From: Bacteroidota bacterium
Lineage (GTDB): Bacteria > Bacteroidota > Bacteroidia > SXHM01
Length of the DNA: 56,633 nt
Assembly: GCA_947479755.1 (NCBI GenBank)
Contig: CANKAM010000024.1
Span: 1-56,633, forward strand
Reading direction: 5' to 3'
Shown here: piece by piece, positions 1 to 56,633 of the stretch
Numbering within the stretch: position 1 is the first letter of the stretch
How the letters are laid out: every line of letters starts with the position of its first letter
The notes under the pieces: model-generated
What the model saw: only the letters and a program-made list of their open reading frames with translations
Database searches by the model: none
What the model was told of the DNA's origin: nothing
Program-made: the position numbers and the translations under genes

Positions 1-1
1 C

Positions 2-526
2 ATTGTATTGGGTGGTGGAGTTACTTATGATGCCATCAGCAGGCGCGTGAAATACGGCAATAACATGCAGCGCTATACCGATGCGATTGATTTATACAAG
101 CGCGGAATTATCAAAAAAATTTTGGTTTCCAGCGGTTCGGGAAGTATGGTGTATGACTGGAAAGAAGCAGACTGGATACAAAAAATGTATGTGCAGTTTG
201 GTGTTGCGGAAGAAGATGTATGGGTGGAAAACCGTTCGCGCAATACAGCTGAAAATGCAGAATTCAGCAAACAATTTTTAGATAGCCTGAATTTTAAAGG
301 CACTGCTTACTTAATTACATCTGCAACACACCTGCGCAGGTCAATGGCTTGTTTCAGCAAGGCAGGAATAAAAGCTGACCCTTACAGTGTAAATAAAATG
401 ACAGGCAAACGTTTGTTTTATCCCGACCATCTTTTTATTCCCAGCGCTTATGTTTTAGGAAAATGGGAAAATTTAATCCATGAGTGGATTGGGTGTGTGG
501 CTTACAAAGTGACAGGCAAAATGTAA
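2..526 (+). CDS. YdcF/DUF218-family protein, 5' end missing
   Basis: The reading frame is open to the left edge, so the start lies outside the window. What remains is about 174 residues. It begins inside the IVLGGG motif that opens the DUF218 (YdcF/SanA/ElyC) fold. It continues with the family's I-x-VSSGSG strand (near residue 40), the SRNTAENA motif (near residue 80) and a LITSATHLRRS segment matching the usual 'vTs..H..Ra' block. Family members are envelope-associated proteins implicated in cell-wall or surface-glycan metabolism, but the biochemical activity is not settled. An N-terminal membrane segment, common in the family, would be in the missing part. The stop codon directly abuts the stop codon of the convergent valS, with no intergenic base. 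Confidence 0.8.
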   Translation: MVLGGGVTYDAISRRVKYGNNMQRYTDAIDLYKRGIIKKILVSSGSGSMVYDWKEADWIQKMYVQFGVAEEDVWVENRSRNTAENAEFSKQFLDSLNFKGTAYLITSATHLRRSMACFSKAGIKADPYSVNKMTGKRLFYPDHLFIPSAYVLGKWENLIHEWIGCVAYKVTGKM

Positions 527-3148
527 TCAGTTGAGCGAAGCCAGCTGCTCTTCCAACGCTTTAATTTTCGACTCCGCATCTGCCTGTTTCTTTTTCTCTA
601 TCTGAATAACTTCTGGCTTGGCATTCTGCACAAATTTTTCGTTGGCGAGTTTTTTCTGAACAGATTGAAGGAAACCTTTGTTGTAGTCTAACTCTTTTTT
701 CAGGCGTTCTTTTTCTTCGTCAGAGTTCAAGGCATTTTGCAGCGGAATAAATAACTCAACCGTGCGAACCATAAAGCTGTATGCCTTATCAATCTTAGCA
801 GTGGTGTATTGATACGAACTGAGGTTGCAGAGCTTCACAGCAAGCGAAACAGGAATACCCGAATTCTCACCCAACTCATAAACATCCAGCTTTTCTTTGG
901 GTGACATATTTTTTTGCTGACGCAAATTGCGCACAGCACCAACTACTTCTTTGAGTAATTCAATTTTTGAAATAAGTGTAGCATCATATTTCTCTACCGG
1001 ATTCCAATCCGCAACGATGATGTTCTCTTTCTCTTTTCTGTCTTTAATTAAACTCCATATTTCTTCGGTGATAAAAGGCATAAAAGGATGCATCACTTTC
1101 AATATCTTTTCAAAGAAATTGATGGTGGCATCATACGTTGTTTGGTCAATCGGTAAAGATTTGCCATCCACAAATTCGGGCTTAATCATTTCAAGGTACC
1201 ACGCACAGAAATCGTCCCACACTAATTTGTAGGTTGCCATCAGCGCTTCGGAGATGCGGTATTTTGAATAGAGGTCGTTGATAATTTCCAACTGCTCGTT
1301 GAAGCGGGCTTCAAACCATTGTGTTGCAACTTTGTTTGCCTGCGGTTGTTCGGCAGATGATGTCTCCCACATTTTCACCAACCTAAATGCATTCCATATT
1401 TTATTAGAAAAATTTCTTCCCTGCTCGCAATAGCTTTCATCAAAAGGTAAATCGTTTCCGGCAGGTGAGCACAACAACATGCCCACTCGCACACCATCGG
1501 CTCCGTATTTTTCAATCAGGTCAATCGGGTCGGGTGAGTTGCCGAGTGACTTGCTCATCTTGCGTCCCTGCTTGTCGCGCACTATACCGGTGAGGTAAAC
1601 GTTGGTAAATGGTTTTGCCTGCTTGTATTCATAGCCCGCAATGATCATCCGTGCTACCCAGAAAAATAAAATTTCGGGTGCAGTTACTAAATCGTTGGTA
1701 GGGTAATAGTAGTTGATGTCGGCATTGCCTTTGTAGTTTTTATCGGCACCAAAAACCTTCGGATCAAAAACGGAGATGGGCCATAGCCAAGATGAAAACC
1801 AGGTATCCAACACGTCTTCGTCCTGTCTTACATCCTGCGTTAGTAATTTTTCAATTGCTTCTTCTCTGGTTTTGCAGACAACAGTTTTTCCTTTCTCGTC
1901 ATACCACGCAGGTATGCGCTGTCCCCACCATAGTTGGCGGCTGATGCACCAGTCGTGCACATTCTCCATCCAGTGCTTGTAGGTGTTGATGAATTTTTCG
2001 GGGATAAGTTTTATTTCTCCATTCACCACATTATCCAGCGCAGGTTTTGAAATGGTGTCCATTTTCAGGAACCATTGCATGGAGAGTTTGGGTTCAATCA
2101 CAGCACTTGTGCGCTCACTGTAACCCACTTTGTTTTTTATGTCTTCAACTTTAACAATGTGTCCGAGTTCTTCTAAATCTTTCGCAATTTTTTTGCGAAC
2201 AGTAAAGCGGTCTTCACCGATATAGAATTTTGCAGCGGCACTCATCTTGCCGTCAGCGGCAATGGTGTCGATTATTTCAAGATTGTGTTTTACGCCAAGG
2301 TTATAGTCATTGATGTCATGTGCAGGTGTAACTTTCAGCGCACCTGTTCCGAATTCCATAGTAATGTATTCGTCAAAAATAACGGGCACACTGCGGTTCA
2401 CCATCGGGATAATGCAACGCTTACCTTTCAGGTGTTTGTAGCGTTCATCATCAGGGTGAACGCAAACGGCAGTATCACCTAAAATAGTTTCGGGTCTTGT
2501 AGTTGCGATTGTTATCCATTCGTCCGCGCTGCCTTCAATTTTGTAGCGAACATAATATAGCTTAGAGTTTACTTCTTTGTGAAGAACTTCCTCGTCCGAA
2601 ACTGCAGTCAATCCCTGCGGATCCCAGTTCACCATGCGTACTCCGCGATAGATTTGCCCTTTGTTGTAAAGGTCAATAAATACATCTATTACGGCTTCGC
2701 TCAGGGGCTCGTCCATTGTGAAACTTGTGCGGTCCCAATCACACGATGCTCCTAATTTTTCTAATTGCTTAAGAATTATTCCGCCATATTTTTCTTTCCA
2801 TTTCCAGGCATGTTCCAAAAATTCTTCGCGGCTAAGGTCTGTTTTGTTGATGCCTTTTTCTTTGAGCATGGCCACCACTTTTGCTTCGGTGGCAATGGAG
2901 GCATGGTCAGTTCCCGGAACCCAGCAGGCGTTTTTGCCTTGCAGCCGCGCCCTGCGGATAAGCACATCCTGTATGGTATTGTTAAGCATGTGCCCCATGT
3001 GCAACACGCCCGTTACGTTTGGCGGAGGTATTACAATGGTGTAAGGCTCGCGCTCATCGGGGGTTGATTTGAAAAACTTATGTTTCAGCCAGTGGGCATA
3101 CCACTTGTTTTCTACTGCGCGGGGGTCGTATGTTTTGGGGATTTCCAT
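527..3148 (-). CDS. valS: valyl-tRNA synthetase
   Basis: Class I aminoacyl-tRNA synthetase that charges tRNA-Val with valine in the cytoplasm. The 873 residues match the usual ValRS length. The HIGH-type signature reads HMGH at residues 50-53 after PPPNVTG. The KMSKS loop is near residues 529-533. The editing (CP1) domain lies between, with the ATTRPETILGDTAV motif. The anticodon-binding domain follows, and the C-terminus is the ValRS coiled-coil arm, rich in Lys and Glu. It is transcribed divergently from the giant surface-protein operon across a 136-bp gap and ends flush against the convergent YdcF-like gene. The ATG start is followed at once by the MEIPKTYDP N-terminus typical of Bacteroidota ValRS. 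Confidence 0.97.
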   Translation of the reverse strand: MEIPKTYDPRAVENKWYAHWLKHKFFKSTPDEREPYTIVIPPPNVTGVLHMGHMLNNTIQDVLIRRARLQGKNACWVPGTDHASIATEAKVVAMLKEKGINKTDLSREEFLEHAWKWKEKYGGIILKQLEKLGASCDWDRTSFTMDEPLSEAVIDVFIDLYNKGQIYRGVRMVNWDPQGLTAVSDEEVLHKEVNSKLYYVRYKIEGSADEWITIATTRPETILGDTAVCVHPDDERYKHLKGKRCIIPMVNRSVPVIFDEYITMEFGTGALKVTPAHDINDYNLGVKHNLEIIDTIAADGKMSAAAKFYIGEDRFTVRKKIAKDLEELGHIVKVEDIKNKVGYSERTSAVIEPKLSMQWFLKMDTISKPALDNVVNGEIKLIPEKFINTYKHWMENVHDWCISRQLWWGQRIPAWYDEKGKTVVCKTREEAIEKLLTQDVRQDEDVLDTWFSSWLWPISVFDPKVFGADKNYKGNADINYYYPTNDLVTAPEILFFWVARMIIAGYEYKQAKPFTNVYLTGIVRDKQGRKMSKSLGNSPDPIDLIEKYGADGVRVGMLLCSPAGNDLPFDESYCEQGRNFSNKIWNAFRLVKMWETSSAEQPQANKVATQWFEARFNEQLEIINDLYSKYRISEALMATYKLVWDDFCAWYLEMIKPEFVDGKSLPIDQTTYDATINFFEKILKVMHPFMPFITEEIWSLIKDRKEKENIIVADWNPVEKYDATLISKIELLKEVVGAVRNLRQQKNMSPKEKLDVYELGENSGIPVSLAVKLCNLSSYQYTTAKIDKAYSFMVRTVELFIPLQNALNSDEEKERLKKELDYNKGFLQSVQKKLANEKFVQNAKPEVIQIEKKKQADAESKIKALEEQLASLN

Positions 3149-3211
3149 GCTCTATTTTGTATTCAGGGCGGCTAAAATATTAATAATTTACGGGGGCGCA
3201 TATTTTCTGAG

Positions 3212-3219
3212 CAAACATA
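3212..3219 (-). promoter_or_regulatory. possible -7 element of valS promoter
   Basis: Read on the minus strand, TATGTTTG fits the Bacteroidota -7 consensus TAnnTTTG exactly and lies about 63 bases before the valS start codon. No TTG stands at the correct distance; the closest is CTG 17 bases upstream. The call rests on the -7 box alone. If real, it is divergent from, and partly overlaps, the promoter of the surface-protein operon. Confidence 0.35.
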
Positions 3220-3233
3220 GAGCTCTCAACATT

Positions 3234-3262
3234 TTGCAGGAGTAAAAAAAAATTTACATTTG
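3234..3262 (+). promoter_or_regulatory. promoter of the giant surface-protein operon
   Basis: TTG at 3234-3236 and TACATTTG at 3255-3262 are separated by 18 bases. This matches the Bacteroidota housekeeping promoter (TTG-N17..23-TAnnTTTG). The -7 box ends 22 bases before the ATG of the 4392-residue protein, implying a very short leader. Confidence 0.65.
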
Positions 3263-3284
3263 GCTTCTCAAAAAAAATTATAGC

Positions 3285-6200
3285 ATGAAGATTTTTACCC
3301 GAATACTTTTACCGGCAGCCGTTTTATTCTTAGCTGTTCTGTTTAATTCAAAAGATGCCCTTGCCCAACCATGTACCTGGTCAGGTGGTTCATTTAATGT
3401 CAGTAGCGGTTATACTATTTATCCAGGTTGCAATTCCTTTAGCAGCGATTTGCCGGTGGGTAGCGGAACATACACCTTTTTTTATGCTTATAATGGAGCC
3501 AGTTATACAGTAAGCACCTGCGGAAGCCCTTTTGACACTCAACTAAGCATTTATGATGAAAATCCCGCATGGACTTACAGAGTAGGAAATGATGATGCGG
3601 GACCAGAATGTAACACTACAGCAGCATCACTTACCTGGACAGCCACCTATACCGGCAATCACCTTGCGGTAGTTAATGCATATAATTGTCAGGGATATAA
3701 TGGCGGAACATCGGCCGTTTTAAGAATAAGACAAAACTCCCCCACCATAACATCATCAAATGAAACCATGTGTGCAGGGCAGCAGCGCACCCTTACAGCA
3801 AATCAGGCAAACGGATCATGGAGCGGTACAGGGGTGTCAGGCAATGTATTTACGGCACCGGCATCTGAAGGCACTTACACCATTGCTTATTCTCTTGGAG
3901 TATGTACTGTTTACCAAAACATTTATGTTTATTCAAATTCTGTAGCACCCACCGGAATATCAGGCACAACAACCATCTGTAACGGAGGCAGCACAACACT
4001 AACCGTGTCAGGCGGATTTGCCGGAACTGGAGCAAGCGCGCAATGGTTTACTGGAGGATGCGGTGTTACCTCAGCAGGAACAGGAAACAGCATAATCGTT
4101 TCGCCCACCTCTAATACCACTTACTATGTCCGCTACGCAGGAGCCTGCAACACTACCGGTTGCGCTGCTGTAATGGTAACAGTAAATACACTTTCAAGCC
4201 CGCCATCCAGCATAACTTCAAGCGCATCAACCCTCTGTGCCGGAAGCACAGTAACGCTTACGCAGCAAAGCGGTACACTTGGTTCAGGAGCAAATTATCA
4301 ATGGTACTCAGGCAGCTGTGCAGGAACTTATGTGGGCACAGGAAACAGCATAACACCTACTCCACCATCTAACGTTACTAATCCTGTAACAACAAATTAC
4401 TTTGTCAGAGCAGAAGGCACGTGCAATAATACCGTTTGTGCAACCACTTCAGTTACCACAAACCCTACCCCATCAGCAACCATCAGCGGAACAACAACCG
4501 TTTGCCAGAATGCATCATCACCCAACATTACCATAACTAACCCAATTGCCCTACCTGTAACAGTAAGTTATTCGGTGAACGGATCACCAACCACAGTAAG
4601 TATCAGTGCAAGTTCATCAGCAAATATTGCTGTAGCTACAGGCACAGCAGGAACATTTACCTATACTCTTACAAGCGTACAATACCAGTCGGCCCCACTA
4701 TGCGCAACAAGCATATCAGGTTCGGCAACAGTAACTGTGCGTCCAACACCAACAGCAACCATAGGAAGCGATGCTACAGTATGCCAGAATGCTGGCTCAC
4801 CCGTTATAACCTTTACCAACCCGCAAACACTTCCGGTAACCGTTACCTATAACATTAACGGAGGAGGCAGCTCAACTATCGGAGTAAATGCAAATTCAAC
4901 AGCCACTGTATCAGCATCCACAGCAACAGCAGGAACTTTTGCTTACAATCTGGTGAGTGTAGCTTATCAGGCAGCACCTGCTTGCAGCAATACCATAACA
5001 GGAACAGCAACAGTAACAGTGCGTCCCACACCAACAGCTACAATAAGTGGTACAGCCACTGTTTGCCAGAATGCAAGTTCTCCAAACATCACATTTACCA
5101 ACCCCCAAACCTTACCAATAACAGTAACCTATAACATTAACGGTGGTGGAAGCAGCACTATTAACGTAGCTGCAAGTTCTACAGCTACAGTTGCTGCACC
5201 AACCGGCACAACCGGCACTTTTGCTTATAACCTCCTGAGTGTAGTTTACCAAACAACACCAACCTGCTCAAACACTATTTCAGGCACGGCAACCATTACG
5301 GTTCGCCCTACACCTACAGCTACCATCAGCGGAACAGCAAGCGTTTGCCAGGGAGGTACAGCACCAACTATAACCTTTGTAAACCCTAATACACTGGCCG
5401 AAACTGTAACCTATACCATTAACGGCAACCCATTTACCATTAACATAAATGGTAACTCAAGCGCAACAGTTACTGCACCAACCGGCACCGTAGGAACATT
5501 TACTTATGCCTTGGTAAGCGTTGTATATCAATCAGCACCTACTTGCACCAATTCAATATCAGGTGCTGCAACCGTAACGGTAAATCCACTGCCTGTAATT
5601 CAGGAAACACATACCAACCTTTCTTGTCTTAACTCTAATGATGGAGTCATTACCCTATCGGTAAGCCCTCCGGGAACTTCTGCTCCCTATATTTATTCCA
5701 TTACAGGCGGTTCAAGTTTTCAGGGACCCAACAACGGAGCATTTACAGGACTTGCAGCAGGCATCTATAACACACTGGTGGTTCAGGATGCCAATGGCTG
5801 CCGAAATACCAACGTAGTTTCTGTTACACTCACACAACCTACACAACTCAATATCAGCTTATCTTCAAGCACCGATGCAAGTTGCAACGGTGTGTTTGAC
5901 GGAGCCTTAACGGTAGCAGGTTCAGGTGGAACACTAGCTTATCAATATTCACTTAATGGAGGCCCTTTTCAACCCGGAGGAGCATTCACCAACCTTGCAG
6001 CCGGTAGTTATACTGTTACTGTTAAAGACGCTGAAGACTGCACAAACTCATTAACTGTTACAATTAGTAATTCCTATTCAGTTTCAGCAACCATCAGCAG
6101 CCCGGTTAATGTATCATGCCCCGGGCTTCAGAACGGAGGATATACGGTAAACGCTTCAGGAGGTGTTTCGCCTTATAACTATGCTAACAATGGTTTACTG

Positions 6201-9200
6201 TTCGGAACCAATAATGTGTTTACAGGACTGCCGATAGGAACCTACACCGGCTTTGTGCGCGACAGCCGCGGTTGCCTTGCCTCTGACCAGGTTACTATTA
6301 CAACCCTTGCAGCACCTACAGCAATTATTACAGGAACAGCATCATTCTGCGCAGGAGGAAGCACCTTCTTATCTGCAGCAACATCAACTCCGGGTGCCGG
6401 TGGATTTCAGGGTTTCCAATGGCAACTGAACGGGTCAAATATTCCACTTACTACATCTCCACTTTATACCGTTACAGCAGCCGGAAATTATACGGTTATT
6501 GTTACCAATACCAATAACTGTCCAACCACATCGGCAGTTACAACAGTTACTGTAAATCCATTACCTACTATTACCGTTAATCCGTTTACATCAGCAATTT
6601 GCAATGGTTCATCCATTGCACTTACTGCCAGCGGAGCAAGCACTTATGCATGGTCACCTTCAACAGGATTGAGCGCAACAACAGGGGCAACCGTAACAGC
6701 AAATCCAACCTCTACACAGACCTACACAATTACAGGAACAGATGTGAACGGTTGTGTTAACAGCACTACTAAAACAGTAACGGCAAACAACCTGCCAACG
6801 GTAAACGTATCACCATCTGCACCCACTATTTGTAACGGTTCATCTGTTCAGATTACTGCATCAGGGGCTAACAGCTATTCATGGTCGCCTGCTACAGGAT
6901 TGCTTTCTACAACAGGCGCAACCGTAACTGCACAACCAACCACAACAACTACTTACACCATAACCGGAACGGATCTTAATGGCTGTTCAAATACACGCAC
7001 CGTTACTGTAACTGTAACAAATCTGCCTACTGTTACCATTACATCTACCCCTAACCCTGCTACAATTTGTTTAGGGCAAAGCATTACCCTGACATCTAAC
7101 TTTGCTACCGGCAATCTCTGGTCTAACGGAGCTACATCACAAGCCATAACTGTAACACCTAGCCAGGTTGGAACAAGCACTTTTACCCTGTTCTCAACAC
7201 AAAGCGGGTGTACAGGTTCAGCAACAAAAACTGTTACTACTAATTCTGTTCCTTTTGCTAATATCAGTCCACAGCCAACTGTTGCTATCTGCGCAGGAAG
7301 CAGCACCACATTATCAGCTATTACAGATAACGGAACCAGCTTCTTATGGTCACCGGGCGGAGCAACAACTCAAACAGCTACTTTTTCAACAGCCGGGGGC
7401 AAAACCGTTACTATAACAAATAGTTTTGGCTGTTCAACAACTTCGGCAGCTACAACAGTAAGTATAAATCCTTTACCTACTGTAAGTGTATCACCTTCGG
7501 CTCCAACTATCTGCAATGGAAATTCTGTTCAGTTAACCGCTTCGGGTGCCAGCACCTACACATGGTCTCCGGCAACCGGCTTGCTTTCAACATCAGGCAC
7601 CAGCGTAACTGCAGAACCAACAGTTACAAGCACCTATACCGTTACAGGAACTGATTTAAACGGATGTGTAAATACAGCTAACGTTACGGTTACAGTCACA
7701 AACAACCCTGCCGTAACTATTACAGCTGCTCCGGTTAATGCCACTATTTGTTTGGGACAAAGCGTTACCCTGACTTCTAACTTTGCTTCAGGCAATCTTT
7801 GGTCAAATGGAGCTACAACACAAGCTATAACTGTAACACCTGGATCAATCGGCAACACCACATACAGCTTAACTTCAACCCAAAGTGGTTGCTCCGGCTC
7901 AGCATCAAAAACTGTTACTGTTAACCCTCTTCCTTTTGCGGTTATTAATCCTAGCCCAACAGCCTCTATATGTTCAGGCGGAAGTGTTACACTTTCTTCA
8001 GCAACTGATATAGGAACAAATTATTTATGGTCGCCAGGGGGAGCAACAACTCAAACTATTTCAGCTACTTCAGCAGGCAGCTATACTGTAACAATAACAA
8101 ACAGCGCATCAGGTTGCTCTGCTACTTCATCCGCTATAACAGTTTCTGTAAACAGCGCGCCAACAGTTAGTGTAACAGCTTCACCCGTTTCAGGAATTAT
8201 TTGTTCTCCCGGAACCGTTACCTTAACAGCAACAGCAGGCATGAGTTCATATGCGTGGTCAAACGGATTAGTAGGTCAATCAATTACTGTAAGCACCAGC
8301 GGAACATATATGGTTACCGTTACGGATGCTAACGGCTGTACCAACACTGCTTCAAAAGTGGTTACCATCAACCCATTGCCTACAGTAAGTTTCAGCGGAT
8401 TAGCTGCCAGCTATTGCGATGATGATTGCAGCGGATATTTGCTTACAGGTAGCCCGGCAGGAGGCACATTTACCTATACCGGATCAACCGGTTTTAGTGC
8501 TAATACATTTACCCCTTGCACTGCCGAAGGAGGAACATATACCATTACTTATACCTATACAGACGGCAACGGTTGTATCAACAGTAGTTCACAAACTACA
8601 ACAGTTCACCCTGTTCCGCAACCTACAGTTAGCGCACTTACGCCTGTAACAGTTTGTTTTGGTGATGATGTAATACTTACTACTGAAGCTGCAACAACTT
8701 ACTTATGGTCAAACGGAGCAACAACTCAGAGTATATCATTAAGTCTGGTAAGCGAAACCGGCAACTATAATGTAACGTCAACTGATGCTTTCGGATGTTT
8801 CGCAACATCTAATCCTGATCTAGCAGTTACCATCAATGCACTTCCAACACCAACTATTTCAGCAGTAAATAATGACCCAACCACCTTTTGTCAGGGAGGT
8901 AGCGTAACACTGACAACAGGAAATTCATCTTCCTATTCATGGCTACCCGGCTTACAAAGCACTCAATCAATTGTAGTTACTACAGCAGGAAATTATCAGG
9001 TAAGTGTAACCGATGCCAACGGTTGCGAAGGAACTTCAGCAGTTACTGCTGTAACAGTTGATCCAAACCCTGTTCCAACTATTTCAGGAAGTTTAACATT
9101 CTGTACCGGAGGAAGCACTGATCTTACTTCAAGTTCTGCCTCACTTTACGATTGGTCGCCAAATAGTGAAACAACACAAACTATCACTGTAACGGCTGCA

Positions 9201-12200
9201 GGAACATATTCTGTTTTAGTAGAAGATGCAAACGGATGTACAGGAACTGCTTCTGTTACCGTTGCTGAAACTCCGGTAAATCCTGTTATCACAGCATTGA
9301 GCAGCACTACTTTCTGCACAGGTGAAAGTGTTACACTTTATTCAAGCAGCACAACCGGAAATCTTTGGACACCAAGCAATGAAACGACTCAGTTCATTAC
9401 CGTTTCAACATCAGGACCTGTTACACTAACCGTATCAGCGGGCAGTTGTCAGGGAACAACGAATGTAACGGTTACTGTTAATCCTCTTCCAACTGTTAGT
9501 TTCTCAGGTTTGGCTGCCGCTTATTGCAATGATGCCGCAGCTGCAACGCTTACCGGAAGTCCTACAGGCGGCACATTCAGTGGTCCCGGCATTTCAGGAA
9601 ACTCCTTTAACCCGGCATCGGCAGGAAATGGTGTTCATACAATAACCTACAGTTATACTGACGGAAACGGATGCTCTAATACAGCATCACAAAACGTAAC
9701 AGTAAACAACTTGCCAACAGTTACTTTCAGTGGACTTGCAAGTCAATACTGCGCAAACAATCCATCTGTTACTCTTGCAGGAAGCCCAACCGGTGGTACA
9801 TTTACAGGAACAGGCATAACAGGAAGCACTTTTAGCCCTTCTGTAGGGGCAGGAACGTATACAATTACATATACCTTCTCTAACGGAAACGGATGTCAAA
9901 GCAGTTCATCACAAACGGTAACAGTTAACCCTGTTCCATCAGTTAGTTTCACAGGTTTAGATTCTGATTATTGTGCAGATGAGCCTGCAGTAAACTTAAC
10001 AGGCTCACCAGTTGGTGGCAGTTTCAGCGGAAACGGAGTTGTTGGCAGTCAATTCTTCCCAACAGTTCCAGGTTCAGGAAGTCACACCATTACGTATACC
10101 GTGAATAATGCTTATGGTTGTTCATCATCTTCTTCACAAACAATTACAGTTCATGCTATCCCTTCAGTAAGTTTCAGCGGTTTTAATGTACCCCATGCTT
10201 ACTGTGTTGATGCTTCATCTGTAACATTAACAGGTAGTCCTTCAGGGGGCACATTCAGCGGAACAGGTATTACAGTTAACAGTTTCAGCCCTGCAACTGC
10301 TGGAGTTGGCACACATGTTATTACATATACTTATTCTGATGGTTTTGGCTGCACCAATTCAACTACTCAAAGTGTAACTGTTAATCCTTTACCAACAGTT
10401 ACAGCAACGGCACTTGGCTCAACAACAGTTTGCATCGGTGATGCCGTTACAATTTATTCATCAAGCGGAACAGGAAATGTTTGGGCTCCTAACGGTGAAA
10501 CCACCCAATTTATTTCTGCAAGTGCATCAGGAAGTTATTCTGTAACTGTTACAGACGGAAACGGCTGCATTGCTACCTCAAATGCGGTAAACATAACGGT
10601 TAATCCATTACCAACTCCTGTTATTGCAGCAAGTGGGCCTACCGAGTTCTGCGCAGGTGATGATGTTACATTGAGCACCACAATTTCATATTCTCAGTAT
10701 TTGTGGAGTAATGGGGCAACAACTTCATCCATTACGGTTGATGCCGCTGACGATTATACGGTAACTGTTACTAATGCTAACGGATGCAATAACACTTCTG
10801 CACCACAAACCGTAACCGTTAATCCTCTGCCCGATGCACAAATTACACCTTCAGGAACTGTTGGTATTTGCAGCGGTTCAACACTGACAATTACAGCAAG
10901 TGGCGGTACTACTTATCTGTGGTCACCTATTCCTGAAACTACAGATGAAGTGATTGTTTCTTCAGCAGGAACTTATTCTGCTACTGTTACAGATGCTAAC
11001 GGATGTGTTTCAGTTACACCAAGTACAACAGTTGTTGTAAACAGTAACCCAGTTCCTACAGTTAGCGCATTAGGTACTACTACTTTCTGCCAAGGTGGAA
11101 GTGTAACTCTTGTTTCGCCCGCAGCAACAAGCTATTTATGGTCGCCAAACGGAGAAACCAACCAGATTATTTCTGCTTCTGCTTCTGGCAACTATTCAGT
11201 TACTATTATAGATGCAAATGGATGCACTGGCACATCAACACCAACAGTAGTTACAGTTAATCCATTGCCGGTTCCAGTAATAACAGCTAATGGTCCAACA
11301 ACTTTCTGTGCAGGTGGAAATGTGGTATTAAGCACATCAACCCCTTACTCTCAATATTTATGGAGTAACGGTGCGACAACCTCTTCTATTACTGTTTCTG
11401 CTGCCGGAAATTACTCAGTGGCAGTTACTAACAGCAATGGCTGTTCAGCTACTACAGGACCTACTGTAGTTACTGTTAATAGTTTACCGACTGCAGGAAT
11501 TTCACCTTCGGGGACAATTGGCATTTGCAGTGGATCAAGCATTACTCTTCAGGGAAGTGGTGGTACATCTTACTTGTGGTCACCTAATAATGAAACAACT
11601 CAAAACATTACTGTTGCAACTGCAGGAACCTATTTTGTTACAGTTACTAATGCAAATGGTTGTGTTTCTGTTTCACCAAGTACAACAGTTGTTGTAAACA
11701 GCAACCCTGTTCCAACTGTTAGTGCATTAGGCACAACTACCTTCTGTCAGGGAGGAAGTGTTACATTGGTAGCCAGTGCAGGAGCAAGCTACCTGTGGTC
11801 GCCAAACGGTGAAACCAACCAGATTATTTCGGCTACAACATCCGGAAATTATTCGGTAACTATTAATGATGGCAACGGCTGTGTGGGAACTTCAAGCCCG
11901 GCTGTTGTAGTAACGGTAAATCCTTTACCTGTTGTTTCTTATGGAACTCTTGCAGCAGCCTATTGTGTTGATGCCTCTCCTGTTCTTTTAACAGTTAGTC
12001 CCGCTGGTGGTTTCTTTGCCGGACCTATTACAGGAAATACCTTTAATCCTTCATTGGCAGGAGTTGGAACGCACGTTATTACTTACCAATACACCAACGG
12101 AAATGGTTGCACTAATTCTTACAGCCAGACTGTTATTGTTAATCCTTTACCTGTTGTGAGTTTCAGCGGATTTAACGTGCCGCATGAGTATTGTGTTGAT

Positions 12201-15200
12201 GCGGGAGCAGTTACACTTGCAGGTTTACCTGTTGGCGGAACATTCAGTGGTCCTGGAATATCAGGGTTACAGTTTAACCCTGCAACAGCAGGTGCCGGAA
12301 CGCATACAGTTACTTACACTTATACAGATGGAAACGGTTGCGTAAACAGTCAGTCACAAAGTGTAACTGTTCATCCGTTGCCGGTTGTAAGTTTCACCGG
12401 CTTGGATGCTGAATATTGTATTGACGAAGCAGCAGCAACCCTGGTGCCTTCGCCTATAGGTGGCACCTTCACCGGAACAGGTATGAGCGAAAACGTGTTT
12501 AACCCTGCAACAGCAGGTGCGGGAACACATACAATTACCTATACGTACACGGATGCCAATACCTGTACCAACAGCGTATCGCATTCAGTAACGGTTCATC
12601 CGCTTCCGGTTGTAACATTTACGGCATTGGCTAATCAGTATTGCATCACTGTAACTTCGGTTACTCTTGCAGGAAGCCCAAGCGGAGGAACTTTCACAGG
12701 AACCGGTGTAACCGGAAATATCTTTAATCCTTCTGTTGCAGGAGTTGGCTCCTTCACACTTACCTACACCTATACTGATGCAAATGGTTGCACTAACTTT
12801 GCCACACGCACGGCAGTGGTAGTTCCATTACCGGTAGTTTCTTTCAGTGGTTTAGCTGCAACTTATTGTGTTGATGCAGCAGCTGCTCCTTTAACAGGGA
12901 GTCCATCTGGTGGAACATTCAGCGGTATCGGTATTTCAGGAAACAACTTTGTGCCTTCACAGGCAGGAGTTGGTACGCACACAATTATCTATACGTATAC
13001 TAATCAGTTTGGCTGTACCAATAGCACTTCACAAAGTGTAGTGGTTAACCCATTGCCTGTTATCAGTTTTACAGGATTAGGACAGGATTATTGCATTAAC
13101 GAAACGCCTGCTACGCTTTCCGGAAGTCCTCAAAGCGGCACGTTCAGCGGTGCAGGAATTTCAGGAACTGTATTTAGTCCTGCTGTTGCCGGTGCAGGTG
13201 TGCACACCATTACATTCACTTATACCGATGTAAACGGTTGCACTGGTGTTCTTACTCAGAGTGTTACTGTTTATGCGTTGCCGGTTGTTTCAATTACTCC
13301 TATAACGCAACAGTTTTGTGTTACTACTACTTCTGTTCCGCTTACTGCAACACCCGCGGGTGGCACATTTAGCGGCAGCGGTGTTACAGGAAACATCTTC
13401 AATCCTTCGGTTGCCGGTGTAGGAACACACAACATCATTTACTATTACACCGATATTAATGGTTGTACCAACTCGGCAAACATCAACATTACGGTGTTGG
13501 CATTACCGGTAGTAACTTTCAGCGGACTTTCAACACAATATTGTGTGAATGCCTCTGCAATAACACTTGTTGGTAATCCAACAGGCGGTACTTTCAGTGG
13601 AACCGGTGTAACAGGAAATACCTTTAACCCTGCAACAGCGGGTGTAGGTATAACAACAATTACATACACCTTTACAAACGGAAGCGGTTGCACCAACAGC
13701 ACATCGCAAAGCACTACTGTAACTCCGTTACCGATTGTTAGCATCTCAGGGCTTGCAACGCAATATTGTGTTGATGCTTCTGCAGTTTCTCTTACCGGAA
13801 ATCCTGCTGGTGGCTCATTCAGTGGCGCAGGAATGTCGGGTGGTATTTTCACTCCTGCCAATGCGGGTCTGGGTATTCATACTATTACTTACAGCTACAC
13901 CGATGCAAATGGTTGCAGTGCAACAGCAACAGCAAGTGTAACTGTTAACGACCTGCCGGTAGTTACCATTAATAACACCACTTTACAGTATTGTGTAAGT
14001 GAAACAACTGTAGCACTTACTGCAACTCCATCAGGCGGTACTTTCAGCGGAAACGGAGTTACGGGCAGCAATTTCAATCCTTCACTTGCAGGCACCGGAA
14101 CACATACCATTACTTATGATTACTCTGATGGTAATGGCTGTGAAAACAGTGATGCAGTGAGCATTGAAGTAGTGCCATTGCCTGTTGTTAGTTTCTCGGG
14201 GCTTGCTTTGCAATATTGTGAAAATTCGAATCAGGTAACACTTACAGGAAGTCCTGCAGGTGGTACATTCAGCGGGGAAGGAATGACTGGTGACACTTTT
14301 GACCCTTCATCAACTACTATTGGATCTATAGCAATTACCTACACCTATTCAGATGGAAACGGTTGTACCAACACGTCAGTGCAAACGGTTAATGTTTATT
14401 CGTTACCCATTGTACAGTTTACCGGTTTATTTACTGAATATTGTGTGGATGCCGATGATGTTGAGTTAACACCGCTTCCTGCGGGAGGTGCTTTCATTGG
14501 TCCGGGATTAAATGGAAATACATTCAGCCCATCTTCTGCGGGGGTTGGAACACATACAATTACTTATGCTTTTCAAAATGGTGTTGGTTGTATAGGTACC
14601 GTTCAGCAAACCACAGAAATCCATGCTCTACCTGTGGTTTCATTTACAGGTTTGGGTACTATTTACTGTTTAGAATCAGATTCAGTACCTCTTACTGGAA
14701 CTCCTGTTGGTGGCTATTTCTCAGGACCTGCTTTAAATGACAGCGTATTCTATCCTTTCTATGCAGGAGTCGGCCAACACACGATTACCTACACTTACTT
14801 TGACAATAATGGTTGTGAAGCCAGCTACTCTCAACTTGTTAACGTTTATCAGTTGTCGCAGCCGCAGGTAACTGCCAATGGACCGGTTGCTTTCTGCGAA
14901 GGCGATGATGTAACGCTTACCGCACAGCCGCCATTTGTTTCTTACTTATGGAGCAACGGTGCAACAACTCAATCTATTTCAATTGATACAGAAACCGAAA
15001 ACTATGTAACTGTTCAGGATGTAAATGGCTGTCGTGCAACATCTGATACTATTGACGTTACCGTTTATCCGCTGCCGGTTGTTGATTTGGGCGATGATGT
15101 TTCTTTGTGCCCCGGCACTTCGCTTACCTTAGATGCAGGAGCGGGTTTTGCAGAGTATGTGTGGGTTCCGGGTGGTGCAACTACTCAAACTATTACTGTT

Positions 15201-16463
15201 GTAGCAAGCAATTCAACGGCTGGTGACTACCGCGCGAGCGTTACCGATGCTAACGGTTGCTTTAACTATGATGAGATGACCTTGGTTGTTTTCACGCCTC
15301 AGGTTCCGGTGATTACAGCGAATGGATCGCCATCAATTTGTGACGGACAAACGTTGGTGCTTAATGCAGGGTCAGGCTTCCAGGAATATTTATGGAGCAA
15401 TACTGCAGATACACAACTTGACTCTATCACACAATCGGGAAGCTATACAGTAACAACAACTGATTTGAATGGTTGTCAGGCTACATCTACTCCATATAAC
15501 GTAACAGTTATTCCTCTGCCGGTGGTTACTGTTTTTGCAAATGGACCAACAGAGATTTGCGAAGGCAATTTTGTAACACTTGTAATGCCTTCAGGTTATT
15601 CAGCTTACGTATGGAATAATGGCGCTACCACCAGTTCAATAGTAGTAAATCAGGAAGGCGATTATTTTGGTTCTGCTACCAACAGTGCAGGTTGCAGTAA
15701 TATAACCTCAACTATCAGCGTAAGCGTAAACCCGCAACCTGAGCCTGTGATTACACCGCAAGGTCCGGTTACGCTCTGCTTTGGCGAAAGCATTTTGCTT
15801 GATGCCGGTGATTTGGGTTATACTACTTATAACTGGTTCCGTAACCTTAATCCGCTTACTGTTCATTCGCAGTTTGCGCCTGTGGGCACAAGCGGAAGTT
15901 ACACTGTAGAGGTAATTGATACTAATGGCTGCGGTGCCGGTGTTAACTCACCCCCGGTTGTTGTAACAGTATTGTCTGAACTGATACCGCAGATTAGCAT
16001 TTCTGCTGATCAAGATACGCTTTACTCAACTCCGGCACAAACATATCAGTGGTATTACAACGGAATTGCTGTAAACGGAGCCAACCTCCAATACTTTGTT
16101 CCTCAGGCAAGCGGAAACTATTCTGTAACCGTAACGGATAACAACGACTGCGAAGGAACATCCGCAATTATAGAATTCAGTTTCTCCGGAATCGGAATGA
16201 ATGAGAATGTATTCAGCTACATCAACCTGTTCCCTAACCCGGGTAAAGGTAGATTTACTGTTGTGGCTGAATTTGGCTCAGTAACTTCTGCAAACATTGT
16301 AATTACGGATATGCTTGGACATAACATTATGCCGGCAATTAATCTCAAAGGAATCACATCGTTGAAGCAGGAAATTTCAGTGGAAGAATTTGCCAACGGA
16401 GTTTATTTTGTAAACATCATGACAGACAACGGTCAGAAAGTAATAAGGTATATTAAAGAATAA
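3285..16463 (+). CDS. giant modular T9SS-secreted adhesin-like protein (4392 aa)
   Basis: A cell-surface or released protein exported by Sec and then the type IX system. A signal peptide spans residues 1-27 and ends ALA-Q. Residues about 28-150 form a Cys-containing beta-sandwich of the pre-peptidase C-terminal (PPC) kind. The body is built of Ig-like/PKD-like modules of several types: four of about 93 residues (393-766); three SprB-type repeats (about 767-1010); mixed Ig-like modules with a W-S-NG/P core; and 18 copies of a 75-residue module of the pattern SFSGL..YC...GGTFSG.G..G..F.P..AG.G.HTITY.Y.D.NGC. Nearly every module has a YC and an NGC cysteine, suggesting one disulfide each. The last 80 residues (from NLFPNPGKG) are a type A T9SS sorting domain. 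It is first in a four-gene operon with a 10-base gap to the next gene. Adhesion or gliding is inferred from architecture (compare SprB). No catalytic domain is visible. Confidence 0.9.
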   Translation: MKIFTRILLPAAVLFLAVLFNSKDALAQPCTWSGGSFNVSSGYTIYPGCNSFSSDLPVGSGTYTFFYAYNGASYTVSTCGSPFDTQLSIYDENPAWTYRVGNDDAGPECNTTAASLTWTATYTGNHLAVVNAYNCQGYNGGTSAVLRIRQNSPTITSSNETMCAGQQRTLTANQANGSWSGTGVSGNVFTAPASEGTYTIAYSLGVCTVYQNIYVYSNSVAPTGISGTTTICNGGSTTLTVSGGFAGTGASAQWFTGGCGVTSAGTGNSIIVSPTSNTTYYVRYAGACNTTGCAAVMVTVNTLSSPPSSITSSASTLCAGSTVTLTQQSGTLGSGANYQWYSGSCAGTYVGTGNSITPTPPSNVTNPVTTNYFVRAEGTCNNTVCATTSVTTNPTPSATISGTTTVCQNASSPNITITNPIALPVTVSYSVNGSPTTVSISASSSANIAVATGTAGTFTYTLTSVQYQSAPLCATSISGSATVTVRPTPTATIGSDATVCQNAGSPVITFTNPQTLPVTVTYNINGGGSSTIGVNANSTATVSASTATAGTFAYNLVSVAYQAAPACSNTITGTATVTVRPTPTATISGTATVCQNASSPNITFTNPQTLPITVTYNINGGGSSTINVAASSTATVAAPTGTTGTFAYNLLSVVYQTTPTCSNTISGTATITVRPTPTATISGTASVCQGGTAPTITFVNPNTLAETVTYTINGNPFTININGNSSATVTAPTGTVGTFTYALVSVVYQSAPTCTNSISGAATVTVNPLPVIQETHTNLSCLNSNDGVITLSVSPPGTSAPYIYSITGGSSFQGPNNGAFTGLAAGIYNTLVVQDANGCRNTNVVSVTLTQPTQLNISLSSSTDASCNGVFDGALTVAGSGGTLAYQYSLNGGPFQPGGAFTNLAAGSYTVTVKDAEDCTNSLTVTISNSYSVSATISSPVNVSCPGLQNGGYTVNASGGVSPYNYANNGLLFGTNNVFTGLPIGTYTGFVRDSRGCLASDQVTITTLAAPTAIITGTASFCAGGSTFLSAATSTPGAGGFQGFQWQLNGSNIPLTTSPLYTVTAAGNYTVIVTNTNNCPTTSAVTTVTVNPLPTITVNPFTSAICNGSSIALTASGASTYAWSPSTGLSATTGATVTANPTSTQTYTITGTDVNGCVNSTTKTVTANNLPTVNVSPSAPTICNGSSVQITASGANSYSWSPATGLLSTTGATVTAQPTTTTTYTITGTDLNGCSNTRTVTVTVTNLPTVTITSTPNPATICLGQSITLTSNFATGNLWSNGATSQAITVTPSQVGTSTFTLFSTQSGCTGSATKTVTTNSVPFANISPQPTVAICAGSSTTLSAITDNGTSFLWSPGGATTQTATFSTAGGKTVTITNSFGCSTTSAATTVSINPLPTVSVSPSAPTICNGNSVQLTASGASTYTWSPATGLLSTSGTSVTAEPTVTSTYTVTGTDLNGCVNTANVTVTVTNNPAVTITAAPVNATICLGQSVTLTSNFASGNLWSNGATTQAITVTPGSIGNTTYSLTSTQSGCSGSASKTVTVNPLPFAVINPSPTASICSGGSVTLSSATDIGTNYLWSPGGATTQTISATSAGSYTVTITNSASGCSATSSAITVSVNSAPTVSVTASPVSGIICSPGTVTLTATAGMSSYAWSNGLVGQSITVSTSGTYMVTVTDANGCTNTASKVVTINPLPTVSFSGLAASYCDDDCSGYLLTGSPAGGTFTYTGSTGFSANTFTPCTAEGGTYTITYTYTDGNGCINSSSQTTTVHPVPQPTVSALTPVTVCFGDDVILTTEAATTYLWSNGATTQSISLSLVSETGNYNVTSTDAFGCFATSNPDLAVTINALPTPTISAVNNDPTTFCQGGSVTLTTGNSSSYSWLPGLQSTQSIVVTTAGNYQVSVTDANGCEGTSAVTAVTVDPNPVPTISGSLTFCTGGSTDLTSSSASLYDWSPNSETTQTITVTAAGTYSVLVEDANGCTGTASVTVAETPVNPVITALSSTTFCTGESVTLYSSSTTGNLWTPSNETTQFITVSTSGPVTLTVSAGSCQGTTNVTVTVNPLPTVSFSGLAAAYCNDAAAATLTGSPTGGTFSGPGISGNSFNPASAGNGVHTITYSYTDGNGCSNTASQNVTVNNLPTVTFSGLASQYCANNPSVTLAGSPTGGTFTGTGITGSTFSPSVGAGTYTITYTFSNGNGCQSSSSQTVTVNPVPSVSFTGLDSDYCADEPAVNLTGSPVGGSFSGNGVVGSQFFPTVPGSGSHTITYTVNNAYGCSSSSSQTITVHAIPSVSFSGFNVPHAYCVDASSVTLTGSPSGGTFSGTGITVNSFSPATAGVGTHVITYTYSDGFGCTNSTTQSVTVNPLPTVTATALGSTTVCIGDAVTIYSSSGTGNVWAPNGETTQFISASASGSYSVTVTDGNGCIATSNAVNITVNPLPTPVIAASGPTEFCAGDDVTLSTTISYSQYLWSNGATTSSITVDAADDYTVTVTNANGCNNTSAPQTVTVNPLPDAQITPSGTVGICSGSTLTITASGGTTYLWSPIPETTDEVIVSSAGTYSATVTDANGCVSVTPSTTVVVNSNPVPTVSALGTTTFCQGGSVTLVSPAATSYLWSPNGETNQIISASASGNYSVTIIDANGCTGTSTPTVVTVNPLPVPVITANGPTTFCAGGNVVLSTSTPYSQYLWSNGATTSSITVSAAGNYSVAVTNSNGCSATTGPTVVTVNSLPTAGISPSGTIGICSGSSITLQGSGGTSYLWSPNNETTQNITVATAGTYFVTVTNANGCVSVSPSTTVVVNSNPVPTVSALGTTTFCQGGSVTLVASAGASYLWSPNGETNQIISATTSGNYSVTINDGNGCVGTSSPAVVVTVNPLPVVSYGTLAAAYCVDASPVLLTVSPAGGFFAGPITGNTFNPSLAGVGTHVITYQYTNGNGCTNSYSQTVIVNPLPVVSFSGFNVPHEYCVDAGAVTLAGLPVGGTFSGPGISGLQFNPATAGAGTHTVTYTYTDGNGCVNSQSQSVTVHPLPVVSFTGLDAEYCIDEAAATLVPSPIGGTFTGTGMSENVFNPATAGAGTHTITYTYTDANTCTNSVSHSVTVHPLPVVTFTALANQYCITVTSVTLAGSPSGGTFTGTGVTGNIFNPSVAGVGSFTLTYTYTDANGCTNFATRTAVVVPLPVVSFSGLAATYCVDAAAAPLTGSPSGGTFSGIGISGNNFVPSQAGVGTHTIIYTYTNQFGCTNSTSQSVVVNPLPVISFTGLGQDYCINETPATLSGSPQSGTFSGAGISGTVFSPAVAGAGVHTITFTYTDVNGCTGVLTQSVTVYALPVVSITPITQQFCVTTTSVPLTATPAGGTFSGSGVTGNIFNPSVAGVGTHNIIYYYTDINGCTNSANINITVLALPVVTFSGLSTQYCVNASAITLVGNPTGGTFSGTGVTGNTFNPATAGVGITTITYTFTNGSGCTNSTSQSTTVTPLPIVSISGLATQYCVDASAVSLTGNPAGGSFSGAGMSGGIFTPANAGLGIHTITYSYTDANGCSATATASVTVNDLPVVTINNTTLQYCVSETTVALTATPSGGTFSGNGVTGSNFNPSLAGTGTHTITYDYSDGNGCENSDAVSIEVVPLPVVSFSGLALQYCENSNQVTLTGSPAGGTFSGEGMTGDTFDPSSTTIGSIAITYTYSDGNGCTNTSVQTVNVYSLPIVQFTGLFTEYCVDADDVELTPLPAGGAFIGPGLNGNTFSPSSAGVGTHTITYAFQNGVGCIGTVQQTTEIHALPVVSFTGLGTIYCLESDSVPLTGTPVGGYFSGPALNDSVFYPFYAGVGQHTITYTYFDNNGCEASYSQLVNVYQLSQPQVTANGPVAFCEGDDVTLTAQPPFVSYLWSNGATTQSISIDTETENYVTVQDVNGCRATSDTIDVTVYPLPVVDLGDDVSLCPGTSLTLDAGAGFAEYVWVPGGATTQTITVVASNSTAGDYRASVTDANGCFNYDEMTLVVFTPQVPVITANGSPSICDGQTLVLNAGSGFQEYLWSNTADTQLDSITQSGSYTVTTTDLNGCQATSTPYNVTVIPLPVVTVFANGPTEICEGNFVTLVMPSGYSAYVWNNGATTSSIVVNQEGDYFGSATNSAGCSNITSTISVSVNPQPEPVITPQGPVTLCFGESILLDAGDLGYTTYNWFRNLNPLTVHSQFAPVGTSGSYTVEVIDTNGCGAGVNSPPVVVTVLSELIPQISISADQDTLYSTPAQTYQWYYNGIAVNGANLQYFVPQASGNYSVTVTDNNDCEGTSAIIEFSFSGIGMNENVFSYINLFPNPGKGRFTVVAEFGSVTSANIVITDMLGHNIMPAINLKGITSLKQEISVEEFANGVYFVNIMTDNGQKVIRYIKE
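4461..5582 (+). repeat. 4 x ~93-residue internal repeat in the giant protein
   Basis: Four consecutive modules start with (N/R)PTP(S/T)ATI and share VCQ(N/G), TFTNP-type and GTF.Y.L.SV.YQ..P.C segments. Copies 2 and 3 are the closest to each other. They occupy residues 393-766. Confidence 0.85.
6789..8150 (+). repeat. tandem duplication of a three-module block, about 226 residues each
   Basis: Two adjacent blocks, residues 1169-1394 and 1395-1622, each carry the same three modules in the same order: VSPSAPTICNG, then ATICLGQS(I/V)TLTSNFA, then an I..P.PT..IC.G module with LWSPGGATTQT. The order of sub-modules shows that the block, not the single module, was the unit of duplication. Confidence 0.85.
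9480..10382 (+). repeat. 75-residue 'YC...GGTFSG' module, copies 2-5
   Basis: Four tandem copies at residues 2066-2366. Copy 1 is separate, at about 8370-8610. The fifth copy carries the insertion variant FNVPHAYC, which reappears as FNVPHEYC in copy 7. Confidence 0.85.
10602..11918 (+). repeat. second tandem duplication of a three-module block, 219/220 residues
   Basis: Blocks at residues 2440-2658 and 2659-2878 share three ordered modules: GPT.FCAG with YSQYLWSNGATTSSITV; PSGT.GICSGS; and NPVPTVSALGTTTFCQGG with LWSPNGETNQIISA. Runs identical over more than 15 residues between the blocks suggest this duplication is younger than the one at 6789-8150. Confidence 0.88.
11919..14846 (+). repeat. 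75-residue 'YC...GGTFSG' module, copies 6-18
   Basis: Thirteen uninterrupted copies over residues 2879-3854, averaging 75 residues with very little length variation. The YC and NGC cysteines are conserved in almost all. Copy 12 has FC instead of YC. Confidence 0.88.
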
Positions 16464-16473
16464 AAGACTTAGC

Positions 16474-19400
16474 ATGAAGAGAATATTATTAGCAGCATTT
16501 GCCTGTCTGTCCTTTGCGGGAGCAGCAACAGCACAGGACTTTACCATTAACGCACCCAATAGTCTTGTAAATACTACCTGCGGTGCAGTAAATAACTGTG
16601 CGTTCAGTCCATCAGAAGACCAAATTATTCAGGTGAACATACCCTGCGCGGGCGACTGGAATTTCTCTCTTTGCGGATCAGCATTCAATACCAGAATGTT
16701 TCTGACAACTGCAATTTGTGGAGGCACTACATTAGCTTCCAATGATGATTTCTGCGGACTGCAATCTGAGTTTACCGCTACCGTTGGCATTGGCGTTTAT
16801 TATGTGGCCATTGAAGGTGCAACAGGTGTTGATTGCGGTGCATACGCCTTGGTGGTTTCTGATGATGAAGCTCCTGTGATTGTAAATTGTCAAAGTGATA
16901 TTTCTGTAAACAATGATGCAGGCGATTGCGGTGCGATTGTCAACTTTTCGGCACCATCGGCTACTGATAATTGTGTGTTAAGCGGCTTCAGTACCAATCA
17001 CAATTCGGGTGAGCTGTTTCCTGTTGGAACTACAACGGTTACCTACACCGCTACTGATGGCGGAGGCAACATTACCACCTGCAGTTTTGATATTACCGTA
17101 ACTGACAGTGAAGACCCAACGATTGCCAACTGTCCTTTAAGCATTACAACTTCCAATTCAGCCAATCAATGCGGAGCTACTGTTGCATGGGCTGTTCCGG
17201 TAGCTTCTGACAATTGCAACGTAAACAGTTTTACAACTACTCATAGCCCGGGCGCATTTTTCCCGTTGGGAACAACAACAGTTATTTACACCGCAACTGA
17301 TAATGCAGGAAATTCAACTACCTGCACATTTACGATTACGGTTAATGATACACAAGCCCCTACCCTTTCCTGCCCTTCAAACATTTCAGTAAATAATAAC
17401 CCCGGTTTGTGCGGAGCAACCGTTAATTACATTGTAACCGGAACAGATAACTGTCCCGGAGTTGTAACCACTTTAACAGGAGGCTTGGCAAGCGGCTCCT
17501 TCTTCCCTGTTGGAACTACTGTTGTATCGTATCTGGCAACAGATGCTGCATCCAACACAGCTACCTGCTCGTTTACAGTAACTGTTTTAGATAACGAAGA
17601 TCCTGTTTTCAACTGCCCTGCAGACTTGCTGGTATGCGGTGATAACTCCGTTGTAACGTTTTCCATTCCTTCTTTTACCGACAACTGTTCAGGTGCAAAT
17701 GCTGTTCAGGTTTCGGGACCGGCAAGCGGTTCAACCTTAACTGTAGGAACCTACACCGTAGCTTTTCTGGCAACCGATGTTGCAGGAAATTCAAGTTCAT
17801 GCAGCTATGATATTGTAGTAGCCTACAATCCAGTTGCCGATTACGGTTACAGCACTTCATGCGCAGGTGATTTGATTTTCTTTACTGAATTCTCAACCAT
17901 TCCGGGCGGAACAGTTGATGCTTATTCATGGGATATGGGCGATGGCAGCGGACCAATTTCTACACGAAATCCCGTTTACCAATTTCCAAACACAGGATTT
18001 TATGATGTTACACTAACCGTAACAAGCGATATGGGTTGCACAAACTCCTATACCGAAACAATTAATATCACCAACGTTCCTTCTGCTTCATTTACTGTTT
18101 CGCCACAGTGTGCAGGTTTGCAGGCAGTGTTTAACAATACCTCAACCATTATTACAGGTGATCTGGATTATGTATGGGATTTTGGTGATGGTACAACCGG
18201 GCTGGGTGATGACCCTGTTCACGTTTATCAGAACCCGGGAACCTATACCGTAATTCTTACCGTTACTTCCATTGACGGTTGCGTAGATGATTTTTCTTCT
18301 ACCATAAATATACTTGCTAATCCTCTTGCTAATTTCACAACGGCAAACCTTCAATGTTTTGATGACGAAAGTGGTGAACTTAACATTTCAGGTTACGGAA
18401 GTCTTTCTCCTTATATCTATTCATTAGATGGCGGAAACAACTATCAACCTACAGGCAGCTTTACCGGATTAGATGCAGGTTCATACACCGTAATTGTTGA
18501 AGACGATAACGGTTGTTCTTCTTCTTATAACTTCTCTCTTACCGAACCTACTGAACTTACTTCAACACTTTCAAATTCTGACAACCTTTTCTGCTTTGGT
18601 GATGAAGACGGAAGCATTGTGGTTTCAACAACAGGTGGAGCAACGCCTTATTACTATACGCTTGACGGTGTGAGCTTTCTGTTAAGCCCTGTTTTCAGCA
18701 ATCTTGGTGCAGGCGATTATGTTGTTGCCGTTAGCGATGATAACGGTTGTGCTGATACTGTTGAAGTAACATTGAGCGAACCAACTCAGCTAAGTGCTGT
18801 TGTTTTCTCTTCAGAAAATGTTGGTTGCTATGGAAATAATTCAGGTTACCTTGAATTGTTTGCAAACGGTGGAGTAAGTCCATACCAGTATTCTAACAAT
18901 GGCGGACAAACATTTCAGTCAAGCCCTGAGTTCACTAACCTTGCTGCGGACACTTATGCTATTGTTGTAAAAGACGATAACAACTGCTCGGAAACATTTT
19001 CTGCAACTATTACAGAACCTGCGGTTCTTGCATTCAGTGTTGATGCAAATGATGTACTTTGCTATGGAGGCAACAACGGCAGTATTGTATTCTCTGTAAC
19101 AGGCGGAACAGCTCCTTTTGAGTTCTCAACTGATGGCGGACAAACGTATGGTTCACTTTCAACGGTTACGGGTCTTGCTTCGGGTAATTATGTGGTGAGT
19201 GTAAAAGATGCTAATGACTGTACCGTTTCTGGCGGAGCATTTATTAACCAGCCTGCAGAAGAGCTTTCTGCTTCAGTAGCTTCGCTGCAAAATGTTTTGT
19301 GCCGCAGCGAAAATTCAGGTACAGTAACTATTGATGTAACAGGCGGAACAGAAACCTACACTTACTCTGTTGACGGAGGACAAAATTTCCAGACCAGCAG

Positions 19401-20481
19401 TATTATTTCAGGATTGGTTACAGGTGATTACGAAGTGATTGTTGCCGATTTCAATGGCTGCGAAACTACTGTTGATTTCTCTATTACAGAGCCGGCAGAA
19501 AACCTGCGCATTGATCTGGTAGTGGCTGAAGATGTAGTTTGCTTCGGAGACGGAAGCGGCTTAATCAGCATTATTGCCGGTGGCGGAACTGCTGCTTATG
19601 AATATTCAATTGATGAAGGAACAACGTATCAATCAAGTGACGAATTTAGCGGGCTTGGTGGCGGAACTTTTTACATCAGCGTTCGTGACGAAAACGGCTG
19701 CGTAGTTGCTGACACAGCAGAAATTGATGAACCATCGGCATCCCTTACAATAGCATTCAACGGCTCAACCAACGTAATTTGCGAGAACGATACAACAGGA
19801 AGTCTGAGCGTTACAGGTTCAGGCGGAACTCCTCCTTACCTTTATTTCTTAGATGGTCAGAACGGTCAGCTTTCAGGAGTATTTTCAGGCCTGACTTCAG
19901 GCACATACAATGCGTTGGTTAAAGATTTGAATGGTTGTGTCAACAGCGTTGACATTATGATTGAAGCGGTAAGTTATTTGCCTGATGTAGATTTCTCTTA
20001 TCAGGTTGCCGGACAAAGTGTGGCGTTTCAGAATACTACTTCGGGTGCGCAGGCCTATACCTGGTATTTTGGTGATGGCGGAACATCAACACAAACTAAT
20101 CCCACTCACCTGTATGCTACTTCCGGTCAATTCACGGTGAAACTTGTTGCTGAAAATACTTGTGGTTTTGACTCCATTACTAAAAACATTTCCACTGTAA
20201 TCATCAGCATTGAAGAAAATGAACTGTTCAGTACATCCGTTTATCCTAATCCGGCAAACGAACAGTTTACAGTGAGTTTAACTTCAAAAGAAAATCTTGA
20301 AAACATAAGTATCAATCTGCATTCAGTTGATGGCAGACTTTTATTTTCAGAAAGCAATTCTGTTCAGGGAAATGCATTCACACGCACCTTCAACACACAG
20401 CATTTTGCTCAGGGAATTTATATGCTTGAACTTGTTTCGGACAAAGCAAGAACAAGCCGCTTAATCACTATTAATCACTAA
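16474..20481 (+). CDS. T9SS-secreted HYR/PKD/SprB-repeat protein (1335 aa)
   Basis: Secreted or surface protein. A signal peptide covers residues 1-20 (ending ATA-Q). Residues about 22-130 are a Cys-rich PPC-like sandwich (CGSAFNTRMF...NDDFCG) resembling the N-terminal domain of the preceding giant protein (CGSPFDTQLS...NDDAG). Four HYR domains follow (about 131-450; motifs NC..DI.V.ND.G.CGA.V and FPVGTT.V.YTATD). Then come two PKD domains with WDMGDG/WDFGDG (about 455-615), seven SprB-type repeats (about 620-1165; CFGD..G.I...GG..PY.YS.DGG), another PKD domain (WYFGDG) and a type A T9SS sorting domain from VYPNPANEQF. It begins 10 bases after the giant gene's stop. Likely a companion surface fibre; binding partner unknown. 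Confidence 0.88.
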   Translation: MKRILLAAFACLSFAGAATAQDFTINAPNSLVNTTCGAVNNCAFSPSEDQIIQVNIPCAGDWNFSLCGSAFNTRMFLTTAICGGTTLASNDDFCGLQSEFTATVGIGVYYVAIEGATGVDCGAYALVVSDDEAPVIVNCQSDISVNNDAGDCGAIVNFSAPSATDNCVLSGFSTNHNSGELFPVGTTTVTYTATDGGGNITTCSFDITVTDSEDPTIANCPLSITTSNSANQCGATVAWAVPVASDNCNVNSFTTTHSPGAFFPLGTTTVIYTATDNAGNSTTCTFTITVNDTQAPTLSCPSNISVNNNPGLCGATVNYIVTGTDNCPGVVTTLTGGLASGSFFPVGTTVVSYLATDAASNTATCSFTVTVLDNEDPVFNCPADLLVCGDNSVVTFSIPSFTDNCSGANAVQVSGPASGSTLTVGTYTVAFLATDVAGNSSSCSYDIVVAYNPVADYGYSTSCAGDLIFFTEFSTIPGGTVDAYSWDMGDGSGPISTRNPVYQFPNTGFYDVTLTVTSDMGCTNSYTETINITNVPSASFTVSPQCAGLQAVFNNTSTIITGDLDYVWDFGDGTTGLGDDPVHVYQNPGTYTVILTVTSIDGCVDDFSSTINILANPLANFTTANLQCFDDESGELNISGYGSLSPYIYSLDGGNNYQPTGSFTGLDAGSYTVIVEDDNGCSSSYNFSLTEPTELTSTLSNSDNLFCFGDEDGSIVVSTTGGATPYYYTLDGVSFLLSPVFSNLGAGDYVVAVSDDNGCADTVEVTLSEPTQLSAVVFSSENVGCYGNNSGYLELFANGGVSPYQYSNNGGQTFQSSPEFTNLAADTYAIVVKDDNNCSETFSATITEPAVLAFSVDANDVLCYGGNNGSIVFSVTGGTAPFEFSTDGGQTYGSLSTVTGLASGNYVVSVKDANDCTVSGGAFINQPAEELSASVASLQNVLCRSENSGTVTIDVTGGTETYTYSVDGGQNFQTSSIISGLVTGDYEVIVADFNGCETTVDFSITEPAENLRIDLVVAEDVVCFGDGSGLISIIAGGGTAAYEYSIDEGTTYQSSDEFSGLGGGTFYISVRDENGCVVADTAEIDEPSASLTIAFNGSTNVICENDTTGSLSVTGSGGTPPYLYFLDGQNGQLSGVFSGLTSGTYNALVKDLNGCVNSVDIMIEAVSYLPDVDFSYQVAGQSVAFQNTTSGAQAYTWYFGDGGTSTQTNPTHLYATSGQFTVKLVAENTCGFDSITKNISTVIISIEENELFSTSVYPNPANEQFTVSLTSKENLENISINLHSVDGRLLFSESNSVQGNAFTRTFNTQHFAQGIYMLELVSDKARTSRLITINH

Positions 20482-20508
20482 GAGAATTTACAAGGAATAC
20501 TTTAAACG

Positions 20509-22551
20509 ATGATACGACAACTACTTTTCAGGTTTTTCGCAGCAGCATGTTTTTTTTGTCTGGTTACACAGGCAAATGCAAGCACAGCAAGTTACACCGC
20601 CACCAATGTTTGTGAAGGCAGCAACACGCTGTTTCAAAGCACCTCCACCGCAAGCAGCGGAACCATTACCCAATGGCTATGGGATTTTGATTATGACGGC
20701 CAGTTTGATGATGGCTCAGGACAAAACGTGAATTACGTTTTTCCTACATCAGGAACCTTTCTGGTTGGCTTGCGCATTACTACCGATTTAAACGAAACAG
20801 TTCAAACCTACAACACCGTAGTTATTAATCCGGTTGCAGTTGCATCGTTTCTCGCTCCAGAAGTTTGTGCAGGAAGCGCAACTTCATTTACTGACAATTC
20901 AACCATTGCTTCTCCCGGAGCGATTGCCGCCTATGCATGGGATTTTGATAACAACGGAAGCTACGATAACGGAGCAGGTGCAACAGCACAATATCTTTTT
21001 GGTGGTGCAGGAACCTATGTTGTAGGCTTACAGGTAACCAGCGACAGCGGCTGTGTTTCGGTAACACACGGTTCGGTGATTGTTAACCCCAACCCTACTG
21101 CCAACTTCAGTTTCACAGAAGTTTGTCAGGGCGATTCAACGCACCTTACAGGAAGCGGAACAGTTGCTTCAGGAAGCATTGTTTCTTACGCATGGGAACT
21201 GAACGGTGACGCACAATACAACGATGCAACAGGCGCAAGTATTTACAATGAATTCATTAACGCAGGGAATTATCAGGTTGGTTTACGTGTAACTACCAAC
21301 AAAGGCTGCTCAACCGATACCGTTGGCCTGGTAGTAATTGCTCCCATTCCTTATACCAATTACAGTTTTGATGGTGCTTGCACCAACACTGCTATCAGCT
21401 TTACCAATCTTTCGTTCAGCGGAGTTGGAACCATGAGTTACACTTGGAATTTTGGTGATACAACAGCAACTTCAAATGTTGTAAATCCAACGCACATTTA
21501 CGATAGTCCGGGTGAACACACCATTACCTTAATTGGTATTTCATCTTACGGTTGCAGCGATACTACTTCACAAAATATTATTATCAACGGAACACCAATT
21601 TCTGAGTTTACGGCAGATGATGTTTGCCTTTGGCAAGAAACAGAATTCAACAACTCAGCAAAACCAAACGGCAGCGTGATTGAAAGCTATTACTGGAATT
21701 TTGATGATGGCGGAGAGAGCGTGGAAACCAATCCTGTTCACCTGTATACACAGCCCGGAACGTACACCGTTATGCTGGTAACTTACAGCACACAAGGTTG
21801 TATTGACACCGTAGAAGTTGATGTTAATGTGTGGGCAAATCCTGTTGCAAACATTGTAGCTGCAAGTGCTACCGAGTTTTGTATTGGCGGAAGTGTTACA
21901 CTTACCATTGATCCGGGAAATGCAAATGTATTGTGGTCAAATGCTGCCGATGCAAACAGTATTACTGTTGACGCAAGTGGCTCATACAATGTATTATTAT
22001 ACGATGAGCATGGCTGCAAAGACCGCGACACCATTGTGGTAACCGTTTACCAGCTTCCGGTTGTTGTTGCAGGACCTGATACTTCCATCAGCGCAGGCTT
22101 TTCTACCCAGCTATGGGCAACAGGCGCACAGGATTATGTTTGGACTCCTTCTGATTATTTAGACCAGACCAACATTGCTGAGCCAACATCAACTCCGCTG
22201 CAAACCATTACCTATACTGCAACAGGAACCGACCAATACGGTTGTGTGAATTCTGACGAAGTAACCGTTACTGTTAATTACGATTACACTTTGGTAACCT
22301 ACAATCTGTTCTCACCCAACAGCGATGGAGTAAACGATTTCTTTGAAGTAATGAACCTGCAATTGTATCCCGATTGCGAAGTGATTGTTTACAACCGTTT
22401 GGGAAGCCCTGTGTTTTCTTCAATGGGTTACCAGAACAACTGGAATGGAACTTTCAACGGTGAGCCCTTACCCGATGCAACCTACTACTATGTGATTAAA
22501 TGCACAGGAACAGAAAAAGTATTTACAGGACCAATTTCAATTTTGAGATAA
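20509..22551 (+). CDS. PKD-repeat protein with type B (gliding-associated) sorting domain
   Basis: Signal peptide (residues 1-25, ending NA-S). Five Cys-bearing PKD domains follow (about 28-450); the first two have long loops (WDFDYDGQFDDG, WDFDNNGSYDNG). Next is an Ig-like module (FCIGGSVTLTI...LWSNAADANSITV), a short linker module, and a C-terminal domain of the CHU_C / gliding-motility-associated family (about 595-680; SPNSDGVNDFFE, VYNRLG, WNGTFNGEPLPDATYYY). That domain is the type B T9SS signal, which in studied species depends on a PorP/SprF-like partner. Such a gene follows directly after 13 bases. The start is 27 bases after the previous stop, so it belongs to the same operon. It may anchor or assemble the two larger proteins at the surface; that is inference. 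Confidence 0.88.
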   Translation: MIRQLLFRFFAAACFFCLVTQANASTASYTATNVCEGSNTLFQSTSTASSGTITQWLWDFDYDGQFDDGSGQNVNYVFPTSGTFLVGLRITTDLNETVQTYNTVVINPVAVASFLAPEVCAGSATSFTDNSTIASPGAIAAYAWDFDNNGSYDNGAGATAQYLFGGAGTYVVGLQVTSDSGCVSVTHGSVIVNPNPTANFSFTEVCQGDSTHLTGSGTVASGSIVSYAWELNGDAQYNDATGASIYNEFINAGNYQVGLRVTTNKGCSTDTVGLVVIAPIPYTNYSFDGACTNTAISFTNLSFSGVGTMSYTWNFGDTTATSNVVNPTHIYDSPGEHTITLIGISSYGCSDTTSQNIIINGTPISEFTADDVCLWQETEFNNSAKPNGSVIESYYWNFDDGGESVETNPVHLYTQPGTYTVMLVTYSTQGCIDTVEVDVNVWANPVANIVAASATEFCIGGSVTLTIDPGNANVLWSNAADANSITVDASGSYNVLLYDEHGCKDRDTIVVTVYQLPVVVAGPDTSISAGFSTQLWATGAQDYVWTPSDYLDQTNIAEPTSTPLQTITYTATGTDQYGCVNSDEVTVTVNYDYTLVTYNLFSPNSDGVNDFFEVMNLQLYPDCEVIVYNRLGSPVFSSMGYQNNWNGTFNGEPLPDATYYYVIKCTGTEKVFTGPISILR

Positions 22552-22564
22552 AAAGGAATTAGCA

Positions 22565-24061
22565 ATGAAGATGAAACATATTTACAAAATATTCTCGCTT
22601 GGTTTGTTGATGTTTTCGTTTGCAACTGCAAACGCACAACAAATGGCGCAAACCAATTTATACCTTGTAAACAGGTATATAATGAACCCTGCAAATGCAG
22701 GCGATCAGGATCAGCTTTCGGGCTATCTGTCACACCGCCAGCAATGGGTAAACATTGAAGGTGCTCCGCGCACCAGCATTCTGAGTGTGCACAGTCCCGT
22801 TGGAAAAAACGTAGGCTTTGGCGGAACCATCATGAGTGATAAGACCGATATCTTTGAAAGACTTTCGGTTAATCTGAGTTATGCCTATCACATCCAGTTC
22901 AGCAAAAAAATAAAGCACTCACTCAGCCTTGCTGTGTCGGGCGGTTTTCTGCAAAATAAAATCAATGTTACCGATGTAAGAATGGCTGCTCCCGGTGATG
23001 TGGTTATCAGTCCCGGAAAATTCAACGGCATTACCTTTAATGTTGATGCAGGTTTGCGTTATAATATTTATGGCTTAGAGATTGGCGCTGCCGTACCTCA
23101 ACTGATGGAAAGCAAAGTGAAATACAAACGTGAAATACAGGATCAGTATTACAAACTGGTGCGTCATTACATGTTCTTTGCAAGCTACAAGATCAACATT
23201 GCTAAACACAATTGGTTTGTTCAGCCATCGGCTGTTTACCGTTATTTCCCTTATTCAAAATCACAGTTTGATGCCAACCTTAATTTTTATTACAAAGACC
23301 TTGCTTGGGTAGGCGGAACGTATCGCTATGATGCCGGTTATGTGGTTTCTGCCGGATTTAAAGTAGCTGACCAAATCTCCATTGCATATGCCTATGAGTT
23401 TGGAACAACAGGTATAGCAGCGCAAAGTGCAGGTTCGCACGAAGCAATGCTAAGCTTCCACCTCTTTAGCCGTAAAAATCAACAACAGGATGAAGAGATT
23501 GCCCGTCTGGATGAAAGCCAGATGTCTATTCTTGGTATGGTTGACAGTTTAAATAACCGCATTGATAGTTTATATGCCTTGCAGGACAGCGCAGGAAAAG
23601 CTAACCCCGAACAACAGAAAGAAATTGCAGAAGCAGTTAAACGAATTGATTTAGTGGAAAATCAGATGAAAGCTTTTGAAGGTCAGCTGAGCGACATGGA
23701 AACGGAAGTTGATTTTATGAAGATGCGCCTGGATACTCTTGAAATAAAAGGCAGCTACAAACAGGTAACCCGCGTTATGGATATGAACACCGGCAAAGAA
23801 AAGATACAAAGTGTTCCGCTGGAAAAAGGGTATTACGTAGTGGTTGAATCATTCCGAAGCTTTGATAATGCCGAGCGCTACATCAAAGCCTTTAACGAGC
23901 GTGGCGAAAAAGCAATTGTGGTTCATAATGTTGACCGCGGCTGGTATTACTGCTACCTGAAGAAATTTGACGATCTTAAAACGGCTCTTGCGGCTATGGA
24001 AGAAACCCGTAAAAACGGTTTTGAAGATGCATGGGTGCATATTTACAAAGGCGGTAAATAA
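22565..24061 (+). CDS. PorP/SprF-family outer-membrane protein with coiled coil and SPOR-like tail
   Basis: Signal peptide (residues 1-24), then a PorP/SprF domain (about 25-305) with the family opening NLYLVNRYIMNPANAG, HRQQWV...GAPRTS, and a C-terminal Y.YEFGT strand. Standard members stop near residue 310. This one continues with a helical, probably coiled-coil stretch (about 312-400) and an 85-residue C-terminal domain (YYVVVESFRSFDNAERYIKA...GWYYCYLKKF) resembling a SPOR fold. Known role of the family: partner of T9SS cargo, above all type B cargo. As last gene of the adhesin operon it probably docks or anchors the upstream type B protein. The SPOR-like part would face the periplasm and could bind peptidoglycan. 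Confidence 0.9.
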   Translation: MKMKHIYKIFSLGLLMFSFATANAQQMAQTNLYLVNRYIMNPANAGDQDQLSGYLSHRQQWVNIEGAPRTSILSVHSPVGKNVGFGGTIMSDKTDIFERLSVNLSYAYHIQFSKKIKHSLSLAVSGGFLQNKINVTDVRMAAPGDVVISPGKFNGITFNVDAGLRYNIYGLEIGAAVPQLMESKVKYKREIQDQYYKLVRHYMFFASYKINIAKHNWFVQPSAVYRYFPYSKSQFDANLNFYYKDLAWVGGTYRYDAGYVVSAGFKVADQISIAYAYEFGTTGIAAQSAGSHEAMLSFHLFSRKNQQQDEEIARLDESQMSILGMVDSLNNRIDSLYALQDSAGKANPEQQKEIAEAVKRIDLVENQMKAFEGQLSDMETEVDFMKMRLDTLEIKGSYKQVTRVMDMNTGKEKIQSVPLEKGYYVVVESFRSFDNAERYIKAFNERGEKAIVVHNVDRGWYYCYLKKFDDLKTALAAMEETRKNGFEDAWVHIYKGGK

Positions 24062-24077
24062 AGCCTGAGAGAACAAA

Positions 24078-24115
24078 ACAAGAAGAGCGGCAGGTGTACC
24101 TGCCGCTCTTCTCAT
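24078..24115 (+). terminator. terminator of the giant surface-protein operon
   Basis: A perfect inverted repeat (arm GAAGAGCGGCAGGT, 24082-24095, with its complement ending at 24111) forms a 13-14 bp GC-rich stem with almost no loop. It lies 20 bases after the last stop codon and is followed only by a short mixed T-rich stretch (ctcatt). Confidence 0.75.
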
Positions 24116-24172
24116 TAATAAGGAAATAAATTGATAGCCAGACGCTAAATAATAAGGGTAAGAGCGGAACTG

Positions 24173-24202
24173 TTGTTAAATCACATTAATTTTCTAAGTT
24201 TG
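24173..24202 (+). promoter_or_regulatory. promoter of the 24224-29634 T9SS-cargo genes
   Basis: TTG at 24173-24175 and TAAGTTTG at 24195-24202, spacing 19, match the Bacteroidota -33/-7 consensus. The -7 box ends 21 bases before the ATG. Confidence 0.65.
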
Positions 24203-24223
24203 TTGATACTCTAAGCCAAAATC

Positions 24224-26416
24224 ATGAAAAAAAATATTTGCTCAATCGTTCTATTTCTGCTTGCAGGCATCTCTGTACTAAGCGCTCAAAATCTTATTAT
24301 TCCAGATAGCAAAGAATACCAGAAACTCAAGGTAGAATGCAAAATCCCCATGATACCAATGGAAAAGTTTGCCAAATACGTTCCTGAAAAAATCTTTAAT
24401 ACTGAAAACTTTGTTCCTCGTGCAGAGACAGGTGGAGGCACAAACATAAACTGCGACTGTATTCAACCTCTTAACGGTAGCTTCACTCTGGCAATGGCTC
24501 CAAATGATGATGGTTCAACTGGAATAATTCCGCTCCCTTTCAACTTCTGTTTGTATGGAACCAATCAAACCAATATGTATATCAACAATAATGGAAACAT
24601 TTCTTTTGGCACATCTTACGGAACATTCTCTGCAAACCCTTTTCCCGATCCTACTTATGTAATGGTAGCCCCTTTCTGGGCCGATGTGGATACGCGTGGA
24701 ACAGGCGAAGTATGGTATAAAGTAACTTCTACTTATGCAATTATTCGCTGGCATAATGTAGGTTTTTTTAATATTGAGAGTGATACTATTAATGATTTTC
24801 AATTAATAATTACAGATGGCTCTGATCCTATTATATCAGGTGGGAATAATGTTGCTTTTTGTTATGGAGATATGCAGTGGACAACAGGTGCTGCTTCTAA
24901 TGGTATTAATGGATTTGGAGGTGTGCCTGCAACTGTTGGAATCAATTCTGGTAGTGGTTCTTTGGGTTTTCAATTCGGCCGATTTGATCACCCCGGAACA
25001 GATTATGATGGTTCAAATAATACTTCCGATGGAGTTGATTGGCTTGATAATAAAAGTTTAATTTTTAATGCTTGTGTAAATAATGTGAATAGTGCAAACT
25101 TTCCGCCTATAGCAGACAATATAAACTCAATTTGCGATACAATTGAACTTTGTGTTGGAGATACATTCCCTTTTTCAATAGATTTTCTTTCTCCTGAGCA
25201 AGGACAGTTGAATATAATAACTATTGACACTGGAGGTGTTTCGGGCTTTGAGCTGATTAGTAATACTTCAGGCAACACTTCTTCGTTAGCAGCAATATTC
25301 TACGCGACTGAAGGTAATACAGGATATAGTACTGTTTTTCTTAATGTTACTGATAACGGAACCCCATCACAAACTACAGTTTTTCCTGTAAATATTTTTG
25401 TAAGTCAGAGTATCACGCCTGATTTACTTGGCGACTTTTTATATTGTCCTCCCGGATCTGTTACTATTACTCTCGATTCGGCTTTTAGTTATTATGACTA
25501 CGAATGGTCAACTGGAGATGTATACCCCGACTCTGTTCTTGAACTTACCGAAGGAAATTATTCTATAACCTGTTTTGATGCCTATGGTTGCAATAACACT
25601 ATTGATTTTTTGGTAACAAATGCTCAACCCATTATCTCAATAAATCCAAATGGACCAACCACTTTTTGCAATGGAAATTCTGTCCAGTTGATGGCAACTG
25701 CAAATGCTTTTTTAATTTATCAGTGGCAATTAAATGGTGTTGATATCCTAAACGCTACTAGCTCCAATTACACAGCCACACAAGCCGGGATTTACACAGT
25801 AATTGTTATGGATACTATTGGCTGTTCTTCAAGTGCGGATCAAACTGTTACTATCCAGCCTTCAACTATCAACCCATCTTTTACATCCAGTCAACAATTA
25901 TATACTGCACCTCCATTTGCTGTGCAGTTCACAAACACGACTCCAAATCTTAGCAATTACAATTTTTTGTGGTATTTTGGTGATGGCTTATCAGGTAATT
26001 CAAATAACATGAATTTCTTTCATGAATATCAATATAATGGATTATACGATGTTATACTTTATGCTACAGACCCAGTTACAGGTTGCACTGATTCTGTTGT
26101 TTTCAATGATTATATTTATTGCACAGGTGGGACTGATAATCCAAATGGAATAAATGATTTAGGTTTAATAGGGTTTTCTATCATTCCAAACCCAAGCAGC
26201 GGCAGCTTTACCTTAAATATGGAATCAGAAACTCCACTTGGCAGAACTCTTATAGAAATCTTTAATTCTATTGGGCAGATAGTGCACTCGGAAATAATTA
26301 ATAATCAGAGCAACATTCTGAAAAAGCAAATTAATTTAGATTTTGCAGCTGGATTATACATTTTAAGGCTTACGACTAATACCAATGGTTATGCTGAAAA
26401 ATTGATTTTAAAATAA
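24224..26416 (+). CDS. T9SS cargo with nidogen-like, Ig-like and PKD domains (730 aa)
   Basis: Signal peptide (residues 1-21, ending SA-Q). Residues about 85-265 resemble a NIDO-type domain (LPFNFCLYG..., YINNNGNISFG, APFWADVDTRGTGEVWYKV, IIRWHNVGFF), followed by an Ig-like/cadherin-like stretch, an Ig-like module (FCNGNSVQLMATANAFLIYQWQLNG) and a PKD domain (LWYFGDGLSG, about 575-645). The C-terminus, from IIPNPSSGSFTLNMES, is a type A T9SS sorting domain. It has its own promoter and is followed after 12 bases by the next gene. The domains are common in secreted adhesive proteins; no enzyme signature is seen. Confidence 0.82.
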   Translation: MKKNICSIVLFLLAGISVLSAQNLIIPDSKEYQKLKVECKIPMIPMEKFAKYVPEKIFNTENFVPRAETGGGTNINCDCIQPLNGSFTLAMAPNDDGSTGIIPLPFNFCLYGTNQTNMYINNNGNISFGTSYGTFSANPFPDPTYVMVAPFWADVDTRGTGEVWYKVTSTYAIIRWHNVGFFNIESDTINDFQLIITDGSDPIISGGNNVAFCYGDMQWTTGAASNGINGFGGVPATVGINSGSGSLGFQFGRFDHPGTDYDGSNNTSDGVDWLDNKSLIFNACVNNVNSANFPPIADNINSICDTIELCVGDTFPFSIDFLSPEQGQLNIITIDTGGVSGFELISNTSGNTSSLAAIFYATEGNTGYSTVFLNVTDNGTPSQTTVFPVNIFVSQSITPDLLGDFLYCPPGSVTITLDSAFSYYDYEWSTGDVYPDSVLELTEGNYSITCFDAYGCNNTIDFLVTNAQPIISINPNGPTTFCNGNSVQLMATANAFLIYQWQLNGVDILNATSSNYTATQAGIYTVIVMDTIGCSSSADQTVTIQPSTINPSFTSSQQLYTAPPFAVQFTNTTPNLSNYNFLWYFGDGLSGNSNNMNFFHEYQYNGLYDVILYATDPVTGCTDSVVFNDYIYCTGGTDNPNGINDLGLIGFSIIPNPSSGSFTLNMESETPLGRTLIEIFNSIGQIVHSEIINNQSNILKKQINLDFAAGLYILRLTTNTNGYAEKLILK

Positions 26417-26428
26417 CCAACTAAAATC

Positions 26429-27949
26429 ATGAAAAAAATTTTTACTCTTCTTTTCTTTCTTCCCTTTTTTACGAATGTATTTTCGCAAGCATGTGTACCT
26501 GATGCACAACATGCAGGTATCCCTGGAATATACCCTGATGTGACCAATAACTTGGCAATTGCTTATGTTGGGCAAGTATATTCAGATGTAATGACATTTG
26601 TTTTGCCAACGGATACTTTTATATATTACCCAGGAGTTGGTGGCGTTACATATACATTAAACTATCAAAGAGTAGATTCTGTAAAATATATAGTATCACC
26701 AGGAGATACATCAGGTTACCTTCAGGATATTAATTTCAGTTATGCCTGTAATCCCAGCAATTGTGTTTTACCAGGTGGAGCATCAAGTTGTATAAATATT
26801 AATGGCAATCCACTATCCATAAATGAAGGTATATACCAATTAATATTTTATGTAACTACAAATCTCTATCATCCAACATTAGGTGTATTTAACGCACCTG
26901 GGCTGAACATAATTACAGGCTATAAATTAATTATTAGTGGGAATAGTCCTCCTATTGACCCCTGCACTAATATTATTTCAATAAACGGGTGTGGTTCAGA
27001 AAACGCACAAACATTTACAGGCGGAGGTGGTTATGGATATTGGGCTAATAATTCTTGCGGATATAGTGGTCTTGGAGCAGAACAAATATATAGTTTTGTT
27101 GCACCTGTAACAGGTGATTATTACATTCAAGCATACGGGAACGCTTCCGCTATATTTCAATGGAAGTCAAATATTTGCGATTCCAGCAATTGGACATGTA
27201 TTGGAGAGGTTACTATTTCTTGGGGCATAGGGGCTCCTTTGTCATGGATTGCGGGCAATACATATTATATCCAAGTCGCTTACCCCTCAAGTTATAGCTC
27301 TAATGCTTTAACAACATTTCATTTCGTTTGTCCTCTGCCTATTTCATGCACACATTGTCCAGCTTATGACTTTAGCTTAACACCTACTTCAAGCTGGCAA
27401 ACACATAACAGCAGTATTCAACCGAATACTTGTAAGACATACAGATTTTTAACAAATAGTCCTATAAATTATTATACTTTTAAAACTGGGTGCGGTGATG
27501 GGGCAACTGCAAATTTTGAAACATATTTAGCCCATTATAGATACTATAATAATCAATGTGATTTATTACAAGTAACAGATAATGAATGTGAGAATAATAG
27601 ATCTTTCATAGGTTTGCAAGGTGGTGATACATATTCTTATATTAAAGTCTATGGTTCAGGTTCAAATAGCGGAAACTACACACTTGCCTATAGCTACACT
27701 TATACTACAGGAATTGAGGAAAATGAAATTTCTATTACCATATTTCCAAACCCAGCTAATTCAGAAATAACAGTCACTGGTTACACCCCTGCTTACTTAA
27801 AACTTTGCAATATGCTTGGTCAAACAGTAGAAGAAGTAAACAAAAGCAATAATATATACATAGGTAATTTGCCGCAGGGTTTATATGTCCTGCAACTGTT
27901 TGATGATAAAGGTGGATTGGTGAAAACTGAGAAGGTAGTGAAGGAATAA
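26429..27949 (+). CDS. T9SS cargo protein of unknown function (506 aa)
   Basis: Signal peptide (residues 1-20, ending VFS-Q). Residues about 21-170 are unrecognised. Residues about 176-310 (GCGSENAQTFTGGGGYG..., AEQIYSFVAPVTGDYYIQAYG, ...AGNTYYIQV) have the pattern of a PPC-like beta sandwich, and a second similar unit follows. The C-terminal type A sorting domain (IFPNPANSEITV, PAYLKLCNMLGQTVEE, LPQGLYVLQLFD.KGGLVK) is almost the same as that of the following protein, so the two tails share recent ancestry or gene conversion. It starts 12 bases after the previous stop, so is probably co-transcribed. Confidence 0.78.
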   Translation: MKKIFTLLFFLPFFTNVFSQACVPDAQHAGIPGIYPDVTNNLAIAYVGQVYSDVMTFVLPTDTFIYYPGVGGVTYTLNYQRVDSVKYIVSPGDTSGYLQDINFSYACNPSNCVLPGGASSCININGNPLSINEGIYQLIFYVTTNLYHPTLGVFNAPGLNIITGYKLIISGNSPPIDPCTNIISINGCGSENAQTFTGGGGYGYWANNSCGYSGLGAEQIYSFVAPVTGDYYIQAYGNASAIFQWKSNICDSSNWTCIGEVTISWGIGAPLSWIAGNTYYIQVAYPSSYSSNALTTFHFVCPLPISCTHCPAYDFSLTPTSSWQTHNSSIQPNTCKTYRFLTNSPINYYTFKTGCGDGATANFETYLAHYRYYNNQCDLLQVTDNECENNRSFIGLQGGDTYSYIKVYGSGSNSGNYTLAYSYTYTTGIEENEISITIFPNPANSEITVTGYTPAYLKLCNMLGQTVEEVNKSNNIYIGNLPQGLYVLQLFDDKGGLVKTEKVVKE

Positions 27950-27984
27950 AATTTTATAAGTTTTGAGTGCCCAAAAACTAAACC

Positions 27985-29634
27985 ATGAAAAAAAAATTTC
28001 TATTTTTTCTCAATTCTGCCTTGTTTATTCTAAATTGCAATGCGCAATGGTCTTCCAACCCAGCTGTAAATAATGCTATTTGCACCGCCACGGAAGACCA
28101 AGTTGCCCCTCAACTCATTTCGGATGGCACGGGCGGAACTATCATTATCTGGGGAGACTATCGCAATGGAAGTTATGATATTTATGCACAGCGCATCGAT
28201 GCAAACGGGGTCGAGCAATGGCTCGCCAACGGGGTGGCTGTTTGCACCGCCATTGGAGACCAAGGTGCGCCCCAACTCATTTCCGATGGTGTTGGCGGTG
28301 CCATCATCACTTGGCGTGACGGGCGCATCGACTTAAATAATAATGATATTTATGCACAGCGTATCAATGCAAACGGGGTCGGGCAATGGCTCGCCAACGG
28401 GGTGGCTGTTTGCACCGCCATTGGCTCCCAAGGTGTGCCCCAACTCATTTCGGATGGCTCGGGCGGTGCCATCATCACTTGGTCGGACGCACGCAGCGGA
28501 ACCGTCCTGACAAGTGGTGATATTTATGCACAGCGTATCAATGCAAACGGGGTAGGGCAATGGCTTGCCAACGGGGTGGCTGTTTGCACCGTGACGGGCA
28601 ATCAAGGTTCCCCCCAACTCATTTCGGATGGCTCGGGCGGAGTCATCATTAGCTGGTGGGACTATCGGAGCGGAAGCTCTCAAGTTTATGTCCAGCGTAT
28701 CAATGCAAACGGGGTAGGGCAATGGCTCGCCAACGGGGTGGCTGTTTGCACCGCCATTGGCTACCAAGGTGCGCCCCAACTCATTTCGGATGGCGCGGGC
28801 GGAGTCATCATTAGCTGGGTGGACAATCGCAGTGGAAACCATGATATTTATACCCAGCGTATCAATGCAAACGGGGTCGGGCAATGGCTCGCCAACGGGG
28901 TGGCTGTTTGCACGGCCATTGACAACCAAGATATCCCCCAACTCATTTCAGATGGCGCGGGCGGAGCCATCTTTACTTGGGAGGACCTACGCAGCGGAAG
29001 CTATCATATTTATGCACAGCGTATCAATGCAAACGGGGTCGTTCAATGGCTCGCCAACGGAGTGGCTGTTTGCACCGCCACTTACTACCAATTATCCCCC
29101 CTACTCATTTCGGATGGCGCGGGCGGTGCCATCATTACCTGGGAGGGAATTATCAGCGTAGGAACCAATGATATTTATGCCCAGCGTATCAATGCAAACG
29201 GGGTCGAGCAATGGCTCGCCAACGGGGTGGCTGTTTCCACCGCCTTGAACAACCAATCTTACCATCAAATCATTTCGGATGGCGCGGGCGGTGCCATCTT
29301 TACTTGGGAGGACCTACGCAGCGGAAGCTCTCATATTTATGCTCAGAATATTTGTGCAGATGGTAGCTTAGGCACTTGCCTAACGGTAGGTATAAATGAA
29401 GAAGAAAATAATAGTTTAACTATTTACCCCAACCCCACAACCTCAGAAATAAACGTCAACGGTTATAGCCCCGCTTACTTAAAACTTTGCAACATGCTCG
29501 GTCAAACAGTAGCAGAAGCAACTAAAACCAACAAACTCTATCTTGGCAATTTACCGCAGGGTTTGTATGTGTTGCAATTGTTTGATGAAAAGGGCGGGTT
29601 GGTAAAAGCTGAGAAAGTCATAGTAGCTGAGTAG
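27985..29634 (+). CDS. T9SS cargo with eight near-identical propeller-like repeats (549 aa)
   Basis: Signal peptide (residues 1-20, ending CNA-Q). Then eight repeats of about 51-54 residues, each with WLANGVAVCTA..., PQLISDG.GG.I..W.D.R and DIYAQRINANGV. Eight W-bearing four-strand-like repeats suggest an eight-bladed beta-propeller. The sorting domain is type A (YPNPTTSEINVNGYSPAYL, LPQGLYVLQLFDEKGG). Repeat DNA is strikingly conserved and GC-rich (for example caatggctcgccaacgggg) against AT-rich flanks, so the repeats have been homogenised recently. The 35-base gap to the upstream gene leaves room for a promoter, though none fits the consensus well. Ligand unknown. Confidence 0.82.
   Translation: MKKKFLFFLNSALFILNCNAQWSSNPAVNNAICTATEDQVAPQLISDGTGGTIIIWGDYRNGSYDIYAQRIDANGVEQWLANGVAVCTAIGDQGAPQLISDGVGGAIITWRDGRIDLNNNDIYAQRINANGVGQWLANGVAVCTAIGSQGVPQLISDGSGGAIITWSDARSGTVLTSGDIYAQRINANGVGQWLANGVAVCTVTGNQGSPQLISDGSGGVIISWWDYRSGSSQVYVQRINANGVGQWLANGVAVCTAIGYQGAPQLISDGAGGVIISWVDNRSGNHDIYTQRINANGVGQWLANGVAVCTAIDNQDIPQLISDGAGGAIFTWEDLRSGSYHIYAQRINANGVVQWLANGVAVCTATYYQLSPLLISDGAGGAIITWEGIISVGTNDIYAQRINANGVEQWLANGVAVSTALNNQSYHQIISDGAGGAIFTWEDLRSGSSHIYAQNICADGSLGTCLTVGINEEENNSLTIYPNPTTSEINVNGYSPAYLKLCNMLGQTVAEATKTNKLYLGNLPQGLYVLQLFDEKGGLVKAEKVIVAE
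28075..29345 (+). repeat. eight tandem ~155-bp coding repeats (propeller blades)
   Basis: The unit is about 153-162 bp and stays in frame in all eight copies. The segment coding WLANGVAVCTA is nearly invariant, as is the ISDG segment, whereas the blade tips (after W.D.R) vary in length and sequence. Blades 6 and 8 share an identical stretch encoding IFTWEDLRSGS. Confidence 0.88.
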
Positions 29635-29706
29635 CATTTTTAATTTTTCAACTAATCATACTTAAAACACACCTTTTAAGAGCTATTTCGCTTTAAGTGA
29701 ACCCTG

Positions 29707-30094
29707 CCGTAACGGTTACGGAGCTAATCAGCCAATCCAAAGTCTTACCATAACGGTTACGGAGGTAATCGGACAATGCGAAGTCGTGCCGTAACGGTTA
29801 CGGAGGCAATCGGACAATACAAAGCCATGCCGTAAGGGTTACGGAGGTAATCGGACAATGCAAAGTCTCACCGTAACGGTTACGGAGGCAATCGGACAAT
29901 ACAAAGTCATGCCGTAACGGTTACGGTGGTAATCGGACAATGCAAAGTCGTACCGTAACGGTTACGGAGGCAATCGGACAATGCAAAGTCTCACCGTAAC
30001 GGTTACGGTGGTAATCGGACAATGCAAAGTCTTACCGTAAGGGTTACGGAGGCAATCGGACAATGCAAAGTGCTGCCGTAACTGTTACGGAGGC
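29707..30094. repeat. intergenic 41-bp tandem repeat array, nine full copies plus a partial
   Basis: Copies start at 29708, 29749, 29790, 29831, 29872, 29913, 29954, 29995, 30036 and 30077, exactly 41 bases apart. The last is cut after about 18 bases. Each begins with CCGTAACGGTTACGG or a close variant, a 7-bp inverted repeat around a single central base, followed by a conserved core (gg(t/c)aatcggacaatgcaaagt) and four to five variable bases. Copies 2-9 alternate strictly between T and C at unit position 18, so the array also has an 82-bp period. 41 is not a multiple of three and stops occur in the frames, so it is non-coding. The 29635-30214 gap holds no gene; besides the array I see only AT-rich sequence. 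Confidence 0.95.
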
Positions 30095-30214
30095 TCTTTT
30101 TCAATAGCAATTGTTAAAATCTGTTAAAAAGTATGGAGTAGCACAATATGCAGCATCCTATTAGCGTTATCAGATTAATTAACGCTTCTTTATTAACTAA
30201 AAAAACAAAACAAA

Positions 30215-31192
30215 ATGAGTACACAAACATGGTCACCTACCGAAAATCAATTCGATAACGGCACCAAAAACAGCAAAAAGAAGATGAACATCATTTCTTC
30301 TGACCACGACAGCAAACTGCATGCGCAGATAAGCAATCCGCTTATAGCTGTTCTGTTCAGTTTCTTTAATCCGATCAGGCTTATGTTCCTTGCAAAATAT
30401 ACTCAATGGAAATCTACCATTGCAGCATACAGGGGCGCCACTGTGGAGTTTGAAAAACTAATTGCCAAACTAAGCAGTGAGATGATTGAGGATTTTGACA
30501 TCCGCATTCAGGTGGTATTTAAACGGGGAACAGCACAATATACTGCACTGCTTCCTAATTTCAGAATACCGTTTCAAAGCGGAGAGTATGACGAGCGCAT
30601 AACTGCATTAGGTACGCTGAGCGAGAGTTTAACAGGCATACTTGCTCTGGCCGGGGTTAAAACCGATGTGGATGCTTTTCTGCTTCAGCTCACCACAGCC
30701 CGCGATACACAGCAAGGGCTGGAAGGATTGGAAAAAACCCTTAGTGATGAAGTGGAACTGGCGCGGGTAACCATTGCGCAGGCTATGTATTATACGTTAG
30801 GCGGACTGATGCAGATTTTCAGTGCCAACAGCATACAGATAGCTGACTTCTATGATCTGGAAACCCTGCGCGGCAGCGTTTCCGATACAGTAGATTTAAT
30901 CTTTGATGGGTTCATAGGTGGCGGTCAGATAGTAAATGTGCTTAATCCAACCGTAACACAGTATGTTGCAGGTGTTACATTACGGATTAAAAACACTACT
31001 ACCGGTCCTGCAATTGGCGGCTTGTATTTCTACACAGCCATGAGCCCTACCGATGGATGGAGCGGAATAGGTCAAAACCTTAATCCCGGTCAGGAAGCTA
31101 CCATAATACTTACTGCTGCTGAGTTTCGTGCATACTTTAATGTGCAGAACCAAGGTCCTAATCAGCAGAGTTTTGAGGTAGAGATTATGTAA
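30215..31192 (+). CDS. unrecognised 325-residue protein
   Basis: I do not recognise a family. The N-terminus is hydrophilic with a Lys-rich stretch (NSKKKMN) and has no signal peptide. Residues about 45-65 (LIAVLFSFFNPIRLMFLAKY) are hydrophobic but more like an amphipathic or buried helix than a clear membrane anchor. The central region (70-230) is mainly helical (EFEKLIAKLSSEMIEDF; GLEGLEKTLSDEVELARVTI). The last ~85 residues (VTQYVAGVTLRIKNTTTGPAIGG...) look like a small beta domain. The gene stands alone between the 41-bp array and a strong terminator. The ATG follows an A-rich stretch (aaaacaaaacaaa), the usual Bacteroidota initiation context. Possibly cytoplasmic; function unknown. Confidence 0.75.
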   Translation: MSTQTWSPTENQFDNGTKNSKKKMNIISSDHDSKLHAQISNPLIAVLFSFFNPIRLMFLAKYTQWKSTIAAYRGATVEFEKLIAKLSSEMIEDFDIRIQVVFKRGTAQYTALLPNFRIPFQSGEYDERITALGTLSESLTGILALAGVKTDVDAFLLQLTTARDTQQGLEGLEKTLSDEVELARVTIAQAMYYTLGGLMQIFSANSIQIADFYDLETLRGSVSDTVDLIFDGFIGGGQIVNVLNPTVTQYVAGVTLRIKNTTTGPAIGGLYFYTAMSPTDGWSGIGQNLNPGQEATIILTAAEFRAYFNVQNQGPNQQSFEVEIM

Positions 31193-31211
31193 ACTAAACA
31201 AAGCGTTAATT

Positions 31212-31247
31212 AAAAAGTCCTCTGCCACAGGCAGGGGACTTTTTTTG
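31212..31247 (+). terminator. rho-independent terminator
   Basis: Stem AAAAGTCCTCTGCC / GGCAGGGGACTTTT (14 bp with one G-U pair, loop ACA), followed by a run of seven T, 20 bases after the stop of the 325-residue protein. Confidence 0.9.
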
Positions 31248-31341
31248 TCTGTTTGCACCAAATTAATGGCAACAATCACCGAAGTTTAGAGCCTGTAACA
31301 AAAAAATATTACTTTTCAACCCAATTTAAACGGAGTTACAG

Positions 31342-31620
31342 ATGGAGGTTATCTCATCACTTGAAAAAAAGGTAAAGGAACTTGTAAAGCGTTATTCTGA
31401 GGTTAAACGCAGGAATACGGCTTTGGAAACCGAGCTGGCGGAACTGCGAAAAACAGTTGATTCTCAAAAAGAAGTGGTAAAAAATTTAGAGGACAAGAAT
31501 AAAATAATTAAACTTGCAAAGTCTTTAGCGGACTCAAACCCGGACACGGCAGCGATGAAGTATAAGATAAATGAACTTGTGCGGGAAATAGACAAGTGCA
31601 TTGCACAAATGAACAGTTAA
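31342..31620 (+). CDS. small coiled-coil protein next to zapA
   Basis: 92 residues, almost entirely a predicted coiled coil (heptads from residue 3, EVISSLEKKVKELVKRYSEV, to about 60), ending in a second helix. No signal peptide or membrane segment. A small coiled-coil gene directly before zapA is common in Bacteroidota. Size and composition recall ZapB-like division proteins, but there is no sequence motif to prove that. A GGAG lies 8 bases before the ATG. It is separated from zapA by a palindromic element. Confidence 0.75.
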   Translation: MEVISSLEKKVKELVKRYSEVKRRNTALETELAELRKTVDSQKEVVKNLEDKNKIIKLAKSLADSNPDTAAMKYKINELVREIDKCIAQMNS

Positions 31621-31624
31621 CAAA

Positions 31625-31787
31625 GAGGTTGTCTGAAATTAATGTTTCAGAATTTTTATGAAGATGTTTTTTGATAGACGAGGCGGAGTTTGAAGTTGAT
31701 AGTAAACTTTACTATCAACAAAAACGACAACGAAGTATAGCGAAAAATAGGTCATAAAAAAATTATAGATTAAATTCAGTCAACCTC
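31625..31787. mobile_element. 163-bp fold-back (MITE-like) palindromic element
   Basis: The two halves are reverse complements along the whole length. The termini are GAGGTTGTCTGAAATTAA (left) and, read inward from the right, GAGGTTGACTGAATTTAA (16 of 18 identical). The middle is a perfect 10-bp stem (GTTGATAGTA, 31695-31704, with 31710-31719) around a 5-base loop. The arms between are imperfectly paired. A flanking AAA on each side could be a target duplication but the region is AT-rich. There is no coding capacity. It fits a non-autonomous MITE or large REP-like element between two co-directional genes. Alternatively it is a structured RNA element. Confidence 0.65.
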
Positions 31788-31803
31788 AAAATTGCTTTTA
31801 AAA

Positions 31804-32082
31804 ATGGCAAATCTCTCGATAAAGGTAAACATAGCAGGACGGATGTATCCGCTTACAGTTGATGGCCGCGAAGAGGCACAACTGCAAAAAGCAGCAGACG
31901 AACTGGCGAAAAAACTCAAGGCTTTTGAACAAAGCTATGCAGTTCGAGACAAGCAGGATTTGCTTGCCATGTGTGCCCTTCAATATGCAACCGAAGCCCT
32001 GAAACAACAGGAAGAAACCAACGAGCATATTACACAGAGATTGACAAAATTAGAGCAGGAAGTTACGAGTGCATTACACTGA
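31804..32082 (+). CDS. zapA: cell division protein ZapA
   Basis: 92 residues. Cytoplasmic FtsZ-ring-associated protein that crosslinks FtsZ filaments. The ZapA fold is clear: beta strands LSIKVNIAGRMYPLTVDGREEAQLQKAADELAKKL, then the helix with LAMCALQYATEAL, then a C-terminal coiled coil. I chose the ATG at 31804 rather than the in-frame TTG four codons upstream, since MANLSIKVNI is the usual N-terminus. A probable 6S RNA and rny follow; zapA-6S linkage is well known in Proteobacteria and is also frequent in this phylum. Confidence 0.9.
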   Translation: MANLSIKVNIAGRMYPLTVDGREEAQLQKAADELAKKLKAFEQSYAVRDKQDLLAMCALQYATEALKQQEETNEHITQRLTKLEQEVTSALH

Positions 32083-32117
32083 TTAAAATCGTTCTTTGAG
32101 AATTTAGTTGATTTTTT

Positions 32118-32173
32118 ACCGCTAAGGCGCTAAGACGCAGAGAAAATACTTAGCGACTTTGCGCCTCCGCGGT
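32118..32173. repeat. REP-like palindromic intergenic repeat
   Basis: The arms accgctaaggcgctaagacgc and the reverse complement of gcgactttgcgcctccgcggt pair with few mismatches, giving a 56-base imperfect hairpin. Sequences of this 'ccgc-aaggcgc-aagacgcagag' type are, to my knowledge, dispersed between genes in many Bacteroidota genomes. It lies between zapA and the 6S RNA candidate. Confidence 0.65.
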
Positions 32174-32194
32174 GAGAAAAACTAAACACAGCAT

Positions 32195-32395
32195 ACCCGC
32201 ATTAATTCTACACGTTTTTTAAACTCAACACTTAAAACACTTGGAACACTAACGCTCAGGTATTTAAAAACAGGCCTCACCACGCCTTTGGCGTGATCCC
32301 GCTTACCCGGGACAGTGGACGTTTGAGAATTACCGGCAGTTCCAACCATGTCAACAGGGGTTTAATAAACCTTTGGGAATTATGCGGGTTTTTTT
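32195..32395 (+). ncRNA. ssrS: probable 6S RNA (6S-Flavo type)
   Basis: About 195-200 nt, the usual 6S length, forming one long rod. The ends pair (CCCGCATTAATTCT at 32196-32209 with GGGAATTATGCGGG at 32375-32388), and the 3' arm runs into a run of ten T. Next inward, GTTTTTTAAACTC pairs with GGGTTTAATAAAC, then TTGGAAC (32241-32247) with GTTCCAA (32339-32345). Near the top are two small hairpins, CACGCC-TTT-GGCGTG and TCCCG-CTTACC-CGGGA. A rod with closed ends and internal bulges is the shape by which 6S RNA mimics an open promoter and binds RNA polymerase. Its place between zapA and rny supports the call. Exact 5' end uncertain. Confidence 0.75.
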
Positions 32396-32449
32396 TTGCC
32401 CCGGGGCTAAACACCACGGGATTATTTTAACTAAACAATTATTAATTAA

Positions 32450-34003
32450 ATGGACAATTCAATTCTTATTATCATCAGCATAGCGGCAAGCGTGGTGGGC
32501 ATACTGCTCGGCATGGGCGGCACCATTTTTTACAACAAAAAAATGCAGGCTGAAAAAGCAACTCAGATTATTAAAGATGCCGAAGCAAAAGGCGACATCA
32601 TTGTTCAGGAAAAAACATTGCAGGCAAAAGAACGTTTTCTGCAACTGAAAGCTGAACATGAGAAAACAATCAACGAAAAGAACGCACAAATTCTTTCGGG
32701 CGAAAACAGAATCAAGCAAAAAGAAGGAACGATTAACGCGAGAACCGAAGAACTGAAAAAGAAAGAAACAGAGGTTGATAAGGTGAAAGACCGCCTGCAT
32801 GCGCAATTGGAGATCAACACCAACAAGCAGGAAGAAATTGAGAAACTGCACAAGCGTCAGGTTCAGCAACTGGAAGTAATTTCAGGTCTGAAACAGGAAG
32901 AAGCAAAAAATCAGTTGGTGGAAGCATTGAAAGCAGAAGCCCGCACCGATGCACTTTCGCACATCAAAGAAATTGTTGACGAAGCAAAACTTACAGCCAG
33001 CAAAGAGGCAAAGAAAATTGTAATCCAAACCATTCAGCGTGTGGCTACTGAACATGCGATTGAAAATTCTGTTACCGTTTTCAACATTGAAAGCGATGAA
33101 GTAAAAGGAAGAATTATTGGTCGCGAAGGAAGAAATATACGTGCGCTGGAAGCAGCAACAGGAATTGAAATTATTGTGGATGACACACCGGAAGCAATTA
33201 TTCTTTCAGGCTTCGACCCGATTAAACGGGAGATTGCCCGTTTGGCGCTTCACCAGTTGGTTACCGATGGACGTATCCACCCGGCACGTGTGGAAGAAGT
33301 AGTTGCCAAAACCACCAAAAAATTAGAAGACGAAATTGTTGAAATAGGAAAACGCACCACCATTGATTTAGGTATTCATGGTCTGCATCCTGAGTTAATT
33401 CGCATGGTAGGAAGAATGAAATACCGTTCTTCTTACGGACAAAATTTATTGCAGCACTCACGCGAGGTAGCCAACCTTTGCGCCATCATGGCTGCCGAAC
33501 TTGGACTGAATGTGGCATTGGCAAAGCGTGCAGGATTACTGCATGATATTGGAAAAGTTCCGGATGACCAACCCGAACTTCCGCATGCTTTATTGGGTAT
33601 GCAACTGGCCGAGAAGTATAAAGAGAAGGCTGAAGTTTGCAACGCTATTGGTGCCCACCACGATGAGGTGGAAATGACCAGTTTGATTTCTCCTATTGTT
33701 CAGGTGTGTGATGCTATTTCAGGTGCGCGCCCCGGTGCAAGACGCGAAATGGAAGATGCGTATGTAAAACGTTTGAAAGATCTGGAGGCGCTGGCACAGG
33801 CTTATCCCGGAGTTAAACAATCGTATGCAATTCAGGCAGGACGTGAGTTACGTGTTATTGTGGAAAGCGAAAGAGTTTCGGACAAAGAATCGGAAACACT
33901 GGCATTTGACATCTCACAGAAAATTCAGAACGAGATGACTTATCCCGGACAGGTGAGAATTACGGTTATCCGTGAGGTGAGGTCGGTTAGCATAGCTAAG
34001 TAG
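32450..34003 (+). CDS. rny: ribonuclease Y
   Basis: 517 residues, the normal length. Membrane-anchored endoribonuclease that starts mRNA decay. An N-terminal membrane helix (residues 3-25) is followed by a long Lys/Glu-rich coiled coil (about 30-200), a KH domain (about 205-270, with [15 protein letters not shown]) and an HD domain with the metal-binding pair in LLHDIGK (about residue 364) and a downstream AHHDE. The C-terminal domain includes [16 protein letters not shown]. The ATG follows an A/T-rich stretch after the 6S RNA terminator. The first gene of the polysaccharide cluster starts only 16 bases after the stop, so read-through is possible. Confidence 0.96.
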
Positions 34004-34019
34004 TTTTGCATACATACAA

Positions 34020-35210
34020 ATGTCATTAGTTGATTACATCAGGAAACACCCTTTCTTTACTGTTTACTGCTTCATAATTATATTCCTGTTTCCGGGAGTA
34101 TATTATAAATCAGGCTACCAGTTTTTTGATGAATTGATTTTGCATTTAGTTGCATTTATTGTCCTTTACTTTTTACTGTCTAAATACCTACCCTCCTCGC
34201 CTGTCAAACTAAATCTGTTTGCAGCTGATAAATTTAAAGCGCTTTCAGAATACCTGCCCAATGCAGCATTGGTGCTAGTTTCCTGTTTTGTTGTTTTTCA
34301 TTTTCTGCATCTTGGATTTCTTCCTTTGCTTTCATCAGCACAATCGGATAACATTGTTGACATTGCTTTAATCCGCCAGAATGTTACCGTACAAAGCAGC
34401 GGCTGGGTTAATTACCTGAGCAGTTTTATCATGCGTGCGGTGATACCTTTTTTTGTAGTGTACTCGTGCATTGCACAGAAAAAACAATTCTTCATTGCCT
34501 GGGTTATTGTTGGCGCTTTTTATGCGCTCAACCTTATTCAAAAAAGCCATATTGTAATGGCCTTTGTTCCGCTGGCACTGTATTTTGTACTCAACAAAAA
34601 ATACCTGAAATCAATTGCTGTTATGCTTATTCCGGTTGTCGGTGTTTTTTTTCTGGTAATTCTTACCAACCCCGGAAAAGTAACACAGCAAGATCAACAG
34701 GTAGAATTTACGGCACAGGAACAATTGAATAACAGTTCACAAAGCCTGGCGCGCAGACTGCTGATTGTTCCCGGAAAAACAGTTGGCGATTGGTTCTTAC
34801 TTATTCCTGCCGAGTATCCGTTTCTCCATGGTTGCGGCTACCGTTTTGCAAAACTGTTTGGTTGTGAATACACCGAATATTCAAAACTCTTTTACCCACG
34901 CTTGTATCCGCATTATGCTATAAAAGGTTTGAAAGGAACAGTGAATGTTGCCAGCTTTATGTACGAGTATTCTAACTTCGGAAAAATTGGTTTGGTGCTG
35001 GGAGCATTAATTATTGCGTTACTGTTTTTTACTGTGCAGAAGTTGTTTGCCGGTGAATTTATATGGCTGATGGTGTTTAATTTTTTTCCTGTGCTGATGC
35101 TCAGTTCCAAATCATTTACCACACTTCTTTTTTCAGGCGGCTGGGGATTAACCATTCTGTTATTTTTTCTTTTCAGAGATAAACTAATTGTTGCTGACAC
35201 AGGGAAATAA
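34020..35210 (+). CDS. polytopic membrane protein, O-antigen-polymerase-like
   Basis: 396 residues with about ten hydrophobic helices (for example VYCFIIIFLFPGVYY, LVAFIVLYFLLSKYL, SIAVMLIPVVGVFFLVIL, LGALIIALLFFTVQKLF) and one large loop at about 220-320 containing LARRLLIVPGKTVGDWFLLIPAEYP. The layout of many helices with one large central loop fits Wzy-type or related oligosaccharide polymerases, which vary too much in sequence for a firm call. Its stop overlaps the next start by one base (TAATG), tying it to the glycosyltransferases that follow. It could instead be a polysaccharide exporter component. Confidence 0.65.
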   Translation: MSLVDYIRKHPFFTVYCFIIIFLFPGVYYKSGYQFFDELILHLVAFIVLYFLLSKYLPSSPVKLNLFAADKFKALSEYLPNAALVLVSCFVVFHFLHLGFLPLLSSAQSDNIVDIALIRQNVTVQSSGWVNYLSSFIMRAVIPFFVVYSCIAQKKQFFIAWVIVGAFYALNLIQKSHIVMAFVPLALYFVLNKKYLKSIAVMLIPVVGVFFLVILTNPGKVTQQDQQVEFTAQEQLNNSSQSLARRLLIVPGKTVGDWFLLIPAEYPFLHGCGYRFAKLFGCEYTEYSKLFYPRLYPHYAIKGLKGTVNVASFMYEYSNFGKIGLVLGALIIALLFFTVQKLFAGEFIWLMVFNFFPVLMLSSKSFTTLLFSGGWGLTILLFFLFRDKLIVADTGK

Positions 35211-36310
35211 TGACTGTTAAAGTTTGTCATTTTACTTCTGCTCACCCGCGTTACGATATCCGCATTTTCATCAAAGAGTGCAAAACACTTGCAGAGGCAG
35301 GTTACGATGTATCCATAGTGGTTGCTGACGGAAAAGGCGATGAAGTAAACTCTGGTGTAAAAATTATTGATGTTGGGAAAAGCAGCGGAAGACTTTCACG
35401 CATGACAAAGTCAGTCTGGAATGTTTACAAAAAATCGCTTTCTGTTGATGCAGATATTTACCATTTTCACGATCCGGAATTAATTTTTGTGGCTTACTTG
35501 CTTAAGCTGAAAGGCAAAAAAGTAATTTACGATGTGCATGAAGATTTGCCTCGGCAGCTGCTTGGAAAGCATTACTTAGGAAAATTGCCTGCAACTGTTT
35601 TATCTTTTTTTGCTGAACTGGTTGAAGACTTTTTCTCCAAACGACTTACGGCAATAATTACGGTTACACCTGTTATTAACCAACGCTTTCTGAAACTGAA
35701 TTCCTTTTCAGAAATGATTCGGAATTTTCCCCTGTTTTCAGAATTTGAGAATATACAAAGTGATTCAAAAAAGGAAAATGAAGTTTGCTATATCGGTTCC
35801 ATTACTGCTGAACGCGGAATATTGAATATGATTGAAGCCATGAAGAATATTCAAGCAAAGCTTAATCTGGCAGGTGTTTTCGGAACGGAAAAACTTTTTC
35901 AGGAAACACAAAGAATTGAAGGCTGGAAAAATGTAAACTTTCACGGAAGCGTTTCCCGAAAAGAAGTTGCTGCTATTCTATCACGCTCAAAAGCAGGACT
36001 TGTTTTTTTTCTTCCGCTACCCAATCACGTAAATGCCTACCCGATAAAAATCTTTGAATACATGGCAGCGGGTGTACCGGTGGTATCATCTGATTTCCCA
36101 TTGTGGAAGGAAATTGTGGAAGGAAATAATTGTGGTGTTTGCGTTGCGCCTGATGACACAAAAGCCATTGCTGATGGAGTAAACAAACTGCTCAGTAATG
36201 AAAGTCTTGCACAACAAATGGGAGCAAACGGCAAAAAAGCAATAAAAGAAAAGTATAATTGGGAAGCGGAAAGCCGTAATTTGCTTTCTTTTTACGCTAA
36301 ACTTCAATGA
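35210..36310 (+). CDS. family 4 glycosyltransferase
   Basis: 366 residues with the two-domain GT-B pattern. The N-terminal domain has DIYHFHDPELI and YDVHEDLPRQLL. The C-terminal domain has CYIGSITAERGILNMIEAM, a donor-binding stretch and the EYMAAGVPVVSSDFP motif typical of GT4 enzymes, followed by GVCVAPDDTKAIADGVNKLLSN. No membrane segment, so it is cytoplasmic or peripheral. It would move a sugar from a nucleotide-activated donor to a lipid-linked glycan. Overlaps the upstream gene by one base and the next by four (ATGA). Donor and acceptor cannot be told from sequence. Confidence 0.9.
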   Translation: MTVKVCHFTSAHPRYDIRIFIKECKTLAEAGYDVSIVVADGKGDEVNSGVKIIDVGKSSGRLSRMTKSVWNVYKKSLSVDADIYHFHDPELIFVAYLLKLKGKKVIYDVHEDLPRQLLGKHYLGKLPATVLSFFAELVEDFFSKRLTAIITVTPVINQRFLKLNSFSEMIRNFPLFSEFENIQSDSKKENEVCYIGSITAERGILNMIEAMKNIQAKLNLAGVFGTEKLFQETQRIEGWKNVNFHGSVSRKEVAAILSRSKAGLVFFLPLPNHVNAYPIKIFEYMAAGVPVVSSDFPLWKEIVEGNNCGVCVAPDDTKAIADGVNKLLSNESLAQQMGANGKKAIKEKYNWEAESRNLLSFYAKLQ

Positions 36311-37323
36311 GCAAAAAAGTTTCAGTTGTAATTCCCTGCCGCAACGAAGAAGATTTTATTCTCCGTTGTTTAGACTCTGTTTATAATTCTGATTATCCTT
36401 CTGAACTGATAGAAGTGCTGGTATGTGACGGAAAAAGTGATGACAAAACACCTGCACTTGTTGAAGAATATGCAAAGAAAAATTCAGGAGTTCGTTATCT
36501 GGTTAATGAAAATATAACAACGCCATTTGCATTGAATTTAGGTATCACTAACTCGCAGGGAGAAGTGATACTAATTTTGGGTGCTCATGCAGAGCTTTCA
36601 GCTAACTATATCTCTGAATGTATTGCGGTGCTTAACCAAATGCCTGATGTTTGGTGCGTTGGCGGTGTGCTAAACAATGTAAGCAGTGACGAACTGACCG
36701 CTTCTGTTTCGCTGGCTATGTCATCACCATTTGGTGTGGGCAATGCACATTTCCGGACAGGAGCAAAAGATGGTTATGTAGATACCGTTGCTTTTGGTGC
36801 TTACCGTAAAGAAGTGTTTGAGAAGATTGGCTTGTTTGACGAAGAGCTTGCCCGCAATCAGGATGATGAGTTTAATTATCGTTTGCTGAAGAACGGTGGA
36901 AAAATCTGGCTCAGTACTGCTACTTATGCAACTTATTATGTACGCTCATCTTTCCAAAAATTGTTCAAACAATATTTTCAGTACGGCTACTGGAAAGTGT
37001 ATGTAAACAAAAAACACAAGTCAATCACAACGTTGCGGCAATTAGTTCCTGCCGTTTTTGTGATGGGCATATTCTCATTGATTGTGATGGTAATTTTGTT
37101 CCCCTATCGCTGGGAATACCTGATTTTGTTTTTATGTATTTATGGAGCAGGTGCCTCGCTCTTTGCATTGAAAGTGGCGGAAAGCATTAACCAGTTTTTT
37201 GCTGTTTTATATTCATTCTTTATTCTTCACATCAGTTATGGAATGGGCTATGTAGAAGGAATTGTAAATTTTATTTTTTTGAATAAAAAAGCTTCAAACA
37301 CCAAATCTGAATTAACAAGATGA
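36307..37323 (+). CDS. family 2 glycosyltransferase with C-terminal membrane helices (ExoA-like)
   Basis: 338 residues. GT-A domain: VSVVIPCRNEEDFILRCLDSV at the N-terminus, LVCDGKSDDKT, the GAHAELS block where the DxD is expected, and the acceptor-side motif NQDDEFNYRLLKNGG (about 185-197). Then SSFQKLFKQYFQYGYWKVY and about three hydrophobic helices (about 245-330). This arrangement resembles ExoA-type transferases of exopolysaccharide synthesis, which work at the inner face of the cytoplasmic membrane. Its start and stop both overlap neighbouring genes by four bases, so translation is probably coupled along the cluster. Confidence 0.88.
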   Translation: MSKKVSVVIPCRNEEDFILRCLDSVYNSDYPSELIEVLVCDGKSDDKTPALVEEYAKKNSGVRYLVNENITTPFALNLGITNSQGEVILILGAHAELSANYISECIAVLNQMPDVWCVGGVLNNVSSDELTASVSLAMSSPFGVGNAHFRTGAKDGYVDTVAFGAYRKEVFEKIGLFDEELARNQDDEFNYRLLKNGGKIWLSTATYATYYVRSSFQKLFKQYFQYGYWKVYVNKKHKSITTLRQLVPAVFVMGIFSLIVMVILFPYRWEYLILFLCIYGAGASLFALKVAESINQFFAVLYSFFILHISYGMGYVEGIVNFIFLNKKASNTKSELTR

Positions 37324-37991
37324 TGGAAGAAGCAGAAAAAATAAAGGTGCGTTATGAGAAACGCAGAAACAATGATGCAGGAAAAAATGAAAATGCTGTG
37401 TTTATTGAGAATGTGATTAAAGAAAGAGAAACAGTTTATTCCAAAATACTAAAAGAACATTTCAGTGAAATTGACAAGGTCAAATTCATAGAAATAGGCG
37501 CGGGAGAAGGCGCCAACATTGACTTTTTTCGTTCGTTGGGAATTAAAGACGAAAATATTGTTGCAGCAGAATTGCTGCCTGAACGTGCAGCAACGCTGCG
37601 CGAAAAATATCCAAAGATTACAGTGTCAGAAGGCGATGCACTGCACTTAAATTTTGAAAATTATTTTGACATTGTGTTTCAATCATTAGTTTTCACTTCT
37701 ATACTTGATGATGATTTTAAGAAGAGCCTCGCACACAAAATGTGGGATATGCTGAAGCCCGGAGGCATTATTCTTTGGTATGATTTCAAGTTTAATAATC
37801 CTGCAAACAAAGATGTAAAAGGAGTTACTAAAGCAGAGATTAAACAACTGTTTCCGTCCGTTAATGAAATTGCCTTTTATAATGTAACACTTGCGCCACC
37901 TGTTGGACGCAGAGTTGGCAGTATGTATGAATTCGTAAATTCGGTCTTTCCTTTTTTGAGAACTCACCTGATTGCTGTAATAAAAAAGTAA
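37320..37991 (+). CDS. class I SAM-dependent methyltransferase
   Basis: 223 residues. SAM-binding motif I is FIEIGAGEGANIDFF (about 56-70), with an acidic residue at the end of strand 2 (AAELLPER), and later motifs VFQSLVFTSI and MLKPGGIILWYDF. These are the features of the Rossmann-type methyltransferases (Methyltransf_11/25 type) found in polysaccharide clusters, where they methylate sugar hydroxyls or caps. The start is ATGATG inside the overlap with the upstream gene; either ATG could be used. Confidence 0.87.
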   Translation: MMEEAEKIKVRYEKRRNNDAGKNENAVFIENVIKERETVYSKILKEHFSEIDKVKFIEIGAGEGANIDFFRSLGIKDENIVAAELLPERAATLREKYPKITVSEGDALHLNFENYFDIVFQSLVFTSILDDDFKKSLAHKMWDMLKPGGIILWYDFKFNNPANKDVKGVTKAEIKQLFPSVNEIAFYNVTLAPPVGRRVGSMYEFVNSVFPFLRTHLIAVIKK

Positions 37992-39208
37992 TGATTCCTT
38001 TCTCCCCACCTCGCATTGACCAATTAATTATTGATGAAGTTACTGCTGCATTAAAAAGCGGCTGGATAACCACCGGTCCTCGCACCAAAAAGTTTGAAAA
38101 AGAACTGGCTGAATTTTGTGGGGTTAATTCTGTTCTGTGTCTGAACTCAGCCACTGCAGGGCTTGAGCTGGTGTTGCGATGGTTTGGTGTTAAAGAAGGT
38201 GATGAAGTAATTGTTCCGGCTTATACGTATTGTGCAACTGCAAATGTGGTAATGCATTGCGGAGCAAAACCGGTAATGGTAGATGTGAATAAAAATGATT
38301 TCAATATTTCTATCGAAAAAATAAGAGCTGCCATAACTGATAAAACCAAAGTAATTATTCCTGTTGATTTTGGCGGTTTACCCTGTGATTACGATGCATT
38401 TAATAATTTATTGGCAGAAGGTTATTTGCACAAACGGTTTAAACCTGCTACTGATGAACAGAAAAAACTAGGAAGAATTTTGGTGCTTTCTGACGCTGCT
38501 CATTCATTAGGCTCGTATTACAATAACAAACCTGCAGGAAGTTTAACCGACATTACCGTTTTCTCTTTTCATGCTGTTAAAAACCTTACCACTGCTGAAG
38601 GTGGTGCCATTGCGTTTAATCTTCCTGCACCTTTTGAAAATGAAAAACTATATCAGCAGTTTTGTATAAAGAGTCTGCACGGACAAAATAAAGACGCCCT
38701 TGCCAAAACACAAAAGGGCAACTGGAAATACGATGTAGTGGAAGCCGGCTACAAATGCAACATGACCGATTTGCATGCTGCCATCGGTTTAATAGAATTA
38801 GCGCGCTATAAAAATGACACTCTGAAGAAACGCAAGTACATCTGTGATTTATACAGCAAACTTTTATCACACTGCACTTGGGCAGAACTGCCGGTTTTTA
38901 AAACCGAAAATTCAGAATCTTCTTATCACCTCTTCCCACTGCGGATTAAGGAAATTACAGAACAACAGCGCGATGAAATTATTCAGGAAATTTTTAACAA
39001 AGATGTTTCTGTGAATGTGCATTTTCAGCCTTTGCCTATATTAAGTTTCTATAAAAACTTGGGTTATAGAATAGAAGACTATCCTGTTGCTTACGATAAT
39101 TATTCGCGTGAAATTTCGTTGCCGGTTTATTATGACTTAACGGACGAACAGATTGAAACGGTTGTAAATGCTGTGGTTTGTTCCGTTGACTATATTTTAA
39201 AAAGATAA
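37991..39208 (+). CDS. DegT/DnrJ/EryC1/StrS-family sugar aminotransferase
   Basis: 405 residues; PLP-dependent, converts a keto-nucleotide sugar to an amino sugar. The PLP lysine is Lys197 in FSFHAVKNLTTAEGG. Other family signatures are SGWITTGPRTKKFE (about 23-36), LNSATAGLEL (51-60), VPAYTYCATAN, PVDFGG and SDAAHSLG. An internal insertion of about 20 residues (EGYLHKRFKPATDEQKKLG) precedes the LVLSDAAH block. Overlaps its neighbours by one base on each side. No other nucleotide-sugar enzyme lies in the window, so the substrate is probably made by genes elsewhere. Confidence 0.92.
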   Translation: MIPFSPPRIDQLIIDEVTAALKSGWITTGPRTKKFEKELAEFCGVNSVLCLNSATAGLELVLRWFGVKEGDEVIVPAYTYCATANVVMHCGAKPVMVDVNKNDFNISIEKIRAAITDKTKVIIPVDFGGLPCDYDAFNNLLAEGYLHKRFKPATDEQKKLGRILVLSDAAHSLGSYYNNKPAGSLTDITVFSFHAVKNLTTAEGGAIAFNLPAPFENEKLYQQFCIKSLHGQNKDALAKTQKGNWKYDVVEAGYKCNMTDLHAAIGLIELARYKNDTLKKRKYICDLYSKLLSHCTWAELPVFKTENSESSYHLFPLRIKEITEQQRDEIIQEIFNKDVSVNVHFQPLPILSFYKNLGYRIEDYPVAYDNYSREISLPVYYDLTDEQIETVVNAVVCSVDYILKR

Positions 39209-39801
39209 TGATTAAACGAATTTTTGATTTCACCCTTTCTCTTTTGGGAATCATTATTCTGCTTCCAATCTTCGCTATTATTTCCCTCTTAATTATTTTC
39301 GATTCACCGGGAGGCATCCTTTACCTTCAAACACGAGTAGGCAAAAACAACAAAGATTTCAAACTCTTTAAATTCCGAACGATGAAAACCGATTCGGATA
39401 AAAAAGGTTTACTCACAGTCGGTAACACCGATAGCAGAATTACGCGTACGGGTTTATGGTTGAGAAAATATAAAGTAGATGAGTTGCCTCAATTAGTTAA
39501 TGTGTTGCTTGGCAACATGAGCTTAGTTGGGCCAAGACCTGAAGTGCGTAAATACGTTGAGTTGTATCAAGTCGAGCAAAAAAAGGTTCTTTCAGTGAAG
39601 CCGGGCATTACCGACAATGCATCTATTGAATATGCTGATGAAAACGAGTTGTTGTCAAAACAAGCAGCTCCCGAAAAGTTTTACATCAACGAAGTAATGC
39701 CGACAAAACTTAAAATCAATCTGGAATATATCTCCAACCAAAATATGGCAGAAGATTTTCGGATTATTCTTAAGACTTTCTTAAAGATTTTTAAGCAATA
39801 G
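39208..39801 (+). CDS. initiating sugar-phosphate transferase (PglC/WcaJ-type)
   Basis: 197 residues, the short single-domain form (PglC-like) rather than the long WbaP/WcaJ form. An N-terminal re-entrant membrane helix (MIKRIFDFTLSLLGIIILLPIFAI) is followed by RVGKNNKDFKLFKFRTMKTD, then KVDELPQLVNVLLGNMSLVGPRP and KPGITDNASIEYADENELLS, the polyprenyl-phosphate sugar-phosphate transferase motifs. It would start glycan assembly by moving a sugar-1-phosphate from a nucleotide sugar to undecaprenyl phosphate. Last plus-strand gene of the cluster; its 3' end overlaps the convergent gene by 11 bases. Confidence 0.92.
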   Translation: MIKRIFDFTLSLLGIIILLPIFAIISLLIIFDSPGGILYLQTRVGKNNKDFKLFKFRTMKTDSDKKGLLTVGNTDSRITRTGLWLRKYKVDELPQLVNVLLGNMSLVGPRPEVRKYVELYQVEQKKVLSVKPGITDNASIEYADENELLSKQAAPEKFYINEVMPTKLKINLEYISNQNMAEDFRIILKTFLKIFKQ

Positions 39802-40666
39802 TAACTGCTTTGAGCAGTTTTCTAATATCCTTTACCTTATCAGGGTAACCTAATTTTTCATATGCATGTGCAAGATTATTAACTAATCTTCTTATCATAT
39901 CAATGTTACTGCACGGCTCGTAAAAGGCGGGAACCGCTTTCAATTTCAGTTGTCGCAGGAATGAATCCACTTCATGCTTTCCGAAAACAGTTCCCTTACT
40001 GAAAGGATTTATGTAAAACATCACCTTATCATCTTTACTGCTGATAGGTACAGGTAAATCAGTTTTTTCAGTAGCATAAGCCAAAATAAAGTGTTCGGGC
40101 AAATTCACTCCATAGATAGGAATATCAAGCGATTGCGCAATAATGCTGTATAAAATAGAAAGCGAAAGCGGATTACCGCGTTTGCTTTCCAAAACATTGT
40201 TGATGTATGAATTCTGAGGTGCGTGAAAATTCGTAGTATTTCCACTGAAACCATGTACTTCAAAAATAATGTGATTCAACACGCGTACCTTTTCCAATGC
40301 TGTAAGATTCGGATTTAGCTCCAGCCAGGCATCGTGTTTTATACGTTCAATTTGTTTGAGAATTGAAGCCTCATCAAGGTCGGGATATTGATAACGTGCA
40401 ATCAGGATTATTCCCGAAAGCAAATCTTTTCCTCCGCTTTCCACCCACTTTTTGAGGTTTAAAAACGTGTCATTAAACTGAATGTGATGAATTATATTTT
40501 CAATGCGTGTTTGAATAACGCTTTCAAAAGATTTCTCCCATTCTCTTTCCAAAAATGGAATAACCGGGCTTCCATAGGAAAGTAATTTTTCGCGGATGTG
40601 AGAAAAAATTTCATCGTCTGGGTCATCAAGAAGGCTAATCAGGGCTGTAATGTCTTTTTCGTTCAT
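39791..40666 (-). CDS. SirB1-like transglutaminase-fold protein
   Basis: 291 residues, cytoplasmic. The N-terminal ~60 residues are helical and HEAT-like (LLDDPDDEIFSHIREKLLSYGSPVIPFLE). The core (about 100-215) matches the SirB1/transglutaminase-like family: NSYINNVLESKRGNPLSLSILYSIIA and PIYGVNLPEHFILAY, followed by FYINPFSKGTVF. I see no Cys in the equivalent active-site position of this family core (RGNPLSLSILY), so proteolytic or transglutaminase activity is doubtful. The C-terminal ~50 residues (NLAHAYEKLGYPDKVKDIRKLL) are TPR-like. Members are widespread but their function is not established. Confidence 0.8.
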   Translation of the reverse strand: MNEKDITALISLLDDPDDEIFSHIREKLLSYGSPVIPFLEREWEKSFESVIQTRIENIIHHIQFNDTFLNLKKWVESGGKDLLSGIILIARYQYPDLDEASILKQIERIKHDAWLELNPNLTALEKVRVLNHIIFEVHGFSGNTTNFHAPQNSYINNVLESKRGNPLSLSILYSIIAQSLDIPIYGVNLPEHFILAYATEKTDLPVPISSKDDKVMFYINPFSKGTVFGKHEVDSFLRQLKLKAVPAFYEPCSNIDMIRRLVNNLAHAYEKLGYPDKVKDIRKLLKAVTIA

Positions 40667-40721
40667 GCATTAAATTGTGCAGTAAATTTAATAAATTCGT
40701 GTCAGTTCATCTAATCAGCGT

Positions 40722-42821
40722 ATGTTTTTCTTCAATAAAATTCCGCTTTTCAGGTTGGCATTGCCATTTACAACCGGCATTATCGTTGGCATTTACGTTG
40801 GCGATTATGTAATTAATTCGTCAGCACTTCTTACAGTGTTGATAACGGTTCTTATCGTTTCATTTTGTCTTTTACCCTTCTTAAAAAAAACTTCTTATCG
40901 CAAAAGGTGGCTGTTTGGAATTCCTCTTCATCTGTTTTTATTGTCAGTAGGAATAATAACAGCAATTGTAAACACCGAGCGATTTTATCCAAATCATATT
41001 TCACAACTTGACGAAAAGCAGCATCAATTTGTTGTTAAAGCAACACGCAATGTTGTTGAAAAAACTAAATCATTCAAGCTCGAAGCAGAGGTTCTGAATT
41101 TATTTGAAAACGGGAAGGAAATAAATGCAAATGGAAAAGTTATCTTGTATTTAAAGAAAGACAGTATTTCATCTACAATTAAATATGGTGATGTCTTGAT
41201 TGTGAATACTGCACTTCAATCCTTGCGCGAAACTCAAAATCCAGCGCAGTTTAATTACAAACAATTTCTGCTTTTTCATCAAATTACCAGACAGTCATAT
41301 ATTCCTTCGGAAGCATTTGCTGTTACCGGAATAAACAAAGGCAATGCAGCACTAAAATGGATTTATAATCTGAGAGATTATTTGCTTAATATTTTGCAGC
41401 AACATGGTTTGGAAGGTCGAGAATTTGCAGTTGGTGCAGCATTAATACTCGGCTATACTGATGAATTAGACCCTGAAATTATGCGTGCCTATGCAGGTTC
41501 AGGAGCATTGCATGTATTGTCAGTTTCCGGCTTGCACGTAGGAATTATGTACGTGGTGGTAGCATGGTTCCTGTCGTTTCTTGACAAAATAAAAAGAGGG
41601 AATATTATCAAAGCATTTCTCTTAATCACATTTCTTGCTTTCTACGCTATGATTACGGGGCTTTCGCCTTCGGTGCTTCGTGCTTCAGTTATGTTTGGAT
41701 TTATTGTAATTGCTAAATCATTTAACTACCATACCAACATCTACAATACACTTGCCGTTTCTGCTATTTCACTGCTTATTTACGACCCGTATCTAGTAAT
41801 GCAGGTTGGTTTTCAGTTGTCATACCTTGCGGTTATTGGCATTGTGGCCTTCCAGCCTTTATTAGTTGATTTATGGGAACCAAAAACAAAACTGATGAAA
41901 TGGGTTTGGGAAATCACCTGCGTTTCATTAGCAGCACAAATTGCAACAGCCCCACTAGGATTCCTTTATTTTCATCAGTTTCCGGTATATTTTATGATTT
42001 CAAATCTGATAGTAATTCCGGTGTCAACAGGGATTTTATATGCTGGACTAGCAACACTTTTATCGGCAGTTATTCCACAACTTTGTAACTACCTGACATT
42101 GATTTTAAAATGGATGATATTGGTGATGAATAAATCCGTTGAATTAACTGAAGCATTGCCCTATTCAATTCTTGGCGGTATTGACATAAGCATTATAGAA
42201 ACATGGATGCTTTACTTTATAGTGGTTGCACTATTTATATTTTTTACACAAAGAAATATGGCAGGGCTTTATGTTTCATTTTTTGCATTACTTATTGTTT
42301 CTGTAACTCAGTTTGTTGAAACTGTTGAACAAAATTCGCAACAACGATTTGTTGTTTACAATGTTGCAGGAACTAGTGTATATGATGTAATTCAGGGTGC
42401 ACAGAATTCATTCTACGCACCCTCAACGTTAATTAATGACAAAGACAAAATGTTGTTTAATGTTGAACACAACTGGTGGAAAAACGGGTTGGGGAAACAA
42501 AAGTTCATCCAACTTGATTCTATTTATCCTTCAAATGGAATTTTGCAATTCATTGCAGGCAACAAAAAAGTTTTAGCAATCAACAAGCAATTTAATTCTG
42601 AAATAAAATATACAAAAAAGGTAAAAATTGATTTTGTAATTCTAAGAGACAACACAGAAATTGAAATTCAGCAAGTGATGGAATATTTTAATCCGAGTCT
42701 GATTATTTTCGATTCTTCCAATTCAACTAAAATGTGCAGGAAATGGGAAACCGCCTGCAAAAAATCAGGCGTTAACTATTATGATGTTTCAAAGCTGGGT
42801 GCGTTTACCACCGGATTATGA
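40722..42821 (+). CDS. ComEC/Rec2-family DNA uptake membrane protein
   Basis: 699 residues; forms the inner-membrane channel for single-stranded DNA in natural transformation. Hydrophobic helices start at residue 10. An OB-fold-like DUF4131 segment follows (about 100-175). The Competence domain (about 230-490) has the signature SGALHVLSVSGLHVGIMY and MITGLSPSVLRASVMF. The C-terminal ~160 residues keep traces of a metallo-beta-lactamase-like fold, but I see no HxHxDH motif, so nuclease activity from this domain is unlikely. Divergent from the SirB1-like gene (55-base gap) and convergent with the second gldN copy, whose stop codon is three bases away. Confidence 0.9.
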   Translation: MFFFNKIPLFRLALPFTTGIIVGIYVGDYVINSSALLTVLITVLIVSFCLLPFLKKTSYRKRWLFGIPLHLFLLSVGIITAIVNTERFYPNHISQLDEKQHQFVVKATRNVVEKTKSFKLEAEVLNLFENGKEINANGKVILYLKKDSISSTIKYGDVLIVNTALQSLRETQNPAQFNYKQFLLFHQITRQSYIPSEAFAVTGINKGNAALKWIYNLRDYLLNILQQHGLEGREFAVGAALILGYTDELDPEIMRAYAGSGALHVLSVSGLHVGIMYVVVAWFLSFLDKIKRGNIIKAFLLITFLAFYAMITGLSPSVLRASVMFGFIVIAKSFNYHTNIYNTLAVSAISLLIYDPYLVMQVGFQLSYLAVIGIVAFQPLLVDLWEPKTKLMKWVWEITCVSLAAQIATAPLGFLYFHQFPVYFMISNLIVIPVSTGILYAGLATLLSAVIPQLCNYLTLILKWMILVMNKSVELTEALPYSILGGIDISIIETWMLYFIVVALFIFFTQRNMAGLYVSFFALLIVSVTQFVETVEQNSQQRFVVYNVAGTSVYDVIQGAQNSFYAPSTLINDKDKMLFNVEHNWWKNGLGKQKFIQLDSIYPSNGILQFIAGNKKVLAINKQFNSEIKYTKKVKIDFVILRDNTEIEIQQVMEYFNPSLIIFDSSNSTKMCRKWETACKKSGVNYYDVSKLGAFTTGL

Positions 42822-42824
42822 AAA

Positions 42825-43712
42825 TCAGTACTCCCACAAATCACTCTCCATCGTAAAAATATCATCCTTCACCTTCTCCGATTCAAGCATAGAGTTAATA
42901 CCAGTGGTATAATCTGTAATTTTGCGATCGTACACATTCTGCACTTTATAAATATAGCTGCTAAACATACGTTTCCAGAATAGGTCATCATAAGTCATTT
43001 CCATATTGCCATTAAAACGTGTAAACACGCGTGTAGTTGAAAGTATATTTCGCAATTCAGGAAAGTATACCCAAAACATGGGTGAAAGTCCCCGCACCTC
43101 GCCTGTTGTAGGATCAATATTTTCTGCAACAGGACAAATACCAACAATTCTCACATTTAATTCCGACCGTTGCTTATCAAAAAACCAAACCTCTTTAATA
43201 CGAAATTCTTTTACCGTAGAGGGATCAAATTCCCTCTGCACTAATTTCATTTCAACATCATATGGCGGATCAGGATTTGGAACATAGATAGTGTCAATCT
43301 TAGAACCGAAGTTGCGAACTGATGTCCATGAAAGTGGTGTAGAGAATTCATCGTTCATAGCATCATAAGCAGTAAGCGAGCCTTCGCTGAGCGCATTTAA
43401 CATCAGTTGCACTAAACTAATGCGCTCTTTTGTTGCCTCAACCGGATAATAAATCGGATGGTTCATTTTTTCACGCATATCTAATTTGCGCCACACTGTG
43501 CGACTCCACATCACATCAGCTTCACGCAAATAGGGATAGGAGATAGGTGGTCTGTCACCATTATCGTTATGCCAAACTGTTTGGCTTATGTCCTCTCTGT
43601 TATTAATGTCGTAAACACGTTCGCTTTTATTATAAATTCTGCCCTCAGCGGTTTGGGCTTGCGTTGCAAATGCTATAAGCAATATGCAGCTTGTGACAAT
43701 AATTGATTTCAT
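42825..43712 (-). CDS. second GldN paralog (GldO-like)
   Basis: 295 residues with signal peptide (residues 1-19, ending TQA-Q). From residue 60 on it aligns to the neighbouring GldN without large gaps: LREADVMWSRTVWRKLD, NPDPPYD, FDPSTVKEFRIKEVWFFDKQRS, RIVGICPVAENIDPTTGE, LFWKRMFSSYIYKVQNVYDRKI, and the ending DLWEY. GldN is the periplasmic partner of the lipoprotein GldK in the T9SS ring. In Flavobacterium johnsoniae gldN has an adjacent partly redundant paralog, gldO, and this gene is in the same position. A terminator separates it from gldN, so it may have its own promoter. It is clearly diverged from gldN, hence not a fresh duplication. Confidence 0.9.
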   Translation of the reverse strand: MKSIIVTSCILLIAFATQAQTAEGRIYNKSERVYDINNREDISQTVWHNDNGDRPPISYPYLREADVMWSRTVWRKLDMREKMNHPIYYPVEATKERISLVQLMLNALSEGSLTAYDAMNDEFSTPLSWTSVRNFGSKIDTIYVPNPDPPYDVEMKLVQREFDPSTVKEFRIKEVWFFDKQRSELNVRIVGICPVAENIDPTTGEVRGLSPMFWVYFPELRNILSTTRVFTRFNGNMEMTYDDLFWKRMFSSYIYKVQNVYDRKITDYTTGINSMLESEKVKDDIFTMESDLWEY

Positions 43713-43755
43713 AACACAATAATGCTTTTGATTCTGTTTTGTTACAGGGGATAAA

Positions 43756-43789
43756 ACAAAGCCCCGTTAAATTAATAACGGGGCTTTTA
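43756..43789 (-). terminator. terminator after gldN
   Basis: Inverted repeat AAAGCCCCGTT (43758-43768) / AACGGGGCTTT (43777-43787), an 11-bp stem with an 8-base loop. On the minus strand it is followed by a gttttatcc stretch. It stands between the two gldN genes, 24 bases after the gldN stop. Confidence 0.82.
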
Positions 43790-43811
43790 TCAGAATATTG
43801 TGTATCAGGAA

Positions 43812-44651
43812 TTAGTATTCCCAAAGATCATGCTCCAGCACAAACAAATCATCTTTTACTCTTTCTGCTTCAAGCAATGCGTGAATACCTTGTTTATAGT
43901 CAGCTATTCTACGATCGTAAACGTTTTGTTCTTTATAAACGTAGCTTCCAAACATGCGTTTCCAAAACACATCTTCTAAAGTTCTGCGTTCTGCATCGTT
44001 TGAACGGTTGAATACTTCAGCACTTGCAAAAATATTTCTTGCTTCAGGGAAGTAAATCCAAAACAATGGAGTAGAACCTCTGATTTCTCCTGTTACTGGG
44101 TCAATGTTATCAGCAACTGGGCAAATTCCTATAATGCGTACATCCTGAACTGAACGTTGTTTATCAAAAAACCAATCTTCTTTAATACGGTACTCTTTAA
44201 CAGTTCCCGGATCAAACTCATTTACTACAATCTTCATTTGAAGATCATAAGGAGGATCAGGATTTTCAACATACATCGTGTCTGTTTTCGCACCGATTTT
44301 GTCAATTTCTGCTTTAGTAAGTGTCAATGTAAATTCATCGTCAGAAGCAGAATATGCAGTTAAACTACCTTCACGCACAGCTTCCATAATAACCTGAGTA
44401 AGACTTCTGCGGTCTTTAATCCTGTCAATAGGGAAGTATAGTGGCTGATTGATTTTTTCTCGGAGGTCAAGTTTACGCCAAATGCGCTTGCTCCACATAA
44501 CATCGGCTTCACGCAGATGTGTATAAGGAACAACCTTTCTTGTAGGGTAGTGCTCTTTTACATAAACACCATCCAACACATTTTGAGCGGAAACAGAGTT
44601 AATGCCCGCAAACGTGAGCATAAACGCCATGATACAAATTACTTTTTTCAT
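43812..44651 (-). CDS. gldN: T9SS ring protein GldN/PorN
   Basis: 279 residues with signal peptide (ending VSA-Q). Motifs shared with the family: LREADVMWSKRIWRKLDLREK, PLYFPID, SLTAY, NPDPPYDLQMKIVVNEFDPGTVKEYRIKEDWFFDKQRS, GICPVADNIDPVTGE and the final DLWEY. It forms the periplasmic ring with GldK below the outer membrane. It is last in the gldKLMN run, 22 bases after gldM. The ATG has a clear GGAGG 6 bases upstream, unusual for this phylum. Confidence 0.95.
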   Translation of the reverse strand: MKKVICIMAFMLTFAGINSVSAQNVLDGVYVKEHYPTRKVVPYTHLREADVMWSKRIWRKLDLREKINQPLYFPIDRIKDRRSLTQVIMEAVREGSLTAYSASDDEFTLTLTKAEIDKIGAKTDTMYVENPDPPYDLQMKIVVNEFDPGTVKEYRIKEDWFFDKQRSVQDVRIIGICPVADNIDPVTGEIRGSTPLFWIYFPEARNIFASAEVFNRSNDAERRTLEDVFWKRMFGSYVYKEQNVYDRRIADYKQGIHALLEAERVKDDLFVLEHDLWEY

Positions 44652-44673
44652 GATTTCCTCCTTTTATTAATTG

Positions 44674-46371
44674 TTATTGTAACTTTAGGTTGAGTGGAGC
44701 AAGTTTTCTAGGAACCCCATCCGGACCAACTGCCTTTACTTCTTCAATATAAATCTTGGTTCCTTTCTTGGCTGATTTCAACATAGTAGCCATCTCTGCA
44801 GAAAGTTTATTTCCATTAACTGATTTAGTAATGAAATCTCCTTGCATATTCATAGATAGGTCAAACGCAGTAATTTTAAATTGCAAGTCAAAGTCAAAAT
44901 TTTCCATTCTAGGAATAACCGCTCCTGCAGCAATCAATTCATTGGCAGAAACCAATCCATCTTTTTTATTAGCAATGTAAGCAACCGGATCAGGAACACG
45001 TTTTACACGGAATTTGAATTGTCCCATGTTTTTAGTTGTCGCTTTTCCATCCACCATAAACTTTGCAGAAACGCTAACAATTGCTTCACTTCCGCCTTTT
45101 ACTTCGGCAATATATTCTCCTTTTTCTTTACCAGGACGCAATGTTCCGCCACTTAATGAAGGTGATAAATTCTCAGTAGGAACACCCGGAACTGAAATAG
45201 AAACAGGGTTTTCAACACCAATATAAAGCACATTCATTTTTGTAGGTGACACAACAAGTGCTGGTTTCGCAACCATGTACTCACTCTTGAAAGGGTAGCT
45301 TTTAATCTCTCCACCCGGTGACACAACCTGAATAATTCCACCCCATTTCTTAATACCTTCAGCACCTGCAGGAACTTCATATCTTCCTACACCATCTTTA
45401 ATTTTTACATTTGAAGAATCTCCTCTGCCAATAAGTACTCTCTTCGCTGTATCAACTTCACCTATTAGAATACTTGGATTTTGTGTTGTGCTGTAAGCCG
45501 CTACAAATACATCAGCCTGATATTTCTCTCCAACAAGAACATAATTTGACTGAGGAATAACTCGTGCTTCCAATTTGTCAAACTTGAAATCTTCAGCACT
45601 TACATTCTGAAACAGATTTTTTATTACATCTGACTCACCGTTACGCACGTCTGTCTGAATTTTAGAAAGATTGGTAATAACAGCAGCTAATGGAATGTGA
45701 TAAAAATTAGATAACATCCAGCTCTCTGTTTCCGTTTCACTTACTTTATAAGTAGTATCTGTATTAAAGTTAGCATCAAGAGCAGAAATCAATGAAGGCT
45801 CCTTTACAAAAGACTTCATCTTTTCTCTGAAGTAATCGAGCTTTCCTTTGATTTCCTGTGCTGTAAATTTTCCTAGCTTTGGTTTTGATTCCTCACCACC
45901 AATCATAATATTGGTAGCAATATCATAATTATCCTTTGAGTCTACATTCTTCAGATTGAAAATTGAATCCAACTGAACTTTAAATCTAGGCTTGTTCACA
46001 TCATCTGCATCCTGCCATTGCTTCCTAAGTGCATAAATTGATGTTGAATCTAGACCATCTGTCTTAATAATAAGATAATGTTTTAAAAATTCAATATGCT
46101 CAACCAATGAATCGGCTGAAGCTTTAACTGCTTTTGCATCATCATAATATTTTTGCACTTTTTTAGGATTCAACGCATACTCTTTATCAAAAGCAGCCAT
46201 TTGTGCTGCATTTTTATTTGAGAAGTTAGTGTTGGTGGTAACAAGGCCGTTGTTAATGAGAATGAATGAATTTAAAATCTCCTTTGACACGTTAAGCGCC
46301 AGCAGCGCTGTCAAAACGAGATACATCATCCCAATCATCTTCTGCCTGGGGGTTTCTTTTCCGCCTGCCAT
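44674..46371 (-). CDS. gldM: T9SS motor protein GldM/PorM
   Basis: 565 residues. One N-terminal membrane helix (about 12-35: MIGMMYLVLTALLALNVSKEIL) preceded by the conserved MAGGKETPRQ. Then a long periplasmic part made of a helical domain (about 40-230) and several beta domains (VVSPTKMNVLYIGVENPVSISVPG, RVPDPVAYI, KIYIEEVKAVGPDG). With GldL it forms the proton-driven rotary motor that powers secretion and gliding. Its C-terminal domains contact the GldK/GldN ring. Follows gldL after 45 bases and precedes gldN by 22. Confidence 0.96.
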   Translation of the reverse strand: MAGGKETPRQKMIGMMYLVLTALLALNVSKEILNSFILINNGLVTTNTNFSNKNAAQMAAFDKEYALNPKKVQKYYDDAKAVKASADSLVEHIEFLKHYLIIKTDGLDSTSIYALRKQWQDADDVNKPRFKVQLDSIFNLKNVDSKDNYDIATNIMIGGEESKPKLGKFTAQEIKGKLDYFREKMKSFVKEPSLISALDANFNTDTTYKVSETETESWMLSNFYHIPLAAVITNLSKIQTDVRNGESDVIKNLFQNVSAEDFKFDKLEARVIPQSNYVLVGEKYQADVFVAAYSTTQNPSILIGEVDTAKRVLIGRGDSSNVKIKDGVGRYEVPAGAEGIKKWGGIIQVVSPGGEIKSYPFKSEYMVAKPALVVSPTKMNVLYIGVENPVSISVPGVPTENLSPSLSGGTLRPGKEKGEYIAEVKGGSEAIVSVSAKFMVDGKATTKNMGQFKFRVKRVPDPVAYIANKKDGLVSANELIAAGAVIPRMENFDFDLQFKITAFDLSMNMQGDFITKSVNGNKLSAEMATMLKSAKKGTKIYIEEVKAVGPDGVPRKLAPLNLKLQ

Positions 46372-46416
46372 TTCTTATTACTTTTTATTTAGGTTAATGA
46401 ATAAATGAATGGCTGA

Positions 46417-47199
46417 TTATTTTTTACCGCCCATTGCAGTAAGCATGTTTCCGTAAACTGTGTTAAGTGCGCTAAGATTTTCTGCCAATGCACCAACTTC
46501 TTCTTTGAATCTCTTAGTATCGCTAACCGAAGCATTAAGATTTTCCATAAGGTCAGTAATACCGGAATGCAATTTGCTTTGAGATTTCAAGAAATCATTA
46601 GAGCCTTGTAATTGCAATTCGTATACTGCATTAAGCGAAGACAGTTTTTGAGCAACTTCCTGAAGCTGTTTGCCGAAAGATTGTCCGTCATCAGCACCTA
46701 AATCAATAGACGTGATAGCAGACGTTGCTTTACTATAGGCTTTAGAAAGTTCGTCAACATTAGCACTAGCAGATTTCATGCTTTGTGCATAATCATTTGT
46801 AGCTACTGCAGCATCAGAAAGGTCAGAAAGCTTTGCAGTGCTGTCACTCAGATTGCGCAAACCGCTTCCGAGGCTTTGTAGCAACTCGGGGCCAATTTTA
46901 GCTTCTTCAAGCATTCTGTCAAGCTCTTCAGTAACTGTACCTGATTTTTTCTTTTCTTCTTCTTTTTCTTCACCGTGCATACCTGCAAGTTCAGGGTAAA
47001 CCAAACTCCAATCCGGTTCTTCGTGTGGTTTTTCAAAAGCTGAAAAGAAAAATATAAATGCTTCGGTTGTTAATCCGATAGTCAACATGATACCTGCCCC
47101 CGGCCAGTGCTGGATTTTGAAAAGCGCACCTACAATAACGATTGATGCTCCCCAGCCATAAAGTTTGGCCATAAAATTTTTCCACTTTTTCCCTTTCAT
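46417..47199 (-). CDS. gldL: T9SS motor protein GldL/PorL
   Basis: 260 residues. Two membrane helices at about 13-30 and 37-54 (LYGWGASIVIVGALFKIQHWPGAG; MLTIGLTTEAFIFFFSAFE). The acidic residue in the second helix, Glu46, corresponds to the conserved Glu needed for proton use in characterised GldL. The remainder is a cytoplasmic helical region (about 60-260) with SLGSGLRNLSDSTAKLSDLSD and YGNMLTAMGGKK at the end. Inner-membrane partner of GldM. Confidence 0.96.
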   Translation of the reverse strand: MKGKKWKNFMAKLYGWGASIVIVGALFKIQHWPGAGIMLTIGLTTEAFIFFFSAFEKPHEEPDWSLVYPELAGMHGEEKEEEKKKSGTVTEELDRMLEEAKIGPELLQSLGSGLRNLSDSTAKLSDLSDAAVATNDYAQSMKSASANVDELSKAYSKATSAITSIDLGADDGQSFGKQLQEVAQKLSSLNAVYELQLQGSNDFLKSQSKLHSGITDLMENLNASVSDTKRFKEEVGALAENLSALNTVYGNMLTAMGGKK

Positions 47200-47261
47200 A
47201 ATTTCAAATGGTTTTTAGATTGTTTGTTGTGTTGGTTTATAATTAATTGTGTTGTTTATTT

Positions 47262-48530
47262 TTAAAAGTCGGCTTTATCACGACCGAGGAATGTCATCAC
47301 GCAACGGAAACCTACGTAGCATTTTGCTGTATCCTGATATTCGTATGTTCTGGTTCCCGTTTGCATGTAGAAACCAATATCTTTCCATGAACCACCGCGA
47401 ATAACTTTTCTCTTCAATGCCGGAGGATCAGACTCTTTTGCATCGTATTGATAATCCGGATTCAAATCATGAATAAAATTATAAGCAGATTCATCATAGG
47501 CATTGCTTGTCCACTCGGCAGCATTACCACCCATGCAATACAATCCGTAATCATTAGGTGCGTAAGAATTTGCTTTTACAGTATGGAAACCGCCATCATC
47601 CACATAACTTCCGCGCATTGGCTTGTAGTTACCTAAGAAACAACCACGACTGTTACGTATGTAAGGACCTCCCCAAGGATATGGTGACAAATCCAATCCT
47701 CCTCGTGAAGCATATTCCCATTCTGATTCTGTTGGCAAACGGAAATTCTGCACAAAGTGCTCATCATTTGCAAGTAACCAACTATTTAAAAGTTGTGTTC
47801 TCCAGATACAAAATGCTCTTGCCTGTTTCCAGGTAACTCCCACTACAGGATAATCATCATAAGCCGGATGCCAGAAATACATATTGGTCATAGGCTCATT
47901 GAATGAATACGTGAAATCGTGTATCCAAGCCAATGTATCAGGGTAAACATTAATAATGTCTTTTTTAATGAATACCGAACGGTCTTTCATCCCTTGCTCA
48001 CGGTTTTCTTTACGCGCAGCTTCGCGCAAATCAATCCAATAATATTCAAAATTCAATTTACGGGTATCAATTTCTCTTCTGCGGTAAAAGCGTTCGTGTT
48101 CCGGCAGATAGAGTTCTTCTAATGTTTCCATGAATTCTTCATCTTCCCACTCAATATCTTCTTCCCAGTTAATACGCTCGCCATATTCACCTTCTTCTAA
48201 GATATGATCTTCACCAATAAGTCTGTGTGCCATAGAATCGCGCACCCAATAAACAAACTGACGGTACTCGTTGTTTGTGATTTCGGTTTCGTCCATATAG
48301 AAAGCCTGAACCGAAACTGTTTTTGCAGGTGTGGTGTGCGAGTAAGGCACATCCTGATCGCTATTACCCATGTTGTAGCTTCCCATGGGAATGTAAAGCA
48401 TACCATAAGGGTCTTCCTGATACCACTCTTCGCGGTCCTGAACACCGATAAGATGTCCTGCTCCGTCTGATCCGCAACTACTAAAGATAGCAGCGGCCAC
48501 GGGACTGAATAATAAAAGTAATTTTTTCAT
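47262..48530 (-). CDS. gldK: T9SS ring lipoprotein GldK/PorK
   Basis: 422 residues from the ATG I prefer. Lipoprotein signal MKKLLLLFSPVAAAIFSSC with the lipidated Cys at about residue 19. The formylglycine-generating-enzyme (SUMF1)-like fold follows: YIPMGSYNMGNSD, ETEITNNEYRQFVYWV, a long inserted acidic/charged stretch (about 105-200), VGVTWKQARAFCIWR, RLPTESEWEYASRGG, GNAAEWTSNAYDE and RKVIRGGSWKD. The catalytic function of the fold is not expected. GldK and GldN form the ring at the outer membrane. An in-frame ATG 12 bases upstream at 48542 lies within the GGAGG ribosome binding site, so 48530 is the real start. Confidence 0.95.
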   Translation of the reverse strand: MKKLLLLFSPVAAAIFSSCGSDGAGHLIGVQDREEWYQEDPYGMLYIPMGSYNMGNSDQDVPYSHTTPAKTVSVQAFYMDETEITNNEYRQFVYWVRDSMAHRLIGEDHILEEGEYGERINWEEDIEWEDEEFMETLEELYLPEHERFYRRREIDTRKLNFEYYWIDLREAARKENREQGMKDRSVFIKKDIINVYPDTLAWIHDFTYSFNEPMTNMYFWHPAYDDYPVVGVTWKQARAFCIWRTQLLNSWLLANDEHFVQNFRLPTESEWEYASRGGLDLSPYPWGGPYIRNSRGCFLGNYKPMRGSYVDDGGFHTVKANSYAPNDYGLYCMGGNAAEWTSNAYDESAYNFIHDLNPDYQYDAKESDPPALKRKVIRGGSWKDIGFYMQTGTRTYEYQDTAKCYVGFRCVMTFLGRDKADF

Positions 48531-48552
48531 TGATACCTCCATTTTAGGTTTT

Positions 48553-48568
48553 GTTATACTATTATAAC
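48553..48568. promoter_or_regulatory. inverted repeat GTTATA-N4-TATAAC before gldK
   Basis: A 6-bp perfect inverted repeat with a 4-base spacer, 22 bases upstream of the gldK ATG and probably in its leader. Could be an operator or a chance AT-rich palindrome. No matching -33/-7 promoter was found in the 48543-48660 interval. Confidence 0.3.
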
Positions 48569-48659
48569 GTAACAGTATTTGATTTATTGTTCTGAGATAT
48601 TAACGGGTCCTCTTTGTATATTATTGTGCAATTCAAAAAATATTTTTCTCTTACACAAA

Positions 48660-48693
48660 ACACTATCTCACCAACCTTGTGATGAGATAGTAT
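48660..48693 (-). terminator. hairpin after porP (possible attenuator before gldK)
   Basis: Stem ACTATCTCA / TGAGATAGT (9 bp, 12-base loop), 60 bases after the porP-like stop. On the minus strand it is followed by gttttgtg. The T-run is weak, so partial read-through into gldKLMN is likely. Confidence 0.5.
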
Positions 48694-48750
48694 TTTGTCG
48701 AAAAGTCAAGGTAAAACGTAACAATTAGTAAATGGTTACAGAAATCACAA

Positions 48751-49668
48751 TTACAGGAACCTAACGTTTCTGTACTTCTGAGAAGTTCCAGGCTTGTTAA
48801 ATTTGTAGCAGTAGCCTACAAATAATTCATGAGTTCCATTGCTATAACCGCTCAATTTAGAGGTTGTAAAGTCATAAGCATAACCAAATCTGAATGAACC
48901 AAATTGAGCTCCTGCCATTGCCACAACTGCATCATCAATTCTATAAGAAGCACCAAACCAAACCATTTGTTTGATTAAAAGGTTAAGGTTAACATCTAAC
49001 TGAGTAGATGCTGCATCTGATTTAATGAAGATAGATGGACGAAGAGTAAAGTTAGGATTGATTTCATAATCATATCCTGCAGTTGCATAATAGTGACGTG
49101 CAACGTTCAATGGCTCACCATTCAAATTATCAAGATCAAGTTTGCCTCCTAATAAGTGAGAAGCTGAAACACCGAAATATAATTTATCAGTGTTGTAGTA
49201 AACACCGGCACCTAAATCAGGAACCAAGTCACTTGCTTTTCCTGTAGGAATTGAAGGATCGCCCGGCTGAATTGGAACAAAATTTCCATTCATAGTTTGG
49301 TTAAGAATACCGATATCAACACCGATACCTAGTTTTCCTGAACCGACATTCATGCGGTAAGCATAAGCCAAACGCGCAGCTAAGGTGCTTTGGAAACCAA
49401 TTTTATCCTGCATTACAACAAGACCAACACCACCGTGAATTTTTTCGATGGTAGCATCAATGCCCAAAACTGCTGTTTTAGGAGCACCGTCAAATCCTGT
49501 CCATTGAGTTCTGCCTATTAGATTAGCGCAGATACCATCATTACTTCCTGCATAACCCGGGTTAGTGAACAACCTGTTATACATGTACTGGCTGAACTGC
49601 GGATCTTGCTGTGCAGATGCTGCATACGCGATAAAGGCTACAGATAAGGTGGTAAATAGTTTTTTCAT
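48751..49668 (-). CDS. porP: PorP/SprF-family T9SS outer-membrane protein
   Basis: 305 residues with signal peptide (ending ASA-Q). Family motifs: QDPQFSQYMYNRLFTNPGYAGSNDG, RTQWTGFDGAPKTAVLG, GGVGLVVMQDKIG, YYATAGYDYEINPNFTLRPSIFIKSD, and a C-terminal FGYAYDFTTSKL...GTHELFVGYCY barrel strand. It is normal length, without the extra tail seen in the operon-borne relative at 22565. It lies directly upstream of gldK in the same order as porP-porK-porL-porM-porN of Porphyromonas gingivalis, where PorP is needed for secretion, hence the symbol. It could equally be called sprF-like. Confidence 0.92.
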   Translation of the reverse strand: MKKLFTTLSVAFIAYAASAQQDPQFSQYMYNRLFTNPGYAGSNDGICANLIGRTQWTGFDGAPKTAVLGIDATIEKIHGGVGLVVMQDKIGFQSTLAARLAYAYRMNVGSGKLGIGVDIGILNQTMNGNFVPIQPGDPSIPTGKASDLVPDLGAGVYYNTDKLYFGVSASHLLGGKLDLDNLNGEPLNVARHYYATAGYDYEINPNFTLRPSIFIKSDAASTQLDVNLNLLIKQMVWFGASYRIDDAVVAMAGAQFGSFRFGYAYDFTTSKLSGYSNGTHELFVGYCYKFNKPGTSQKYRNVRFL

Positions 49669-49737
49669 AACGTCTGTTTATAGCTTAATTGTTGTGTTTT
49701 TATGTATGTTTTGTTGTTTCTCTATTCAAACAAGGGG

Positions 49738-49769
49738 CTAAAGTAAATAATTATTATTCAGAAATGCAA
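49738..49769 (-). promoter_or_regulatory. probable promoter of porP-gldKLMN
   Basis: On the minus strand TTG (49769-49767) and TACTTTAG (49745-49738), spacing 21, match seven of eight positions of the Bacteroidota -7 box. It leaves a leader of about 65-70 bases before the porP ATG. The rest of the 49669-49935 gap is AT-rich and shows nothing else. Confidence 0.45.
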
Positions 49770-49935
49770 CTATTAAATCAAAATTTAATCTTGTCATTAC
49801 CAAACACCACCAAATACTGTTGCGTTGTTTTAAAAATCATCCAAATTTATGGAAATAATATTTTACGAAGCAAATAAATCTGACTATCAACCTAAAAATT
49901 CAGACGACCGACACAATTCTTTATTGTGAAAAGCG

Positions 49936-51099
49936 CTATCCCAGCTTCTGAAATGCCTGCCACCACCGATTGGGCATTTCTTCTGTACAGGCAATTTTGT
50001 AATCATTATAGGAACAAGGAACCATACTATGGCGTTCGTATTTTGATTTTTTACTTGCAGGGTAAGGAACCTCCATCCACCACCGCCCGCTTTTGTCACT
50101 TTTATAAAAAACGATTTCGTATTTGCCTTCTTTAATACTAACGCGGTATTTGGTATAGCTTGATTTATCACCAACAGGGTAATCTTTTTTGCGACTGTAA
50201 TATCCATTAATGAAATACCAGATCATTTCGGCTGCAAGGAAAGATGTTTGTCCGTTAATATCAACGGAAGGATTTATTTCATAGATGCCAAAGGAGGTAA
50301 GTTTATCGCTGAGGCCTGCATAGCGGGCAATACGGCAAGCCTCATCGCCAAAGAAACCATTGGGTGAAGCGTTTTTATTTCCCGGAGCATCTGAGTGACG
50401 GACGGCAGAAATATCAAAACTTAAAATATCCGCATTTCTTACAACCGGTTCAACTTCCTCTATGTCATTTTTTACATCGCCCAAACGATAAGAATCGAAG
50501 AACATTTTTTCCATCAGCGAAATACCTTTTTGTTCCACAAAATAGGTCTGATAGCCAATACTACTGAAGTTGAACAAGAAATTAGGCTGATGCAGAATTA
50601 TTTTGCTCAAATAGGTTCTCGAATCAACAGGGCTGTCCATTTCGCCCATGTCAAAAGCGCAATCAACCGCAACGATATTAACCATTTGCTCCATGTCGCG
50701 GTAGGCGCAATAATTGGCATACGTCAAATCCTGGCTGCCACCTATTATTATGGTTACAATTTTTTTCTTTGCCAGAAAACCGATAACAGAAGTGAGCGCA
50801 AAATAAGTGTCTTCAATGGTATTTCCTTTTTGGATATTTCCAAGGTCGGTAACACGCAAAGCATGGTCGCCACGATAAAGATTATATAATTTTTTGCGGA
50901 CAAAATCAGGAGCTTCAGAACAACCTTTATTATGAACTGCTTTGCGGTCGTCATTCACTCCGATAATAACGATGTCGGTATTTTCTAATTCAGGGAAATT
51001 GCCTTTTTCGGAATAGCGGATAATCTTTTCTCCAATGGTATTTGCCTGAAAGGTTGTTTCACCAAGGTTTGCAGGCTCAAAGAAAATGGAGATGTCCAT
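49936..51099 (-). CDS. arginase/formimidoylglutamase-fold protein with degenerate metal site
   Basis: 387 residues, cytoplasmic. The ureohydrolase fold is recognisable by IVIIGVNDDRKAVHNKGCSEAPDFVRKKL and by the three metal-site blocks. These are altered: the GGDHS block reads GGSQD (120-124), DAHxD reads DCAFD (146-150), and DxDxxDP reads DISAVRHSDAP (229-239). Three of the six usual Mn ligands (the His of GGDH, the His of DAHxD, the second Asp of DxD) are lost. A conventional arginase or HutG activity is therefore unlikely. It lies between porP and topA. The C-terminal ~100 residues (WYFINGYYSRKKDYPVGDKSSYTKYRV...YKSDKSGRWWMEV) are an extra domain not found in plain arginases. Confidence 0.82.
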   Translation of the reverse strand: MDISIFFEPANLGETTFQANTIGEKIIRYSEKGNFPELENTDIVIIGVNDDRKAVHNKGCSEAPDFVRKKLYNLYRGDHALRVTDLGNIQKGNTIEDTYFALTSVIGFLAKKKIVTIIIGGSQDLTYANYCAYRDMEQMVNIVAVDCAFDMGEMDSPVDSRTYLSKIILHQPNFLFNFSSIGYQTYFVEQKGISLMEKMFFDSYRLGDVKNDIEEVEPVVRNADILSFDISAVRHSDAPGNKNASPNGFFGDEACRIARYAGLSDKLTSFGIYEINPSVDINGQTSFLAAEMIWYFINGYYSRKKDYPVGDKSSYTKYRVSIKEGKYEIVFYKSDKSGRWWMEVPYPASKKSKYERHSMVPCSYNDYKIACTEEMPNRWWQAFQKLG

Positions 51100-51114
51100 G
51101 TTGTAGTTTTAAAA

Positions 51115-51139
51115 CCCTTCGACTACGCTCAGGGTGACA
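51115..51139. repeat. short dispersed intergenic repeat ('ttcgactacgctcagggtgac' type)
   Basis: The 25 bases between the arginase-like gene and topA contain CCCTTCGAC...GCTCAGGG, a short imperfect inverted repeat. I know closely similar sequences as dispersed intergenic repeats in many Bacteroidota and other genomes. Only one copy is in this window. Confidence 0.5.
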
Positions 51140-51151
51140 TTCAATTAAAAA

Positions 51152-53485
51152 CTATTTCTTCTTTTTAGTAAATCTTCCTCTTGCAGGTTTGTCCGGCGCT
51201 TCGGCAGCAAGTTTCAGACATTCTTCGAGGGTAAGTGATGTTGCTTCTTTGCCTTTAGGAATTTTCACATTCTTTTTGCCAACTACAATATATGGTCCCC
51301 AACGCCCATTCAGCACTTGCACTTCTGCGTTTTCAGGAAAAGATTTAATCAGTTTTTCGCTGTCAGATTTACGCTTGGCTTGTATCAATTCTGCTGCTGT
51401 TTCACCAGTAATTGTAAGCGGGTCTTCAGTTTTAGGTAAGGAGATAAATTTACTATCGTGCTTAATATACGGTCCAAAACGTCCTGCACTTACAATCATT
51501 TCTTTGCCTTCAAATTCACCAACCGTGCGCGGAAGTTTGAATAATTCTAATGCATCTTCCAATGTTACAGCTTCTAAACGCTGTTCTTTTTTAAGACTTG
51601 AGAATCTAGGTTTTTCTCCACCTTCTTCCGCTGCCTCGCCTATTTGTGCCATCGGGCCAAATCTTCCAATTCTTACATAAACATTTTTGCCGCTTGCGGG
51701 GTCGACACCCAACAAACGCTCACCTGATGCGCGTTCGGAATTTTCGGTTGTATCAACTGTATCTTTATGAAAAGGTGTGTAAAAATCTTTAATCATTTTA
51801 CTCCACTCCAGGTTGCCTTCCGCAATTTCATCAAATTCTTTTTCCACCTCTGCGGTGAAACCATAATCCAACACGTTTGCAAAATTTGCCACCAAAAAAT
51901 CAGTTACTACCATTCCGATATCACTCGGAAAAAGTTTTGATTTTTCTGCGCCTGTGTTTTCTGATAATTGTTTTTCAACAATCTTTTTATCTTTCAGAAC
52001 CAATTGAGAATATGGTCTCGGAGTTCCTTCGCGCTCTTCTTTAACAACGTATCCGCGATTTTGAATAGTAGAGATAGTTGGTGCATATGTAGAAGGTCTT
52101 CCTATCCCCTGCTCTTCTAATTTTTTTACCAGACTTGCCTCGGTGTAACGTGGCGGATGTAACGTGAAACGCTGTGTTGCTGTTATTTCGTTCAGGTCCA
52201 GTTTTTGTCCTTTTTCCATTGGAGGCAACATACCTTCTTCGCTGTCTTCAGGCTCTTCATCGGTGCTTTCCATGTATACTTTAAGGAAACCGTCAAATTT
52301 TATAACCTCACCTCTTGCCACTAATTTTTCGGGTGAATTGGAAACACCGATTGTTACAGTTGTTTTCTCCAATTCAGCGTTTGCCATTTGCGAAGCAAGC
52401 GTTCTTTTCCATATCAAATCATATAAACGTTGCTCCGAAGCATCTGCACCTGCCTCATGGTTTTCCATGTAAGTAGGACGGATAGCTTCGTGGGCTTCCT
52501 GTGCGCCTTTTGAAGTGGATTTATATTGCTTAATATTTACATACTCTTTCCCGAATGAGCGGGTAATTTCTTTCTCTGCCGCTGTCAGCGCTGTTTCAGA
52601 AAGGTTTACCGAGTCAGTTCTCATGTAGGTTATTTTTCCTGACTCGTATAATTTCTGCGCAACCGTCATGGTTCTTGAAACGGAGAAGCCCAATTTACGA
52701 CTGGCTTCCTGCTGCAAGGTAGACGTTGTAAAAGGTGCAGAAGGACCTTTCTTTGAAGGCTTCTTCTCCAGGTCTTCTACTGTAAATTCTGAAGTTGCAC
52801 AGGCATCCAAAAACTTCTGCGCCTCTTCTTTAGTCTTGTATTTCTTAGGAAGTTCAGCTTTTACCTGTGATTTTTTGCCGTCTTTATTTATTTCAAAGAT
52901 GGCAACAACGCGGTAAAAGAATTCTGATTTATGATTGATGATTTCGCGCTCGCGTTCTACTATTAAACGCACTGCAACGCTCTGCACACGACCTGCTGAA
53001 AGATTTGGTTTTACCTTTTTCCAAAGGATGGGTGAAAGCTCAAAACCTACCAAACGGTCAAGTATTCTGCGGGCTTGTTGCGCATTTACCAGATTGATAT
53101 CAATGGTGCGCGGGTTTTCAATTGCTTTTAAAATAGCAGGTTTTGTGATCTCATGAAAAACGATGCGTCTTGTTTTTTTCTCGTCTAATTTAAGTGCCTC
53201 AAACAAGTGCCACGAAATAGCTTCTCCTTCACGGTCCTCATCGGATGCTAACCAAACTACCTCTGCATCTTTACTTAATTTTTTCAGTTCATTTACCACT
53301 GCTTTTTTGTCGGCAGGAACTTCGTAAGTAGGTGCAAATTTATTGTTGATGTCCACATTCAATCCTTTTTTAGGAAGGTCGCGGATGTGACCGAAACTTG
53401 ACTTAACTAAGTAATCTTTTCCGAGGTAACCCTCAATAGTTTTTGCCTTGGCAGGCGACTCAACGATGACAAGATTTTTAGCCAT
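51152..53485 (-). CDS. topA: DNA topoisomerase I
   Basis: 777 residues. Type IA enzyme that relaxes negative supercoils. The Toprim domain is N-terminal (LVIVESPAKAKTIEGYLG; ASDEDREGEAISWH near residue 80). The catalytic Tyr287 is in ITYMRTDSVNLS. LEEQGIGRPSTYAPTI is the usual type IA motif. Instead of zinc fingers the C-terminus has three topoisomerase C-terminal repeats with GRFGPM, GRFGPY and GRWGPY (about 590-745), followed by a basic tail (RGRFTKKKK). This is the form usual in Bacteroidota. The 121-base gap upstream holds no convincing promoter. Confidence 0.97.
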   Translation of the reverse strand: MAKNLVIVESPAKAKTIEGYLGKDYLVKSSFGHIRDLPKKGLNVDINNKFAPTYEVPADKKAVVNELKKLSKDAEVVWLASDEDREGEAISWHLFEALKLDEKKTRRIVFHEITKPAILKAIENPRTIDINLVNAQQARRILDRLVGFELSPILWKKVKPNLSAGRVQSVAVRLIVEREREIINHKSEFFYRVVAIFEINKDGKKSQVKAELPKKYKTKEEAQKFLDACATSEFTVEDLEKKPSKKGPSAPFTTSTLQQEASRKLGFSVSRTMTVAQKLYESGKITYMRTDSVNLSETALTAAEKEITRSFGKEYVNIKQYKSTSKGAQEAHEAIRPTYMENHEAGADASEQRLYDLIWKRTLASQMANAELEKTTVTIGVSNSPEKLVARGEVIKFDGFLKVYMESTDEEPEDSEEGMLPPMEKGQKLDLNEITATQRFTLHPPRYTEASLVKKLEEQGIGRPSTYAPTISTIQNRGYVVKEEREGTPRPYSQLVLKDKKIVEKQLSENTGAEKSKLFPSDIGMVVTDFLVANFANVLDYGFTAEVEKEFDEIAEGNLEWSKMIKDFYTPFHKDTVDTTENSERASGERLLGVDPASGKNVYVRIGRFGPMAQIGEAAEEGGEKPRFSSLKKEQRLEAVTLEDALELFKLPRTVGEFEGKEMIVSAGRFGPYIKHDSKFISLPKTEDPLTITGETAAELIQAKRKSDSEKLIKSFPENAEVQVLNGRWGPYIVVGKKNVKIPKGKEATSLTLEECLKLAAEAPDKPARGRFTKKKK

Positions 53486-53606
53486 AAACAGTTTTTGTTC
53501 TTATTTTTTGGAGGGTGCAAAGAAAAGCAATTAGTATTTGAAAATGCAAATGTTGTTTAAAAGGATGGAACGGGGTTGACTCGGATTAGGCTGATTGTCG
53601 CGGATT

Positions 53607-54560
53607 TTAAACCAAAAATTCTATTTCAAAAATGCTGCCGCTGGGTTGATTGTCCCGAATTTTTATGGTTCCGTTGTGGCGCTCAACAAGATTTTTTACA
53701 ATGTATAAACCCAGGCCTGTTCCTTTTGATTTGCGTGTATCTTCATTGCCTATGCGGTAAAATTTTTCAAATACTTTTTGTTTTTCTTCGTCAGGAATTC
53801 CGGAGCCATTATCAATTATACTGAGTAAAATATTTTTATCGCGCTGCAGTTTTACAGTTACTGTTTGTTCCGAATATTTCAAGGCATTTTCAAGCAGGTT
53901 TACTACAACGGATGTGAATGCTAATTTGTCTGCCTGCATTTTTATCCCTTGCTGAATTTCGGTTTTCAGGCGTTTATTTTCGGGATGAGTGGCAATTATC
54001 TGAGCAACTAAATCAGAGATATTCAGTTCTTCAAAATGCAGCATGTAATCACTGCGGTCAATTTTGGTGGCGAGTAAAAGATTTTCAACCAGGCTGCCCA
54101 AACGATCCGTATCGGCAATGGCTCTGGCTAGTATTTCGTTTTGTTTTTCGCGCTCCAGTTCGCGCTTTTGCAAAGTTTGTAAATAGAGTTTTACGGAAGC
54201 AATCGGTGATTTTAATTCGTGTGTTACAGCCAGCAAAAAATTCTTCTGCTGACGTGCCAGCGAAACTTCTTTGCGGAAGCTTTGCAAGGTTTGCCATACA
54301 CCTATTGCCAGCAAAATAAAAAATACGCTGCCTTCGCCCAACACCATCCAGATGCGTGAATATAGTTTCTGGTCAAGGTTGGCTTTTTCAATGAGCAACT
54401 CCGGACTGCCTTCGTGAGCCATTGTTAGTATTTCTAATTTCAGATTATATATTTCTGAATTGAGTTGAACTAAACTATATGCCCACCAGCAAAACTGAAT
54501 GAAGACATACGCTACCAGAATGTAAAAAAGCAATAAAGCTCGGGGGAATTTGTTTTGCAC
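53607..54560 (-). CDS. sensor histidine kinase
   Basis: 317 residues. Two membrane helices at about 8-30 and 71-92 flank a short periplasmic segment of about 40 residues. A HisKA domain follows with His114 in LLAVTHELKSPIASVKL, then an HATPase domain: N box LLENALKYSE, G1 DNGSGIPDEEK, F box VFEKFYRI, G2 GTGLGLYIVKNLVERHNG. There is no clear HAMP or PAS domain. Orphan: no response-regulator gene is next to it here. The small external domain leaves little room for ligand binding, so the signal may be membrane or envelope stress; that is inference. Confidence 0.93.
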   Translation of the reverse strand: MQNKFPRALLLFYILVAYVFIQFCWWAYSLVQLNSEIYNLKLEILTMAHEGSPELLIEKANLDQKLYSRIWMVLGEGSVFFILLAIGVWQTLQSFRKEVSLARQQKNFLLAVTHELKSPIASVKLYLQTLQKRELEREKQNEILARAIADTDRLGSLVENLLLATKIDRSDYMLHFEELNISDLVAQIIATHPENKRLKTEIQQGIKMQADKLAFTSVVVNLLENALKYSEQTVTVKLQRDKNILLSIIDNGSGIPDEEKQKVFEKFYRIGNEDTRKSKGTGLGLYIVKNLVERHNGTIKIRDNQPSGSIFEIEFLV

Positions 54561-54622
54561 GCGGCAAAGGTAAGAGCCTGTTTAAATTTTTTTGTTATTT
54601 TTTGTATGGTGAAGAGTTTTTG

Positions 54623-54667
54623 AAAAAAGAACGGAGGCAAACCATATTTTCGCCTCCGTTCTTTTAT
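54623..54667 (-). terminator. bidirectional-type terminator hairpin
   Basis: Perfect 14-bp inverted repeat (AAAAGAACGGAGGC, 54625-54638, with 54652-54665) and a 13-base loop, 39 bases after the stop of the S74-type gene. The A/T-rich stem ends give a U-tract in either direction. Confidence 0.85.
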
Positions 54668-54703
54668 GACTACAATAATTCTACTTTCTCATTTTGTATT
54701 GTA

Positions 54704-56633
54704 TTATTTTTCTAACGGTTCACTTGGAACATAATCCGGTTTTGAGCCCGGGACAATGCTTTTCTCTAAGTCCTCTTTCTGCTTAGCCCAATAACGGTGG
54801 ATTGTGTTCTTTATATTTTCATCAACCACCAACCCTTTCATAATTTGATGAGACACTTCTGTTTTTTGGGGGTTGCTATAATTTGTTACTTCAGCAAAAG
54901 CTATGTAATCAACCATTAACCCATTGGTGTTGCCGGATGCGATAACTTTAAATCCTTTACTGTCTTTATAACTAATAGCCAAGGTTACATCTGTTTTATT
55001 TGCAGTTAGTGTAACAACGGGCATTACAGAATTATTCAACTTAGAGGAGAAAGAATTACGAAAGGGGACAGTAATTTCATTCCCATTCATTACAAAACTT
55101 CCAAAATCCTGGAGGCGCGTGGTTTCTTCTGTCATTCCGAGGGTTTCTTTTATTTCTTTTATTTCAGCACGGTTATACTTTACACCGGCAAGACCCAACG
55201 TGGCGATAGCATAAATATCTATACCTGCAAAAGCTTCGTCTTGTATATAATCCGGGCTTTGATCTGTTATAACCCCAAGGTGATAGTTAGGGCGATATTT
55301 TGTTTCATGCCCTTCAGTTAAATCATCCAGTTCTTCATTATATTTATAAAATGATGGCTTAATTTTATCAATATCATTCATTACAACCTCATATGTGCTT
55401 TCATCTAATGGCGTAATATTTCTTTTAGATTCCCTTGTAGAACCATTTACAAAAGCACCTGCGTACATCCTGAACCAGTAGTTTCCTCCTGTTCCTACAT
55501 ATCCCCAGTTTGCATTTTGAGGAATGATCTGTTTATCATAGCAGCAACCGGGCCGGTCGGTGCGATATAGTGAAAAGTAGGTTCCACTGCTGGTGTTATA
55601 CATAATTCCGTTAGAACCTTGAGACTGAAGCCATCCATCGTTATAATCATAAAATCCTCCGTCATCACTTATTGTAAGTCCGCCATTAACCTGATTATCT
55701 AAGTTAGAATAAACTTTACCATAAGTAGTTCCTGCTCCAACACCCCAATCGCGGTTATAAGCTGAGCCAGCAAAAGCACCTCCGCCACGGGCTTCAAAAG
55801 CTCCCACACGCAAGGCATTCCATGTACCTGGACTCCAACCATAAGTAGAAAACCAATTATCAGCTCCCAGCCCAAAGTGAGCACCCCATGCCCCCTCACG
55901 GTGAAATGAGATATAAGCATCTCCACTGCCTGTATTGGCAATTTCCAACTGACCTTCGTTGGCGTTTCCGCCCATGGTATTTACACCTCTTCTTATTCTT
56001 GCTTTTCCATTTACATCTAAGGTTTGGGCAGGACTCATGATACCTACGCCTAATCTTTTGTTAATACCATTTAATGTAATTACATTGTCGGTTCCATTAA
56101 TATTTGCGTGTGGGTTTGAGCGTCCGCCTGCATCAGCAAATCCAAAATCAAGGTAACCAAAGCGTGCCCCCCAGTTGCCCTGGTTGATTACAAATTTGCG
56201 GTAGTCTGCAGAATTGCCGGGGTTATAGGATGCAAAAGTTAGGGTTGAGCCATGGTTATCGTTTCCTTCGCTGGAAGCAATAACCAGATCACTATAAGAG
56301 GAAGATAAAACCAATTGCGCTCTTCCGTTTGCACTTGTAGGATCATCTAAACCTGCAAAATTGGGGTCGTTTCCCTGATTTTGAAGAATATATACACGTC
56401 CCGATTTATCGATGCGCATTCGTTCGCCCATACCATTCACCGTTCCATTTTCGGTAGAAAATATTAAATCACCCGCACACCAGTTGGCATCGGTTCCTTG
56501 CCCAGTAACCTGTGCACCAATTGAAGCAAAAGCACTGTTATAGGCGGTACCGTTGCTTCTGCGTGAAAAGGTAATAAAAGGGGCATATACATTATTGGTA
56601 GTATTATCGTTATGCAGGTCAAGGCCGATAAGG
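54704..56633 (-). CDS. tail-fibre-domain protein with S74-type C-terminal chaperone domain, 5' end missing
   Basis: The frame stays open to the right edge (about 642 residues seen), so the start is outside the window. The visible part begins with repetitive beta-rich segments (FITFSRRSNGTAYNSAFASIGAQVTGQGTDANWCAGDLIF..., GERMRIDKSGRVYI, RLGVGIMSPAQTLDVNGKARIRRG). Next is a glycine-rich region, then the intramolecular-chaperone domain: GSTRESKRNITPLDEST...INKIKPSFYKY-type segment, YHLGVITDQSPDYI, GIDIYAIATLGLAGVKY. Such S74 domains trimerise fibres and may cleave themselves off. An unusual ~150-residue extension follows the S74 domain, ending VPSEPLEK. There is no T9SS sorting domain at the C-terminus. 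In Bacteroidota these are chromosomal surface or phage-related proteins; no other phage gene is nearby. Confidence 0.82.
   Translation of the reverse strand, partial: LIGLDLHNDNTTNNVYAPFITFSRRSNGTAYNSAFASIGAQVTGQGTDANWCAGDLIFSTENGTVNGMGERMRIDKSGRVYILQNQGNDPNFAGLDDPTSANGRAQLVLSSSYSDLVIASSEGNDNHGSTLTFASYNPGNSADYRKFVINQGNWGARFGYLDFGFADAGGRSNPHANINGTDNVITLNGINKRLGVGIMSPAQTLDVNGKARIRRGVNTMGGNANEGQLEIANTGSGDAYISFHREGAWGAHFGLGADNWFSTYGWSPGTWNALRVGAFEARGGGAFAGSAYNRDWGVGAGTTYGKVYSNLDNQVNGGLTISDDGGFYDYNDGWLQSQGSNGIMYNTSSGTYFSLYRTDRPGCCYDKQIIPQNANWGYVGTGGNYWFRMYAGAFVNGSTRESKRNITPLDESTYEVVMNDIDKIKPSFYKYNEELDDLTEGHETKYRPNYHLGVITDQSPDYIQDEAFAGIDIYAIATLGLAGVKYNRAEIKEIKETLGMTEETTRLQDFGSFVMNGNEITVPFRNSFSSKLNNSVMPVVTLTANKTDVTLAISYKDSKGFKVIASGNTNGLMVDYIAFAEVTNYSNPQKTEVSHQIMKGLVVDENIKNTIHRYWAKQKEDLEKSIVPGSKPDYVPSEPLEK

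Follow-up and report, generated by a model that had tools for sequence, protein, structure and literature searches.

Background

Cargo proteins of the type IX secretion system (T9SS) that end in a type B sorting domain need a cognate carrier of the PorP/SprF family and stay bound to it (PMC9143113, PMC12618676). For type B cargo whose carrier has a PorE partner, a static placement on the cell has been proposed (PMC12618676, PMC9143113). Type A cargo, by comparison, normally travels via PorV and is either released or separately attached (PMC12618676). In F. johnsoniae, sprB, sprC, sprD and sprF are described as one operon (Rhodes 2011, as related in PMC12635249).

Here we present a locus from a 56,633-nucleotide contig of a Bacteroidota genome (CANKAM010000024.1; the whole contig is referred to as the window) in which the PorP/SprF barrel is extended by a coiled coil and a SPOR domain, an architecture designated here as PorP-SPOR. 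Among the papers found on SPOR together with type IX secretion, PorP or T9SS, none evidently deals with this fusion, judging by titles and abstracts. We propose, with a probability of roughly 0.6, that the core of the locus is a three-gene display cassette in which a wall tether has been fused onto the type B carrier, so that the cargo is anchored statically.

Results

Gene content and boundaries of the locus

The initial annotation had described a self-contained operon of T9SS cargos with its own PorP/SprF protein, and the ORF coordinates agree with it exactly: four genes lie on the plus strand, separated by 10, 27 and 13 bases, the last of these gaps being that between the type B gene and the carrier gene (Table 1). 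The sorting-domain assignments, two type A cargos, one type B cargo and a terminal PorP/SprF protein, were also borne out by Pfam and NCBIfam. The 4392- and 1335-residue proteins carry a Por_Secre_tail at the C-terminus, above the Pfam/NCBIfam cut-offs, and have signal peptides as judged by eye. Repeats with a period of mostly 73-75 residues fill the second half of the larger protein, and the smaller one has four HYR, seven SprB and three PKD repeats together with its type A domain. The 680-residue protein consists of five PKD domains and a C-terminal type B domain (CHU_C, 84.0 bits; TIGR04131, 62.4 bits; both above cut-off), and the barrel of the last protein matches PF11751 at 211 bits and TIGR03519 at 216.8 bits, above the curated cut-offs of the PorP/SprF family. 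One sister genome (G004) has identical gene order and gaps, and it is reasonable, from an order kept in relatives, to regard the four genes as one self-contained operon.

Table 1. Positions of the genes, protein domains and regulatory elements of the locus within the window
Feature	Position	Strand	Basis
Bacteroidota-type promoter-like site, TTTG-N18-TANNTTTG	3233..3262	+	motif match
4392-residue Ig-repeat surface protein, type A sorting domain	3285..16463	+	ORF list, Pfam/NCBIfam
1335-residue adhesin-like protein, type A	16474..20481	+	ORF list, domain searches, cassette comparison
680-residue PKD protein, type B sorting domain	20509..22551	+	ORF list, domain searches, cassette comparison
498-residue PorP/SprF carrier with fused coiled coil and SPOR (PorP-SPOR)	22565..24061	+	domain/profile searches, AlphaFold
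Coiled-coil linker, carrier residues 306-389	23480..23731	+	AlphaFold, pLDDT about 43-76
SPOR domain, carrier residues 421-494	23825..24046	+	Pfam, profile search, AlphaFold, Foldseek
Stem-loop, former terminator	24081..24112	+	folding, comparison with G006/G003

The two boundaries that had been claimed for the operon fared less well. The promoter-like site is present, and its -7 core, TACATTTGGCTTC, is retained 5' of the orthologue in G003, which makes a putative promoter at this position plausible, but chance alone would yield about three matches of the TTTG-N18-TANNTTTG type per window. A scan with the sigma-70 consensus gave matches at chance level and was set aside. At the other end, the supposed strong terminator contains a real and conserved stem-loop (-27.7 kcal/mol, z -5.4), common to G006 and G003, in which changes in the stem keep the pairing. 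In those two genomes a T-rich sequence follows the stem; on the plus strand of the present genome there is no T-tract after it, so the designation is only partly right here. The place of the T-tract has apparently been taken by a 7.2 kb island (24113-31298), absent from G003, which contributes three more type A genes and abuts the hairpin with its left end. Within the island, an intergenic tandem repeat spans 29707-30093 (41-base unit, 9.4 copies). Further along, on the minus strand at 42825-49668, the window holds a T9SS core cluster, with a canonical PorP and a GldK-like FGE-sulfatase protein assigned by Pfam, followed by consecutive genes recognized by eye as one GldL-like, one GldM-like and two GldN-like.

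The carrier ends in a SPOR domain

Residues 301-498 of the carrier, a feature absent from the initial annotation, comprise the coiled coil and the SPOR domain. Unfused PorP/SprF proteins in our sample stop 16-47 residues past the barrel profile, whereas the present carrier continues for about 200. In the AlphaFold model of the full-length carrier (pTM 0.58), a barrel (residues 51-300) leads into the helices and the SPOR domain delimited in Table 1; barrel and SPOR domain are modelled confidently and the helices are not, and the pLDDT of the latter leaves their exact path unsure.

At 30.9 bits, the Pfam SPOR match on the carrier exceeds the cut-off of 21. A profile made from 43 PorP-SPOR tails matches SPOR domains of solved structure, namely CwlC (1x60, 2e-8) and FtsN (1uta, 0.019). 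AlphaFold models the tail as a beta-alpha-beta-beta-alpha-beta fold with a pLDDT of 89.6, for which Foldseek returned CwlC (the sole match with E < 0.001), DedD, the complex of the RlpA SPOR domain with denuded glycan, FtsN and DamX. The tail is full-length and 93-98% conserved in the genus, it occurs in open frames across many families, and it has the sharp motif GYYVV[IV][GE][SA]F; some distant members give weak Pfam SPOR scores.

A glycan-contacting glutamine is preferred in SPOR domains, yet is not universal in the family. At the position of this residue (Q270 of RlpA, which contacts the denuded glycan; PMC6895207) all 43 tails have Val or Ile, Val426 in the present carrier, and canonical SPOR glycan binding therefore cannot be assumed. 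Where FtsN has R285, most of the tails have Tyr, and only the Phe (430) is retained, in 42 of the 43. In several other SPOR proteins of these genomes the glutamine is likewise replaced, by Ile, Val or Leu.

PorP-SPOR genes follow type B genes and lack a separate tether

After removal of near-copies, the PorP-SPOR set contained 52 genes, a count that rests partly on a custom profile, since this detects the SPOR tail in several distant members where Pfam fails to. Most of their loci were fetched by the SPOR motif and not by the type B domain. A type B gene lies directly upstream of 46 of the 52; three more are at contig ends, and the three without one are L050, where the type B gene is two genes up, and the divergent L094 and L096. 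This near-universal pairing, like the established rule for type B cargo, is consistent with the earlier suggestion of the PorP/SprF barrel as carrier and anchor of the type B protein. At L094 and L096, the divergent PorP-SPOR gene comes after a DUF1501 protein (by Pfam for L094 only), with no adjoining type B gene.

None of the 52 PorP-SPOR genes has a separate PorE-like neighbour with OmpA or SPOR. Of 27 plain PorPs located after a type B gene, a set drawn largely from this carrier's top matches and thus not a random sample, nine have a PorE-like neighbour downstream (six PorE-OmpA, three PorE-SPOR) and 18 have no adjacent tether at all; the difference between 0/52 and 9/27 has a Fisher p of 5e-5, not corrected for kinship. 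The present genome contains both arrangements, with type B, plain PorP and OmpA-bearing PorE in succession on contigs C22 and C74, and PorP-SPOR with no PorE beside it in the window and on C6. In the operon and adjoining it, no separate lipoprotein of the PorE type (TPR, beta-propeller, CarboxypepD_reg, OmpA) was found. With about 45 type B domains above cut-off and only eight genes of the PorP/SprF family, the present genome (G000; 112 contigs, 99.6% complete) leaves most of its type B cargo without a carrier gene of its own. The plain PorPs beside PorE-OmpA (L002, L003, L117, L120, L128, L130) end in PRYF or PRF, which may be a point of contact with PorE.

In the phylum sample, full-length PorP-SPOR was not found in f49, the best-sampled family, among the best matches listed; six candidates were scored per genome, and the sample therefore gives no frequency. 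If f49 is the Flavobacterium family, this absence may be why PorP-SPOR has gone undescribed.

Natural exchange of the tail

In G016 (L132) an orthologous cassette has a PorP that ends in OmpA rather than SPOR; similarity to the window's cassette is 35% over 685 residues for the type B protein, 30% over 962 for the type A protein and 29% for the barrel. PorP-OmpA fusions also occur at L123, L125 and L133. Conversely, PorE-like TPR/beta-propeller proteins at L079:10954-12939, L100:10157-12043 and L111:5850-7793 have SPOR, not OmpA, as their last domain. At L122, L127 and L136, TPR repeats are inserted between barrel and SPOR, the SPOR of L122 and L127 being detected by the custom profile only. 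On a barrel tree of 89 rows, the SPOR state calls for five or more changes and the OmpA fusions for three or more, as expected of a modular tether; the window's carrier belongs to a supported clade of 12 proteins that all have SPOR. The part of the carrier that sets its fate appears to be an exchangeable tail, which may be missing, short and accompanied by a PorE with OmpA or SPOR, a fused OmpA or a fused SPOR. Orthologous cassettes with SPOR and with OmpA amount to a natural domain swap, so this idea is directly testable.

The loss of the glycan-contact glutamine from every one of the 43 tails, together with its like replacement in other SPOR proteins of these genomes, would suit a protein-protein docking domain, directed at the T9SS core, a lipoprotein or the divisome, with the cargo still anchored. 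We think this rather unlikely, since SPOR holds the slot that OmpA fills in the orthologous cassette of L132, and likewise takes that of OmpA in the PorE-like proteins, which points to wall binding.

The three-gene cassette in relatives

The close relatives are uncultured Bacteroidia MAGs, some of which bear the label Chitinophaga pinensis. Orthologues of the carrier are present in four genomes of the same genus at 93-98% identity, and contig C6 of the same genome has a paralogous cassette. The order of a type A gene, a gene for a PKD type B protein of about 680 residues and PorP-SPOR recurs on C6, in G003, G051, G014 and G058, and at L060, L061 and L069, where the type A and type B assignments come from custom profiles. 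Its first gene encodes a type A HYR/SprB/PKD adhesin of the 1335-residue type. Where compared, the type B proteins align over almost their whole length at 47-50%; for their type A partners the figure is 35-41% over 550-920 residues. The 4392-residue gene is found across the genus with varying length (3938 aa in G003) and, among the sampled genomes, precedes the cassette only in that genus; on this distribution it is a genus-level addition to a conserved three-gene unit.

In several lineages the 1335-type gene keeps its tight linkage to those for the type B protein and the carrier, which could mean, as the initial annotation had suggested, that the type B protein serves both type A proteins as a docking site within one surface complex, whatever the carrier mechanism. 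We consider this doubtful. Type A cargo depends on PorV, after which it is released or becomes attached independently (PMC12618676); the two type A proteins of this locus should travel by that route, and beyond the genus the 4392-residue gene lies outside the cassette.

Cell-division genes downstream

In G001 and G004 the hairpin is missing, and a zapB-like gene followed by zapA starts 9-12 bases after the carrier. In the window zapA was confirmed at 31804-32082, and the zapB-like assignment is below the Pfam cut-off. In G003 (L040) the zapBA region is where the two cassettes converge, with about 7 kb between their carrier genes. The close spacing in the two sister genomes suggests that the SPOR tail might place type B cargo at a defined zone of the wall, such as the division site, in which case a secretion carrier would determine the site of adhesin display on the cell surface. 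We think this quite unlikely; outside the genus, a link with cell-division genes is not evident in the neighbour tables.

Discussion

Static anchoring by the fused tail can be pictured as follows. By extrapolation from other PorP/SprF pairs, the T9SS translocon would pass the type B sorting domain to the carrier, which would hold it, and the PKD rod would thereby be kept on the cell surface. The C-terminal coiled coil would extend into the periplasm, where the SPOR domain would grip peptidoglycan; so placed, the complex would be fixed and not carried on gliding tracks. The tether task that a separate PorE-type OmpA lipoprotein performs in other lineages would here lie within the carrier itself. 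No Cys-x-Cys tail was found in the carrier, whose sole cysteine (Cys463) is within the SPOR domain, and it has a candidate wall module of its own, so static anchoring, through a tail that would bind peptidoglycan, is our best inference. What chiefly speaks against it is the replacement of the glycan-contact glutamine in all 43 tails.

The layout, several surface-protein genes with an SprF-family gene, is also that of an ordinary SprB/SprF-like gliding operon (cf. F. johnsoniae sprCDBF), in which the type B protein would be a mobile adhesin on a GldK track. This is very improbable, for the carrier lacks the Cys-x-Cys tail that SprF needs for track attachment (PMC12635249) and has a 198-residue wall-type extension that SprF does not have. 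As a general marker of mobile carriers the Cys-x-Cys tail was rejected: none of the sampled PorPs has it, which leaves no contrast, and static and mobile carriers therefore cannot be told apart by its absence. A functionless SPOR tail, fused by accident or in decay, for which the weak Pfam scores of some distant members might speak, is hardly credible against the full-length conservation, the open frames in many families and the sharp motif.

Static anchoring by a fused tail would bear on how T9SS type B cargo becomes static or mobile, and the fusion suggests a simple means of fixing secreted proteins on the cell surface.

The closest described systems are Fjoh_3952/3951/3950 of F. johnsoniae, which includes a PorE-like partner, and PG1035-PorP-PorE of P. 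gingivalis, which share with the present locus a type B cargo with its own PorP/SprF carrier (PMC12618676, PMC9143113). In the F. johnsoniae system the carrier gene directly follows the type B gene, as here, and in both systems a peptidoglycan-binding module is tied to the carrier and static anchoring has been proposed. Unlike them, the present locus has its wall module fused to the carrier, uses SPOR instead of OmpA and has no adjoining PorE gene. The sprB-sprC-sprD-sprF operon, as far as it is described in the source cited above, is alike in combining several surface proteins and an SprF-family gene in one unit; SprF, however, is mobile and is joined to GldK through a short Cys-x-Cys tail (PMC12635249), whereas the present carrier has a coiled coil and SPOR instead. 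With FtsN, DamX, DedD, RlpA and CwlC the carrier tail shares its fold, but here the SPOR domain lacks the key glutamine and is borne by an outer-membrane T9SS carrier barrel.
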